From Gelidibacter pelagius (GTDB lineage Bacteria > Bacteroidota > Bacteroidia > Flavobacteriales > Flavobacteriaceae): a stretch of DNA of 47,258 nt. The translations under genes were made by a program, and so were the position numbers. The DNA is taken from the NCBI RefSeq assembly GCF_017581925.1, contig NZ_JAGEVG010000027.1:1-47258 (forward strand). The letters are read 5' to 3'. Every line of letters starts with the position of its first letter. Position 1 is the stretch's first letter. The notes under the pieces were generated by a model. The model worked only from the letters and a program-made list of their open reading frames with translations. It had not been told where the DNA came from and ran no database searches. Shown here in pieces: positions 1 to 47,258 of the stretch.

Positions 1-371
1 AAAGCACTGTTCTGAAAAAAAGTAAAATGTATTCATTTTCAACTAATGCCATTCTATTGGCATCATACATCAATCCCAATTTGGCTATAGCAAAGGCGTG
101 TTTTGTGAGCTTGTTGCCCCGCTGGTAGGAGCATCCCTCTCGTGCTCACAATAATTATCGGCCACTATATCCCTGAGAATAGTTTCAAAAATACATCGTT
201 CTATTTATAGGAAAGTTTAGGGAAAGATGGTAGATTAGAGGTTGCAAATTTGGATTGATAAGTATTAGATAACTAAAGTTGATCGTATTGGCACACTGAG
301 AGGGGAGATCTGATTACTCTTGGTGTTTGTAAACGTAAGTTGCAAAATAATTGAAAAAAAAGGAGTGAAAT
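1..371. other. Gene-free stretch with degenerate copy of the intergenic repeat
   Basis: I see no convincing coding region. Positions 121-148 hold a degenerate copy of the GC-rich REP-like sequence found after many stop codons in this window (gctggtaggagcatccctct and following). The bases before it (about 80-118) resemble the spacer of the copy at 2190-2228. The upstream gene lies outside the window. The last bases carry an AGGAG ribosome-binding site for the gene at 372. Confidence 0.45.
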
Positions 372-854
372 ATGAAAAACTACAATAGTAAAAGCTCATT
401 TAGTGTTAAATTAATTACAGTCGGAATTGTGATTGTGATGGGAATTGTTGTCTTCTCAATCTTGACTCTAAACGAAACATACGGAATAATAGGCGGAATT
501 ATTATTTCCATAATTATTTTAAGTGCTCTGATTTATTTTTACGCAAACTCACTTAGAAATATACTAATAGGAGAAAATTATCTAACTCTTAAAAAAAATA
601 TAGGAAAAATAGAAATACCTTTTTCTGATATTATCAAAATAGAAAAACTGGACTTTTCAAATTTATCAATGACTTACGGAAGTAAGGGTGTCTTTGGGTA
701 TGTTGGAAATACTATGGACGACTCAATAAGTATGGTAAATGACAGAAAAAATATGGTTCGAATTATAACAAATGATAAGAAATATACGATTAGCTCTGAA
801 AGACCAAAAGATTTGATCAATGATATAAAGAATGTTTTACAACAGCGAGAATAA
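372..854 (+). CDS. Small membrane protein with PH-like cytoplasmic domain
   Basis: 160 residues. Two hydrophobic segments (about 12-32 and 37-57) make an N-terminal hairpin. They are followed by a soluble domain of alternating strands (LIGENYLTLKK, GKIEIPFSDIIKIEKL, NMVRIITNDKKYTIS) and a terminal helix (RPKDLINDIKNVL). That order is typical of bacterial PH-like (bPH) membrane proteins, whose function is generally unknown. The start is supported by AGGAG seven bases upstream of the ATG, an unusually clear Shine-Dalgarno for this phylum. The gene is very A+T-rich and stands alone; the structured repeat at 861-985 follows its stop directly. The PH assignment is by pattern only. Confidence 0.75.
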   Translation: MKNYNSKSSFSVKLITVGIVIVMGIVVFSILTLNETYGIIGGIIISIIILSALIYFYANSLRNILIGENYLTLKKNIGKIEIPFSDIIKIEKLDFSNLSMTYGSKGVFGYVGNTMDDSISMVNDRKNMVRIITNDKKYTISSERPKDLINDIKNVLQQRE

Positions 855-860
855 ATTATG

Positions 861-985
861 GCTTGGTCTGTGCCTACTTGGAAAATCCTCAACGCCCGAA
901 AGCGTTGCAGGACGGATTTTCCAAATCCAGTTTTGATTTGGAGAGGCTCATGTCGAGACAGGCAACAGCTTATATAGACATTGGC
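861..985 (+). repeat. Structured intergenic element with nested hairpins
   Basis: TTGGAAAATCC (878-888) is the exact reverse complement of GGATTTTCCAA (914-924). Inside that arm CAACGC (890-895) pairs with GCGTTG (902-907). A further stem joins CCAAATC (921-927) and GATTTGG (935-941). An outer TGCCT (871-875) can pair with AGGCA (959-963). The element fills the gap between two unrelated genes and is more G+C-rich than either. From memory, similar blocks ending in TTATATARACRTTGG recur between cassette-like genes in other flavobacteria; I could not verify this. Confidence 0.6.
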
Positions 986-995
986 AATTATTAAA

Positions 996-1784
996 ATGAA
1001 GAAACCACAAAAAACACAAGTTTATAAATATCTGATTGAAATTGTCATAATTGTCATTGGTGTTTTAATTGCATTTTACTTAACAAGTTGGGGAAATGAA
1101 ATTGAAAAAAGAAAGACTGAAAAAGAAATAATTTCGCAAATTTATTTTGAATTAGGAGACAATTTAGTTGACTTAAAAAATGATATTGAAATTCATAGAA
1201 ACTCATTAAAAAGTCAATTAAAAATTCAAGAGTATTTAGATAATCAAGAAATCAGCAGCAATGATTCATTAATGATGGATTTTTATTGGGCGAGTAAAGA
1301 TGAATATATTTTCCCGAACACATCTGCTTTTGAGAATTTGAAAAACACAGGAATTAGCATTATAAAAAATGACTCTTTAAAGAATTTAATAACTTTAGTT
1401 TATAACAATTACTTCCCAAGAATAACTAAAGAAAATAGTATGCATCCAGATATTAGTAACTATTTGAATCCATATTATAAAAAGAATTTCAAAATTAATA
1501 GAAATGAAAATATTAAATATGATTTGTATTTAGGAGATTCATTAAAAATCACATATCCAAGAAATTTCGGAGGAGGAATAAAGCAGATAATTGGCTATAT
1601 TCCCATAAATAATGAAAAGTTGAAAAATGATGAAGAATTTAGATTTTTAATTTCCGAAATACTGTGGTTTAGAATATATAAAATAAATTATTATCAAATT
1701 TCGATTACGAATGTTCAAAATATAATGAAACTAATTGAGAATGAATATCCAAAAACTATTGCCAATACGACATATAAAAAATGA
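996..1784 (+). CDS. DUF6090-like single-pass membrane protein
   Basis: 262 residues from ATG 996; a TTG at 981 would add five residues and overlap the structured repeat, so I prefer the ATG. A short basic N-terminus precedes one membrane segment (about residues 12-32, IVIIVIGVLIAFYLTSWGNE). A long charged, helical region follows (KRKTEKEIISQIYFELGDNL). The membrane segment running into a W-x-N/E-K-x-K stretch is characteristic of the flavobacterial DUF6090 family, of unknown function. It appears to be a stand-alone cassette with structured DNA upstream and a small membrane protein 53 bp downstream. Confidence 0.75.
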   Translation: MKKPQKTQVYKYLIEIVIIVIGVLIAFYLTSWGNEIEKRKTEKEIISQIYFELGDNLVDLKNDIEIHRNSLKSQLKIQEYLDNQEISSNDSLMMDFYWASKDEYIFPNTSAFENLKNTGISIIKNDSLKNLITLVYNNYFPRITKENSMHPDISNYLNPYYKKNFKINRNENIKYDLYLGDSLKITYPRNFGGGIKQIIGYIPINNEKLKNDEEFRFLISEILWFRIYKINYYQISITNVQNIMKLIENEYPKTIANTTYKK

Positions 1785-1837
1785 GCATTGAACAAAATAC
1801 AAACATCTAAATTGATAAGAAACTAATAAGAATAGAA

Positions 1838-2047
1838 ATGAAAAAAAACAATAGATTAGAAATCATCGCTACCATAGTTTTATTTATTGGAGTCATTTCG
1901 TTTCTATCGCAAAAATTCTTTTATATCGATATACTTAAAAACGCTTACGGTTTAGGCGATTTCTTTTTGGTAGTAGGTTCCCTGCTTTGGTCTCTAAATC
2001 TTTGGAAAAAAAGAAAAGAAGAAAAAGAAAATAAACAAAAAAATTGA
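1838..2047 (+). CDS. Small two-helix membrane protein
   Basis: 69 residues with two predicted membrane helices (about 8-26 and 36-54) and a very basic tail (WKKRKEEKENKQKN). The ATG at 1838 follows an A-rich leader. I recognise no family. It lies 53 bp after the DUF6090-like gene, and the next repeat unit begins about 65 bp after its stop, so the two may be co-transcribed. Confidence 0.5.
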   Translation: MKKNNRLEIIATIVLFIGVISFLSQKFFYIDILKNAYGLGDFFLVVGSLLWSLNLWKKRKEEKENKQKN

Positions 2048-2111
2048 TGAAATTGTTCCCCAAACGTAATTGAAAAACCATTTTGCGGAATTCTTATTCA
2101 GACGAAAGCAA

Positions 2112-2290
2112 TACTCCCCAGCCGGTGCGAACTTCCCGCTCGTGCCTTCATAAACCATCCAATTCATTTTATATTGAAGCAAACACCCTTGCTACAGCCT
2201 CAAAGCCATGTTTGTTGAGCAGTAATGCCAATTTATACGCTCATGTTTCTAAATTTACTATCTTGGTGATGAATACATCTTGTAATTACA
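2112..2290 (+). repeat. Intergenic repeat unit: REP-like hairpin plus TATCTTGG promoter-like core
   Basis: The left part (2112-2145) matches the REP-like consensus, with CCCGCTCGTGCC. The right part reads TTTATACGCTCATG then TAAATTTACTATCTTGG, with TATCTTGG at 2259-2266, 39 bp before the next ATG. The same order and strand recur in copies near 2.85, 5.65, 6.9, 13.3, 17.3 and 24.95 kb. The TATCTTGG box is one base from the Bacteroidota -7 consensus TAnnTTTG. Confidence 0.6.
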
Positions 2291-2304
2291 GAACATACTT
2301 CAAC

Positions 2305-2637
2305 ATGAAAAAATACTTATTCTTTCTACTAATTGGATTAATCGCTTTAGGATGCTCAACAGATGATGATGCAACAGATGCTGTTTTTGTCCTATACAAC
2401 CAAACGTACTGTAGTGATCCATGGGAGTCTATCGATGACAACAGAGAATTAGTTGACAAAATAAGTACCTACTTCGCGTCAGAAAATATTGCTATCTCCA
2501 ATTTGAAAATTGATGACAAAGGAACACCAGAAGCCTGTTTCGGATGTGGTTGTTTAACCGGCAAGCGGATTATTTTAAAAGTGAATAAAAATGATTTAGA
2601 TGCTATAATGGCCTACGGATTTCAAGAATATAAATAA
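2305..2637 (+). CDS. Small cysteine-rich lipoprotein
   Basis: 110 residues from ATG 2305. The open frame extends back to 2083, but that part lies in the intergenic repeat and gives an implausible N-terminus, while the ATG opens a clean lipoprotein signal (KKYLFFLLIGLIALGC, lipid Cys17). The mature part is acidic and then contains YCSDPW and a tight ACFGCGC cluster, suggesting disulfides or metal binding. A short C-terminal segment (RIILKVNKNDLDAIMAYGF) is strand-helix in character. I recognise no named family. It is a single-gene unit with repeats on both sides. Confidence 0.75.
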   Translation: MKKYLFFLLIGLIALGCSTDDDATDAVFVLYNQTYCSDPWESIDDNRELVDKISTYFASENIAISNLKIDDKGTPEACFGCGCLTGKRIILKVNKNDLDAIMAYGFQEYK

Positions 2638-2734
2638 AATAAAGTCATTTCAATCCCCTTTAAAAATAAGAAATGACAACAATGAACCGGCCTGAAAACC
2701 AGTAAAACCGGATTGATTCTAATCGTAAAGTATC

Positions 2735-3000
2735 TCTGTAGGCGCGTGTGTCTCGCTAATGCCACCAACAAACCATTCCATCCACCTTAAATTATAGCAA
2801 ACATCCTCACCATCATTGCAATGCCATCTCAACATTGGAGCACTGCTATTTTATACATTCGTGTTTCGAAATTTATTATCTTAGTGAGGCTCAATTCGAA
2901 TCTGTACTGTTTAAGCAAAAACGCTAAAGCTGCTGATATGCGATTATTAAAGTTGGCTATTAGTCCGATTTTGGGTTGGTATGAATAAGTTACGGCACAT
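2735..3000 (+). repeat. Long copy of the intergenic repeat unit
   Basis: It begins with a decayed REP-like part (2735-2765). The conserved core follows: TTATACATTCGTGTTTCGAA then TATCTTAG at 2877-2884. A leader segment then ends in TTTTGGGTTGGTATGAATAAG (about 2979-2991). The copies at 8411-8545 and 17330-17462 share this order: core, CAATTCGAATCTGTACTG-like stretch, then a GGTATAAATAAG-like end. That suggests one conserved leader of about 120-135 nt, ending close to the downstream start codon. Confidence 0.6.
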
Positions 3001-3015
3001 ATAAAAACAGTGATT

Positions 3016-3735
3016 ATGAAAATATTATATTTTATTCTACCGATTTTTTTCATAATAGCAAGTTGTTCCGTTAACGATCTTGATTTTGTTACTATCGAGG
3101 GCAAAGTCCAACGGGCGATAAATGGGAATGGAATAGCAAATCAATCAGTAAATGTAATGACAAGAAAATCTACCGGTTCTGGTATGTTCTCAACTACCAG
3201 AGTGTTGGACGAAAAAAAAGTTATAACAGATGAGAATGGAAAATTTTCAGTTAGGTTAGTCACTGATGCAGGTGCATTTATCACAGTAACATATCAAGGA
3301 GATGAAGATTATTATGGCTCGGGCATATATAGAAACTATTTTATGGATGAACCTCTGATTATAGAAACTGATAAGTTTGTTAAGTTTAAAATTCTTGTGA
3401 AAAACACGAATTCATTTGACGAAAATGATTTCATTAAAATTGATTTTTTTGCAGGACTTTCTAATGTAGTAAGAACTGGAATTGAAAATTTTGGTGTAGA
3501 AAATACATACCATCCAGCAGAACAGCTTCCAGGTGGTGGTGGTTTCAGTGCTTATGAGGAAACCTCCTGGACTGGAATGGATGTAAATTCGATTGTGTAC
3601 TATAGTGTACGTGAAACATCTGAAGATTTTAAACTCCGATGGCAAATAAAAAAAAACGGCATCGAAACTGATGGTTTTACAGCTGATATTCCTTTCAATA
3701 TCAACGAGATCAATCCCTTCTCGTTTGAGTATTAG
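3016..3735 (+). CDS. Lipoprotein with carboxypeptidase-regulatory-like domain
   Basis: 239 residues from ATG 3016; a GTG six bases upstream is the alternative start. Lipoprotein signal with YFILPIFFIIASC (Cys at about 17). The mature protein opens with TIEGKVQRAINGNGIANQSV, then KVITDENGKFSVRL: the fold signature of carboxypeptidase-regulatory-like/transthyretin-type beta domains, used in Bacteroidota surface proteins. The C-terminal half is beta-rich and unassigned. It is probably anchored in a periplasm-facing or surface leaflet. It is a single-gene unit. Confidence 0.75.
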   Translation: MKILYFILPIFFIIASCSVNDLDFVTIEGKVQRAINGNGIANQSVNVMTRKSTGSGMFSTTRVLDEKKVITDENGKFSVRLVTDAGAFITVTYQGDEDYYGSGIYRNYFMDEPLIIETDKFVKFKILVKNTNSFDENDFIKIDFFAGLSNVVRTGIENFGVENTYHPAEQLPGGGGFSAYEETSWTGMDVNSIVYYSVRETSEDFKLRWQIKKNGIETDGFTADIPFNINEINPFSFEY

Positions 3736-3794
3736 AAAAAAATGAAATATCAGACACAACATACGTGCTGTAATATTGCATAAACACAATAGCG

Positions 3795-3860
3795 GATAAG
3801 TGCTTAGCCGAAAGTGATTTTATTAATTTAAGATCTGGTATAAATAAGTTAGCAACAAGC
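3795..3860 (+). repeat. Right-end fragment of the leader repeat
   Basis: GATCTGGTATAAATAAGTTAGC (around 3833-3854) matches the right end of the long leader copies at 2979-2995 and 8520-8535, but the TATCTTAG core is missing. It ends about 20 bp before the next start codon, as in the other copies. Confidence 0.5.
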
Positions 3861-3876
3861 TTTAAAAAATCGACAG

Positions 3877-4767
3877 ATGAAAAAACCTCATTTCATTATA
3901 TTAATTCTTTTGACTTTTAGTATTAGCAAAGCACAATCTCATGAAATTGTATTTACGGTTAAAAACTTTGAATCGGAGTTCCTTAGATATGAACCCATTA
4001 AGAGGTACAATGTTTCTGACAAAGATTTTGAATGGGCTCAATTTGTTATTTCTGAAACCAAGAAATCAGTCAACGATAAAGAAGGACATTATAATGTTGC
4101 CCACTATTGGAATATTACCACCGCCTTCGACAAACTTGACGAAACGAAGGAGAATTTGAAATTAGTTTTTATTAAAATGGCCAATTCAGAAGGCGGTTGT
4201 AAATACGTGACATCTTTTAAGGACAAAATTAAATTTGACGACAAAATTCCTGAATTATACAATGAATATTACGTCTCTTGCAGTAATAAACCAGAGGCGA
4301 AAGAACTGGATATTGAACACTATATTAGAGATAATAAACTCAATACTTCTCTAGTTAAATTAATAAAGACAATTAATCTTAATGATGTAAAATACAGAGA
4401 TTCTGACGAACAAACATATAGGACTAAACAACCTAATTTAGACAAAGTGAATCAAAAACTCATCGATTCATTATATAATGTCCACGAACAATATATTGGA
4501 AAAACTCTGGTTGGAAAGGAATTTGAATTTGTTATGTGGGCTGTAATTCAACATTCAAATCCTGAAATGATGGAGAAATATTTACCTATTGTTCATCAAG
4601 CAGTTAACCATAACGAATTAGACAAAACACCTCTTAAAATGTTAATCGACCGCTATTATGGATTAAAATACGGTTATCAAGTTTTTGGTTCACAAAGTGG
4701 ATTTGGATTTGAAATGGCTGATGATGAAACTCGAAATAAAATAATTGCAAAATATGATTTAGATTAA
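3877..4767 (+). CDS. Secreted DUF6624-type protein
   Basis: 296 residues. Signal peptide about 1-19 (HFIILILLTFSISKAQ, no lipobox Cys), so probably periplasmic. The C-terminal 110 residues carry the DUF6624 pattern: a tyrosine/glycine region with GKTLVGKEFEFVMWAVIQHS, then EKYLPIVHQAV, LKMLIDRYYGLKYGYQVFGSQ. The N-terminal half (about 20-165) is unassigned and contains two cysteines (GGCKY and VSCSN) that could form a disulfide. The biochemical role of DUF6624 is unknown. A 234 bp gene-free gap follows. Confidence 0.75.
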   Translation: MKKPHFIILILLTFSISKAQSHEIVFTVKNFESEFLRYEPIKRYNVSDKDFEWAQFVISETKKSVNDKEGHYNVAHYWNITTAFDKLDETKENLKLVFIKMANSEGGCKYVTSFKDKIKFDDKIPELYNEYYVSCSNKPEAKELDIEHYIRDNKLNTSLVKLIKTINLNDVKYRDSDEQTYRTKQPNLDKVNQKLIDSLYNVHEQYIGKTLVGKEFEFVMWAVIQHSNPEMMEKYLPIVHQAVNHNELDKTPLKMLIDRYYGLKYGYQVFGSQSGFGFEMADDETRNKIIAKYDLD

Positions 4768-5001
4768 AAGCCAGTTGACAACAAAGACGGGTATAATATA
4801 TCTTGTTCTAGCTTGGCGCAATGGCAGTTGACCCTTAATAATGTCTGTAAAATCTAAGATTTGGCTGTAATATTGAAAGAGTCGTTCCAAATCAAAGATT
4901 GACTAAGCGACAATCCGAAAGTTATTCTAAATTTATACGCTACGTTCCAAGCATCCAACGTTGTAAACTATATGCCTTAATGAACGCTAAAACAAAACCT
5001 A
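4768..5001 (+). other. Gene-free gap
   Basis: No coding signal. A fragment ATTTATACGCTACGTTC (about 4930-4946) resembles the TTTATACGCTCATG part of the repeat unit, but the TATCTTAG core is absent. An isolated AACGTTGTAAAC at about 4958 is noted only. Confidence 0.4.
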
Positions 5002-5598
5002 ATGAATAGAATAAAACCTTTTCTGATTTTCATTTTTCTAACGAATTTAATTTATGGTCAAGACGTGAAAATGACTACAGAATATTCATCTAAAAATCAA
5101 GATTTATCCGACTTGCTTAAATTTGAAAATATTGACTTCTATAAAGTGAAATTTACTGGAAAAAATATATCTGACAAGAATTTTGTGCTGATAGCCAAAG
5201 AAATGTGGGATGGAAAATTAAAAAGCACCGACACTATAATTGACACTTCAAAATATCCAAAAATGTCTGAATCTAAATCAGATACTTTAAGATTAAAAGT
5301 TATTGCCAAACGAACAGAAGAACCGAAATTGAAATTATGGTTTAGATTTCCAAAATTTGGAATAAACAAGAAGTATGATGCTATGATGTCTGACGACTAC
5401 AGTTTAAGAGACACTGGAACTAATGAGACTATTAAATATGGAAAGAATTTTTATGCTTTTACATATATTCTACCCTATGAAAAAGACGGATTTAAGTTTT
5501 GGTGTGCAGTCGATGATAGCGGAAAAGACGTTGAGAATTGGGGAAAAGAATTTGGAATAAAACACTATGTGATATTCGAAATGAAATTTGATGAGTAA
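5002..5598 (+). CDS. Secreted protein of unknown function
   Basis: 198 residues with a signal peptide (KPFLIFIFLTNLIYGQ) and no lipobox. The mature protein alternates strands and charged turns (NIDFYKVKFTGKNISDKNFV, LKLWFRFPKFGINKKYD) and ends FGIKHYVIFEMKFDE, probably an all-beta periplasmic domain. It looks like a widely distributed Bacteroidota hypothetical family, but I cannot name it with confidence. Single-gene unit; a shortened repeat copy follows its stop. Confidence 0.65.
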   Translation: MNRIKPFLIFIFLTNLIYGQDVKMTTEYSSKNQDLSDLLKFENIDFYKVKFTGKNISDKNFVLIAKEMWDGKLKSTDTIIDTSKYPKMSESKSDTLRLKVIAKRTEEPKLKLWFRFPKFGINKKYDAMMSDDYSLRDTGTNETIKYGKNFYAFTYILPYEKDGFKFWCAVDDSGKDVENWGKEFGIKHYVIFEMKFDE

Positions 5599-5605
5599 AA
5601 AACGC

Positions 5606-5735
5606 TTTATTTCCGCTGGCGCAAGCATTCCGCTGGTGACGTCACTATTATATTATACGCTCGTGTTTTGAAATTCGCTATCTTAGCAAGGCTCCTCGTG
5701 GTATTAAAACCTATTGGTAGGAATAAAACTATACT
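5606..5735 (+). repeat. Shortened intergenic repeat unit
   Basis: CCGCTGGCGCAAGCATTCCGC (from 5612) matches the left REP-like part. The core ATTATACGCTCGTGTTTTGA follows, with TATCTTAG at 5679-5686, 58 bp before the next ATG. The spacer between the two parts is deleted compared with the copies at 2.1 and 6.7 kb. The end GGTAGGAATAAAACTATAC is a weak match to the GGTATAAATAAG leader end. Confidence 0.6.
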
Positions 5736-5743
5736 AAAAACAA

Positions 5744-6211
5744 ATGATTGATAAAATTCTGAATATTAAGGAACTAAATTACGCATCAAGTTTGAACGGC
5801 GATAATTTAAAGCAAAAGATTGAAGACCTCTTTGAGCGACCTGCGATAAGCTTTTTTGGCAATTTCACCAGTCAGACTGAGTTTGCAGCCTATGATAAAT
5901 TGTCGGTTATATCGTGGTACGTACCGAATTTCAAAAGGAAGTCGGCGTATTTAAAAGGAGAGATCTTAAAATCAGGAAAAGGGACACTGATAAAATTGAA
6001 CATCAGACCCAATACCATGTTGTCCGTTGCTTCCATAGTTTCAGTATTGGTTGGCATCATTATTCTCATAGCAGCAGGATCAAGTACGCGCTTCTTAATT
6101 GTAGGATCCTTCTTTATTTTAGTGGGGATTTTATATTATTCGTTTGGTATCTTTTCAAGAAACCGACTCCGAACCAATTTTGAGAAGACTTTAGACTTAC
6201 ATAAGGTTTAA
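5744..6211 (+). CDS. Membrane protein of unknown function
   Basis: 155 residues. The N-terminal 90 residues are soluble and mixed (DNLKQKIEDLFERPAISFFG, YLKGEILKSGKGTLIKLNIR), followed by two adjacent membrane helices (about 95-113 and 117-137) and a short basic tail. I recognise no family. The following gene starts 12 bp downstream, so the two are probably co-transcribed. Confidence 0.6.
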   Translation: MIDKILNIKELNYASSLNGDNLKQKIEDLFERPAISFFGNFTSQTEFAAYDKLSVISWYVPNFKRKSAYLKGEILKSGKGTLIKLNIRPNTMLSVASIVSVLVGIIILIAAGSSTRFLIVGSFFILVGILYYSFGIFSRNRLRTNFEKTLDLHKV

Positions 6212-6223
6212 AAGGTAGTTGCA

Positions 6224-6655
6224 TTGAGACCATTTAAAATTCTATTCTTACTATTTCTCCTGATCAGCCTAACCGCTTATGCACAACAATTAACATGTAT
6301 TGATTTTAAGGAGGGAAGCTTCTACGTTCCAGCAGATGAAGAAATGCCTCTTTCCTATAAAATAATTAGAAAAGGTACAGAACAGATTGAAGTAGTTGAT
6401 GACCCAAACAATATGTTAGGGCCAGACTTTAATAAAACTGCTTACGTGAAAATTGAATGGATTGACGCGTGCACTTCTCGGCTCAAATATGATGAAACGA
6501 AAATGGAATTGAGCGATTATCAAAAGCACATCAATGAAAACAATGGCTTTCTAACTGAAATGGTGAAGATTGAAGGGAATTGCTTTTATTTTAAATCGAC
6601 GTTTAATGACCACGACCGGGTGGAGGAGATGACTGGCAAGATTTGTAAAGAATAA
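6224..6655 (+). CDS. Small secreted protein, TTG start
   Basis: 143 residues from TTG 6224. No ATG precedes the signal peptide (RPFKILFLLFLLISLTAYAQ), so a TTG start is required. The mature part follows a pattern common in flavobacterial secreted hypotheticals: CIDFKEGSFYV near the N-terminus, a central KIEWIDACTSRLKYD, and a final NCFYFKSTF...GKICKE. Four cysteines could form two disulfides. Function unknown. Located 12 bp after the membrane protein gene. Confidence 0.65.
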   Translation: MRPFKILFLLFLLISLTAYAQQLTCIDFKEGSFYVPADEEMPLSYKIIRKGTEQIEVVDDPNNMLGPDFNKTAYVKIEWIDACTSRLKYDETKMELSDYQKHINENNGFLTEMVKIEGNCFYFKSTFNDHDRVEEMTGKICKE

Positions 6656-6672
6656 ATACGACGCACCCCACA

Positions 6673-6905
6673 AATCTGCTGGCACAAGCTTCCCGCTCAT
6701 GCCTTCCCAACCCTTTATATTTTAAATGATATCAACCACCTTCACTACAATAGCCACCTCAGTGTTTCCCAGCATCCATTCTTAACAGTAGGAGAGAAGC
6801 CATTGTCCATAATTGGCATATCCGTTATTGTGATGTGCAAAGCCATCTTTTGAGAGGCGAAATGCTATTTTGAAATTCTCTTCTGATATTTGCTATCTTA
6901 GCTGA
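6673..6905 (+). repeat. Long intergenic repeat unit
   Basis: REP-like part at 6673-6702 (CTGGCACAAGCTTCCCGCTC...). A block at 6786-6893 aligns with 13210-13321 and 17228-17336 (AGTAGGAG, TCCATAATTGGCATATCCGT, AAGCCATCTTTTGAGAGG, TTCTGATATTTGC). TATCTTAG is at 6894-6901, followed by CTGACACTC and the ATG of the next gene 26 bp downstream. TTTTG lies about 20 bp before TATCTTAG, a plausible -33 element. Confidence 0.6.
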
Positions 6906-6926
6906 CACTCATTGTGTTAAAGCAGA

Positions 6927-7766
6927 ATGGAAAAAGAAAAAAACATAGAAATACATGAGACAGCGTTTTTGACTTCAACGCTTCGTTCTTTAAATGAAGA
7001 TCTGAGTCAAGACTATTTTGCAAAACTATGGCGCAACCCAAAATCTGATATATGGATTGAAAAATATCTCGATAGGGTTTCTTCCGAAGAAATCAATATC
7101 CATTGTTTAAGAAACAGATATTTTCTCGATACGATCAAAAAACTGGTTGATGATAACAACGTTGAAGTCCTGATAAACTTTGGATGTGGTTTCAGTATGT
7201 ATCCGTTTTTATTGGACGAGCGATTGGTACATATAGAAATTGACAAACCGGAAATCATCGATTATAAAAAATCGAAACTAACGGATTGGCAAAACTCCGA
7301 CACACTCCCCAAAAGAAACATTCATTTTATTGCCGTCGATTTTAGTGAGGATTACAAACACGATTTACTGACTCAAATATTCTCCATAAAAAACAACAAA
7401 CCGTGCTTTATACTCATTGAAGGGGTATTATTTTTTTTGGACAGGGAGGAGACAGATAAGTTATTCGACTTTTTTGACACCATTCAAAAGCCGGGCGATT
7501 TTATTGGAAGTGTTTCTTTCCAGGATACTCTCAAGGAAAGCTTAGCATTTCGAAAATTACTGGACCTTCTGAATCAGATAGTTTCTAATACAAAAGAAAG
7601 CGATTATCAAACCATTGAAGATGACTATTACCGATCCCAGCCAGCTTATCAACTGATTGATCATCAAGACTATTTTAGCTTGTCAGCAAAATATGGGAAC
7701 GTCATAAAGCTCAACAAAGAAGAGATTCTCAACGAAAACTTTTATCTGCTTAAAAAATCCAATTGA
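6927..7766 (+). CDS. SAM-dependent methyltransferase, leucine carboxyl methyltransferase family
   Basis: 279 residues. Family motifs are in order: a conserved N-terminal helix region (RNRYFLDTIKKLV), the SAM-binding loop LINFGCGFSMYPFLL (about 83-97), the acidic-loop segment HIEIDKPEIIDYKK (about 104-117), and ILIEGVLFFLDREE, equivalent to the EGVLMYL motif of PPM1/TcmP-type enzymes. Members O-methylate small-molecule or protein carboxylates; the substrate here is unknown. Cytosolic, no signal peptide. The REP transposase gene starts 15 bp after its stop. Confidence 0.8.
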   Translation: MEKEKNIEIHETAFLTSTLRSLNEDLSQDYFAKLWRNPKSDIWIEKYLDRVSSEEINIHCLRNRYFLDTIKKLVDDNNVEVLINFGCGFSMYPFLLDERLVHIEIDKPEIIDYKKSKLTDWQNSDTLPKRNIHFIAVDFSEDYKHDLLTQIFSIKNNKPCFILIEGVLFFLDREETDKLFDFFDTIQKPGDFIGSVSFQDTLKESLAFRKLLDLLNQIVSNTKESDYQTIEDDYYRSQPAYQLIDHQDYFSLSAKYGNVIKLNKEEILNENFYLLKKSN

Positions 7767-7781
7767 TAATAAGAAAATATT

Positions 7782-8351
7782 ATGGCTGATAAATTCAATA
7801 ACAAATATCGGATACCGTCTGCCCGTTTACAATCGTGGGATTATGGTAACAGTGGATTGTATTTTATAACCATCTGTACCAAAAATCGCGAACATTATTT
7901 TGGTGACATCAGGAACGGCAAAATGAATTTATCGGAAATTGGTGACATTGTAAAATCAGAATGGATCAAAACATTTGATATGCGTCCGGATATGAATTTG
8001 GAAATGGATGAATACGTTGTTATGCCCAATCATTTTCATGCGATAATTGGCATTGGTGAAAACCGGTATAATATCACGGGTACAGACGCAATGCATCGTA
8101 GAGACGCAATGCATTGCGTCTCTACGAATACCGGGACGAATCAATTCGGCCCACAATCAAAAAATTTGGCATCGGTAATTCGTGGATTTAAAATTGGGGT
8201 GACCACAAATGCACGTAAAATAAATCCAGATTTCGCATGGCAATCCCGTTTTCACGATCACATCATCAGAAATGACAGGGCATTAAAAAACATCCAAAGG
8301 TATATCATCAACAATCCATTGCAATGGAAGACTGGCGAATTTCATGATTAG
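7782..8351 (+). CDS. REP-associated tyrosine transposase (RAYT) with palindrome inserted in frame
   Basis: 189 residues, Y1/IS200-like superfamily. The HUH metal motif is MPNHFHAII (His84, His86) and the likely catalytic Tyr174 sits in IQRYIINNPL. RAYTs are single-copy relatives of IS200 transposases that nick and join REP hairpins. Residues about 101-116 (TDAMHRRDAMHCVSTN) are encoded by a perfect 32-bp palindrome (8096-8127) plus half a copy before it, lying between the HUH and tyrosine regions with the frame preserved. The insert may lie in a tolerant loop, so activity is uncertain. The gene begins 15 bp after the methyltransferase stop and has no promoter of its own that I can see. Confidence 0.85.
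   Translation: MADKFNNKYRIPSARLQSWDYGNSGLYFITICTKNREHYFGDIRNGKMNLSEIGDIVKSEWIKTFDMRPDMNLEMDEYVVMPNHFHAIIGIGENRYNITGTDAMHRRDAMHCVSTNTGTNQFGPQSKNLASVIRGFKIGVTTNARKINPDFAWQSRFHDHIIRNDRALKNIQRYIINNPLQWKTGEFHD
8083..8127 (+). repeat. REP-type palindrome inside the RAYT gene
   Basis: 8096-8127 is a perfect 32-bp palindrome: TCGTAGAGACGCAATG followed by its exact reverse complement. A half copy AGACGCAATGCAT (8084-8096) precedes it. The same unit forms the cluster at 9795-9853. Confidence 0.9.
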
Positions 8352-8410
8352 TGCAGTAGACATTCTAATAGCACTACTATCTCAATCTTGGGGAAATGCT
8401 CTTTTTTGAT

Positions 8411-8545
8411 GCTATTTTGAAATATATTACCTTAGTGCCACTCCATTCGTATTCCTACTTTTATAAAAAAGCGCCAAAACGGCTTGTATCCACTGCTCAT
8501 AGTTGGATAGGTGCTTGTTTTGGGCTGGTATAAATGCCTTATACC
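8411..8545 (+). repeat. Intergenic leader repeat with TACCTTAG core
   Basis: TTTTGAAATATATTACCTTAG (TACCTTAG at 8428-8435) with TTTG ending 19 bp upstream, close to a full Bacteroidota promoter. Then CCATTCGTATTCCTACTT, a pairable CCAAAAC/GTTTTGG, and the conserved leader end TTTTGGGCTGGTATAAATG (about 8518-8536). No REP-like hairpin precedes it here. Instead TAGTGC...GCACTA (8349-8377) forms a short hairpin over the RAYT stop. Confidence 0.55.
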
Positions 8546-8563
8546 TGATAAAGTCAAAACATT

Positions 8564-9745
8564 ATGAGAACACTATTGTGTACAATTAAAACGTTGTTAT
8601 TTTCATTGTTTTTAATAGTTGCGGTTATTGGATGCAATACAAACACTAAGGATAAGGTACCTCCAAAAAAAACAGATCCATTAGCTTCTCAAAATGTAAT
8701 TTCCGCTGAAATTGATTCTATTAATTCAGAGATCATAAATGGTGACTATGGACTCATTGATCGTTTTATGGTCATACAAAATGACACGTTATTGGCAGAT
8801 TTTAAATATGTGCAGGATTATGAAACCATTGTTCAAAAGTATGATACCACCAATCGTCAATATAACTTCAATAGTACGGACTGGCATCCCTATTACAAAC
8901 AAACTGAATTGCATACACTTCAGTCTGTCACTAAAAGTATGACCTCAATCCTGTTTGGTATTGCGTTGGATTTGAATAAGGATTATAATGTGACTACCAA
9001 GGTCATGCCTTTGTTCAAAGATTATCATATTGAATCTCAGGATAAACGAAGAGATAGTATCACCATTGGCGACTTGTTAACCATGCGAAGTGGTATAAAA
9101 TGGAACGAGGAGACGGACCATAATGATATTACAAATGACTGTTTTAGGCTGGAATCAAGCGACAACTGGATAGCATATGTTTTGAGCAAGCCTATGGATA
9201 CTGAACCAGGAACAAGTTTCGTTTACAATGGTGGTGGGACTGTTCTTTTAGGTAAAATCATTAGGACTATTACAGGCAAGCGAATTGACCTTTGGGCAGA
9301 GGAAAAGTTATTTGAGCCCCTTGGAATCACAGATTACTATTGGAAAGAAACGCCTGATGGGGAAATTGACACCGAAGGCGGATTATATCTTAAGGCTGAA
9401 GACTTGGCTAAAATTGGTTCGTTGCTTTTGAATAAAGGAAAGTGGAATGACCGTCAAATTGTATCTGAAAGTTGGGTTAAGAAATCGACAAGTCCCATAA
9501 TCGAAGATGTGAATCCTGACAGCAATATCAAAAGAGGCTATGGTTATCAATGGTGGATTCCTCAACAATCTAATGGTAGAAGCTAAATATTTGCAGGAAA
9601 TGGCTATGGCGGACAATATTTAATGATGGCGCCAGAATACAATTTAATAATCCTATTTAATGGCTGGAATATCAATAATAAACCAAAAAAGTCAACTTGG
9701 AGGGTTTTGCAAGACCGAATAATTCCAGCACTTAAGAATAAATAA
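8564..9745 (+). pseudogene. Serine hydrolase (class C beta-lactamase family), broken by an in-frame stop
   Basis: Lipoprotein signal (lipid Cys24, LIVAVIGC), then a beta-lactamase-related fold. The nucleophile motif SVTK has Ser121 and Lys124, and a tyrosine motif VYNGGG lies near residue 220. The frame meets TAA at 9584-9586 after residue 340, but translation in the same frame continues IFAGNGYGGQYLMMAPEYN... to TAA 9743-9745. That continuation is the normal family C-terminus, including the GxGG third active-site motif. One nonsense codon therefore separates the third motif from the rest. Family members hydrolyse esters or peptides in the periplasm. The product is probably inactive unless the stop is read through. 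Confidence 0.85.
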
Positions 9746-9850
9746 CTGGAATGGCGAAACGAACCTATTGGAAATTGGTGACATTTTGATATCAGTAGAG
9801 ACGCAATGCATTATAAACGCAATGCATTAGAGACGCAAGGCATTGCGTCT
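9746..9850 (+). repeat. REP cluster with a RAYT gene remnant
   Basis: GGAAATTGGTGACATT at about 9770-9785 is identical to the RAYT coding sequence at 7934-7949 and reads N-L-L-E-I-G-D-I in the same sense, so it looks like a RAYT fragment. It runs into 9795-9853, where GACGCAATGCATT occurs twice and AGAGACGCAAGGCATTGCGT... forms a near-perfect 24-bp palindrome, the same unit as the palindrome inside the RAYT gene. The cluster separates the broken hydrolase from the convergent FAD oxidase gene and could act as a bidirectional stem-loop. Confidence 0.75.
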
Positions 9851-11224
9851 CTAATCAGCTGGTTTGATGTTTTGGTTAAGGCGGAAGAAATTCTCAGGGT
9901 CATATTTTTTCTTTAGGCTGCGAAGTCTTTCAAAATTCACCCCATAACTTTCTTTTACACGGGCTTCATCATCTTGCATCGTAAAGTTGACATATCCGCC
10001 ACCGCTACTATAAGGAATGACAGCATCGTAATATGCTTTGGACCAATTTCTTATTAAGTCAGCTTTATTCGGGTCGTCAGATACCCCAATGATTGCTTGA
10101 ACCCATCTGATATCCCGATGCGCCCAAGCGGTTTCTTGTTGACCGACCTCATGGGCTTTGCCATCCACAGGATACAAATGCATCGTAGATCGGGGAGTGG
10201 GCAGATTAGAACCATAATTGATATTTTCGTCTATGCAAACATCGGTCAATTCATTAAGATAGTGCCCTTTCCAATACCATTGTAATCCCGGTGGGTAGAG
10301 CCAATCGAACATACTATTGAGCGCTGGTATTGCTATGTCACTTACAAAATCAAGGATTGGTGGTCCAAACTGTCTGATAGGTTCAAAGACTTCTTCTATT
10401 TTTTCTTTAGCTCCTGTATAACACCAAATAATGGCACAAACGTTCTTTTTTCGCAGGTGCTCAGGAAATGGTTCGGTGTCAGGTACATTCAAAAAAGCGA
10501 AAAAGCCATAAAGGTCATTTGAAGCGTCTTTTGTGTAGCGATCATAGAAGCGCATCAGGTCCTTTGCTTTTTCTATTGGCCAGAACATTGGCCCGGCATA
10601 AACATTCTTAATAGCAATCAAGCTGTAAGTAAATGATACGACAACACCAAAGTTACCACCGCCACCTCGCAAGGCCCAATACAAGTCAGGATTGCTATTT
10701 TCATTGGCCATGACAATGTCACCTGATGCTAAAACAACTTCAGCAGCTTTCAAATGGTCAATGGTCAATCCGGCCTTTCGGGTCAAAAACCCCAAACCTC
10801 CGCCAAGAGTCAATCCAGAAATTCCCGTATTCCCATTTACGCCGACGGGAACGGCCAAACCATGTTCGTGGGTAGCCTTATCGACATCTGCCAAGGTGTT
10901 TCCAGGTTCTACAATAGCAGTTCTTTCGTCTGGATTTATCTTTATCGATTTCATTTCTGAAAGGTCAATCACCAAACCGTTTTCAACCAAAGCAAGTCCG
11001 GCGCCGTTATGGCCACCTGCTTTTACTGAGACCTCCAGTCCATTATCTTTGGCAAAATGAATGGCCTTTGCTACATCATGCTTATTTTTACATTTGACAA
11101 AAAGGGCGGGTTTTTTATCAATCATTGCATTGTAGATGGTTTTTGACGCCTTATATTCCGAATCATTTGGTAAAATAATGCGACCCTGCAATTGACCTCT
11201 TAGTTTTTTGATTTCGATATCCAT
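9851..11224 (-). CDS. FAD-dependent oxidase, berberine-bridge-enzyme-like
   Basis: 457 residues. The N-terminal FAD-binding PCMH domain has KAGGHNGAG (His72, expected site of covalent 8-alpha-histidyl FAD), VIDLSEMKSIKI, and SGLTLGGGLGFLTRKAGLT. WALRGGGGNFGVVVSF comes next, then a C-terminal BBE domain ending YDPENFFRLNQNI. The usual second (cysteinyl) FAD link is not evident. Family members oxidise sugars, alcohols or secondary metabolites using O2. No signal peptide. It is the last gene of a minus-strand set after the NTF2-like lipoprotein (57 bp gap). A close paralog lies at 41541-42926, also beside a DUF4242/AraC regulator. Confidence 0.9.
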   Translation of the reverse strand: MDIEIKKLRGQLQGRIILPNDSEYKASKTIYNAMIDKKPALFVKCKNKHDVAKAIHFAKDNGLEVSVKAGGHNGAGLALVENGLVIDLSEMKSIKINPDERTAIVEPGNTLADVDKATHEHGLAVPVGVNGNTGISGLTLGGGLGFLTRKAGLTIDHLKAAEVVLASGDIVMANENSNPDLYWALRGGGGNFGVVVSFTYSLIAIKNVYAGPMFWPIEKAKDLMRFYDRYTKDASNDLYGFFAFLNVPDTEPFPEHLRKKNVCAIIWCYTGAKEKIEEVFEPIRQFGPPILDFVSDIAIPALNSMFDWLYPPGLQWYWKGHYLNELTDVCIDENINYGSNLPTPRSTMHLYPVDGKAHEVGQQETAWAHRDIRWVQAIIGVSDDPNKADLIRNWSKAYYDAVIPYSSGGGYVNFTMQDDEARVKESYGVNFERLRSLKKKYDPENFFRLNQNIKPAD

Positions 11225-11281
11225 TGGTTTTACTTTTAGGTTGTTTTTGAGCTACTTCGTTTATCGGTGTGCTTAAGCCAT

Positions 11282-11788
11282 CTACGGAGTCCAAGGGGAA
11301 TGATGTTCGTGGACTATTTTCCATCCATTGACTGTTTTTACGAATAAAATGGAGGTTTGTTCATTGATAATTACTAAGTCCTCTCCAAACTTCAAATGAA
11401 AATCTGACTGAAAAGTCAAATTGGCAACATCACCATAAACGGCGACTTTTAAATCTTGTGTATCAAACTTTACCACTTCGGTTACGGCGCCAAATGCAGC
11501 CCGTTCGTAAGCTTCGTTGGCTGCACTACCAACTACTGCTGCTCCGTTTTTATATTCGGTAAACTTTGGGCTATACCCGTGAAAGGAAATAAGTTTATCC
11601 ATATCCCCATCTCTCAAGGCCTGTTCAATGGCATCCCATGTTTCAATCACTTCTTGCTTCGCTTCAGGGTATTGCGTATTAATTAGGTCAATTGGAGCTC
11701 GGGGGTTGTTTTGATCGTCATCATTATTACATCCTAAGATAAATAACGCTGAAGCCATGAGTACAAAAATTTTGTGTTTAGTTTTCAT
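11282..11788 (-). CDS. NTF2-like (DUF4440/SnoaL-type) lipoprotein
   Basis: 168 residues. Lipoprotein signal with FVLMASALFILGC (Cys20). The mature domain fits the NTF2-like fold: a helix EVIETWDAIEQALRDGDMDKL, then FHGYSPKFTEY, a strand DLKVAVYGDVANLTFQSDF, and the closing WKIVHEHHSPW, typical of DUF4440/ketosteroid-isomerase-like proteins. It may bind or isomerise a small hydrophobic compound; this is inferred from fold only. It lies between the regulator and the FAD oxidase on the same strand, so it may handle the same substrate in the periplasm. Confidence 0.8.
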   Translation of the reverse strand: MKTKHKIFVLMASALFILGCNNDDDQNNPRAPIDLINTQYPEAKQEVIETWDAIEQALRDGDMDKLISFHGYSPKFTEYKNGAAVVGSAANEAYERAAFGAVTEVVKFDTQDLKVAVYGDVANLTFQSDFHLKFGEDLVIINEQTSILFVKTVNGWKIVHEHHSPWTP

Positions 11789-11980
11789 AATGTTATGTTT
11801 TATTGATTAATAGCTGTTCAGAAAGCTATGCTGTGCTTATGAATTGCAGTTGTCATAACCTGCTAAAACAGTATTGTAAAACTAAACAGTTGTTAACAGC
11901 CAAGATGTAAGTATTGTTCCAAAACCTGAAACAAATTCGACACTCCATCCTTGTTAAGGCAGGTTTTGAAGCTAATTGAA

Positions 11981-13045
11981 TTACGATTTGGCAATCAAAG
12001 TGGGGAGGACTTGAAATCTGTTCCGAAAGACCCTTGTAAAATAGGTCGGACTATTAAAACCTGAGTCATAGGCGACTTCTGAAACGGTTTTACCGCCTTC
12101 TTTCAAAGCTCTAATGGCATGAATTAACCGTAATTCAGAGAGCAACCTATTAGGCGGCACTCCGAATAAAGAGGAGATTTTACGATAGGTTTGAGACTTG
12201 CTGAGTCCTAACTGCTTGCTGAAAGCATCACAATTAAAAGCCGAATTATTGAGGTTCTTTACTAATACCTGATCTAAGTTTTGGATTTCAAGATAGGAGG
12301 CTGGGTTAATCACAGTAATTCCAGTAATATCTATTTTGGAACTATCCTTGTTCCTGAAAGCAGAGTGTTTAGTATCCAAGTCCATACATATTCTCAGTTG
12401 GAAACCGAGTCTTGATATAAGTTTGACCTTTCTCTTAGTTGCTTCGAATAAGTCCTTGCTATGCTCGTCCACTGGTTTTCCGGTAGCCATAGCAATACTA
12501 AATATCATGCTGCCATCTAAGGTTTCGAAGTATCTGGAAATTTCAATCGAACACGTTACAGCATCAAACGCATCAATAAAAGACGCCATGATCTTCTCGC
12601 TAGGCGCTTTGACAACACTTCCCTGGTGATTCTTAATGGAGTTTATGATCTTGGTGGTCAATGCCGGACTTTTGGTTAATTCCAAAAAATCCACCATCAT
12701 AATAGTCCGATATCCACTATCAATTTCTCCGGATAAAGTCAAGGCCAAATCTTGCTCATTTTGATCCCCTTCACCCAGATAGGGAATAAATTCATTTTCA
12801 CGTGAGACATGGATGACATTGCAAGCACCAATCCCGTGAGCGTCTTTATGACTCTCAATACAGGCCTCCTTATTAGGACTTTCCATTAAACAAAAGGCGG
12901 TTTTATGTTGTAGATTTAAATAATACCTCTTGTAAACCAAACCGTGTTTATTTTGAACTGCTATATCCCGTAAATGGGCCCTATATACATCTTCTTCGGT
13001 AATAGCATCAGAATCGATTTTATGAAAGTCCATGAATAATGGCAT
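11981..13045 (-). CDS. DUF4242 - cyclase-like - AraC HTH fusion regulator (copy 1)
   Basis: 354 residues. Residues about 1-85 (PLFMDFHKID, KHGLVYKRYYLN, TAFCLMESPNKEACIESHKDAHG) match DUF4242, a small ferredoxin-like domain with putative metal-binding His/Cys residues. Residues about 110-235 (TIMMVDFLELT, HQGSVVKAPSEKIMASFIDA, FSIAMATGKPV) follow the class III nucleotidyl cyclase plan, but the second metal aspartate position is not acidic, so it is probably a non-catalytic sensor. Residues about 275-354 are an AraC-type double HTH (CDAFSKQLGLSKSQTYRKI, TVSEVAYDSGFNSPTYFTRVF). Upstream of the NTF2/FAD oxidase pair, which it probably controls. Paralog at 39515-40621. Confidence 0.8.
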   Translation of the reverse strand: MPLFMDFHKIDSDAITEEDVYRAHLRDIAVQNKHGLVYKRYYLNLQHKTAFCLMESPNKEACIESHKDAHGIGACNVIHVSRENEFIPYLGEGDQNEQDLALTLSGEIDSGYRTIMMVDFLELTKSPALTTKIINSIKNHQGSVVKAPSEKIMASFIDAFDAVTCSIEISRYFETLDGSMIFSIAMATGKPVDEHSKDLFEATKRKVKLISRLGFQLRICMDLDTKHSAFRNKDSSKIDITGITVINPASYLEIQNLDQVLVKNLNNSAFNCDAFSKQLGLSKSQTYRKISSLFGVPPNRLLSELRLIHAIRALKEGGKTVSEVAYDSGFNSPTYFTRVFRNRFQVLPTLIAKS

Positions 13046-13127
13046 AAGGAAATAGTTTTAATGAGCTTATAACCACTAATATACAACTTTTGTCAGGAAA
13101 GTATTGCATAAAATAACAATGGATTTT

Positions 13128-13340
13128 GCTGTATAGGAGCGAGCATTTCACCCGTGTCAAAATATTCTCATGATCAGAGCAATACCAGTAGTTCAAACTA
13201 TCATGTTTTAACAGTAGGAGAGGAACAACTGTCCATAAATGGTCTTATCCGTTATTGAGATAGTGTGAAGCCATCTTGGAGGGCGCAATGATATTTTTAA
13301 GCGCTTCTTTTGATATTTTGTTATCTTAGTTGACCCGAAT
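13128..13340 (+). repeat. Intergenic repeat unit
   Basis: REP-like start (GGAGCGAGCATTTCACCCGTG, from 13135). Then 13210-13321, which aligns with 6786-6893 (AGTAGGAGAG, TCCATAAATGG, TATCCGTTATTG, GAAGCCATCTTGGAGGGC). TATCTTAG is at 13322-13329, followed by TTGACCCG. The core points towards the Crp/Fnr gene 252 bp downstream. Between them (13341-13580) I see only a GC-rich CCCGTGTCGGTCGGACGGG stretch near 13430 and no other gene. Confidence 0.6.
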
Positions 13341-13580
13341 TGGGAACGCGCATTATAAAGAATAAAAACATCGAAGAGGCTTAGTCCCACTACTGGTTTT
13401 ATTGCCGAGTAGCTGGCCTCTGTTTGCCCGTGTCGGTCGGACGGGTTTTGAGGTTCTTGATTACATAAAAAGAATTGAGATCTTAATATATCCTATCTGA
13501 AAGACATTAAACACTAATGTTTGTAAACCTTATTTATCTTTAAGCTTAACTAAACGATTATTTTATCTAAACACCTTTTA

Positions 13581-14150
13581 ATGTTCCCGACACTTCATAA
13601 TTACCTCAGTCAAAAATCGTCACTTTCAGACACAGAAATCTCGCATGTTCTAAGTCATTTTGTTGTACAAAAAGCCAAACGAAAAGAGATTTTAATAGAC
13701 TGTAACGCGGTCAGCAATCATTTTTATTTTATTGTCGAGGGCGCTGTAAGAATATATTCCATTAATTCTGAAGGGTTAGAACTTTCACGTTTTTTCGCTT
13801 TTGAAAACATCTTTTGTACCGCTTTGCCCAGTTTTATAGATCAGCAACCTACCAACGAATATTTACAAGCCATTGAACATTCGCGATTATTGGTCATCAA
13901 TCGAAAAGATTTTTACAAATTGGTAGATGAGTATCACGAGTTTGAACGGATTTATAGAAAGATTCTCGAATTCAGCTTTATCAACAATCAGCAAAGAATA
14001 TACAGTTATCAAGGCTACACAGCATTAGAACGGGTTCGGCTACTTATAAAAATGCAACCTCAATTTTTGCTACGGGTTTCAAACAAACTAGCTGCTTCTT
14101 ATTTGGGGATGTCACCCTCCACATTGAGCAGAACAAAGCTCAAACTTTAA
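13581..14150 (+). CDS. Crp/Fnr family transcriptional regulator
   Basis: 189 residues. Cyclic-nucleotide-binding-type beta barrel (about 25-115: RKEILIDCNAVSNHFYFIVE, GAVRIYSINSEGLELSRFF), a dimer helix, and a C-terminal winged HTH with SNKLAASYLGMSPSTLSRTK (about 165-185). The ligand pocket lacks a clear cAMP signature, as in most flavobacterial members. It directly precedes the ankyrin/amidohydrolase/deaminase operon. A TTGACCTATATCAA operator lies 4 bp after its stop, so it is the natural candidate to control that operon. Recognition helix SPSTLSR resembles FNR's TVETISR but has Ser in place of the DNA-contacting Glu. Confidence 0.85.
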   Translation: MFPTLHNYLSQKSSLSDTEISHVLSHFVVQKAKRKEILIDCNAVSNHFYFIVEGAVRIYSINSEGLELSRFFAFENIFCTALPSFIDQQPTNEYLQAIEHSRLLVINRKDFYKLVDEYHEFERIYRKILEFSFINNQQRIYSYQGYTALERVRLLIKMQPQFLLRVSNKLAASYLGMSPSTLSRTKLKL

Positions 14151-14154
14151 AACG

Positions 14155-14205
14155 TTGACCTATATCAATGTTTTTTAGGATTCTCTATATGATATTTGCA
14201 CTAAT
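14155..14205 (+). promoter_or_regulatory. Crp/Fnr-type operator and promoter of the ankyrin operon
   Basis: TTGACCTATATCAA (14155-14168) is an FNR-like dyad, TTGA-N6-TCAA. Exactly 22 bp later comes GATATTTGC (14191-14199), one base from the TAnnTTTG -7 box. With a start site about 6 bp past the box, the operator centre falls near -43, the usual place for a class II Crp/Fnr activator. The tolC promoter at 36639-36682 has the same layout with identical spacing. Confidence 0.7.
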
Positions 14206-14223
14206 AATAAGTAACTAAGAAAA

Positions 14224-14916
14224 ATGTCAACTATCAAAACTATTAGTGTTGTATTTTATTTCGCATTATTCGGTCCATTAAGCGTGTGTGCTCAAAAAAC
14301 AATAAAAACAAATAATACATTGGAAATGGAGTTTATTAAAGCCGCAAAAAATAACGACACCGAGAAGCTTCAACACTTTATAAAAGAAGGTGTTGCAATT
14401 AATGCCATGGATGCTCATAAGAGAACAGCCTTAATGGTGGCAACTTATGAGAACCATGTAAATGCATCCAAACTACTTATCGAAACCGGTGCTGATGTCA
14501 ATGCACAAGATGATCGTTTGGAAAGTCCATTCCTTCATGCCGGTGCCAGAGGATATTTGGAGATTCTTAAGGCCTGTCTCGCTACAGGTAAAGTTGACCA
14601 TATGGTATTGAACCGATACGGTGGCACAGCCTTGATTCCTGCCTGTGAAAGAGGGTATACAGAAGTTGTGCAGGAATTACTAAAAATAGAAGACTATCCC
14701 ATAGACCATATTAATAATCTGACCTGGACGGCTTTAATGGAAGCCATTGTTCTGGGCAACGGGGGCAAAACACATACACAAATTGTTCAATTATTGGTAA
14801 ATGCTGGCTGTGATGTTAACATTCCAGACAAAAACGGAATTAGTCCCCTTAAGCACGCAAAAAAAAGTGGCTATAAGGAGATTGTAGCTATTTTAGAAAA
14901 AGCCGGAGCCAAATAA
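14224..14916 (+). CDS. Exported ankyrin-repeat protein
   Basis: 230 residues. Signal peptide about 1-23 (FALFGPLSVCAQ), then roughly five ankyrin repeats (KRTALMVATYENHVNASKLL, SPFLHAGARGYLEILKACL, GGTALIPACERGYTEVVQEL, WTALMEAIVLG, GISPLKHAKKSGYKEIVAIL). Ankyrin proteins act as binding scaffolds. In bacteria, periplasmic ones are often paired with oxidoreductases or detoxifying enzymes. First gene of an operon: the amidohydrolase starts 14 bp downstream. Probably activated by a Crp/Fnr protein through 14155-14168. Confidence 0.85.
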   Translation: MSTIKTISVVFYFALFGPLSVCAQKTIKTNNTLEMEFIKAAKNNDTEKLQHFIKEGVAINAMDAHKRTALMVATYENHVNASKLLIETGADVNAQDDRLESPFLHAGARGYLEILKACLATGKVDHMVLNRYGGTALIPACERGYTEVVQELLKIEDYPIDHINNLTWTALMEAIVLGNGGKTHTQIVQLLVNAGCDVNIPDKNGISPLKHAKKSGYKEIVAILEKAGAK

Positions 14917-14930
14917 AAATATAAAAGCTT

Positions 14931-16352
14931 ATGAAAACACTCTATTTATTTCTAATTGGCAGTTTGCTTTTGACAGCCTGCAAAAAGGAACGAGAATCTC
15001 TAAAACTTGATATTCTTATCAAAGATGTTCATATCGTCAATACTAAAACTGGCGCTCTTATAAAAAATCAAAGCATAGGGATCAACGCCGACACCATTGC
15101 GAAAATAGCTCCCTTAGACCAGTCAATTAATTGGACGGCAGATAAAACTGTAATTGCTAAGGACAAATATGTGATTCCCGGTTTATGGGATATGCACATG
15201 CATTTTGGGGCGGACACCCTAATCAGCGAAAACAAAAACATGTTGTCCCTTTATTTGGCCAATGGTGTGACTACTATAAGGGATTGCGCCGCAGATATAA
15301 GTCCCAGTGTCTTAAAATGGCGTAAACAAATCGATAAAGGAGAACTTATAGGCCCAACCATCTTTACCTCAGGACCTAAAATAGAAGGAAAAAACTCTAT
15401 CTGGCCGGGTGATATGGAAATTGAAAACGAGGAAGAATTGAGTACAGCTTTGGATTCCTTAGATAAACTTCAAGTAGATTTTGTGAAAATAACGGACAAC
15501 GCCCTGTCGCCTGAACTGTTTTTGAAAAGTGTTGAAAAAGCCACCCAACGAGGTTATAAAACCTCTGGTCACATCCCTTTTGCATTGCCAATTAATGAGG
15601 TATCGAAAGCGGGCTTGACCACCATAGAGCATATGGGATATATGCTGAAAGCAGGCGCAGCCAATGAATTGGAGATTATTGAAAAATATAAAAAGGGAGA
15701 GCTAGATTATAGCACGGCAAGTGCTCTAATGAACCAAAGTTTTGACGAAACAACGGCCTTAAACAAATACCAACAACTGGCTGAAAATGGAACGGCCATC
15801 GTGCCCACTTTAATTGGCAATAGAATAATCTCCTATTGGAATGAAGATGACCATCGTGATGATCAAGAGTTGCAATACATAGGGCCAGGCATAATAAAAA
15901 CGTACCAAGGACGTGTAAATAGAGCGAAAGAGGCATCGTCAGAGGCCATAGAAGCTCGGCAAAAGAATTACCAAAAACTCGTCAGTTTGATACCTACAAT
16001 TAAAGCATCAGGGATGCTCATTATTGCTGGAACCGACGCTGGTTTTTTAAACTCTTATATTTATCCAGGCTTTGCTTTGCACGACGAGCTTGAAATTTAT
16101 CAAAAAGCTGGTCTAACACCTTTGGAAGCGCTTCAAACTTCGGTTATCAACGGACCTAAATATTTTGGACTTTCCGATAAATACGGAAGTGTCACTGAGG
16201 GCAAAATAGCCGATTTGTTAATCCTGAACAGCAATCCTCTTGATGATATTAAGGCCACGAGAGCTATTGACTACCTAATAAAGAAAACAATGGTTTATGA
16301 TAAGTCGCAATTGGACGCAATGCTACAAGATGTAAAAAATCTTTATAATTGA
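14931..16352 (+). CDS. Amidohydrolase-superfamily lipoprotein
   Basis: 473 residues. Lipobox LLLTAC (Cys17). Metal-dependent amidohydrolase: IPGLWDMHMHFG supplies the HxH metal pair (His89, His91), KTSGHIPF and TIEHMGYM supply further metal histidines, and IAGTDAGF supplies the catalytic aspartate. The final KYGSVTEGKIADLLIL is the usual return to the beta-sandwich domain. It resembles imidazolonepropionase/prolidase-like amidohydrolases acting on cyclic amides or peptides; the substrate is unknown. Probably anchored facing the periplasm, in operon with the ankyrin protein (14 bp) and the deaminase (75 bp). Confidence 0.85.
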   Translation: MKTLYLFLIGSLLLTACKKERESLKLDILIKDVHIVNTKTGALIKNQSIGINADTIAKIAPLDQSINWTADKTVIAKDKYVIPGLWDMHMHFGADTLISENKNMLSLYLANGVTTIRDCAADISPSVLKWRKQIDKGELIGPTIFTSGPKIEGKNSIWPGDMEIENEEELSTALDSLDKLQVDFVKITDNALSPELFLKSVEKATQRGYKTSGHIPFALPINEVSKAGLTTIEHMGYMLKAGAANELEIIEKYKKGELDYSTASALMNQSFDETTALNKYQQLAENGTAIVPTLIGNRIISYWNEDDHRDDQELQYIGPGIIKTYQGRVNRAKEASSEAIEARQKNYQKLVSLIPTIKASGMLIIAGTDAGFLNSYIYPGFALHDELEIYQKAGLTPLEALQTSVINGPKYFGLSDKYGSVTEGKIADLLILNSNPLDDIKATRAIDYLIKKTMVYDKSQLDAMLQDVKNLYN

Positions 16353-16427
16353 ACAATAGCCTTCCCAGATTTATGAGGTAGTGACAGCTGAATTTTTAAG
16401 GTATGAATTAAATTAAATAGAAAAATT

Positions 16428-17042
16428 ATGAAATTATTCCCATTAACATTAGGACTGATATTAACAAGTGCGATTGTATTTGGACAATCCCACAGTCAAC
16501 AAAATAGGCTAACGAATCAAAATCAAGAGATTATGTCGAAAAACAACACAGCTTCGGATCCTGAATATACAGCAACAGACTTGAAGTTCTTACAACGATG
16601 CTTGAGTCTGGCAGAGGAAGCTTTGGATGCTGGCGATCAGCCATTCGGGTCTATTCTTGTCAATGCCGATAATGAAATTATAGCGGAAGCCAGAAACCGA
16701 GTCAATGAAAAAAATGTATTGGCGCATCCAGAAATTGAACTTGCCGTATGGGCCATGGAGAATTTAAGTCTTGAAGAGCGACGTCAAACCATAATGTACA
16801 CCACAGGAGAACATTGTCCGATGTGTGCCGGAGCTCACGGTTGGGCAGAGATTGGTTCACTTTATTTTTTGCATTCAGCAAAACAATTGGGCACATGGTT
16901 AAGTGCTCTGGGTGTAGGTCCTGCACCTATTGAATTTATCCCTGCTGAAGACATCATGAAAAATGCAGTTATCAAAGGACCTGGAAAAGGCGAAATGCTT
17001 AAAGAGATCCAGCAAATGCACGAACGTTATTATCAAGATTAA
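16428..17042 (+). CDS. Nucleoside-deaminase-like protein with signal peptide
   Basis: 204 residues. Residues about 48-165 form a cytidine/guanine-deaminase-like domain: FGSILVNADNEIIAEARNRV, a zinc and proton-shuttle motif HPE (His100, Glu102) instead of the more common HAE, and EHCPMCAGAHGWAEIG with zinc Cys130 and Cys133. All catalytic residues are present. The N-terminus (FPLTLGLILTSAIVFGQ) is a convincing signal peptide, unusual for this family. An internal ATG at 16533 would give the ordinary cytosolic form. Its upstream partners are also exported, which favours the long form. Confidence 0.8.
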   Translation: MKLFPLTLGLILTSAIVFGQSHSQQNRLTNQNQEIMSKNNTASDPEYTATDLKFLQRCLSLAEEALDAGDQPFGSILVNADNEIIAEARNRVNEKNVLAHPEIELAVWAMENLSLEERRQTIMYTTGEHCPMCAGAHGWAEIGSLYFLHSAKQLGTWLSALGVGPAPIEFIPAEDIMKNAVIKGPGKGEMLKEIQQMHERYYQD

Positions 17043-17103
17043 ACTTACAAATTACTATTTGAGATCAGTTCGTTCTATAAATAAAGGATTAAATAAGTCC
17101 TCT

Positions 17104-17130
17104 AAGGTACGAGCATTCTGCTCGTGCCTT
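17104..17130 (+). repeat. REP-like hairpin after the deaminase gene
   Basis: AAGGTACGAGC (17104-17114) pairs with GCTCGTGCCTT (17120-17130) around a 5-nt loop, an 11-bp stem with one G-T pair. This is the best-preserved stem of the REP-like family in the left half of the window. It lies 60 bp after the stop and has no strong T-run. Confidence 0.75.
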
Positions 17131-17224
17131 AATCAAATTATCCTATTCCTTTTAATTCCCACCATTGGGTTTTAATACCCCGAGGTCTTTGATTTGTAGT
17201 AATCGCTATCGTTACAATGTCAAC

Positions 17225-17465
17225 ACCAATGGTTAGGAGCCTATTTTCCATAATTATCATATCCGTAATTGATATGTATGAACCTGCTTTTAGGGCGATC
17301 TAACACTGTTTTACACGATAGTTTTCTGAAATTTACTATCTTGGTTAATTCCCAATGCGTATCTGTACTGGTCATCACTAAAATATCAAAGCTGTTTTTA
17401 TCCTGTGCATACCATGGCATAAAGCTAAGTTTTTGACTGGTACAAATAAGTTATAACCAATTAAA
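17225..17465 (+). repeat. Long intergenic repeat unit with leader
   Basis: 17228-17336 aligns with 6786-6893 and 13210-13321 (TTAGGAG, TCCATAATTATCATATCCGT). TATCTTGG is at 17337-17344. The leader follows (CCAATGCGTATCTGTACTGG ... GACTGGTACAAATAAGTTA), as in the copies at 2.88 and 8.43 kb. This copy carries every part of the composite unit. Confidence 0.6.
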
Positions 17466-17510
17466 ACCAAGAGTCTCGGGAAAATAAAAATATTTAAAAC
17501 AGAAAGAAAC

Positions 17511-18350
17511 TTGAAATTTATAGGTCAAAATAAGGAGTATATAGAACTAGTTGAGATTAATAAATCGAATGCAAACCTACTTAACGATACCAAAGAAAGT
17601 GAGTTATCACTGATTTGGTTTAAAGCAGATAACAATAAAGTGACTATTGATGCGGTTGATTATGTTTTCAACACCAATGATATCATCAGTCTGACCGAAT
17701 TTCATACCATCAATGCAGAAAGCCTACAAGAGGCCACTTTCATTAAATGGAATAGGTCCTTTTACTGTGTGGTGGATCACGATAGTGAAGTAGGTTGCAA
17801 AGGCATATTATATTACGGCGCTTCTACGGTTCCTATTATAAGTCTTGATGAAAAGCACGTTGATATTTTAACCACCTTGTTTAAGATGTTATATATTGAA
17901 ATGGAATCGAGAGATAATTTGCAATTGGAAATGCTGCAGATGATGCTCAAACGCCTTCTCATTTTATGTACACGTATTTACAAAGACCAAAACTTGGTGT
18001 CTAATTTGAGAACACAAAGTATTGATACCATTAGGGAGTATAATTATCTGGTAGAACAACACTTTAAAACAAAGCATACGGTAAAGGCCTATGCTGATCT
18101 GTTATTTAAATCTCCAAAAACACTATCTAATCTATTTAAAAAATACGGTGATACAACACCGCAACAATTTATTCAAAATAGGTTGATGCTTGAAGCAAGA
18201 CGAATGTTGACCTATACCGAAAAACCTATTTCTGAAATAGGTTTTGAACTGGGATTTTCAGACTTACAAAGTTTTAGTCGTTTTTTCAGCACACAAGAAG
18301 GCCATTCTCCACAAAAATTCCGAAACAGGGAAGTATTGCCAACAAAGTAG
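17511..18350 (+). CDS. AraC-family transcriptional regulator, TTG start
   Basis: 279 residues. No ATG is available near the N-terminus; TTG 17511 follows an A-rich leader with AGAAAG. The N-terminal 150 residues look like a cupin-type sensor (LIWFKADNNKVTIDAVDYVF). The C-terminal domain has both AraC helix-turn-helix units (TVKAYADLLFKSPKTLSNLF, PISEIGFELGFSDLQSFSRF, then GHSPQKFR). It is immediately upstream of a CMD-domain gene that has its own -7 box, which is the likely target. Confidence 0.85.
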   Translation: MKFIGQNKEYIELVEINKSNANLLNDTKESELSLIWFKADNNKVTIDAVDYVFNTNDIISLTEFHTINAESLQEATFIKWNRSFYCVVDHDSEVGCKGILYYGASTVPIISLDEKHVDILTTLFKMLYIEMESRDNLQLEMLQMMLKRLLILCTRIYKDQNLVSNLRTQSIDTIREYNYLVEQHFKTKHTVKAYADLLFKSPKTLSNLFKKYGDTTPQQFIQNRLMLEARRMLTYTEKPISEIGFELGFSDLQSFSRFFSTQEGHSPQKFRNREVLPTK

Positions 18351-18385
18351 GTAGTATTGATTAGCTCCCAAACGCCCTTCCACAT

Positions 18386-18393
18386 TACCTTTG
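18386..18393 (+). promoter_or_regulatory. -7 promoter box of the first CMD gene
   Basis: TACCTTTG matches the Bacteroidota -7 consensus TAnnTTTG exactly, 38 bp before the ATG of the gene at 18431. No clear -33 TTTG is present at the usual distance, which fits an activator-dependent promoter, possibly the neighbouring AraC protein. Confidence 0.55.
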
Positions 18394-18430
18394 TACTGTA
18401 AGAAATTAATAACTTTTAAAACAGTATAAA

Positions 18431-18973
18431 ATGAAAGATGTCACTAAGATTACCGTCCCAAGTAGAACAGATGTTAACGAAAAGAGTCAACAGATTTTTG
18501 ATCAAATGGAGTCTCAATTAGGAATGGTTCCTAATTTATATGCCACCATTGGCTATTCCAGCAATGCCTTGGAAAACTTCTTATCCTTTTCAGGAAATGC
18601 AGGAAAAGGCAGTTTCACAAATAAAGAAATAGAAGCGATTAAGCTTGCCGTTTCTCAAGCTAATGGCTGTGTTTATTGTCAATCGGCCCATTCGGCTATT
18701 GCTAAATCCCACGGATTTTCGGACGAAGAAACCGTCCAGTTAAGAAACGCCACCATTGCAGACCCAAAGTTAAAAGTGCTTACCACCATGGCGAAACAAG
18801 TGGCTGAGAAAGCAGGATATATTGATGCTGATGTGAGAGAAGCTTTTTTCGATCAAGACTATGATGCAAAGGCTATGATGGACTTCCTTGCTGTAGTAAC
18901 CGCCATTACTTTTACAAATTATGCCTATGCGCTTACTAAAGTTGATGTTGATTTCCCTTTGGTAACCAACTAA
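18431..18973 (+). CDS. Carboxymuconolactone decarboxylase family protein (AhpD-like)
   Basis: 180 residues. The CMD core EIEAIKLAVSQANGCVYCQSAH has the redox CxxC pair Cys80/Cys83 with His87 four residues on, as in AhpD peroxidases. Cytosolic. Such proteins reduce peroxides or act on reactive small molecules; the YciW/PA2674-type subfamily of about 180 residues is poorly characterised. The gene is followed by a strong terminator at 19037-19075. A second CMD protein of the same length class is encoded at 19775. Confidence 0.88.
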   Translation: MKDVTKITVPSRTDVNEKSQQIFDQMESQLGMVPNLYATIGYSSNALENFLSFSGNAGKGSFTNKEIEAIKLAVSQANGCVYCQSAHSAIAKSHGFSDEETVQLRNATIADPKLKVLTTMAKQVAEKAGYIDADVREAFFDQDYDAKAMMDFLAVVTAITFTNYAYALTKVDVDFPLVTN

Positions 18974-19036
18974 AAATATAGGCCCTATAATATATTGCAT
19001 AAACACAAAACTTGAATTAACATCCAGGATAAGTAG

Positions 19037-19076
19037 AATAACGGCTCCTTGTAGAAAAGAGCCGTTATTATTTTAA
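19037..19076 (+). terminator. Rho-independent terminator
   Basis: AATAACGGCTC (19037-19047) pairs perfectly over 11 bp with GAGCCGTTATT (19059-19069) around an 11-nt loop, followed by a short ATTTT tract. It closes the AraC/CMD unit ahead of the TetR gene. Confidence 0.85.
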
Positions 19077-19108
19077 ATGAGAAATAAATGTTAAACGCTT
19101 TCTTGTTT

Positions 19109-19130
19109 CTAAACGCTTGTTTAGTTTTGC
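19109..19130 (+). promoter_or_regulatory. TetR operator overlapping the tetR promoter
   Basis: CTAAAC-GCTT-GTTTAG (19109-19124) is a perfect inverted repeat. It overlaps TAGTTTTGC (19122-19130), an exact TAnnTTTG -7 box, 17 bp before the TetR ATG. The same palindrome occurs at 19729-19744 before the next gene. This is the arrangement expected for autorepression. Confidence 0.8.
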
Positions 19131-19146
19131 ACTATAATTAGAACTA

Positions 19147-19710
19147 ATGGCAAGAAAAAAGGAATATAATGAAGAGGAGGTCGTCGAAAAAGCAATGGAG
19201 CTATTTTGGCGCAATGGTTATGAAAACACCTCCATGCAAATGCTCGAAAAGGAAATGGGGATTAATAAGTTTTCCATTTATTCGAGTTTTGGCAGTAAGA
19301 ATGGCTTATTTCTGGAAAGTCTTAAATGCTACAAGCAAAGGCTATCAACTTTGATGAGCAAGTTGGAGAACTCCTCCGACGGACTACTAAGCATCAAACA
19401 CTACTTTTATGATTTTCTCGAGTTTTCGAAGGACAATGAACTTAGCAAAGGATGTTTGGTTACGAATGCAGCTAACGAATTGGGTGAAACTCCAGATGTA
19501 GAAATTCAAGAAGCTTTAGTCCAGTTTACCAATGGCGTTAAACAATTGTTTACCACTATTTTAAAACAAGATTCCGAGAAAAATGAATTAATAGTTGAAG
19601 CACAAGCCGACTATTTACTTATTGCTATGTATGGTCTTTCATCAGCAAGTAGAGTATTCACTGCAATCCAATTAGAAAACTATATAGAACATACATTTAA
19701 GAATCTCTAA
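19147..19710 (+). CDS. TetR/AcrR family regulator
   Basis: 187 residues. The N-terminal TetR HTH is clear (EEEVVEKAMELFWRNGYENT, MQMLEKEMGINKFSIYSSFG, KNGLFLESL). The C-terminal ligand domain has KGCLVTNAANELGETPDVEI, the signature of the subfamily that includes YcdC/AcuR-like and NemR-like regulators. Those regulators often sense electrophiles and can carry redox-active cysteines; a Cys is present in GCLVTN. Palindromic operators on its own promoter and before the following operon suggest that it represses both. Confidence 0.88.
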   Translation: MARKKEYNEEEVVEKAMELFWRNGYENTSMQMLEKEMGINKFSIYSSFGSKNGLFLESLKCYKQRLSTLMSKLENSSDGLLSIKHYFYDFLEFSKDNELSKGCLVTNAANELGETPDVEIQEALVQFTNGVKQLFTTILKQDSEKNELIVEAQADYLLIAMYGLSSASRVFTAIQLENYIEHTFKNL

Positions 19711-19726
19711 TATTTTTTTATCCCAA

Positions 19727-19746
19727 AACTAAACGAGTGTTTAGTT
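19727..19746 (+). promoter_or_regulatory. TetR operator before the CMD/FrnE operon
   Basis: AACTAAAC-GAGT-GTTTAGTT is a 20-bp palindrome with 8-bp arms. Its inner CTAAAC-N4-GTTTAG (19729-19744) is the same site found on the tetR promoter. It ends 28 bp before the ATG of the CMD gene. Confidence 0.8.
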
Positions 19747-19774
19747 ATTTTTTAACAATTAAAAATTCACAATT

Positions 19775-20341
19775 ATGACAAGTTTAAAAATTCACAACAT
19801 AGAAACTGCTCCAACTGAAAGCAAAACATTATTAGAACAATCTCAAAAAGCAAACGGTATGATCCCAGGATTGCACGGTGTATTGGCTGGATCACCAGGT
19901 ATTCTTGAGGCCTACCAAGCCCTACATAAATTGTTCATTGATTCTTCTTTTAACAATGAAGAATTGACTGTGGTATGGCAAACGATAAACGTAGAACATG
20001 CCTGTCACTATTGCGTTCCAGCACATACAGGAATCGCGAAAATGATGAAGGTTGATGATGCTATTACGGACGCCTTACGGAATGGAACACCACTTAAAAA
20101 TGCGAAATTAGAAGCATTACGAACCTTGACATTAACTATTGTTCGCAATAGAGGACATGTGACCCAAAAAGACTTAGAGGCGTTTTATGCTGTTGGTTAT
20201 GGCGAAAGACAGGTCTTGGAAATCATATTAGGCTTGTCTCAAAAAATAATCAGTAACTATACCAACCATATTGCAAATACACCTGTAGATGCGCCTTTCC
20301 AAAAATATGCCTGGTCTAAGGACGATGTGGTTTCCAAATAA
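19775..20341 (+). CDS. Carboxymuconolactone decarboxylase family protein, second copy
   Basis: 188 residues. CMD core VWQTINVEHACHYCVPAHTG has Cys77, Cys80 and His84 (CxxCxxxH), so the AhpD-like thiol pair is complete. The sequence is only distantly related to the CMD protein at 18431. First gene of a five-gene operon behind a TetR operator, and expected to be induced by the TetR ligand. Likely role: reduction or breakdown of a reactive organic compound, working with the FrnE-like thiol protein encoded next. Confidence 0.87.
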   Translation: MTSLKIHNIETAPTESKTLLEQSQKANGMIPGLHGVLAGSPGILEAYQALHKLFIDSSFNNEELTVVWQTINVEHACHYCVPAHTGIAKMMKVDDAITDALRNGTPLKNAKLEALRTLTLTIVRNRGHVTQKDLEAFYAVGYGERQVLEIILGLSQKIISNYTNHIANTPVDAPFQKYAWSKDDVVSK

Positions 20342-20407
20342 TACTAACACTTGCTTTAAGTCTTCCGCTTCGTTGTGGAAGGCTCAGCAATCAACAAATA
20401 CACAACA

Positions 20408-21067
20408 ATGAAAGAGAAATTAAAAATAGATATCGTTTCAGATGTGGTTTGCCCTTGGTGCACCATAGGCTACAAACGTTTAGAAAAAGCCATTAACGAA
20501 CTTGGCATTCAGGATCAAGTGGAAATTGAGTGGCAACCTTTTGAGTTAAATCCGAATATGCCTGCCGAGGGTCAAAATCTAAGGGAACATATTGCAGAAA
20601 AATATGGGTCTACTTTAGAGCAACAAAAGGCCTCACAACAAAACATGGCCGAAGCGGGAGCAGCGCTCGGTTTTACATTCGACTATTTTGATGACATGCG
20701 CATGGCCAATACTTTTGATGCCCACGTATTATTAGACTATGCCAAAGCTTTTGGTAAGCAAACCGAATTAAAAATGGGCCTCACAAAAGCCTTTTTTAGC
20801 GACCGGAAGGATGTGTCAAAAAGAGAGGTTCTCAAGGAAGTATTATTGGAGGTTGGTTTAAATGCTGAAGAAGCTTTCACAAAAATAGACGATGCCAAGG
20901 TGCGGAACGAAGTCAAAAGCCAGGAAGCTTATTGGCAAAGTGTAGGAGTCAACTCTGTACCAACTATTGTGTTTAACAGAAAAAGTGCGATTACCGGTGC
21001 TCAACCTGTAGAGGTGTTTAAGCAAGTGTTAACTGAGATTCTTGAATCTTCAAAACAGGGCAGTTAG
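20408..21067 (+). CDS. DsbA-family oxidoreductase, FrnE-like
   Basis: 219 residues from ATG 20408; a GTG at 20375 is possible but gives a non-conserved extension. Thioredoxin fold with active site DVVCPWCTIGYKRL (Cys15, Cys18) and the helical insert typical of FrnE/2-hydroxychromene-isomerase-like proteins (EWQPFELNPNMP, FSDRKDVSKREVL). It ends with the cis-Pro region VNSVPTIVFNRKSAITGAQP. No signal peptide, so a cytosolic disulfide oxidoreductase. FrnE homologues are linked to oxidative-stress resistance and polyketide chemistry. Operon member, 66 bp after CMD. Confidence 0.88.
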   Translation: MKEKLKIDIVSDVVCPWCTIGYKRLEKAINELGIQDQVEIEWQPFELNPNMPAEGQNLREHIAEKYGSTLEQQKASQQNMAEAGAALGFTFDYFDDMRMANTFDAHVLLDYAKAFGKQTELKMGLTKAFFSDRKDVSKREVLKEVLLEVGLNAEEAFTKIDDAKVRNEVKSQEAYWQSVGVNSVPTIVFNRKSAITGAQPVEVFKQVLTEILESSKQGS

Positions 21068-21103
21068 TCCTTCGATTTTTAAATTGAATGTCAAGACAAC
21101 AAA

Positions 21104-21901
21104 ATGAAGAACAACAGAAGGAAATTTATTAAAAACTTGGGCATTTTGGGAACAACGGGACTTATGATGCCCAATATTATTCTCGGAAATACTCAAGAAA
21201 ATCAAAACTATATGTTAGAAAAATCACGACCAAAAGTTTTATTCTTTGATGTGAATGAAACACTTTTAGACCTCACTGAAATGAAAACCGTAGTAGGTGA
21301 AGCATTAAACGGAAGGGAAGACTTGTTGTCCTTATGGTTTACGACGATGCTACAATACTCTTTAGTGACCACTGCGAGCGGACAGTATGAACATTTTGGC
21401 AACATAGGCGCCGCGGCATTACAAATGGTGGCAGCAAATAACGGAATCACCATTTCAGAAAAAGAAGCGCGCCAAACCATATTAAAGTCGCTCAGAGCCT
21501 TACCGGCACATCCGGAAGTTAAAGCTGCATTGACGTCGTTAAAAGAAGCAGGTTATAAATTGGTGTCTTTTACTAATTCCTCCAATGAAGGCGTTAAAAA
21601 CCAGTTCGAGCATGCGGGATTGACTAAATACTTTGACGACATGTTAAGTGTTGAAGAGATTGGGAAATTCAAGCCGTTTTCTGACACTTACGCCTGGGCT
21701 GCTCGTAAAATGGAAGTAAAGCCTGAAGAATGTATGCTTGTAGCCGCTCACGGATGGGACGTTGCAGGTGCACTATGGGCGGGATGGCGCGCTGCATTTA
21801 TTGGCAGACCAGGACAGCAAGAATTTCCTCTGGCACCGAAATCAGAAATAGTAGAATCAGACATAAAAAAGGTTGCAGATATCCTGTTAATTTATAAATA
21901 A
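21104..21901 (+). CDS. Tat-exported haloacid dehalogenase type II-like HAD hydrolase
   Basis: 265 residues. The N-terminus NNRRKFIKNLGILGTTGLMM is a twin-arginine signal (RRKFIK). The HAD domain begins VLFFDVNETLLDL (nucleophile Asp49), continues with FTNSSNEG (motif II), GKFKPFSDTYAWA (motif III Lys) and AAHGWDVAGALWAGWRAAFI (motif IV), in the pattern of L-2-haloacid dehalogenases (type II). Those enzymes hydrolyse 2-haloacids and are normally cytosolic, so a Tat signal is unusual. Being in a CMD/FrnE operon suggests processing of a halogenated or otherwise reactive compound, which is inference. Confidence 0.85.
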   Translation: MKNNRRKFIKNLGILGTTGLMMPNIILGNTQENQNYMLEKSRPKVLFFDVNETLLDLTEMKTVVGEALNGREDLLSLWFTTMLQYSLVTTASGQYEHFGNIGAAALQMVAANNGITISEKEARQTILKSLRALPAHPEVKAALTSLKEAGYKLVSFTNSSNEGVKNQFEHAGLTKYFDDMLSVEEIGKFKPFSDTYAWAARKMEVKPEECMLVAAHGWDVAGALWAGWRAAFIGRPGQQEFPLAPKSEIVESDIKKVADILLIYK

Positions 21902-21929
21902 AACCACTATTCATTAAATAAAAAACATC

Positions 21930-22763
21930 ATGAAAATTTCATTATTAGCTATCATCTTAAATTTATTCTTACTGTCTTGTGGCGATAACAAAAAAACAGT
22001 TGACACTAACAGCACAAGCACATCACAAGAAGAAACCGTGCCAAAGTTTCAAAATAAAGGCCATGAACTGGTCTATACCATGGCACATAAAGTAGGCGAT
22101 TACAATCAACTTCTTGCCAAAAAAGATGTGGTTTACACCTATACCTATCAAACTCCAGATGGCAAAAAGGATGTGGTTACAGAAAAATATCTATTTAACG
22201 GAGAGTTGTCCTATGGCGCTTATAACATTCATGAAAGAACTTTTCCTCAACTTGAAGGCTTGGTTGAACAAGGCTACGACGGCCATGAGTTTTGGCTAAA
22301 GCACAATGAAGATGTCTTAAGCGATGACGCTCTTTTAAAAGGCGTGAAGTTCAATCGGCCAACTAATTTCTATTGGTTTACCATGATGCCCAAACTGTTG
22401 GATGAGGGCTTGAAGTATGAGTATTTAGATGAACGCTTAGTCAATAACATTGCCTACGATATTGTCAATGTCACTTTTGATGACTCAGAAAAGGAAGCTA
22501 CCGATACCTATCAGCTATTCATCAACAAAAACACTTCCATAGTGGATCAATTTTTATTCACCGTAGCCGATTTTAATGTTATGGAGCAACCTTATTTGAT
22601 GGTTCTCGAATACGAAAATGTTGATGGGATGTTGTTGCCATCAAAAAGAAAATATAAGAAATCCACTTGGGATGCTGAAGTGCTTGACGGTCCATGGATT
22701 GAGGTGACTTGGTCTAGTATTACATTCGACAATGGCTTAACTAAGGACGATTTCAAAAAATAG
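21930..22763 (+). CDS. DUF6503-type lipoprotein
   Basis: 277 residues. Lipoprotein signal with LAIILNLFLLSC (Cys17) and a Ser/Thr-rich linker. The mature domain (GHELVYTMAHKVGDYNQLLA, VVYTYTYQTPDGKKDV, RPTNFYWFTMMPKLLDEGL, YDIVNVTFDD, YQLFINKNTSIVDQFLF) fits DUF6503, an outer-membrane LolA/LolB-like beta-barrel shell protein seen only in Bacteroidota. Its role is unknown; related folds carry lipids or hydrophobic ligands. Operon member, 28 bp after the HAD gene. Confidence 0.8.
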   Translation: MKISLLAIILNLFLLSCGDNKKTVDTNSTSTSQEETVPKFQNKGHELVYTMAHKVGDYNQLLAKKDVVYTYTYQTPDGKKDVVTEKYLFNGELSYGAYNIHERTFPQLEGLVEQGYDGHEFWLKHNEDVLSDDALLKGVKFNRPTNFYWFTMMPKLLDEGLKYEYLDERLVNNIAYDIVNVTFDDSEKEATDTYQLFINKNTSIVDQFLFTVADFNVMEQPYLMVLEYENVDGMLLPSKRKYKKSTWDAEVLDGPWIEVTWSSITFDNGLTKDDFKK

Positions 22764-22779
22764 AATTATAAAAGCAGCC

Positions 22780-23448
22780 ATGGAAATATCAGAAGTAGAC
22801 CTAAAAAAGATCGCCAAAGAGTGCTTCGAAAATGTTTTTCGAACCGATACGGAGCACCCTGGCTTTGCACATATTGACTTAGGAAAAGATATAGACTCCT
22901 CTGAACTGAGATCTATTATGGTAGCCCTAAAGAATGAGCTATCTCACCATACTTCAAAGGCGTTTAATAAAAAGTTGGCCTATCATTGGCTTGTACGTTT
23001 TGATCAGCAAGTGAACACGCCGTATCATGTCGATAATGCAGGTGATCAATCATTTTTAATGTTAGGCTACGAGCCGAGCAATATAAAAAGTGAGCTGTAT
23101 TTAGCTGACTATTATAAATTTGCACAGGAAAGTGACGATGCCCCAAAAGAATATCTTGAAAACTTCTCGCCTGTATTTAAGGATGACGAAAGGTTGCTCT
23201 CATCCTTTATCACCAAGATAGAACCTTTTAAAAAAGATACTTATAACATTGTATTGATCAATAATAGTAATCCAACAATAGAACGAGAAACCTTAGGTGT
23301 TTTTCATAAGGCAACCATGCTTAACCCAGATCCAAATAAGCGTAGAATAGTCAACTCAATGCTCATAAATATGGTGCATAGAGACTTCATTGATGAAGAT
23401 GAAAATAGCGAAGCGGCATTCATGAAAACTGATGTGGTCAGTAAATAA
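22780..23448 (+). CDS. Possible Fe(II)/2-oxoglutarate-type oxygenase (HxD...H)
   Basis: 222 residues, no signal peptide. TPYHVDNAGDQSFLMLGYEP has an HxD pair (His83, Asp85) and a later GVFHKATMLN supplies a third histidine (near 170). That spacing, and NTYNIV-like strand-turns between them, are compatible with a cupin/dioxygenase metal site. I do not recognise the family, so this is inference from motif and fold character. Last gene of the TetR operon, 16 bp after the DUF6503 gene, with a terminator 24 bp downstream. Confidence 0.55.
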   Translation: MEISEVDLKKIAKECFENVFRTDTEHPGFAHIDLGKDIDSSELRSIMVALKNELSHHTSKAFNKKLAYHWLVRFDQQVNTPYHVDNAGDQSFLMLGYEPSNIKSELYLADYYKFAQESDDAPKEYLENFSPVFKDDERLLSSFITKIEPFKKDTYNIVLINNSNPTIERETLGVFHKATMLNPDPNKRRIVNSMLINMVHRDFIDEDENSEAAFMKTDVVSK

Positions 23449-23471
23449 ATTTTCGAGAACAAAGGTCCGAT

Positions 23472-23527
23472 TTAGAAGCCCTTAAAGTCAAAAACCTTGA
23501 CTGTCGGGCTTCTATTTAGTTTTTTTT
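23472..23527 (+). terminator. Rho-independent terminator of the TetR operon
   Basis: AGAAGCCC pairs with GGGCTTCT (8 bp). Within that arm AGTCAA pairs with TTGACT around a short loop. A long T tract (TTTTTTTT, to about 23527) follows. Confidence 0.85.
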
Positions 23528-23624
23528 AGCTAAATTAGATACTCCGATTTTTGCAACATTTATATTCCTAAGCCATGGCCAATCATCAACGAAAATACAT
23601 TAAACGATTAAAATCACAGGAACG

Positions 23625-24017
23625 ATGTTTACAATAGAAGCAATTGAATTGGCGCATAGCAAAATTAAATCAGGAGCAGACTTTCCAAAATACATCAAGG
23701 AAATTAAAGGCATTGGCGTCACTGCATTTGAAACTTGGGTAGCTGACAGTCATACCAATTATTATGGCGAAAATGGATTTCATACAACTTCCAAACCGCA
23801 ATATGATGTTTTGACCATAGCCAACAAGAGTAACAAAGAAAGGTTCAGTCACTACTTAAAAAACCATCAACAAGGGGAGACAGACTATTTTACATTTTGT
23901 AAACATTGCGCTGAAACGGGAATTGAAAAGTGGGTTGTGAATCTCGATCAAATGACTTGTACCTATTATGACCAGGCTGAAAACAAAGTATTAATTGAAA
24001 ATGTACCGAGAGTTTAA
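23625..24017 (+). CDS. DUF1398 family protein
   Basis: 130 residues, cytosolic. The whole length matches DUF1398 (E. coli YbcV-like): an N-terminal helix FTIEAIELAHSKIKSGADFP, then YIKEIKGIGVTAFETWVADS, the conserved GETDYFTFCKHCAETGIEKW, and the C-terminal DQMTCTYYDQAENKVLIE. Function unknown; members are often annotated as phage-envelope-like proteins without evidence. It follows the TetR operon terminator, so it is probably a separate unit. Confidence 0.85.
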   Translation: MFTIEAIELAHSKIKSGADFPKYIKEIKGIGVTAFETWVADSHTNYYGENGFHTTSKPQYDVLTIANKSNKERFSHYLKNHQQGETDYFTFCKHCAETGIEKWVVNLDQMTCTYYDQAENKVLIENVPRV

Positions 24018-24179
24018 AAACAACGTACTACCAGCAGTGGCGGAATGTTCTTCATTGAGGAAAGTGAAACCATAGTAGCCAAAGACCTAACCTCATAAGG
24101 AGTTGGAATGGTATTAGAGTTTCGATTGAATTAAAATCATTTTTATAACAGCATACGAACAATTTCAAGACCAAATTCA

Positions 24180-24797
24180 GTGATAAAAAACAGTCTGCTA
24201 CTTATTGCAATCTTATGCTTCTCAACAGTCCATGCGCAATATGATTGGACTCCTGCAAAAGTTATTTTAAAAAACGGAACCTCATTCCGAGGTTTGGTGA
24301 AATTCCCTAAACATTCTGGAGGTTTAATATCAATAGGCACTACAGAGTTTAAATATAAGCTAAAGAAAAAAGGAAAAACCGAAAGATATGGCTACGAAAC
24401 TGTCGAAGAGGTAATCTTCGGTGATGAGGAGTTTGCAACGGTGCATTATGGATATGTTCCTATTCAAGCAAAAAAGCATGTCTTATTGGAAAAAGTAATC
24501 AGTGGAAAAGTAAGTCTATATGCAAGAACTGTTTCCAAATTCCAAAATACATTTATAGGCGCCCCAAATATGACAGGGTCTGGTTATTACTATGATGACT
24601 TCCAATACTATTTGATAAGAAAAGATGAGGAAGTTGCTAAATTAATTGCAGGTCCAAATAGTTTTGGGACATTCATTTCCAAAGCCAAAGAATATTTCTC
24701 TGATTGTGAAAAAATGGTGTATTACTTGGATAACGAGCTTTACAGTCAGAACAACCTGATTGAATTAGTAGATGACTATAACCTTCTTTGTGAATAA
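24180..24797 (+). CDS. Secreted protein of unknown function, GTG start
   Basis: 205 residues from GTG 24180; no ATG precedes the signal peptide (LLLIAILCFSTVHAQ). The mature N-terminus DWTPAKVILKNGTSFRGLVK is the strand pattern of a small beta domain found in several Bacteroidota exported hypotheticals. The rest is mixed and ends in a helical NLIELVDDYNLL. No catalytic motif is evident. Stand-alone unit; a decayed repeat unit follows. Confidence 0.65.
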   Translation: MIKNSLLLIAILCFSTVHAQYDWTPAKVILKNGTSFRGLVKFPKHSGGLISIGTTEFKYKLKKKGKTERYGYETVEEVIFGDEEFATVHYGYVPIQAKKHVLLEKVISGKVSLYARTVSKFQNTFIGAPNMTGSGYYYDDFQYYLIRKDEEVAKLIAGPNSFGTFISKAKEYFSDCEKMVYYLDNELYSQNNLIELVDDYNLLCE

Positions 24798-25113
24798 AAT
24801 CCATATAGAATAGCTTATATAATTATCGTCTTGGTAAATGCTTATTTATAAATGTCCTTGCTGGTGCTCCACTTGTTTTCCCCTAAGTAGTTCTATCCCT
24901 TTGATTTTTAGTAGTTACCATTTTTAAATTGTGTCATGTGGAACGATTTGCTATCTTAGCTGATACTCCTTGTCAAAGAGTTCAAGAAGAGAGAAGATTT
25001 AATCCAGTCCATGACATTAGATCAGTTTAAACTATTAGAACGAGATGAAATGCAATATTTCCAAAGCTGAATCATATGTCAATAAGTGCAATCTTTAAAA
25101 TTAAAGTTGAGCA
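24798..25113 (+). repeat. Gene-free gap with a decayed intergenic repeat unit
   Basis: TGCTGGTGCTCCACTTG (about 24859) is a degenerate REP-like start. ACGATTTGC then TATCTTAG (24952-24959) and CTGATACTCC match the conserved core. TTG ends 20 bp upstream of TATCTTAG as a possible -33 element. The next ATG is 155 bp downstream. I see no gene in the rest. Confidence 0.5.
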
Positions 25114-26199
25114 ATGAAAAAGGTATTATTTTTACTTAACATGTTTATTTTAACGACAGCAACCTCCTGTAAGGATAAAAACATAGTTGAGAATTTAGAT
25201 TCTAAATGTAACAATGCGAGTAAAGTTATTTTTAAAATTGATGAACGAACAGAGTTTTTACGCACCATATTTAATTTAGCAGTTATAGATGATTTACCTG
25301 AAGATTTGCAAGCATGTGAAACCGATTATTTAAAAAGAGTTAACGGACAATTTCTTCAACATCGTAATCACCCTTTAATCAATTGGATTTACGATAATGA
25401 ATCTATAGGAATTGATTTTTCTACCATTGGCTTGATGTTTAAAGATTTTGAGCATTTTGAATTTGACGAAAGGTACTCTGAAGAACTAAAATTTTACGGA
25501 CTAACACGAAATACAGTTGATACACTTATACCTCTGATGAAAGATTTTTATGCGACAACTGAATTTAAAAAGTTTTTTAAAAGCAATGAACACTATTACA
25601 CCAATGCAATTTCCAAACTCGAAAGTCAAGTTTCAGAAGAAAAGCTTTTCGACAAGGTGCTTGACTTTTACCAATCAAGACAGGAGGATTTAGAATTGAT
25701 TGTTTTCGTTGAATTGACAAACAACGCTAATAATAAAGCAGTCAGTTTCTACGATGGCTATAATCCGAAGAGAAGAGCAATGATTTTGGCAAACATTTGC
25801 GACTTACCAAGTGAACCAACCGGAAATAACGAAATAATGGAATTGGAAAACCATATTCGCGGACAAATTTATCACGAAGCGTCTCATCTGTTTACTACTG
25901 AATTATTAGAAAATCATATTGGCGATTTAAATCAATACAAGTCCATGTGTGAAGATTGTGGCGACATGGAGATTAAGGATAAGATTGACCATTTGATTGT
26001 CTATCCTTTACAAGAATTAATCTCATATAGAACATTTGGAAAAGACGATGGCCACAATTTTTATCTCAATAAGTGTCAAGACGTCAGAAAAGATATTTAC
26101 AGACAATTGAGCGCATACCAACCTCAAGATGGAATTCCATTTGCACAGACTTATATTGCCTGTATGAACTTGATAAAACAATCGGCATCGGAAGAATAA
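25114..26199 (+). CDS. Lipoprotein with zinc-peptidase motif (DUF4932-like)
   Basis: 361 residues. Lipoprotein signal with FILTTATSC (Cys19). HEASH (His254, Glu255, His258, in IYHEASHLF) is an HExxH zinc-peptidase motif, placed as in DUF4932 proteins. A third metal ligand is probably in the IDHLIVYPLQELISYRTF helix (Glu/Tyr). DEFLRT-type N-terminal text (DERTEFLRTIFNLAV) is also typical of that family. The likely role is a periplasmic or surface peptidase of unknown substrate. Single-gene unit behind a TATCTTAG repeat. Confidence 0.75.
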   Translation: MKKVLFLLNMFILTTATSCKDKNIVENLDSKCNNASKVIFKIDERTEFLRTIFNLAVIDDLPEDLQACETDYLKRVNGQFLQHRNHPLINWIYDNESIGIDFSTIGLMFKDFEHFEFDERYSEELKFYGLTRNTVDTLIPLMKDFYATTEFKKFFKSNEHYYTNAISKLESQVSEEKLFDKVLDFYQSRQEDLELIVFVELTNNANNKAVSFYDGYNPKRRAMILANICDLPSEPTGNNEIMELENHIRGQIYHEASHLFTTELLENHIGDLNQYKSMCEDCGDMEIKDKIDHLIVYPLQELISYRTFGKDDGHNFYLNKCQDVRKDIYRQLSAYQPQDGIPFAQTYIACMNLIKQSASEE

Positions 26200-26268
26200 T
26201 GACGGCGAACAGACTATTGATTTTTAAATAATCTGATAGACCACTAAAATGAAACATTCTTAAGTGCA

Positions 26269-27873
26269 TTATGCGCTGAAGTACTTCTGAACCAATGCCA
26301 GCAGTGTACTTCTTTTAATCGGCTTTAACATATATTCGTTGCAGCCCACTCCCATGGTCTTTTCCTTATCTTCTGAAAGTCCAGAGGCGGTTTGTGCAAT
26401 AATGATCACCTCTTCATTAAATTGACGTATTTGTCGGGTGGCTTCAAAGCCGTCCATCACTGGCAATTGGATGTCCATTAGAACTAAGTCAATGTCAGGG
26501 TGGTTTTTGAGAACATGAACAGCTTCCTGACCCGTTTTTGCTTCAAAGATCATACTGCTCACTTTTTTGACGTAGGTGGTGATGAGCAGTCTCGAAACTT
26601 CGTCATCCTCAACTATTAATGTTTTTAATTTTAAATCTTCGACAGTGGCACTTTGTTGCTTTCTTTTAAAACTACCGTTATTTTGACCACCAGTTTTGTC
26701 GCGTTGTTCTGTGCGATAGGGTAGTGTGAAATAAAAGATTGAACCTTTGCCTTTTTCACTAGCAATCCAAATTTTTCCTCCCAGCAATTCTACATAGGCT
26801 TTAGAAATTGGTAGGCCCAAACCAGCGCCCTGTAAGTCCATATTATTTGAAACCTTTATCTGTCTGAACCGTTCAAATATGGACAGATGTTTGTTTTGTG
26901 GAATTCCAAATCCGGAATCTTTAACATAGAACTCGACCAAAGAAGTTTGCTGATCTGTTTTGATTACATATCCCATTTCAATATTTCCTGTTGCTGTATG
27001 CTTAATGGCATTCTTTACCAGATTGCCAAGAATGGAATAGATCTTTTCGACATCAGAGTTAATAGTGGCATCTTTATCTGCTAACGGTTTCTTCGTGGTA
27101 AAACCTAAACCTTTGAGCTCTGCCTCGTGTTTAAAAAAATTGTAGATGAAGTCAATTTTATAATTGATATTCACCTCCTGCAAATGGGCCTCCAATAACC
27201 CAGATTCTATCTTAGCCATGCTGATAATATCGTTGATGATATTGAGCATTCGCAATCCGCTTTTTTTGATTATTTCAATATACTCTTGCTGCTTTTCTCC
27301 TGTAAGCTGCGGTTCTTTCAACAGATCGCAAAAACCCAGAATGCCATTCATGGGAGTGCGTATTTCATGGCTCATATGCGCCAAAAAAGCCGACTTAAGT
27401 TGCTCACTGTCTTCTGCAACTTGCTTAGCCTGAATCAATTCGATAGCTCTTTTCTCTTTTTCTCGATTTTGAAATAAAAGCTCTTGGTTCGCCCTCATGA
27501 GTTCGGTGGCTCTTTTCTCTTTTTCTTCATTTTGAAACAGCAGTTCCTTATTGGCAATACTCAATTCTGCGGCACGCTTAGATTTCTCATTGTTCTGGTA
27601 GACAAGTTCAATATTTGCGGCAACCAAATCGGCAGCACACTTTTCTTTTTCTTCACTGAGAAACTTAATCTCCAAATTGGCAAGTATCAATTGGGATGCG
27701 CGTTTTGCTTTTTCTAAGTTTTCAAGGCTGATATTGTGAAGGGCATTTTCTAATTCTTCATTAAGCTGCCTACGTTTATTGGTATCAATACCTTTTATGG
27801 AATTCAAAAAATCGTCTTGTAATTCCTGCAGCTCTTCGCGAAGTTCTTCTTTATTCTTTCCCTGATTATTCAT
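26269..27873 (-). CDS. Hybrid sensor histidine kinase/response regulator with 21-residue coiled-coil repeats
   Basis: 534 residues, no membrane segment and no known sensor domain. Residues 53-157 are five tandem 21-residue repeats (pattern EKEKRAxELxxANxELLFQNE), three heptads each, forming a long coiled coil. HisKA follows (FLAHMSHEIRTPMNGILG, phospho-His169), then HATPase (DSGFGIPQ, GAGLGLPISKAY). A C-terminal receiver (about 413-530) has LVLMDIQLPVMDG with the phospho-Asp near 465 and a conserved Lys in EYMLKPIKR. The signal probably comes from a partner protein. No cognate regulator gene is adjacent, so it may feed a phosphorelay. Confidence 0.9.
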   Translation of the reverse strand: MNNQGKNKEELREELQELQDDFLNSIKGIDTNKRRQLNEELENALHNISLENLEKAKRASQLILANLEIKFLSEEKEKCAADLVAANIELVYQNNEKSKRAAELSIANKELLFQNEEKEKRATELMRANQELLFQNREKEKRAIELIQAKQVAEDSEQLKSAFLAHMSHEIRTPMNGILGFCDLLKEPQLTGEKQQEYIEIIKKSGLRMLNIINDIISMAKIESGLLEAHLQEVNINYKIDFIYNFFKHEAELKGLGFTTKKPLADKDATINSDVEKIYSILGNLVKNAIKHTATGNIEMGYVIKTDQQTSLVEFYVKDSGFGIPQNKHLSIFERFRQIKVSNNMDLQGAGLGLPISKAYVELLGGKIWIASEKGKGSIFYFTLPYRTEQRDKTGGQNNGSFKRKQQSATVEDLKLKTLIVEDDEVSRLLITTYVKKVSSMIFEAKTGQEAVHVLKNHPDIDLVLMDIQLPVMDGFEATRQIRQFNEEVIIIAQTASGLSEDKEKTMGVGCNEYMLKPIKRSTLLALVQKYFSA

Positions 27874-28455
27874 AGTAATAGTACTGTTTGAAACGGTTAA
27901 TAAGGTTATAACGTGAAGTGATCTATAACGCTGTATTAAGGGAATTCATAAAAAAAGTAAAACACGATACAATAATGACGGTTTTCCATAAAATAGTTTT
28001 TCTTTTTTACGACTAAAAAGGAATAAACCGAAAAAATATTTACATTAATAAATATCGTATATAAGACGATTTATTTAAAATAGTCAGGAACGCGATCATG
28101 GATGGTTTATGGCCTTTCCAAGTTCCTATGTGATCTTTGACCGATGGTTTTAAGATAAATCAAGTGGATGATATCGCTCTACAAAAGTAAATGACATACA
28201 CCACTTTAATTGATGACTATAAAAATTTCCTTGACTCATATCAGATGCTCATGAATTATGACAAAAATGATCATATGCGAGTCGCCATATCGCTCATTAT
28301 CATGCACAACCTCATCCTAAAAAAGGTCTTGTCTTCCATATAGTATTATAAAGCTATCTTTAAATTTACAATTTTAGAACCGCCCATCGCACCAAAAATC
28401 AATAAAAAATCTTGTATCTTTACAATCCTTATTTAAGCTAAACCCCATTAGATTT
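27874..28455. other. 582-bp gap without a gene
   Basis: No credible open frame on either strand. It must hold the promoters of the divergent kinase (minus) and lipoprotein (plus) genes. CTTGTATCTTTAC at about 28410-28422 resembles a -7 box for the latter. ATCGT...ACGAT near 28047-28065 is a weak dyad. I see none of the window's repeat families here. Confidence 0.4.
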
Positions 28456-29382
28456 ATGAAGTATTTTGTGTCCTGCCTGCTTGTAGTCCTATTATTTGGG
28501 TGCAATGAGGTCAATTCCAAAGATGAAAGAGCGGTGCGTAAATTCGTAGAACAATGGAACGAATCTCATACACAACTAAAGTCGGCTTACCTGTCACGCG
28601 ACTATATGGACATGGTCAACTACTACGGAAAACAGCGCAGTAGGGTGCAGGTGCAGCAAGACAAAACTTTACTTTTTGAACAATTTCCAGATTATACCCA
28701 AGGCATATTAAACGATGAACTTGTCATTACAAAAGATGCAGGTAAATATCTTGTGACATTCATCAAACACGTCAGCTACGACGGCATTGAAGCAGATTAC
28801 GAATCGTATTTAACTGTGACCATGAAAAATGGTGTGTTTAGAATCCTGCGAGAAGGCGTTGCCGAAAACACCAAAGATCTTGATGCTCCCATTTTCCCGA
28901 AGGCGCGCGAAAACATTCGCATCCTCGCTAATACGAGACAACTGTTTGGCGATTTTGATGGCGATGGCCTTTCAGACTATGCGACGGTCATCTCTCCAGA
29001 AATAAGTTCTGCTGTAAATGGAACAGTCGAATGTGTTGGCGGATGCAACAGTGTAGTTGTGTTTAACAACAGGGAGTTAGAAGATATCGTAATTGAAGGC
29101 GCCTACCAATCGCAGTTGGAGAATCTTAAAGATTTGAATAGCGATGGTGCCGACGAGATTGGCTTTTGGGATATTAAACCCACATCCAAAACCCTCTATG
29201 TTTTTGATCCCACCAATGGTAAATTACTCACTGAGCCTATTATAATCAATACTGCCTTTCATAAAAACCTTAAGCTAATCGACGTTTTTAAAAAATCGGG
29301 ACGCAATAAGATCACTGTCACACGAAGTGCTCAAGTTGATGGAAAGTGGATTTTAGAAACGGAAGTGATTGGGTTGGATTAA
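28456..29382 (+). CDS. Lipoprotein with FG-GAP-like calcium-loop repeats
   Basis: 308 residues. Lipobox VVLLFGC (Cys15-16). The N-terminal half (about 25-150) is NTF2/SnoaL-like in character (AVRKFVEQWNESHTQLKSAY, DYMDMVNYYG). The C-terminal half has DFDGDGLSDYATV and DLNSDGADEIGFW, paired Dx[DN]xDG loops of the FG-GAP/VCBS or dockerin-like calcium-binding type. It is probably a surface or periplasmic binding protein. Convergent with the NhaC-family gene; no clear terminator hairpin is seen in the 60 bp between. Confidence 0.75.
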   Translation: MKYFVSCLLVVLLFGCNEVNSKDERAVRKFVEQWNESHTQLKSAYLSRDYMDMVNYYGKQRSRVQVQQDKTLLFEQFPDYTQGILNDELVITKDAGKYLVTFIKHVSYDGIEADYESYLTVTMKNGVFRILREGVAENTKDLDAPIFPKARENIRILANTRQLFGDFDGDGLSDYATVISPEISSAVNGTVECVGGCNSVVVFNNRELEDIVIEGAYQSQLENLKDLNSDGADEIGFWDIKPTSKTLYVFDPTNGKLLTEPIIINTAFHKNLKLIDVFKKSGRNKITVTRSAQVDGKWILETEVIGLD

Positions 29383-29442
29383 TTAGATTCCTCAACCTAA
29401 AGAGTTTTTTTATTCCCTAATCTGCCCGTCCGTTCGGCCGGC

Positions 29443-30735
29443 TTAACTTTTAACTTCTCGCTTAAGTCCAATAAACAAGGTAGTAGACACTAAAAGCAAG
29501 CCCAGATACCAAGAATTCGTAACCAAATCAAAATAGGAAATCTGGCCCTGAGCAAAACTTAAGATCATCAATACTTGCGCTCCGTAAGGCAATAGTCCCT
29601 GTGTGATACAGGCGAAAATATCCAAAATGGAGGCGGTTTGTTTATTGTCCAAGCCGTACTGGTCGTTGATGTTTTTGGCGATAGACCCTGAAATAATGAT
29701 GGCCACGGTATTATTGGCAATGGCAATATTGATGCTCGATACCAAAGCGCCAATCCCGAATTGGGCGGTTTTCTTACTTCTGATCAAGGCTTTTATTTTG
29801 ACCAAAATATATTCTATCCCGCCATTGTAAGCCACCAACGCGGCCAAACCTCCTGTCAATAAGGAAAGCAGAAATATCTCGGTCATGTCCGTAAAGCCTA
29901 CGTAAACTAATTGCGTGAACTCAATGAGTGAGAAATCGGCATAAAACAAGCCCAAAATCCCTGCTGTGATGATGCCCAGAACCAAGGTGACAAAAACATC
30001 AAGTCCGATAACAGACAATACAATAACAATAAGATAGGGTGCTATTTTTAATACAGAATAGCTATAATCGACCGTTTCTTCAACATGGGCGTCTAAGCGC
30101 AAGCCTTCAAAAATAAGGATGACACTGGTCACAAGCGCTGCAGGGATGGCTATTTTGATGTTGGCTTTAAATTTGTCGCTCATTTTAACGCCCAAAGATT
30201 GGGTGGCCGCAATGGTCGTATCTGAAATAATGGAAAGGTTATCTCCAAACATGGCACCACTCAGCAAAGCACCACAGAGAATGGCAAGTGAGAAACTGCC
30301 TGTATCTGCAAATCCAACCACAATAGGCGCCAAGGCAACAATGGATCCTACAGAAGTCCCGGTTGATACCGATAGGAATGCGGCAATTACAAAGATGCCA
30401 ACATAAATGTATTGGTTATTGATGAGGTCCATTCCTAAATGCACAATGGTATCGACACTTCCAGTGGCATTCGTGACGGCGGCAAAGGCTCCAGCAAGTA
30501 AATAGATCAAACACATGGTAAGGATCTTAGGGTCGCCACAGCCTTCCAACAATGTTTTGATCTTAGAGTTTATCGGTTGTTTAAATAGAAGAAAAGCGAC
30601 AAAAATTCCAGCTATTACAGCAATAGGGGCGGGGAGCGCATAGAAATCCTCTTGAACAATGCCCGCACCCAAAAAGGTGATGATAAATACAAAAAACGGG
30701 ATTAATGCTTTAAAGTTTGGCTTAATGGTGGTCAT
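29443..30735 (-). CDS. NhaC-family Na+/H+ antiporter-type transporter, possibly a methionine carrier
   Basis: 430 residues from ATG 30735. The open frame reaches TTG 30807, but that part overlaps the structured leader. About eleven membrane helices; the NhaC core has STGTSVGSIVALAPIVVG, SGAMFGDNLSIISDTTIAAT and NNTVAIIISGS. Annotated members exchange Na+/H+, but the MetT branch was predicted by comparative genomics to carry methionine and is controlled by S-box riboswitches. The leader at 30805-30885 carries an S-box-like core, so methionine or a related compound is the best guess for the substrate. Confidence 0.85.
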   Translation of the reverse strand: MTTIKPNFKALIPFFVFIITFLGAGIVQEDFYALPAPIAVIAGIFVAFLLFKQPINSKIKTLLEGCGDPKILTMCLIYLLAGAFAAVTNATGSVDTIVHLGMDLINNQYIYVGIFVIAAFLSVSTGTSVGSIVALAPIVVGFADTGSFSLAILCGALLSGAMFGDNLSIISDTTIAATQSLGVKMSDKFKANIKIAIPAALVTSVILIFEGLRLDAHVEETVDYSYSVLKIAPYLIVIVLSVIGLDVFVTLVLGIITAGILGLFYADFSLIEFTQLVYVGFTDMTEIFLLSLLTGGLAALVAYNGGIEYILVKIKALIRSKKTAQFGIGALVSSINIAIANNTVAIIISGSIAKNINDQYGLDNKQTASILDIFACITQGLLPYGAQVLMILSFAQGQISYFDLVTNSWYLGLLLVSTTLFIGLKREVKS

Positions 30736-30804
30736 AAATCTTGATGTTTTCAGAATCGCAATAAAGAAGTGACCGCAAATAATTAGGAAGGATAACGTTT
30801 TTTC

Positions 30805-30885
30805 CAAAGTATTTGGCTTATCGCTTTAGCACCTTGCTTGTTATTGCAGGTTGCTACCTCTTGTTTGAGATTCTTGATAATTAAG
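30805..30885 (-). promoter_or_regulatory. SAM-riboswitch-like (S-box/SAM-I-IV-type) leader
   Basis: Read on the minus strand: TTATCAAGAATCTC (from about 30880), AAACAAGAGG, then AGCAACC, TGCAATAACAAGC, AAGGTGCTAA, AGCGATAAG. AGCAACC...AAGGTGCTAA is the P4/core signature of S-box RNAs, ACCTGC/GCAAGGT forms the P4 hairpin, and TTATC/GATAA closes P1. The P2 kink-turn and long P3 of classical S-boxes are missing, so it would be a compact variant. It starts a few bases after the -7 box and ends about 75 bp before the ATG; CCAAA/TTTGG just after could be the switching helix. Confidence 0.55.
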
Positions 30886-30888
30886 TGT

Positions 30889-30897
30889 GCAAAAATA
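30889..30897 (-). promoter_or_regulatory. -7 promoter box of the NhaC-family gene
   Basis: TATTTTTGC on the minus strand is an exact TAnnTTTG box. Transcription would begin about 30882-30884, placing the riboswitch-like fold at the very 5' end of the RNA, as expected for such elements. Confidence 0.6.
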
Positions 30898-30924
30898 GGA
30901 GTTTATGAGTGGTAAACCTAAAGT

Positions 30925-31080
30925 TTTGAGACACGAATTTCACGAATTGTCACGAATCCATTTGTCTGCTGAAAACAGACTAAATAAGAACTATTCATTT
31001 CACGAATGTAGAAGGCTTGCACGGATTATCACGAATTCAATTGTTACCTATATGATAACTATTCATTTCACGAATGGGAT
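30925..31080 (+). repeat. CACGAAT-rich dispersed repeat
   Basis: Six exact CACGAAT units (30932, 30941, 30951, 31001, 31030, 31069). The 20-mer AACTATTCATTTCACGAATG occurs twice (30989-31008 and 31057-31076). No coding potential. Confidence 0.8.
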
Positions 31081-31176
31081 TAGCTTATGGGGATTTAGAT
31101 TTCAACAAGCTCAATATTTAAGGGCAGGAATTCTCTGATAATTTGGAGGTTTATTATTTACGAACTGATCTAAATT

Positions 31177-31323
31177 CTCCTCCTTTTTAAGGAGGAGTGG
31201 CTTCTGCTTCAGAAAAGAAGCAGATGGCGAGGTGGTTCGGAATGTGATAAAAGCATTATTCAACCGCGCAAGGGCTCTTTTCCATTCCATCTCATATGGC
31301 GCGAGTGTCCCGCTCGTGTCCAC
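31177..31323 (+). repeat. Composite hairpin repeat ending in a REP-like element
   Basis: CTCCTCC/GGAGGAG (31177-31197) and TCTGCTTC/GAAGCAGA (31203-31224) form two hairpins, followed by GGCGAGGTGGTT and AAAAGCATTATT. The last part reappears beside the RAYT at 32971-33050. GGCGCGAGTGTCCCGCTCGT (31299 onward) is a full REP-like hairpin with a 10-bp stem. Confidence 0.75.
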
Positions 31324-31385
31324 TCACATCAAATCATTATTTATCAGTAAATCCAGTTATACTTATGCCTTTGAATATGAAATAC

Positions 31386-32075
31386 CTACTCCGATTCCCA
31401 AATGCGTTTTTGAGCCGTTCCGAAAGCACCCAATTGATACACCCCAATCGCTGCGGCCTGAAACTTTTTAGACTGGAATTGATTCTGTGCCAAACTATCC
31501 AATAAAGTAGTCTTAGCCACGCCCAAGCTGATATGTGGATTATAATGCTCATAGCTATGGGCACTCACAAATTTGGGTACATAGGCCAGAGTAAAATCAT
31601 CTATGGGTGTCCCATCTGCAGTTTGCACATACGATACTTGAGAGCCGTCAGGAATCATATATGGTTCTAAAAGCGTGATGGTTTGTTCGTGAAGTGCCAT
31701 TAGTGACGGACTTCTTTTAATGCCAATGGACGCGAAACTCTCGGTCTTATCTTTAGAATATTGTAGCTCATCTGCCCAAAGACTATCATTTTCTATGGTT
31801 TTATAAAGTCCGTTTAATGCTTGCTCAATTTTGGACAAATCACTTTCTTTAACATAACACTGCAATAAAGTGATGTGTGGAATATGATGGTCGTCCAAAG
31901 AGATATTGTCAGGGTGCTTTTCCAATATCGCTCGATTTAGTTGAACGGATTGTTGATACATATCCTCAGGAAGTGTGAGCATCACACCGATGGCTATTGT
32001 TTTTTCCTGCTTTTGAGCACAGGAACTGATTAGCGTGATGACTAAGAATGTTATGATTAGGGAATATTTATTCAT
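31386..32075 (-). CDS. 2H phosphoesterase-superfamily lipoprotein
   Basis: 229 residues. Lipobox ITLISSC (Cys19). The two diagnostic HxTx/HxSx motifs are present and correctly spaced: HIPHITLLQ (His67, Thr69) and HYNPHISLG (His181, Ser183). 2H enzymes (2'-5' RNA ligase/ThpR, cyclic phosphodiesterases) act on 2',3'-cyclic or 2'-5' RNA phosphates and are usually cytosolic. Here the lipoprotein signal implies a periplasmic or surface location, where it might act on nucleotides from outside the cell. Stand-alone gene flanked by repeat DNA on both sides. Confidence 0.8.
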   Translation of the reverse strand: MNKYSLIITFLVITLISSCAQKQEKTIAIGVMLTLPEDMYQQSVQLNRAILEKHPDNISLDDHHIPHITLLQCYVKESDLSKIEQALNGLYKTIENDSLWADELQYSKDKTESFASIGIKRSPSLMALHEQTITLLEPYMIPDGSQVSYVQTADGTPIDDFTLAYVPKFVSAHSYEHYNPHISLGVAKTTLLDSLAQNQFQSKKFQAAAIGVYQLGAFGTAQKRIWESE

Positions 32076-32248
32076 TTTTGAAGATATCAGTGAGTTTCGA
32101 GATTTAAAGGATGGGAATTTAGTAAAGAATTAGATGGAATGCTCAATTTGAGATGGGTAAATTTAATATTTGCCAGATTAGCATGGGCTGGACACGTCAG
32201 AGCTATTTTGTTTTTGTGATGAATGACTTTTCGGAATTAAGATTCATC

Positions 32249-32277
32249 TGCTGGCGCGGGCGTCCCGCCCGTGTCCC
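32249..32277 (+). repeat. REP-like hairpin downstream of RAYT 2
   Basis: GGCGCGGGCGTCCCGCCCGT (32253 onward) folds as GCGCGGGCG-TCC-CGCCCGTGT, 9 bp including G-T pairs. It lies 46 bp past the RAYT stop codon and is in inverted orientation relative to the copy at 32945-32970. Confidence 0.85.
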
Positions 32278-32322
32278 GGCATTCTCATAACAATTATATC
32301 AAATCTAAAATACGTAAAAAAA

Positions 32323-32880
32323 TTATCCAAGAAATCCAATATTATCAATCGGGATGACTGCGTCGAGTTCGGCATAATTACGGGCGCTACTGTGTTTCCA
32401 TTCCCATGGTTCGATAACTAATCCTGCTTTTACAGGATTGTTATGGATATAATCAAATTTTTCCTTTATTACATGAGTGCTCCATAACTCTATAGGCTGG
32501 TTATTCTGTTGCCAAAACTGATATTCTTTTATATTACTGTTCTTTTCTCCTGCTCTTTTACACACCCATAGCATCCATTCGCGCCTGCTCTCTTGGGGAT
32601 GTTCCAAAATGCTTGCAATCATCTTTTTGGAAGTGAAACCTTTGAAATCCCTTATCAATCCCGAAGGATTTTCGTTGTCATCCCGAAACAAAAGATGAAT
32701 ATGATTTGGCATAATACAATAAGCAAATAGGGCCATTCCTTTATTATTTCGGCAAAAGTCTAAGCTATCCGTAATGACCTTGAAATATGCTTCACGGGTA
32801 AATACATCGACCCAATTAACTACGGCAAAGGAAACAAAATATGCCGCCGAAGGATTGTGGAATTTATATTTTCTACTCAT
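32323..32880 (-). CDS. REP-associated tyrosine transposase (RAYT 2)
   Basis: 185 residues. Y1/IS200-like: FHNPSAAYFVSFAVVNWVDV at the N-terminus, HUH motif MPNHIHLLFR (His60, His62), and a tyrosine motif FDYIHNNPVKAGLV. It ends with the W-x-SSARNY segment typical of the flavobacterial RAYT clade. It differs clearly from the copy at 7782. The gene sits between two REP-like hairpins in inverted orientation, 46 and 65 bp away, a classic REPtron-like arrangement, and so this is the likely source of the GGCGCGAGCG-type repeats in the window. Confidence 0.9.
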   Translation of the reverse strand: MSRKYKFHNPSAAYFVSFAVVNWVDVFTREAYFKVITDSLDFCRNNKGMALFAYCIMPNHIHLLFRDDNENPSGLIRDFKGFTSKKMIASILEHPQESRREWMLWVCKRAGEKNSNIKEYQFWQQNNQPIELWSTHVIKEKFDYIHNNPVKAGLVIEPWEWKHSSARNYAELDAVIPIDNIGFLG

Positions 32881-32944
32881 GAGATTATGGTAAAAAATAA
32901 AGATAGTACAATTACTGATAATTCAGTTCGGTTTATTCTTATGA

Positions 32945-33055
32945 AGGCGCACGAGCGGGACGCTCGCGCCAGCCTCTGCTTCCGGAGAGAAGCAGAAGGC
33001 CCGCCTCTCCGTCGGGCAGGCGAGGTGGTTTTAAATTTGCAAAAAGCATTATTAT
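32945..33055 (-). repeat. REP-like hairpin upstream of RAYT 2 plus adjoining hairpins
   Basis: On the minus strand GGCGCGAGCG-TCC-CGCTCGTGCG (32970 down to 32948) is the best REP-like copy in the window. Next to it TCTGCTTC/GAAGCAGA and a CCGCCTctccgtcgGGCAGG stretch, then GGCGAGGTGGTT and AAAAAGCATTATTAT, duplicate the block at 31203-31260. It separates RAYT 2 from the end of the ABC permease gene. Confidence 0.85.
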
Positions 33056-33083
33056 ATCTAACACAAACCAATTCTTACAAAAC

Positions 33084-34259
33084 CTATCCCTCCACAACCA
33101 AACTTTGCTTCTTAGCCGTTTTATTCACTTTAAATTGTAGCAATAACACCATCGCTACAAAGGCAACAACCGTAATGAGCGACAAGATCCTGATCTCTGA
33201 TGCAATGGATGCCAAATCACCTCCATAAAAAGCAATTCTTCTAAAGCCGCTCAAAAACTGGGTCACTGGAATGAATTGCGCCACACCCGTAATCCATCCA
33301 GGAATGGCTTCTGTAGGCCAAGTGAATCCGCTCAATATAAAAGCAGGCGTAGAGATGACCATCAGTAATTCGGTAGCTTTTAATTGGTTTGGAATGGCAA
33401 CCGAAAACAACATCCCGATCATCATTGACGCTAAAGTCAGCAGTACAGTCAATACCAACATTGGGAAGTTAAAAATATCTGCAGTAATCTTGAAATACGG
33501 AAAGTACATGGCAACTACGAACCAAATAAATGGCAACATGATCAAGAATGGCGTTGCTTTTAATAAAATAAGATATAACGCCGATTTCTTCTTTTCTACT
33601 AAACTGGCAAAATAACCATCTTCAAAATCCCTCGAAAATGCTAAAGCCACCGCTAAAAAAATGATTTGTTGCATAATGGCTGCCAAGATGCCCGGGAGCA
33701 TAAAGTTGACGTAGTTGCCGGCAGAGTTATAGAGTTTGTTGAAATTGATCTTAAACGTTTCGTAAGAAGCTTTGGCTTGGTCTGGATGCATGCCTTGCTT
33801 TTTAAGACCTTCGATTTCCATACCTGCATTTAAAGTCATCAAAACCATATTGATATTGTTGCTGGCCGTATTGGCGTTGAGGATGTTGGCCATATTTAGG
33901 TCCACCCGAATTTCAGGATGCCTTTTTTGAAGCACATCTTTTTCAAACCCTACAGGGAGGGTTACGACGGCGGCATATTGCTCAATAGGCATTTCTTCCA
34001 ATAGATTGCCTGGCGTTGATCGTACATCCTTAACCAACAACCCCTCGTTATCCATAAAAGCATCAATGATCATGTCTGTGGTTGGGCTTTGGTCCTGATC
34101 GACAATAACAATCGGTAAATCAAGGACTTTTGCCTGTTGATATACATAACCGAAAATAATCCCGTAGCCTATTGGCGCAGCAAAAAAGATGGCCATCAAG
34201 ACACCATTTGAGAAAATACGCTTAAATTCTACTTTAAGTAAGTTCTTAAAAGTCTTCAT
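33084..34259 (-). CDS. ABC-2 type transporter permease
   Basis: 391 residues. N-terminal helix (NGVLMAIFFAAPIGYGIIFG), a large periplasmic domain (about 45-170: DLPIVIVDQDQSPTTDMIID, AAVVTLPVGFEKDVL), then five membrane helices with the ABC-2 signature (STPAFILSGFTWPTEAIPGW). It matches the YhhJ/YbhR family that, with an ATPase, HlyD and TolC, exports drugs or other small molecules. It starts 3 bp from the HlyD gene end, so it is translationally coupled. No ATPase gene is present in this operon. Confidence 0.88.
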   Translation of the reverse strand: MKTFKNLLKVEFKRIFSNGVLMAIFFAAPIGYGIIFGYVYQQAKVLDLPIVIVDQDQSPTTDMIIDAFMDNEGLLVKDVRSTPGNLLEEMPIEQYAAVVTLPVGFEKDVLQKRHPEIRVDLNMANILNANTASNNINMVLMTLNAGMEIEGLKKQGMHPDQAKASYETFKINFNKLYNSAGNYVNFMLPGILAAIMQQIIFLAVALAFSRDFEDGYFASLVEKKKSALYLILLKATPFLIMLPFIWFVVAMYFPYFKITADIFNFPMLVLTVLLTLASMMIGMLFSVAIPNQLKATELLMVISTPAFILSGFTWPTEAIPGWITGVAQFIPVTQFLSGFRRIAFYGGDLASIASEIRILSLITVVAFVAMVLLLQFKVNKTAKKQSLVVEG

Positions 34260-34262
34260 CGG

Positions 34263-35222
34263 TTATTGTTTTATAAGAATGGTGGCGTTAACATAAAATT
34301 GTTGATCGCCCGTGTCTGAAGTCGGTACCACTTTCAGTTCATAAATAGATTCTGAAAGCTCATATAAAGGTGAGGTGCTGGTAATATCCGCATATTGCGC
34401 CAGCTGTTTGATGGCGACGATTTTGGCCCTTGTTTCATCTTTGGTATAAGGATTGACCAAGGTCAATTCCTTTCCTACTTTATAATCATAAATCCGTGAT
34501 TCTGGAATCGTGAATCGGAAATACATACCATCCGTTTTGTAGCCGTTGAACAAGGCATAACCGGGAGTCAGCAATTCGCCTTCCTCCAAACTAATGGTCT
34601 CAACCGACATGTCAGCTGGGGCGATGACGTATTGTTCATCAGATGCCGACATGACTTCCTTCTTGGCACCGAGTGCTCTGTCCAATTGGCCTTGGGCTTG
34701 TTCTATCTGTTCTGAGCGTGCCCCTTTTCTTATTTCGTCGCGTTTGGCTTCCAAAGCATCAACTTGCGCCTTTGCCATTTGGAGTTTCATCTTGACTTCA
34801 TCAAATTGCTGTTGGCTCACTAAAGAATCTTGATACATATTTTGCAATCGGTTATACGATTCCTGGGCAAACTCCATTTGTGCTTTTCCTGAGTTTAATT
34901 GGCCCTCAATCTGATTGAGTTGTTCTGTAGTTGCCCCATTAAAAGCCAAATTCAATTGGCCTTGGGCGGCAGTAATGGCGCCTTCAGCTTGCATCAATTT
35001 CGCACTCACTTCAGGAATATTGACCAAGGCAAGCGTATCGCCCTTTTTGACCTTTTGTCCTTCCTTAACGTAAATTTTATCAATCCGACCGGCAATTTTA
35101 CTGCTTACTGAAATTGTTTCAAATTTCACTTTCCCTCGGTTGGGAGTGATCTGATCGTTTTTACAAGAATTTAAAGTGATTAGTGCCAAAAAGCTAATAA
35201 GAATGTGTGTATATGTTTTCAT
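34263..35222 (-). CDS. HlyD-family membrane fusion lipoprotein
   Basis: 319 residues from ATG 35222; the open frame runs back into the tolC gene, but this ATG opens a clean lipoprotein signal (LALITLNSC, Cys20). Biotinyl-lipoyl halves (KIAGRIDKIYVKEGQKVKKG and VETISLEEGELLTPGYALF) flank a long alpha hairpin (about 70-180, rich in QxQLN and AKxQVDALEAKRDEI). It links the inner membrane permease to TolC across the periplasm. Second gene of a three-gene operon, 19 bp after tolC and 3 bp before the permease gene. Confidence 0.9.
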   Translation of the reverse strand: MKTYTHILISFLALITLNSCKNDQITPNRGKVKFETISVSSKIAGRIDKIYVKEGQKVKKGDTLALVNIPEVSAKLMQAEGAITAAQGQLNLAFNGATTEQLNQIEGQLNSGKAQMEFAQESYNRLQNMYQDSLVSQQQFDEVKMKLQMAKAQVDALEAKRDEIRKGARSEQIEQAQGQLDRALGAKKEVMSASDEQYVIAPADMSVETISLEEGELLTPGYALFNGYKTDGMYFRFTIPESRIYDYKVGKELTLVNPYTKDETRAKIVAIKQLAQYADITSTSPLYELSESIYELKVVPTSDTGDQQFYVNATILIKQ

Positions 35223-35241
35223 GGTTTGATTTTGTGTTGGA

Positions 35242-36612
35242 TTAATAAGTGAGTACGCCTTTGGCATGAAGCATTTCAGCCACTGCACGTCTTTCGTTAA
35301 AATAGGATTCCTGTAATTTGAAATTGGCTTTTTCAACGTCATTTAAAGCATCGAGCACATCATTGATGGATGCTAAATTGTTACGGTATTGTTTATCGAC
35401 CATCTCATAAGTATCATTGGCCAATTCAATTTCCTTTTCAACAATTTTTGTGTTTTGCAACGCTGACTGATACTTCAGTTCTGCTTTGGTGATGCTCAAT
35501 GCAATCATTTCTTCAACATCTTCAATTTGGTCTCTATAGCGCTCACTTTCTAAGGTCGCCTTTTTACTTTTCAATCGGGATTGGTTCCCATCGAAGACAT
35601 TCCATTTAATGCCGGCTCCAATAAACCATTTCGGATCCAATAAGGATAAGTCATCCTCAATAAATTCGTAATGTCCTTTTACAGCCACTTTAGGAATGAA
35701 ATTACTTTTCGCCATTTTTGCTTGGTAGAGCGTTGCTTTTTCAGCTTCTTCCAAGGCTTTTACCTCGTTCCGTTTTTCTGTAGTAGTGGCGTCGGTATTA
35801 GCAAACGCCTGTAACTCTGGTTCCAGAAGTCTCAAGTTGGCTTTAGGTTCCCCCGTGAGTTGATGGAGCAATTCAATCAGCATGATGTTATTATGATCAA
35901 ATTCCAATTGTTTGGCTGCCAATTGCTGTTGGGCAAGCTCTAATTTCTTTCGGCTGAGTGGCGTGGTCAAGCCATTCTCTATGGCCTTTTTGACATAAAA
36001 GATCTGCTCGTTTAAATATTTTTCGGAAGTAATCAATACTTTTTTTGATGCTTTAACAAGGGCCAATTTATCATAAGCTTCTATGATTTGTAGGGCGACT
36101 TTGTCTCTCTCTGCCAATCCTAAATAATTCAATGAAGTTTCCTTATGTCTGCTCGCCTTAAGGGCATTACTGGCCTCAAACCCGCTAAACAACACCCAAT
36201 CCAAATCGACGGACGATTTTAAGATGTTCTTGTTTTGAAGGTTTGGCACCGCCTCCAATGGAATATTATCGGGAAAAGGCGAATTGAACGGCAATCCAAC
36301 AGCATCTTTAATAACCAATTTTTGGGTGGCGATCAATAAGTTTTGAGTGTTGTCATCAAAAGTAATGTCATCGTCCAATCGAACAAAGCTCCCATTAAAG
36401 GTGATTTTTGGTAAGAATACGGATTTGGCCAACTGCTGATCGACTTGCGCTTGTTCGGCATCAATACGATTGGAGTTTATTTGATGGCTCTTATTCAATC
36501 CTTTATGGATTAAGTCCTGCAGCACCGGATCGAGTTGCTGTGCGGTAATAACCGACGGCAGTGCAAGTGCTAGGACCAGAAACATCTTTAAGACGATTGT
36601 ATTTTGGTTCAT
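35242..36612 (-). CDS. TolC-family outer membrane efflux protein
   Basis: 456 residues with a signal peptide (FLVLALALPSVITAQQ). Two OEP repeats, each with long helices and an N-terminal conserved segment (SHQINSNRIDAEQAQVDQQL; ANDTYEMVDKQYRNNLASIN near the C-terminus), and strand pairs such as LDWVLFSGFEASNALKA. It forms the trimeric outer membrane channel of an efflux complex. First gene of the operon; a Crp/Fnr-type operator lies 57 bp upstream of its start. Confidence 0.9.
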   Translation of the reverse strand: MNQNTIVLKMFLVLALALPSVITAQQLDPVLQDLIHKGLNKSHQINSNRIDAEQAQVDQQLAKSVFLPKITFNGSFVRLDDDITFDDNTQNLLIATQKLVIKDAVGLPFNSPFPDNIPLEAVPNLQNKNILKSSVDLDWVLFSGFEASNALKASRHKETSLNYLGLAERDKVALQIIEAYDKLALVKASKKVLITSEKYLNEQIFYVKKAIENGLTTPLSRKKLELAQQQLAAKQLEFDHNNIMLIELLHQLTGEPKANLRLLEPELQAFANTDATTTEKRNEVKALEEAEKATLYQAKMAKSNFIPKVAVKGHYEFIEDDLSLLDPKWFIGAGIKWNVFDGNQSRLKSKKATLESERYRDQIEDVEEMIALSITKAELKYQSALQNTKIVEKEIELANDTYEMVDKQYRNNLASINDVLDALNDVEKANFKLQESYFNERRAVAEMLHAKGVLTY

Positions 36613-36631
36613 TGTTGATGGTTTTTATAAA

Positions 36632-36682
36632 TATAAGGCAAAGTTGAGGAAAATTTGAGGGAATTCCTTTGACATAGGTCAA
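36632..36682 (-). promoter_or_regulatory. Crp/Fnr-type operator and promoter of the tolC operon
   Basis: On the minus strand TTGACCTATGTCAA (36682-36669) is followed, after exactly 22 nt, by CAACTTTGC (36646-36638), one base from TAnnTTTG. A start near 36632 puts the operator centre at about -43. The operator differs in one base from that at 14155-14168 and has identical spacing to its -7 box. A Crp/Fnr gene lies about 500 bp upstream. Confidence 0.7.
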
Positions 36683-37162
36683 ATAGTGAGTAGAGGGTAG
36701 TGGATCGTGGGTAGTGGGGGACTTGCTCGGTATCTTTCCTTCTCCGAATGAATACCGGCGAGGTGCGGGCGGGTGAGGGATTAGTAGATTAGGGATTAGT
36801 TGGATAGACAGTAGTGGATATCGACTGTTAGAGGTAGAATGAATTTAGGATTATGCTTATATCTGCGAAACCTGCCCGTCCGGCAGGTGGATTCGCGGGA
36901 GATTAATAGTCGCAACACAGAGTTTCACAAAGGAGGCACAAAGTTACGCAAAGGGAATGCTGAGATTTGAACGCAGTGGCGATCTGAGTATATCTGCACA
37001 ATTTTGCGGGAGATTAGTAGTTGTAAAACAGGGTTTAACGGAGACAACGCGGAGTTGCACAGAGTTATGAAGAGAGTGTTATTGTTTGATTGAAACTGCT
37101 TTCTGCGAACATCTGTGAAGCAAGTCCAGTAGGCGGGTCTGAGGGAAATTAATAAAACTAAT
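36683..37162. other. 480-bp gap with dispersed repeat fragments
   Basis: No gene. CCTGCC-CGTCC-GGCAGG (36871-36887) is a hairpin. GCGGGAGATTAATAGTCGCAA (about 36895) and GCGGGAGATTAGTAGTTGTAA (about 37005) are diverged copies of one unit, each followed by an ACAGAGTTTCACAAAG- or ACAGGGTTTAACGGAG-type stretch. GGATTAGTAGATTAGGGATT (36779 onward) is locally repetitive. The region looks like decayed non-coding repeat DNA. Confidence 0.5.
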
Positions 37163-37723
37163 TCACCCTTTTCTTATCCTGCTCAATGTTTCTTGGGTCA
37201 TCCCCAAATATGAAGCAATATGGCCTAAAGGCACTCGATAGGCGATATCAGGGAATTCCGCAAGCATATAGTCGTATCGCTCTCTGGCGGTTTGGAATTG
37301 GATGGCGTTGAGCTTGTTGACCATTTTAGTGAGCATCTCTGTGGTGACGAGGCGACCCATGGTTTCCATTTTGTGATATTTGGCAAATAACTGATCAATA
37401 TCTGATTTGGACATGCAATAAAGTGTGGCATCTTCCAATACTTCTAAATAATACAAACTTGGAGTTTGCTGAAAAAAGCTGTCCACGCTGGACATGAACT
37501 TCCCAACTCCAAAAAACCATTGGGTGATTTCTTTTCCGTTCTCGTTGAGGTAATAACTACGGCCCATTCCTTTTTCCACAAAATAGAGGGTTTTGCAAAC
37601 CTCACCTTGGCGGACAAGGGTTTGATTTTTTAATACCGTCTCTTTCTTAAAATGTGAGACGATATCTTTCAACTCATCATCAGTAAAGGGAACTATGGTG
37701 CTTAAAAAGTCGGTGATGTTCAT
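37163..37723 (-). CDS. Crp/Fnr family transcriptional regulator
   Basis: 186 residues from ATG 37723; the open frame begins 34 codons earlier with a non-conserved hydrophobic stretch, and 37723 aligns with the usual family start. Cyclic-nucleotide-type barrel (NQTLVRQGEVCKTLYFVEKG, ITQWFFGVGKFMSSVDSFFQ) and winged HTH (LGHIASYLGMTQETLSRIRK). The recognition helix QETLSR preserves the Glu-x-x-Ser-Arg set that FNR uses to read TTGA half-sites, matching the TTGACCTATRTCAA operators found here. Likely controls the adjacent tolC operon. Confidence 0.88.
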   Translation of the reverse strand: MNITDFLSTIVPFTDDELKDIVSHFKKETVLKNQTLVRQGEVCKTLYFVEKGMGRSYYLNENGKEITQWFFGVGKFMSSVDSFFQQTPSLYYLEVLEDATLYCMSKSDIDQLFAKYHKMETMGRLVTTEMLTKMVNKLNAIQFQTARERYDYMLAEFPDIAYRVPLGHIASYLGMTQETLSRIRKG

Positions 37724-37956
37724 ATATAGTGTAAATCGGGCTGAATTATTGCACAAGATAAGTAAAATACAAAACAGAATAAGCCATCTAAATGATGAAA
37801 TTATGATGTTCAAGATGTGAAGCACATCTATTATTTTTGTGCGACATTACTTTGCTTGCCATAATAGCCATTGTGAACCGCTAAAGAATCAAGATGCTTC
37901 AGCAAATATAAACATCTCAAAAATATGAAATGCGTTCCGTCGGCGTTCCCCTTGAA

Positions 37957-37981
37957 GTAGGTTTGAATCCTGCTGCCCCTA
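37957..37981 (+). other. Possible tRNA 3'-end fragment
   Basis: GTAGG-TTTGAAT-CCTGC (37957-37973) folds like a tRNA T-arm with a 7-nt loop, followed by TGCCCCT A like an acceptor strand. No matching 5' AGGGGCA or anticodon arm is present within 90 bp upstream. If real, it is a tRNA remnant such as integration leaves behind; chance is possible. Confidence 0.3.
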
Positions 37982-38168
37982 ATAGTGACAAATTTCTCCA
38001 CATCAGATTCAAATCCATAATAAACAATTAAATCCAATACTTCTTCTGAAAACAAAAGCCTAATTTTGCTGTCTTTTTGCTGCCATTTTCTCTTTTAGAT
38101 GAACGAATGGGCAATAATGAATTGAATGGGTATCAAAGACTTTTGACTACCTCCAAGGTTTAAGGTTT

Positions 38169-39359
38169 ATGGAAACACGAGATAAAAACGGATTAAATAA
38201 AGCCTCACGAACATTATTGCTCGTGGGTATATTATTCGTATCTATAAATTTAAGACCCGCGCTTTCAAGTATTGGCCCGTTAATCGACATGATTCGTGAG
38301 GATGTTGGACTTTCAGACACCTTATTAGGGCTGCTCACTACCTTGCCGTTAATTGCCTTTGGCGTCGTTTCAACAATGACACCCTTGTTCACTAAGCGCT
38401 TTGGAATTGGCAATACGATTTTAGGAGCCTTGATCCTACTGACTGCAGGTATTAGCATCCGTTCTGTAGGAGGTATCTTTGAACTGTATCTGGGAACGAT
38501 TTTATTGGGAATAGCGATTGCTTTCGGAAATGTATTGATTCCCGCATTGATCAAAAGAAACTTCCCCCACAAAGCCGGATTTGTTACCAGTTTATATTCA
38601 GGAATCATGTCACTTGGGGCTGCCTTTGCCGCAGGATTAAGTGTTCCATTGGCCGTTGAACTCAATTTGGGTTGGCGAGGCTCGCTGGCCGTTTGGGCCG
38701 TATTGGCGGTGTTCGCATTGATCATTTGGATTCCCAACATCAAACGCATCAATCGCACTCCGCCAAGTAGAGGATTTAAAGAAGCCATGAAGAAACTGAG
38801 TGGTTCGTTGTTGGTTTGGAGATTGGCACTGTATATGGGGCTGCAATCTTTTGCGTTTTATGTGATCTTAGCGTGGCTACCAGCCTTACTTATCGATCGG
38901 GGATATGATGATTCGTACGCCGGCTGGATGCTTTCCCTATCGCAGGCCACTGGAATCATAGGCGCCATTGTAATTCCTATTTGGGCGGGGTCGAGAAAAG
39001 ACCAACGCTTGGTCATTGTTTCCCTAATTATTGTTGAAGTTATCGCCTTGATTGGATTAATGATCCCGGGAATTGGCATGGTTGAGCTTTGGGTCGGCCT
39101 CATTGGAATGGTGCTTGGCGGCACATTTGGTCTGGCCTTATTGCTGATCGTTCTTAGATCCAAGGATGCAGAAACGGCTGCCGAACTTTCGGGAATTGTT
39201 CAATCCATTGGCTATTTTATTGCGGCCACAGGACCCTTTATTGTAGGGGTCATTTATGATCTTACACAGGTATGGAACTACGCTTTGGTTCTGTTGGTGG
39301 CGATTGCAATTATCAAACTGATTTTAGGCATTGACGTCGGGAAAAACAAAAAGGTCTAA
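38169..39359 (+). CDS. MFS transporter, CynX/NimT family
   Basis: 396 residues, about twelve membrane helices. LLVGILFVSINLRPALSSIGPL is the diagnostic N-terminal segment of the CynX/NimT family (cyanate and 2-nitroimidazole carriers). GLLTTLPLIAFGVVSTMTPL, TRxxG-type KRFGIGNTILG and RNFPHKAGFVTSLYSG fill the other conserved positions. Substrate here unknown. Divergent from the Crp/Fnr gene; no partner gene is nearby on its strand. Confidence 0.88.
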   Translation: METRDKNGLNKASRTLLLVGILFVSINLRPALSSIGPLIDMIREDVGLSDTLLGLLTTLPLIAFGVVSTMTPLFTKRFGIGNTILGALILLTAGISIRSVGGIFELYLGTILLGIAIAFGNVLIPALIKRNFPHKAGFVTSLYSGIMSLGAAFAAGLSVPLAVELNLGWRGSLAVWAVLAVFALIIWIPNIKRINRTPPSRGFKEAMKKLSGSLLVWRLALYMGLQSFAFYVILAWLPALLIDRGYDDSYAGWMLSLSQATGIIGAIVIPIWAGSRKDQRLVIVSLIIVEVIALIGLMIPGIGMVELWVGLIGMVLGGTFGLALLLIVLRSKDAETAAELSGIVQSIGYFIAATGPFIVGVIYDLTQVWNYALVLLVAIAIIKLILGIDVGKNKKV

Positions 39360-39514
39360 GCCTCAAGATTAAGTCAAATACACACCATTTTTCTTTGGGA
39401 AATGATTAAAATCAACGCGTTATAATGTCGTAAATCGTCAACAATCAAAAATCTAATTCTCTAAAATATAGGATCTTTTTTTAAAAAATTAGTATCTTAC
39501 TAAAAAATAGCCTT

Positions 39515-40621
39515 ATGCCAATATTTATGGATTTGCATGAATTACCAAATGGTATTACAGCAAAAGATATTGCTGAAATGCATCAAGAAGATTTAAAAAT
39601 CGAGCATAAATATAATTGTCGTGGATTAACGTATTGGTGTGATGAGGAGCGACAAACAGCTTTCTGTTTAATGGAAGCCCCCAATAAACAAGCTGTAATA
39701 GATTTACACCAAAAAGCTCATGGTGCAATTCCACAGCAAATTCTTGAAGTCAACGAGGCTATAGTAGAATCTTTTTTAGGTCGAATTGAAGATCCTATAA
39801 AATCGAAAGATGCGAGTCTTAATATTATTAACGATCCAGCTTTTAGAACGCTTATGATCGTTAAGCTTAAACATAAAACCCTAAGAAATACCGAGATAAA
39901 TACTTTAAAAGCTGCAATTAGAGGCTATACCACTTCAATAAAGGCATTAACGGCTAATTATAATGGAAGTTTGGTAAAACAAGAAACCGCTACATTTTTA
40001 ATGTCATTTACATCGGTTACTGACACGATACATTGTGGACTAAAAATTAGAGACCTACATAATTGTGTTATTACACCTGATTTAGAATTTAAAATAGGCA
40101 TCAGTGCCGGCATTCCAATTACTAAAAATGACGGATTTTTTGAGGACACTATAAAAACTTCAGACTGTTTAAGTGATATCGCCAAAGGCAGTTTTTCTAT
40201 TACAACTGCAGTCATGGGGCTTTATGAAGGAGAAAACCAAAATAAACCTTTAACGAAAGACACTGCTATTACCGTTCTAACTAATAAAGAAGAAGATTTT
40301 ATTATGAATCTTATGCATTATACAGAAGGAATTTGGTCACACACTGCTATAGGTGTTAATGATTTTGAAGAAAACCTAGGCTATAGTAAATCTAAATTAT
40401 ACCGAACCATGATGCGTTTAGTGGGCAAATCTCCAAATATGTTTTTAAGAGATTATCGCTTAAATAAAGCTTTGGAATTATTAATAAAACAAGACCATAA
40501 TATTTCTGAAGTTGCTTATCAAACTGGTTTTAGTAGTCCCACTTACTTTACGAAATGTTTCCATAAAAAATACGGAATCCTCCCTTCAAGTTTTATTTCC
40601 AACAATCAAAACATTGTATAA
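39515..40621 (+). CDS. DUF4242 - cyclase-like - AraC HTH fusion regulator (copy 2)
   Basis: 368 residues. DUF4242 domain at 1-85 (PIFMDLHELP, TAFCLMEAPNKQAVIDLHQK). Middle domain about 105-250 follows the class III cyclase plan (AFRTLMIVKLKHKTL, NGSLVKQETATFLMSFTSV, EFKIGISAGIPI, DCLSDIAKGSFSITTAV), but both metal-aspartate positions are replaced, so I infer a ligand sensor without catalysis. AraC HTH at about 285-365 (FEENLGYSKSKLYRTMMRLV, NISEVAYQTGFSSPTYFTKC). Paralog of 11981-13045. Followed on the same strand by mddA-like and FAD oxidase genes, the likely targets. Confidence 0.82.
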   Translation: MPIFMDLHELPNGITAKDIAEMHQEDLKIEHKYNCRGLTYWCDEERQTAFCLMEAPNKQAVIDLHQKAHGAIPQQILEVNEAIVESFLGRIEDPIKSKDASLNIINDPAFRTLMIVKLKHKTLRNTEINTLKAAIRGYTTSIKALTANYNGSLVKQETATFLMSFTSVTDTIHCGLKIRDLHNCVITPDLEFKIGISAGIPITKNDGFFEDTIKTSDCLSDIAKGSFSITTAVMGLYEGENQNKPLTKDTAITVLTNKEEDFIMNLMHYTEGIWSHTAIGVNDFEENLGYSKSKLYRTMMRLVGKSPNMFLRDYRLNKALELLIKQDHNISEVAYQTGFSSPTYFTKCFHKKYGILPSSFISNNQNIV

Positions 40622-40673
40622 CAAGTAGTTATACCTAAATGCCTTTTGATCTAAAATTACATTTATTTGGTCT

Positions 40674-40712
40674 AAAAGTAGGATTATAGAAATATTTTCT
40701 ACTCTACTTTTG
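40674..40712 (+). promoter_or_regulatory. Promoter and dyad before the mddA-like gene
   Basis: TACTTTTG (40705-40712) is an exact TAnnTTTG -7 box, 27 bp before the ATG. AAAAGTAG (40674-40681) is the exact inverse of CTACTTTT (40704-40711), which overlaps the box; the arms are 22 bp apart and could be regulator half-sites. The regulator at 39515 is the obvious candidate. Confidence 0.45.
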
Positions 40713-40738
40713 ATGTAAACCATTAATAACCAAATATT

Positions 40739-41488
40739 ATGAAAAAGTTTATCATCCTATTTTACGGTCTTTTTGCGTATGTCGTTTTCTTAATTTCCTT
40801 CCTTTATGCTATTGCATTTGTCGGTGATTTTTTAGTACCCAAAACCATTAATTCCGAAACTGAAAGTATAGGGTTCTCAGCAGTATTAATTAATTTGACA
40901 TTATTAAGCTTATTTGCTATTCAACATAGCATTATGGCAAGACCAGCTTTTAAAGCTTGGTGGACAAAAATTATTGGAAAACCTGCCGAACGCAGTACGT
41001 ATATATTGTTTTCAAGCTTAATACTTCTATTACTGTTTTGGAAATGGCAACCTATAAATACAGTCGTTTGGCAAGTAGAGAATAAAACCATTGCCATGCT
41101 CTTGATAGGGATTTGTGCTCTCGGCTGGATTATTGTCTTGCTTTCTACATTTATGATTAGTCATTTTGAGTTATTTGGCTTAACACAAATAGTCAACAAT
41201 TTTAAAAACAGGACCACACCATCGCCAACATTTCAAACTAATTTTTTGTACAACATAGTAAGACATCCGCTTATGCTTGGGTTTATAATAGCTTTTTGGG
41301 CAACACCGGTAATGACCACAGGACATTTGTTATTTGCAGTTGTTACCACTTTATATATTCTTATTGCAGTGAAGTTTTTGGAAGAAAAAGATTTGCGTAA
41401 AGCACTTGGTAAACCATATTCAGATTACCAACAAAGAGTACCAATGATTATTCCTTTTTTAAAAACAACTCATTATGTAAAACGTTGA
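40739..41488 (+). CDS. mddA: Methanethiol S-methyltransferase-like (MddA) membrane enzyme
   Basis: 249 residues, five to six membrane helices. It follows the MddA pattern: LFAIQHSIMARPAFKAWWTK, PAERSTYILFSSLILLLLFW, VLLSTFMISHFELFGLTQIV, then the isoprenylcysteine-methyltransferase-like SAM site YNIVRHPLMLGFIIAFWATP and KFLEEKDLRKALGKPYSDYQ. MddA uses SAM to methylate methanethiol to dimethyl sulfide in the membrane. NnrU/ICMT relatives are the alternative. It sits between the DUF4242/AraC regulator (117 bp upstream) and the FAD oxidase. Confidence 0.75.
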   Translation: MKKFIILFYGLFAYVVFLISFLYAIAFVGDFLVPKTINSETESIGFSAVLINLTLLSLFAIQHSIMARPAFKAWWTKIIGKPAERSTYILFSSLILLLLFWKWQPINTVVWQVENKTIAMLLIGICALGWIIVLLSTFMISHFELFGLTQIVNNFKNRTTPSPTFQTNFLYNIVRHPLMLGFIIAFWATPVMTTGHLLFAVVTTLYILIAVKFLEEKDLRKALGKPYSDYQQRVPMIIPFLKTTHYVKR

Positions 41489-41540
41489 TTATAATAGAAT
41501 TATGCAGCAAATTACAATTAAAACTTTAATATATAAAAAT

Positions 41541-42926
41541 ATGAAAAATTCAGCCAAAACCATCGCTCCCGAACATATTAAAACCTTCGCATCACAATTA
41601 AAAGGCAAGCTTATTTCACCATCAGATGATGGCTATAATGACACACGAAAAGTGTATAATGCCATGATTGATAAGCGTCCTGGATTATTCGCTATGTGTG
41701 AAAATGCGGATGATGTTATCGCTTCTGTCAATTTTGGAAGAGACAATAATTTATTAGTTGCCATTAGAGGTGGTGGCCATAACGGCGGAGGTTTAGGCAT
41801 ATGCAATGACGGCCTTGTCATAGATTTATCAGGAATTAAGTTTGTGCAGGTAAATACATCCAATAACACCGTAAAAGTAGGAGGAGGAAATATTTGGAGC
41901 GAGGTTGATAAAGCTACGCATGAATTTGGTTTAGCCATACCTTCTGGAATGGTATCCTCAACCGGGGTCGGAGGTTTAACGCTTGGTGGAGGTGTTGGTT
42001 ATTTAAGCCGGAAATTTGGCCTCACCATAGACAATCTCTTAGAAGCAGATATGGTTTTAGCCGATGGTAGCTTTGTCACCGTAAACGCTAAAGAGAATAC
42101 CGATTTGTTCTGGGCCATTAGAGGCGGTGGAGGAAATTTTGGAGTGGTGACGTCCTTTACATTTCAGGCACATCCTCTTAAAACGGTCATTGCTGGACCT
42201 ACTTTTTGGCCAATAGAACGTGTGGAGGAGATTATGGCTTGGTATGATGGATTTATACAAAATGCACCAGAAGAATTAAGCGGATTTATAGCGACTATGG
42301 TGGTTCCAGAATCGCCATTTCCAGCAGAATTACACAACAAGCAGTTTTGCGCTATTGTTTGGTGCTATACAGGAGATGCTGATGAATTTAATGCTCTATT
42401 TAAAACAGTGTTAGATCTTAATCCCGTATTTGCTCATGTTGGCGAAATGCCTTATCCTGCCTTACAAAGTATGTTTGATGGTTTCTTTCCTAAAGATATG
42501 CAATGGTATTGGAGAGCAGATTTTTTCGATGCCTTAACACCAGAAATTACGGCACAACATTTAAAGTTCGGCTCACAGATCCCAACACCACTATCTCAAA
42601 TGCATTTGTATAATATTAGTGGCGCTGCAAGCAGAGTAGGTGCTGAAGACACACCTTGGGCTTATAGAGATGCGAAATATGCAGGTGTTATCGTTGGTAT
42701 TGATCCTGATCCTAAAAACGCAGATAAGATTACCGATTGGTGTAAAGATTACTATAATGCATTGCATCCTTATTCTGCCGGCGGTGCCTATTCCAATTTC
42801 ATGATGGATGAAGGGCAAGACCGCGTCAAAGCAAGCTATAAGCATAATTACGACAGATTGGTAAAGATTAAAGCTGCTTATGATCCTGAGAACTTATTTC
42901 GGGTGAATCAAAACATTAGAGCTTAA
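41541..42926 (+). CDS. FAD-dependent oxidase, berberine-bridge-enzyme-like (copy 2)
   Basis: 461 residues from ATG 41541; an ATG at 41502 would add 13 residues not matched in the paralog. PCMH FAD domain with IRGGGHNGGGLG (His80, covalent FAD site), VGGLTLGGGVGYLSRKFGLT and WAIRGGGGNFGVVTSF. The BBE C-terminus is YDPENLFRVNQNI. Much of the substrate domain is shared with the protein at 9851-11224 (FWPIE, FCAIVWCYTG, MQWYW, TPxSxMHLY), so the two are true paralogs. No signal peptide. Gap of 52 bp to mddA. Confidence 0.9.
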   Translation: MKNSAKTIAPEHIKTFASQLKGKLISPSDDGYNDTRKVYNAMIDKRPGLFAMCENADDVIASVNFGRDNNLLVAIRGGGHNGGGLGICNDGLVIDLSGIKFVQVNTSNNTVKVGGGNIWSEVDKATHEFGLAIPSGMVSSTGVGGLTLGGGVGYLSRKFGLTIDNLLEADMVLADGSFVTVNAKENTDLFWAIRGGGGNFGVVTSFTFQAHPLKTVIAGPTFWPIERVEEIMAWYDGFIQNAPEELSGFIATMVVPESPFPAELHNKQFCAIVWCYTGDADEFNALFKTVLDLNPVFAHVGEMPYPALQSMFDGFFPKDMQWYWRADFFDALTPEITAQHLKFGSQIPTPLSQMHLYNISGAASRVGAEDTPWAYRDAKYAGVIVGIDPDPKNADKITDWCKDYYNALHPYSAGGAYSNFMMDEGQDRVKASYKHNYDRLVKIKAAYDPENLFRVNQNIRA

Positions 42927-42967
42927 TCAATCATAATGCTTTAACCTACTGTCGTTATAAAAACTTA

Positions 42968-43010
42968 GTCGTTGTTGGTGTTTTTCGCGAACAACGGCTA
43001 CTGTTTTTTT
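42968..43010 (+). terminator. Terminator after the FAD oxidase gene
   Basis: GTCGTTGTT (42968-42976) pairs with AACAACGGC (42990-42998), 9 bp with one G-T pair, followed by a T7 tract (43004-43010). A second smaller hairpin TTGGTG/CACCAA (43019-43035) lies between the convergent genes and may serve the other strand. Confidence 0.75.
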
Positions 43011-43097
43011 CGCCATTATTGGTGTTTTCCACCAACAATACTTTACATGCCTACACTCAATTAATTATTTAAGCTAACGTATCTAATAATCATGAAT

Positions 43098-43844
43098 CTA
43101 AGGCGTTACCAAAGGCATTAAAGTTTCCCAAACCGTATTCGCCAGTATCTTATGACCTTCCACATTGGGGTGGATGCCATCGCTTTGGTTTAGGGAAGCA
43201 ATCCCTCCAACATCCTTCAAAATAAATGGAATAAACTCCAAGTCATTCTGTTCTGCCAAGTCGGCGTAAAGTTGACGGAACTCGGTGGTGTAATTCTGAC
43301 CCATATTTGGCGGTAATTCCATGCCTGCAAGAATGATGGTCGTTTGCGGACTTTTTTCCTTCACCACATCAATGATGGCTTGCAAATTGGCACGCGTTTC
43401 TGTTAAGGCCACCCCACGCAATCCGTCGTTTGCGCCGAGTTCCAATAGAAACAGGTCCACCTTTTGCTTAATCACCCAATCAATTCGGCTTCTACCGCCT
43501 GCCGTAGTTTCGCCACTAACACCCGAATTGATCACCGTATAATTCAGACCCAAAGAATCAATCTTTTGTTGCAACAGCGCCGGATAGGCATCATTACTAT
43601 CGTCCAGCCCGTAGCCCGCGGTGATGCTATCGCCAAAGCACAGAATGGTCTTGTTTTTGTTGTCGTTGGTCACAAGATCTTCGGTTTGTTCGGAAGTGCT
43701 TTGGGTGTCCGTTGTTTTTTCCGTTTTACCATCGCCGCAGGAGAATAGCAGGAGTGGCAGAATAAAATAACAAAACTTTATGAGTTTGTGAACTATTACG
43801 GTTGGTAGAATCGAATGCATTTGTTTATTTTGAGCCTTGGACAT
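43098..43844 (-). CDS. TesA-like SGNH esterase lipoprotein
   Basis: 248 residues. Lipoprotein signal with FILPLLLFSC (Cys36) and a Thr/Ser/Glu-rich linker (40-62). All SGNH blocks are present: FGDSITAGYG (Ser73), SGVSGETTAGG, LGANDGLRG (Asn) and SDGIHPNVEGH (Asp/His). TesA-type esterases hydrolyse acyl-CoA, aryl esters and lysophospholipids. Here the enzyme is lipid-anchored rather than free in the periplasm. Divergent from ybbA by 20 bp, the same neighbourhood as tesA/ybbAP in E. coli. Confidence 0.88.
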   Translation of the reverse strand: MSKAQNKQMHSILPTVIVHKLIKFCYFILPLLLFSCGDGKTEKTTDTQSTSEQTEDLVTNDNKNKTILCFGDSITAGYGLDDSNDAYPALLQQKIDSLGLNYTVINSGVSGETTAGGRSRIDWVIKQKVDLFLLELGANDGLRGVALTETRANLQAIIDVVKEKSPQTTIILAGMELPPNMGQNYTTEFRQLYADLAEQNDLEFIPFILKDVGGIASLNQSDGIHPNVEGHKILANTVWETLMPLVTP

Positions 43845-43864
43845 AAGTCGCTATTTAAATTAAA

Positions 43865-44560
43865 ATGTATATGCCAAAGATATTAAAGATTACCGGGTTG
43901 GAAAAGACATATACCAGTGGTAACAAACAATTAACGGTCTTGCACGACATCTCTTTTGAGGTGGAGAAAGGCCAAACCTTTTCAATTGTCGGTCCTTCGG
44001 GAAGCGGGAAGACCACCTTACTCGGTTTGTGTGCAGGCTTGGATCAGCCCAATGCAGGGCGAGTGGAACTCTGCGGACAAGATTTAAATGATTTAAACGA
44101 AGATCAACGCGCGCAATTGCGCAACAAGGAAGTCGGTTTTATTTTTCAGAACTTCCAATTATTGCCAACCCTTACGGCCCTCGAAAATGTGAGTGTCCCC
44201 TTAGAATTGCAAGGCAATAAAGACGCAGTCAAAAAGAGCAAGGTGTTGTTGGAAAAAGTAGGCCTGGGCGATCGGGTGCACCATTATCCCTCACAGCTTT
44301 CTGGTGGGGAGCAGCAACGGGTGGCCTTGGCACGAGCCTTTGCCAATGCGCCTTCCATCTTATTTGCCGATGAACCTACGGGAAATTTAGATGACGACAC
44401 CGGTGAAAAGGTGATCCAGCTCTTGTTCGATCTCAATAAGGAAAATGGCACCACCTTGGTCATCATTACCCACGATCTGGAATTAGCCAACCGCACCCAA
44501 CAAATCTTACGTCTTAAAGGCGGAAAAATAGTAACCAACCAATTGACTCCCGTACTGTGA
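43865..44560 (+). CDS. ybbA: ABC transporter ATPase, YbbA-like
   Basis: 231 residues. Walker A GPSGSGKTT, Q-loop FIFQNFQLLPTLTALEN, signature LSGGEQQRVALARA, Walker B ILFADEPTGNLD, His switch IITHD. LolD/MacB-type ATPase that powers a mechanotransmission permease rather than substrate transport across the membrane. Its stop overlaps the GTG start of ybbP by 4 bp, so the two are translationally coupled. Paired with divergent tesA-like gene. Confidence 0.92.
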   Translation: MYMPKILKITGLEKTYTSGNKQLTVLHDISFEVEKGQTFSIVGPSGSGKTTLLGLCAGLDQPNAGRVELCGQDLNDLNEDQRAQLRNKEVGFIFQNFQLLPTLTALENVSVPLELQGNKDAVKKSKVLLEKVGLGDRVHHYPSQLSGGEQQRVALARAFANAPSILFADEPTGNLDDDTGEKVIQLLFDLNKENGTTLVIITHDLELANRTQQILRLKGGKIVTNQLTPVL

Positions 44561-47103
44561 ACGACTCTCCATTAAAAACCAACCTACAAACCTCTTGGCT
44601 TTTTAAAATGGCCTGGCGTGATGCCAAAGCCAGTAAAGTGCGCTTGTTCCTATTTATGGCGTCCATTATCCTGGGGATTGCAGCCGTGGTGTCCATTCAG
44701 TTGTTCAGCACAAATCTGAAGGACAATATCCAGAGCCAATCCAAAGTCTTAATGGGAGCCGATTTTATTATCGACTCCAGACAAGAACCAACAGCGCGTG
44801 CCCAAGCCATTATCGACTCGTTAAAACCAAATGCATCAGAAGTCAAGTTTGTATCCATGATTGCCTTTCCCAAGAATGGTGGCACCAAGTTGGTGCAGGT
44901 CCGGGGTATGGAAGGCGGTTTTCCTTTTTACGGAAAAATAGAAACACAACCCGCCTCTGTTGCAGATACTTATCAAGAGTCAGGTGGAGTTTTGGTTGAC
45001 GCCACTCTGATGCTTCAATTTGACGTCAAACCCGGTGATTCCATCAAAGTGGGCGAACTCACATTGCCTATTGCAGGTGCCTTAAACTCGATCCCGGGGA
45101 GCTCGGCGATTTCCACTTCCGTAGCTCCACCGGTCATCATTCCGTACCGGTTTGTTGAAGCGACCCAACTGTTGCAGTTCGGAAGCAGGAAAGAATACCA
45201 GTATTTCTACAAAACTTCAGATACTTTAGATTTAGTACAACTCAAAGACCAATTGGAACCGAAGCTTGAAGCGGAGAATGCTGATTTAAGCACCCATATC
45301 AGCAGTACCAAACGTTTGGGCAGACGGTATGACAATGTGGGGAAGTTCTTGAACCTGGCTGCGTTTATCGCCTTATTGTTGGGCTGTATTGGGATTGCGA
45401 GTTCCGTACATATCTATATCAAAGAAAAACTCAGAGCCATTGCGGTTCTCAAATGTATGGGAGCGTCCAGGCTCCAAAGCTTTTTGATCTTCCTCATTCA
45501 AATTGCAGGGATTGGAATTGTTGGCGGCCTTATCGGATCGCTGATTGGCGTTGGGCTGCAAGGCCTGTTTCCGTACCTTTTAAAAGACTTTTTACCCTTT
45601 GCTCTGGACATTAGCATATCGGCACAACCAATTGTTATCGGAGTATTTTTAGGCTTGTTCATGTCGGTGTTATTTGCGCTCTTGCCCTTATTACGCACCT
45701 GGTACGTGTCGCCGTTAGAAGTGTTACGTGTGGACGAGGAGGCCGTTCAAGAACCCATGAAAGTACGGATCATTGTATTCACGGCCATTATGGTGTTTCT
45801 ATTTTTATTCTCACTCTGGCTCATCCAAAATTGGCTTTATGCCTTGGCGTTTGTGGGCGCAACGCTCATTACCTTTGCTATTTTAGCGGGAATTGCGGCA
45901 CTCTTTATCAAAACCATTAAACGATTTTTCCCAAAGCGTTGGGGCTTTACGGCACGCCAAAGCTTGCTCAACCTGTTCCGACCAAACAACCAAACCGTTG
46001 TGTTGGTAGTGGCCATTGGCTTGGGGACTTTTTTGATCAGCACCTTGTATTTTACCAAAGACATTTTACTGGCGAAAACAGAAGTAGGGCAGACCTCGGA
46101 AAACGCCAATATCATCATCCTCGATGTACAAAGTGAACAGCGTGATGCCGTAGCCCAAAGCATTATCACCAAAGACTTACCCGTGGTCAATAACATTCCG
46201 ATGGTGACCATGCGGATGCACAGCATCAAGGGCCGATTGGTGAATGACATCCGTCAGGACACCACGAATCAAGTACGGTCTTGGATCTTGAACCACGAAT
46301 TTAGGACTACCTATCGGGATACGCTGACCGCTTCTGAAGAATTGCAGGAAGGTAAATGGATTTCGCGATTGCAACCAGGCGAGCCAGTGGTCATCTCCAT
46401 TTCGGATAACCTCTCGGCCGATGCCAAGGTCACAGTGGGCGATACGATTGTCTTTAACGTTCAGGGCGTGCTCATGGAAACCACCGTAGGCAGTATCAGA
46501 AAAGTGGATTGGGCGCAAATGCAGCTCAATTTTACCATCGTGTTTCCCGCAGGTGTGCTCGAAGAAGCACCACAATTCAACGTTTTGACCACCACCGTCA
46601 AGGATGAGTCGAGTTCAGCAGCATTACAGCGCGACCTGGTGTCTAAGTTCCCCAACCTGTCCATTATCGATTTGCGACAGGTGTTTACACTCGTGGAAGA
46701 TATCTTGGACAAAGTATCTTGGGTCATCAATTTTATGGCGTTTTTCAGTATCCTTACTGGCATCATTGTCTTGATTGGCTCCGTAAGGACCAGTAAATAT
46801 CAGCGGATCAAGGAAAGCGTATTGCTGCGGACCTTAGGAGCTAAAAACTCACAGATCTTGCAAATCTCAGCCTTTGAATATGTGTTTTTGGGATTGTTGG
46901 GAAGTCTGGTCGGGATTCTCTTGGCCTTAGTAAGCAGCTTGAGCTTGGCTTCGCTCGTGTTTAAAGAACCTTTTGCGCCCTCGCTGATTCCTTTTGTGGT
47001 ATTCCTTCCGGGGATCACGCTTTTGGTTTTAGCAATTGGCTTAAGCAATATCCGCACGGTGTTAAAAAGTTCGCCTTTGGAAGTGTTGCGACGTGAGGTT
47101 TAG
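44557..47103 (+). CDS. ybbP: ABC transporter permease, YbbP-like FtsX family
   Basis: 848 residues from GTG 44557, which overlaps the ybbA stop. Ten membrane helices in three groups: an N-terminal helix (LFLFMASIILGIAAVVSI), a periplasmic domain (about 45-260), an FtsX domain (about 265-420), a second periplasmic domain (about 510-700), and a final FtsX domain ending PLEVLRREV. The internal copy ends PLEVLRVDEE. YbbA/YbbP complexes are thought to extract membrane-embedded molecules for a partner hydrolase, TesA here. The region is visibly richer in G+C than the left half of the window. Confidence 0.9.
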   Translation: MNDSPLKTNLQTSWLFKMAWRDAKASKVRLFLFMASIILGIAAVVSIQLFSTNLKDNIQSQSKVLMGADFIIDSRQEPTARAQAIIDSLKPNASEVKFVSMIAFPKNGGTKLVQVRGMEGGFPFYGKIETQPASVADTYQESGGVLVDATLMLQFDVKPGDSIKVGELTLPIAGALNSIPGSSAISTSVAPPVIIPYRFVEATQLLQFGSRKEYQYFYKTSDTLDLVQLKDQLEPKLEAENADLSTHISSTKRLGRRYDNVGKFLNLAAFIALLLGCIGIASSVHIYIKEKLRAIAVLKCMGASRLQSFLIFLIQIAGIGIVGGLIGSLIGVGLQGLFPYLLKDFLPFALDISISAQPIVIGVFLGLFMSVLFALLPLLRTWYVSPLEVLRVDEEAVQEPMKVRIIVFTAIMVFLFLFSLWLIQNWLYALAFVGATLITFAILAGIAALFIKTIKRFFPKRWGFTARQSLLNLFRPNNQTVVLVVAIGLGTFLISTLYFTKDILLAKTEVGQTSENANIIILDVQSEQRDAVAQSIITKDLPVVNNIPMVTMRMHSIKGRLVNDIRQDTTNQVRSWILNHEFRTTYRDTLTASEELQEGKWISRLQPGEPVVISISDNLSADAKVTVGDTIVFNVQGVLMETTVGSIRKVDWAQMQLNFTIVFPAGVLEEAPQFNVLTTTVKDESSSAALQRDLVSKFPNLSIIDLRQVFTLVEDILDKVSWVINFMAFFSILTGIIVLIGSVRTSKYQRIKESVLLRTLGAKNSQILQISAFEYVFLGLLGSLVGILLALVSSLSLASLVFKEPFAPSLIPFVVFLPGITLLVLAIGLSNIRTVLKSSPLEVLRREV

Positions 47104-47258
47104 TCATGTAATCGCTTTAATATCCTTGCGGGAAGACGAGCAGACTTTATGAAGCTATGATTGATGGGGATGGACTGTTATGCTGACAATGATTGTTTTC
47201 TCTTTTGCGGGGTAGATGCCGTTCCGATGGAACTCTTGGTCATGTCTTCACCTTATTT
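47104..47258. other. Window end, no gene seen
   Basis: 155 bp after ybbP with no recognisable coding region, hairpin or repeat copy. Confidence 0.4.

Follow-up and report, generated by a model that had tools for sequence, protein, structure and literature searches.

Near-identical Crp/Fnr-type operators behind two regulator genes of Gelidibacter pelagius are consistent with two local circuits of a layout recurrent in the family

Class II FNR-dependent promoters carry TTGA half sites in an operator at −41.5, which is the class II activator position for CRP and FNR. A Crp/Fnr gene that adjoins its target is described for HcpR and hcp of Bacteroides and Porphyromonas. In the parts of the sources available to us, the predicted HcpR regulon consists of hcp alone in most Bacteroides (PMC1274295), and deletion of hcpR abolishes hcp transcription in B. 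thetaiotaomicron (preprint PMC13370916). The available text of the former also reports a correlation of CRP/FNR helix positions 180 and 181 with operator bases across four main regulator groups.

The window, a 47,258-nt stretch of G. pelagius contig NZ_JAGEVG010000027.1, contains two short Crp/Fnr-type genes, crp1 and crp2, each followed by a candidate operator and a putative target operon. As in the HcpR–hcp system, the regulator gene adjoins the target and the operator is a palindromic 14-mer; HcpR2 differs in its motif (GTAACnnnnGTTAC), in Pro at 181, in haem binding and in its target hcp (PMC1274295 and PMC13370916, in their available parts). The features are as follows.

13581–14150, plus strand: crp1, 189-residue short Crp/Fnr-type regulator (PF00027, cNMP_binding, 5.3e-12)
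14155–14168, plus strand: candidate operator TTGACCTATATCAA, 4 nt past the crp1 stop; same letters in genome G005 with a diverged spacer
14191–14198, plus strand: putative −7 box GATATTTG, its TTTG beginning 26 nt past the operator (box position from the available part of PMC9723704)
14224–14916, plus strand: ankyrin-repeat protein, first putative target (Ank_2 of Pfam, 2e-27), with an apparent signal peptide by eye
14931–16352, plus strand: amidohydrolase (PF01979, 1.1e-20), an apparent lipoprotein by eye
16428–17042, plus strand: deaminase (PF14437, 8.8e-14; PF00383, 6e-13), with an apparent signal peptide by eye
37163–37825, minus strand: crp2, short Crp/Fnr-type regulator (PF00027, cNMP_binding, 1.8e-14)
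36669–36682, minus strand: candidate operator TTGACCTATGTCAA, kept with its spacing in 9/9 genus genomes, in one of them with a single mismatch
36639–36646, minus strand: putative −7 box CAACTTTG (position likewise per PMC9723704)
35242–36612, minus strand: tolC-like outer-membrane efflux protein, first putative target (PF02321, 1.1e-39)
34263–35342, minus strand: HlyD-type periplasmic adaptor (PF16576, 3.3e-9; TIGR01730, 2e-27, above its cut-off)
33084–34259, minus strand: ABC-2 type permease (PF12698, 1e-29)

The start of crp2 is likely the ATG at 37720, giving 185 residues. The hlyD reading frame overlaps tolC, and its true start is probably the internal Met near 35222.

PF00027 scores above its cut-off in both regulators, in accordance with the N-terminal, cyclic-nucleotide-type sensor of the Crp/Fnr superfamily. 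The C-terminal helix-turn-helix is assigned by alignment alone, in which Crp2 matches an FNR chain through ETxSR; none of the Pfam HTH models reaches 0.001 in either protein. NCBIfam scores are far below the cut-offs, both for Fnr (Crp2, 33.7 bits against 228) and for CRP (Crp1, 25.2, and Crp2, 31.3 bits against 266). The Crp2 recognition helix, LGMTQETLSRIRK, has Glu and Arg as in FNR according to the FNR alignment, and that of Crp1, LGMSPSTLSRTK, has Ser at the place of the FNR/CRP Glu. Unlike E. coli-type FNR, neither sequence has an N-terminal [4Fe-4S] cysteine cluster by inspection, the promoters are of the −7 TAnnTTTG type rather than −10, and the proposed circuits are local rather than a global regulon. 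The closest solved chain to Crp1 is PDB 3dn7 (1.3e-21; 8.8e-22 for Crp2), a cyclic nucleotide binding regulatory protein of the same short family. Its helix is different, TPEYLSEIR, and is therefore predicted to read TTAA, not TTGA.

The initial annotation described two sites one base apart, each exactly 22 nt before a near-consensus −7 box and close to a Crp/Fnr gene, and the sequence bears this out. Both TTGACCTATATCAA and TTGACCTATGTCAA are palindromes lying 3′ of a regulator gene on the same strand, 4 nt past the stop of crp1 and 480 nt past that of crp2. The 22-nt gap to the eight-base −7 box corresponds to 26 nt between operator and TTTG, and each box matches the Bacteroidota sigma-A sequence TAnnTTTG with one mismatch, at the first T. 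A flavobacterial start-site map from another genus, as far as available, puts this box at −12 to −5 (PMC9723704). On that basis the operator centre falls at −41.5 at both sites, which replaces the earlier estimate of −43 and is consistent with the canonical class II position, and transcription would start near 14203 for the ankyrin operon and near 36634 for tolC.

The exact sites stand above the background frequency. Dinucleotide shuffles of the window contain no match to TTGACNTATNTCAA in 298 of 300 cases and one match in the other two, and none of the 300 combines it with a −7 box. With up to two mismatches, the window has 17 matches, mildly over chance (shuffle mean 9.63; 4 of 100 shuffles reach 17). 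The genome-wide search suggested in the annotation gives no third exact site in the 4.49-Mb genome: exact matches number two, both beside a crp gene (0 in the backward control), and a looser scan (TTGAN6TCAA, 19–25 nt, ANNTTTG) gives 13 matches against 3 in the control, most of them dissimilar to both window sites. A broad regulon was considered at two mismatches and rejected; the full architecture then has 13 matches against 8 backward controls, and weak matches are therefore mostly noise.

The two sites are conserved differently within the genus. The tolC site with its spacing is mismatch-free in 8 of the 9 genus genomes, the exception being G001 with one mismatch; the spacers have diverged, and tolC lies immediately 3′ in all nine and in G010. 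A crp2 orthologue with 75–92% identity is present in 8/8 other genus genomes. The ankyrin site occurs in 2/9 genomes, and these are precisely the ones that have a close crp1. Seven genomes with the tolC site have no close crp1 (best other matches at most 34% identical), and therefore crp1 is not needed for the tolC site. In one of the nine genomes, the mismatch-free architecture also precedes a gene that we take to be patatin-like, and G004 has a further site, with one mismatch, behind another Crp/Fnr gene.

Among 59 relatives and 395 class genomes searched, Crp1 has matches of at least 49% identity only in G005 (92%), G039 (51%), and G278 (49%). A search for related loci gave two for crp1, one in Gelidibacter maritimus and one in Aequorivita, where the gene is a paralogue of only 29% identity. 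All four close loci (the window's own, L016, together with L017, L018, and L076) carry a local TTGAC at the 26-nt spacing; the operator of L076, with 3/5 pairs, was missed by the scan and spotted by eye. The right arm varies among the four, as expected for a helix without the Glu. A relative with 40% identity, L019, has no such site.

The layout extends to about half of the related Crp/Fnr genes examined in the same bacterial class. We scanned 250 nt behind each regulator gene in a family set of 218 matches, which gave 210 distinct Crp/Fnr genes (L161 yielded none), and in a hold-out set of 88 loci, which gave 86 genes absent from the first. A perfect palindrome exactly 26 nt 5′ of TTTG lies just 3′ of 54/210 genes, compared with 1/210 on the opposite strand, 0 upstream, and a mean of 0.85 (maximum 3) in shuffles; the hold-out counterpart is 25/86 against 1. 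When one mismatch is allowed, the count is 104/210 (opposite strand, 8; upstream, 11; shuffles, 9.2), of which about 9 are expected by chance, and in the hold-out set the count is 42/86 against 2. Among TT..AA palindromes, the 26-nt gap accounts for 49, and no other gap from 0 to 60 has more than 5. Sites occur at 1.2 per kb just behind crp and at 0.03 per kb elsewhere in the same loci, and clustering at 60% identity leaves a site in 41/123 clusters against 1/123 on the opposite strand.

The operator starts 1 nt 5′ of the regulator stop in 33/146 cases and within −6 to +20 in 110/146; the stop codon and a half site may share bases (TTGA with TGA, TTAA with TAA). Within the 250 nt scanned, no such site lies behind 106/210 and 44/86 genes, a group that includes the window's crp2 and three genus orthologues, whose site lies beyond that reach. 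First target genes are given for 131 of 142, with 11 near-duplicates or doubtful rows excluded, and many end about 130 residues in, at the locus edge. We found no description of the layout in the full-text literature, in which subscription journals are mostly outside coverage and the slash in "Crp/Fnr" is unsearchable.

The operator arms covary with the helix residues equivalent to CRP 180, 181, and 185 in 144 of the 146 site-positive genes (two have no aligned helix; rows with disagreeing arms are excluded per table). With Glu at the 181 equivalent, position 3 is G in 58/59 when residue 185 is Arg, and non-G in 24/30 when it is another residue. Given the Arg, position 4 is A in 62/63 with Glu and in 19/39 with non-Glu. 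Gln, Asn, or Val goes with non-G at position 3 in 25/25; part of the Gln class resembles NssR (Gln181), which reads TTAACnnnnGTTAA (PMC1274295, available part). The 180/181 part of the correlation is already published there; as far as the available text goes, the present analysis differs in treating 144 genes of one short family, in the covariation of 185, and in locating the operator by place and symmetry. Rules fixed ahead of operator reading predict both arms correctly in 31/36 hold-out cases, whereas permutations average 15.8 and reach 26 at most. Two failures share the helix AEFMSK, and the code is therefore incomplete. Independent pairs on supported branches number 1 to 5, too few for significance (at position 4 some run in the opposite direction, mean 1.4 with and 0.5 against), and shared ancestry may therefore inflate the tables.

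We consider it probable, at roughly 0.8, that each site serves as the class II operator for activation by the product of the Crp/Fnr gene 5′ of it, such that the window holds two local regulator–operator–target circuits. A small detoxification–efflux regulon, in which the core regulator Crp2 drives both promoters, would account for operators one base apart and for the complete Glu/Arg reading pair of Crp2. In addition, the Crp2 orthologue of G001 precedes a tolC operator, TTGATATAGGTCAA, that is identical to the window ankyrin operator read on the opposite strand, and in G006, which lacks a close crp1, there is one more promoter with exact TTGACCTATATCAA. However, the ankyrin site is found only together with crp1, 4 nt behind it, a local site accompanies each of the four close Crp1 relatives, and the G. 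pelagius genome has no third exact site. We regard the shared regulon as unlikely and dropped it as the leading reading, with two exact sites of which one follows crp1 and the other crp2. Thus, of the class II regulon in the initial annotation, the Crp/Fnr-type operators, the class II-like geometry, and the detoxification- and efflux-like targets stand, and the single regulon does not.

It is quite improbable that the sites are repressor operators, or belong to a different Crp/Fnr protein such as the genome's classical Fnr-like one. Half sites of the TTGA type are recognised by classical Fnr proteins too, and ATGACTTATATCAT, with the identical 26-nt geometry, is kept in 9/9 genus genomes; in each of the three loci read it lies before hemN. 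On the other side, the exact 26 nt would give −41.5, the class II activator position in CRP and FNR, and the operator letters track the helix of the adjacent regulator rather than one genome-wide motif. That short AT-rich palindromes are alike by chance would fit the 13 matches against 8 controls at two mismatches, but is scarcely credible given the absence of the exact site with −7 box from all shuffles, the retention of the tolC site across diverged spacers, and the family-wide peak at 26 nt.

For the two local circuits, we infer from sequence the binding, the activation rather than repression, and the pairing of regulator with operator. Crp1, once loaded with its effector, would bind 14155–14168 and from there, at −41.5, bring sigma-A RNA polymerase to the TAnnTTTG-type promoter ahead of the ankyrin–amidohydrolase–deaminase genes; Crp2 would act likewise at 36669–36682 on tolC–hlyD–ABC permease. 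The operators would be alike because both helices are TTGA-reading types, not because they serve one regulon. Their near identity makes cross-binding of Crp1 and Crp2 possible, as the G001 operator may illustrate. Both circuits would be cases of a widespread one-regulator–one-neighbour layout, in which the operator usually abuts or overlaps the regulator stop, as for crp1; that of crp2 is 480 nt away.

We know of no target or signal for most Crp/Fnr paralogues of these bacteria. We lean towards the view that genomes of the class encode numerous short Crp/Fnr paralogues, each wired as a private, cis-encoded switch for one target, with the operator at or overlapping the regulator's own stop and an invariant 26 nt to TTTG. 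If so, regulator and operator are adjacent and the family therefore labels its own binding sites, with a three-residue code readable from genomes. The presumed regulon of the window is replaced by two proposed local circuits. An operator directly behind its regulator turns uncharacterised regulators into regulator–operator–target triples, and the fixed layout would therefore allow DNA targets to be read straight from the genome. The layout would also supply natural examples of DNA reading by this helix, and activators listed from it, possibly orthogonal ones, could serve as parts for use with promoters of the phylum.

The window is an entire contig of a 4.49-Mb genome. Each of its two palindromes is preceded on its own strand by a short Crp/Fnr-type gene, in line with the initial annotation, which had placed a Crp/Fnr gene close to each.

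13581-14150, plus strand: crp1, a Crp/Fnr-type gene; the ankyrin site begins 4 nt past its stop
14155-14168, plus strand: ankyrin site, upstream of genes for an ankyrin protein, an amidohydrolase, and a deaminase
37163-37825, minus strand: crp2, a Crp/Fnr-type gene, start likely at 37720; the tolC site lies 480 nt past its stop
36682-36669, minus strand: tolC site, upstream of tolC, hlyD, and an ABC-2 permease gene

The coordinates of both palindromes are correct, as is the spacing of exactly 22 nt to the 8-base -7 box; the distance from operator to TTTG is 26 nt at both. The genome-wide search proposed in the initial annotation adds no further exact site, as TTGACNTATNTCAA occurs in the 4.49-Mb genome at these two sites only. 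Its backward control has 0 matches in the same genome. Of 300 shuffles of the window, 298 contain no TTGACNTATNTCAA and 2 contain one, and TTGACNTATNTCAA together with the -7 box occurs in 0 of 300. When both strands of the whole window are scanned for five-pair palindromes with TTTG 26 nt on, the box A also being required, the tolC site alone is returned; the four-pair version returns 6 matches, 3 of which have TT..AA (the ankyrin site, the tolC site, and 26917). A similar palindrome, TTGACCAAGGTCAA, lies within the hlyD reading frame (34453-34466) and is absent from the window matches having the box at 26 nt. No ATPase gene is seen directly adjoining tolC, hlyD, and the permease gene (window 32323-34259). 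Beyond the permease gene, the next genes on the same strand encode a Y1 (IS200-like) transposase and a protein without NCBIfam match.

A centre at -41.5 is the class II position for CRP and FNR. According to PMC9723704, the F. psychrophilum sigma-A box TAnnTTTG spans -12 to -5 relative to mapped starts. With this box position, on a start map borrowed from another genus, the 14-mer would extend from -48 to -35 and be centred at -41.5, slightly off the position near -43 initially assigned to the operator.

The same layout recurs behind about half of the family's regulator genes examined. It was first noticed in about 50 loci, which are included among the first set of 210 distinct same-family genes, drawn from the window's genome, from relatives, and from members of the class. 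The scan uses no operator letters: a 14-mer with its outer five pairs complementary and TTTG exactly 26 nt on is sought from -6 to +250 relative to the crp stop. The crp2 gene of the window and three genus orthologues are uncounted because their site is more than 250 nt away. Five-pair sites are found downstream of 54 genes, on the opposite strand of 1, and upstream of 0, with a shuffle mean of 0.85 (maximum 3); with one unpaired position permitted, the numbers are 104, 8, and 11, with 9.2 in shuffles (maximum 15). TT..AA palindromes number 49 at a gap of 26 nt; no other gap from 0 to 60 has more than 5. The density of five-pair sites is 1.2 per kb behind crp versus 0.03 per kb elsewhere in those loci, both strands counted. 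After clustering at 60% identity (123 clusters), a five-pair site is present in 41 clusters and a four-pair site in 74, with 1 and 8, respectively, in the opposite-strand control.

The hold-out comprises 86 genes outside the first set. They come from genomes of the class, and a few of these genomes are a source of first-set genes too; the loci were chosen with three query proteins. The hold-out has 25 five-pair sites versus 1 in the control, or 42 versus 2 with one unpaired position permitted, at a density of 1.4 versus 0.035 per kb. Among the 146 pooled sites, 142 are followed within 160 nt by a reading frame that opens with ATG and has at least 55 codons, counting frames open to the locus end; the median distance from TTTG is 24 nt. 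In 33 of the 146, the operator start is 1 nt ahead of the stop codon; in 110, it falls between -6 and +20.

The helix residues and the operator arms vary together. The main helix classes were written down ahead of fetching the hold-out genomes, and the exact scored rules were scripted between the fetching of the loci and the first reading of their operators. For 36 hold-out genes with a site, the first four arm letters were predicted as TTGA (20), TTAA (7), or TTA followed by A, C, or T (9), leaving out the GTGA, ATAA, and TTGC/TTGT classes; 6 additional sites carry no prediction. Both arms are correct in 31, one arm in 2, and neither in 3, namely two mispredicted AEFMSK helices with TTGAAG in place of TTAA and one probably false site. 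Permuted pairings (10,000) give on average 15.8 and at most 26 correct, and a constant TTGA guess gives 21. For hold-out genes less than 50% identical to every first-set gene, 16 of 20 predictions are right. TTGAA..TTCAA operators accompany helices AEFMSK, HEFLSK, and HEFVSR (loci L323, L326 and L027, L138, L150, L162, L180).

In the pooled tables, with rows of disagreeing arms set aside, the Glu class has G at position 3 in 58/59 where the 185-equivalent is Arg, and non-G in 24/30 where it is another residue. Within the Arg class, position 4 is A in 62/63 with Glu at 181 and in 19/39 with other residues. Gln, Asn, or Val goes with non-G at position 3 in 25/25, and Arg at 180 with GTGA in 2/2 versus 0/60. 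Independent pairs on supported branches are too few for significance and some are contrary at position 4; therefore, relatedness may contribute to these tables. The placing of 180, 181, and 185 on the family helix follows the FNR alignment and the CRP helix. The residue numbers themselves are taken from PMC1274295, which in 2005 described the 180/181-operator correlation for other groups.

By its helix, QETLSR, Crp2 is a predicted standard TTGA reader. The Crp1 helix, PSTLSR, is without Glu. The left arm is TTGAC, at the same spacing, in all four Crp1 relatives at least 49% identical (Crp1 included), and their right arms differ (TCAA, TCAA, GCAA, ACAA); L019, a relative at 40% identity, has no such site. 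The likeness of the window operators is attributed to helix type. The tolC site with identical spacing is present in 9/9 genus genomes searched, and tolC lies right behind it in these and in G010 of another genus (tblastn). In genus genome G001, the tolC operator has a single mismatch and, when reverse-complemented, is identical to the ankyrin operator; therefore, cross-recognition is possible. The ankyrin site is present in 2/9, the window's own genome and G005, the sole two having a close crp1; in G005 the spacer is altered and the operator and box are unchanged. G006 has one more exact promoter of the window type, before a gene we take to be patatin-like.

ATGACTTATATCAT occurs exactly 26 nt before TTTG in 9/9 genus genomes (own genome C7:10325-10368; L106, L107, and L113 near position 1501). 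The gene behind it in these three loci is presumably hemN, oxygen-independent coproporphyrinogen oxidase-like, and perhaps a classical Fnr-like regulator uses the same 26-nt geometry there. Behind another short Crp/Fnr gene, with a PESLSR helix, stands a weaker site, e.g., TTAACATACATCAA or TTATCATACATCAA (L108; own genome C14:86619-86662), found as such or as a one-base variant in 7/9 genus genomes; the genes after it in L108 are, we assume, YceI-like and pirin-like. PESLSR is the most frequent helix class without a local site (19 genes).

In a scan of 131 first targets, the top 25 of 90 families, which overlap, include 13 carboxymuconolactone-decarboxylase-like, 6-7 NmrA/epimerase-type, 5 HbpS-like, 5 short-chain dehydrogenase, 4 YceI, 4 glyoxalase, 4 SnoaL_2, 3 old-yellow-enzyme-type, and 3 outer-membrane efflux genes. 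These raw counts fit the detoxification theme that had been read into the two operons, family-wide; a shared regulon is not supported. Crp1 relatives also precede other apparently exported proteins (L018, 2177 onward; L076; compare window 14224-17042), presumably transthyretin-like/5-hydroxyisourate-hydrolase-like and HbpS-like. Together with the apparently exported deaminase and amidohydrolase of the window, these proteins may point to a theme of purine breakdown in the periplasm.

Regulation by Crp/Fnr proteins is already known, as are class II promoters and regulators with a single target next to them (HcpR-hcp). In the literature searched, we found neither the fixed layout nor the recognition code of the short Crp/Fnr family described.
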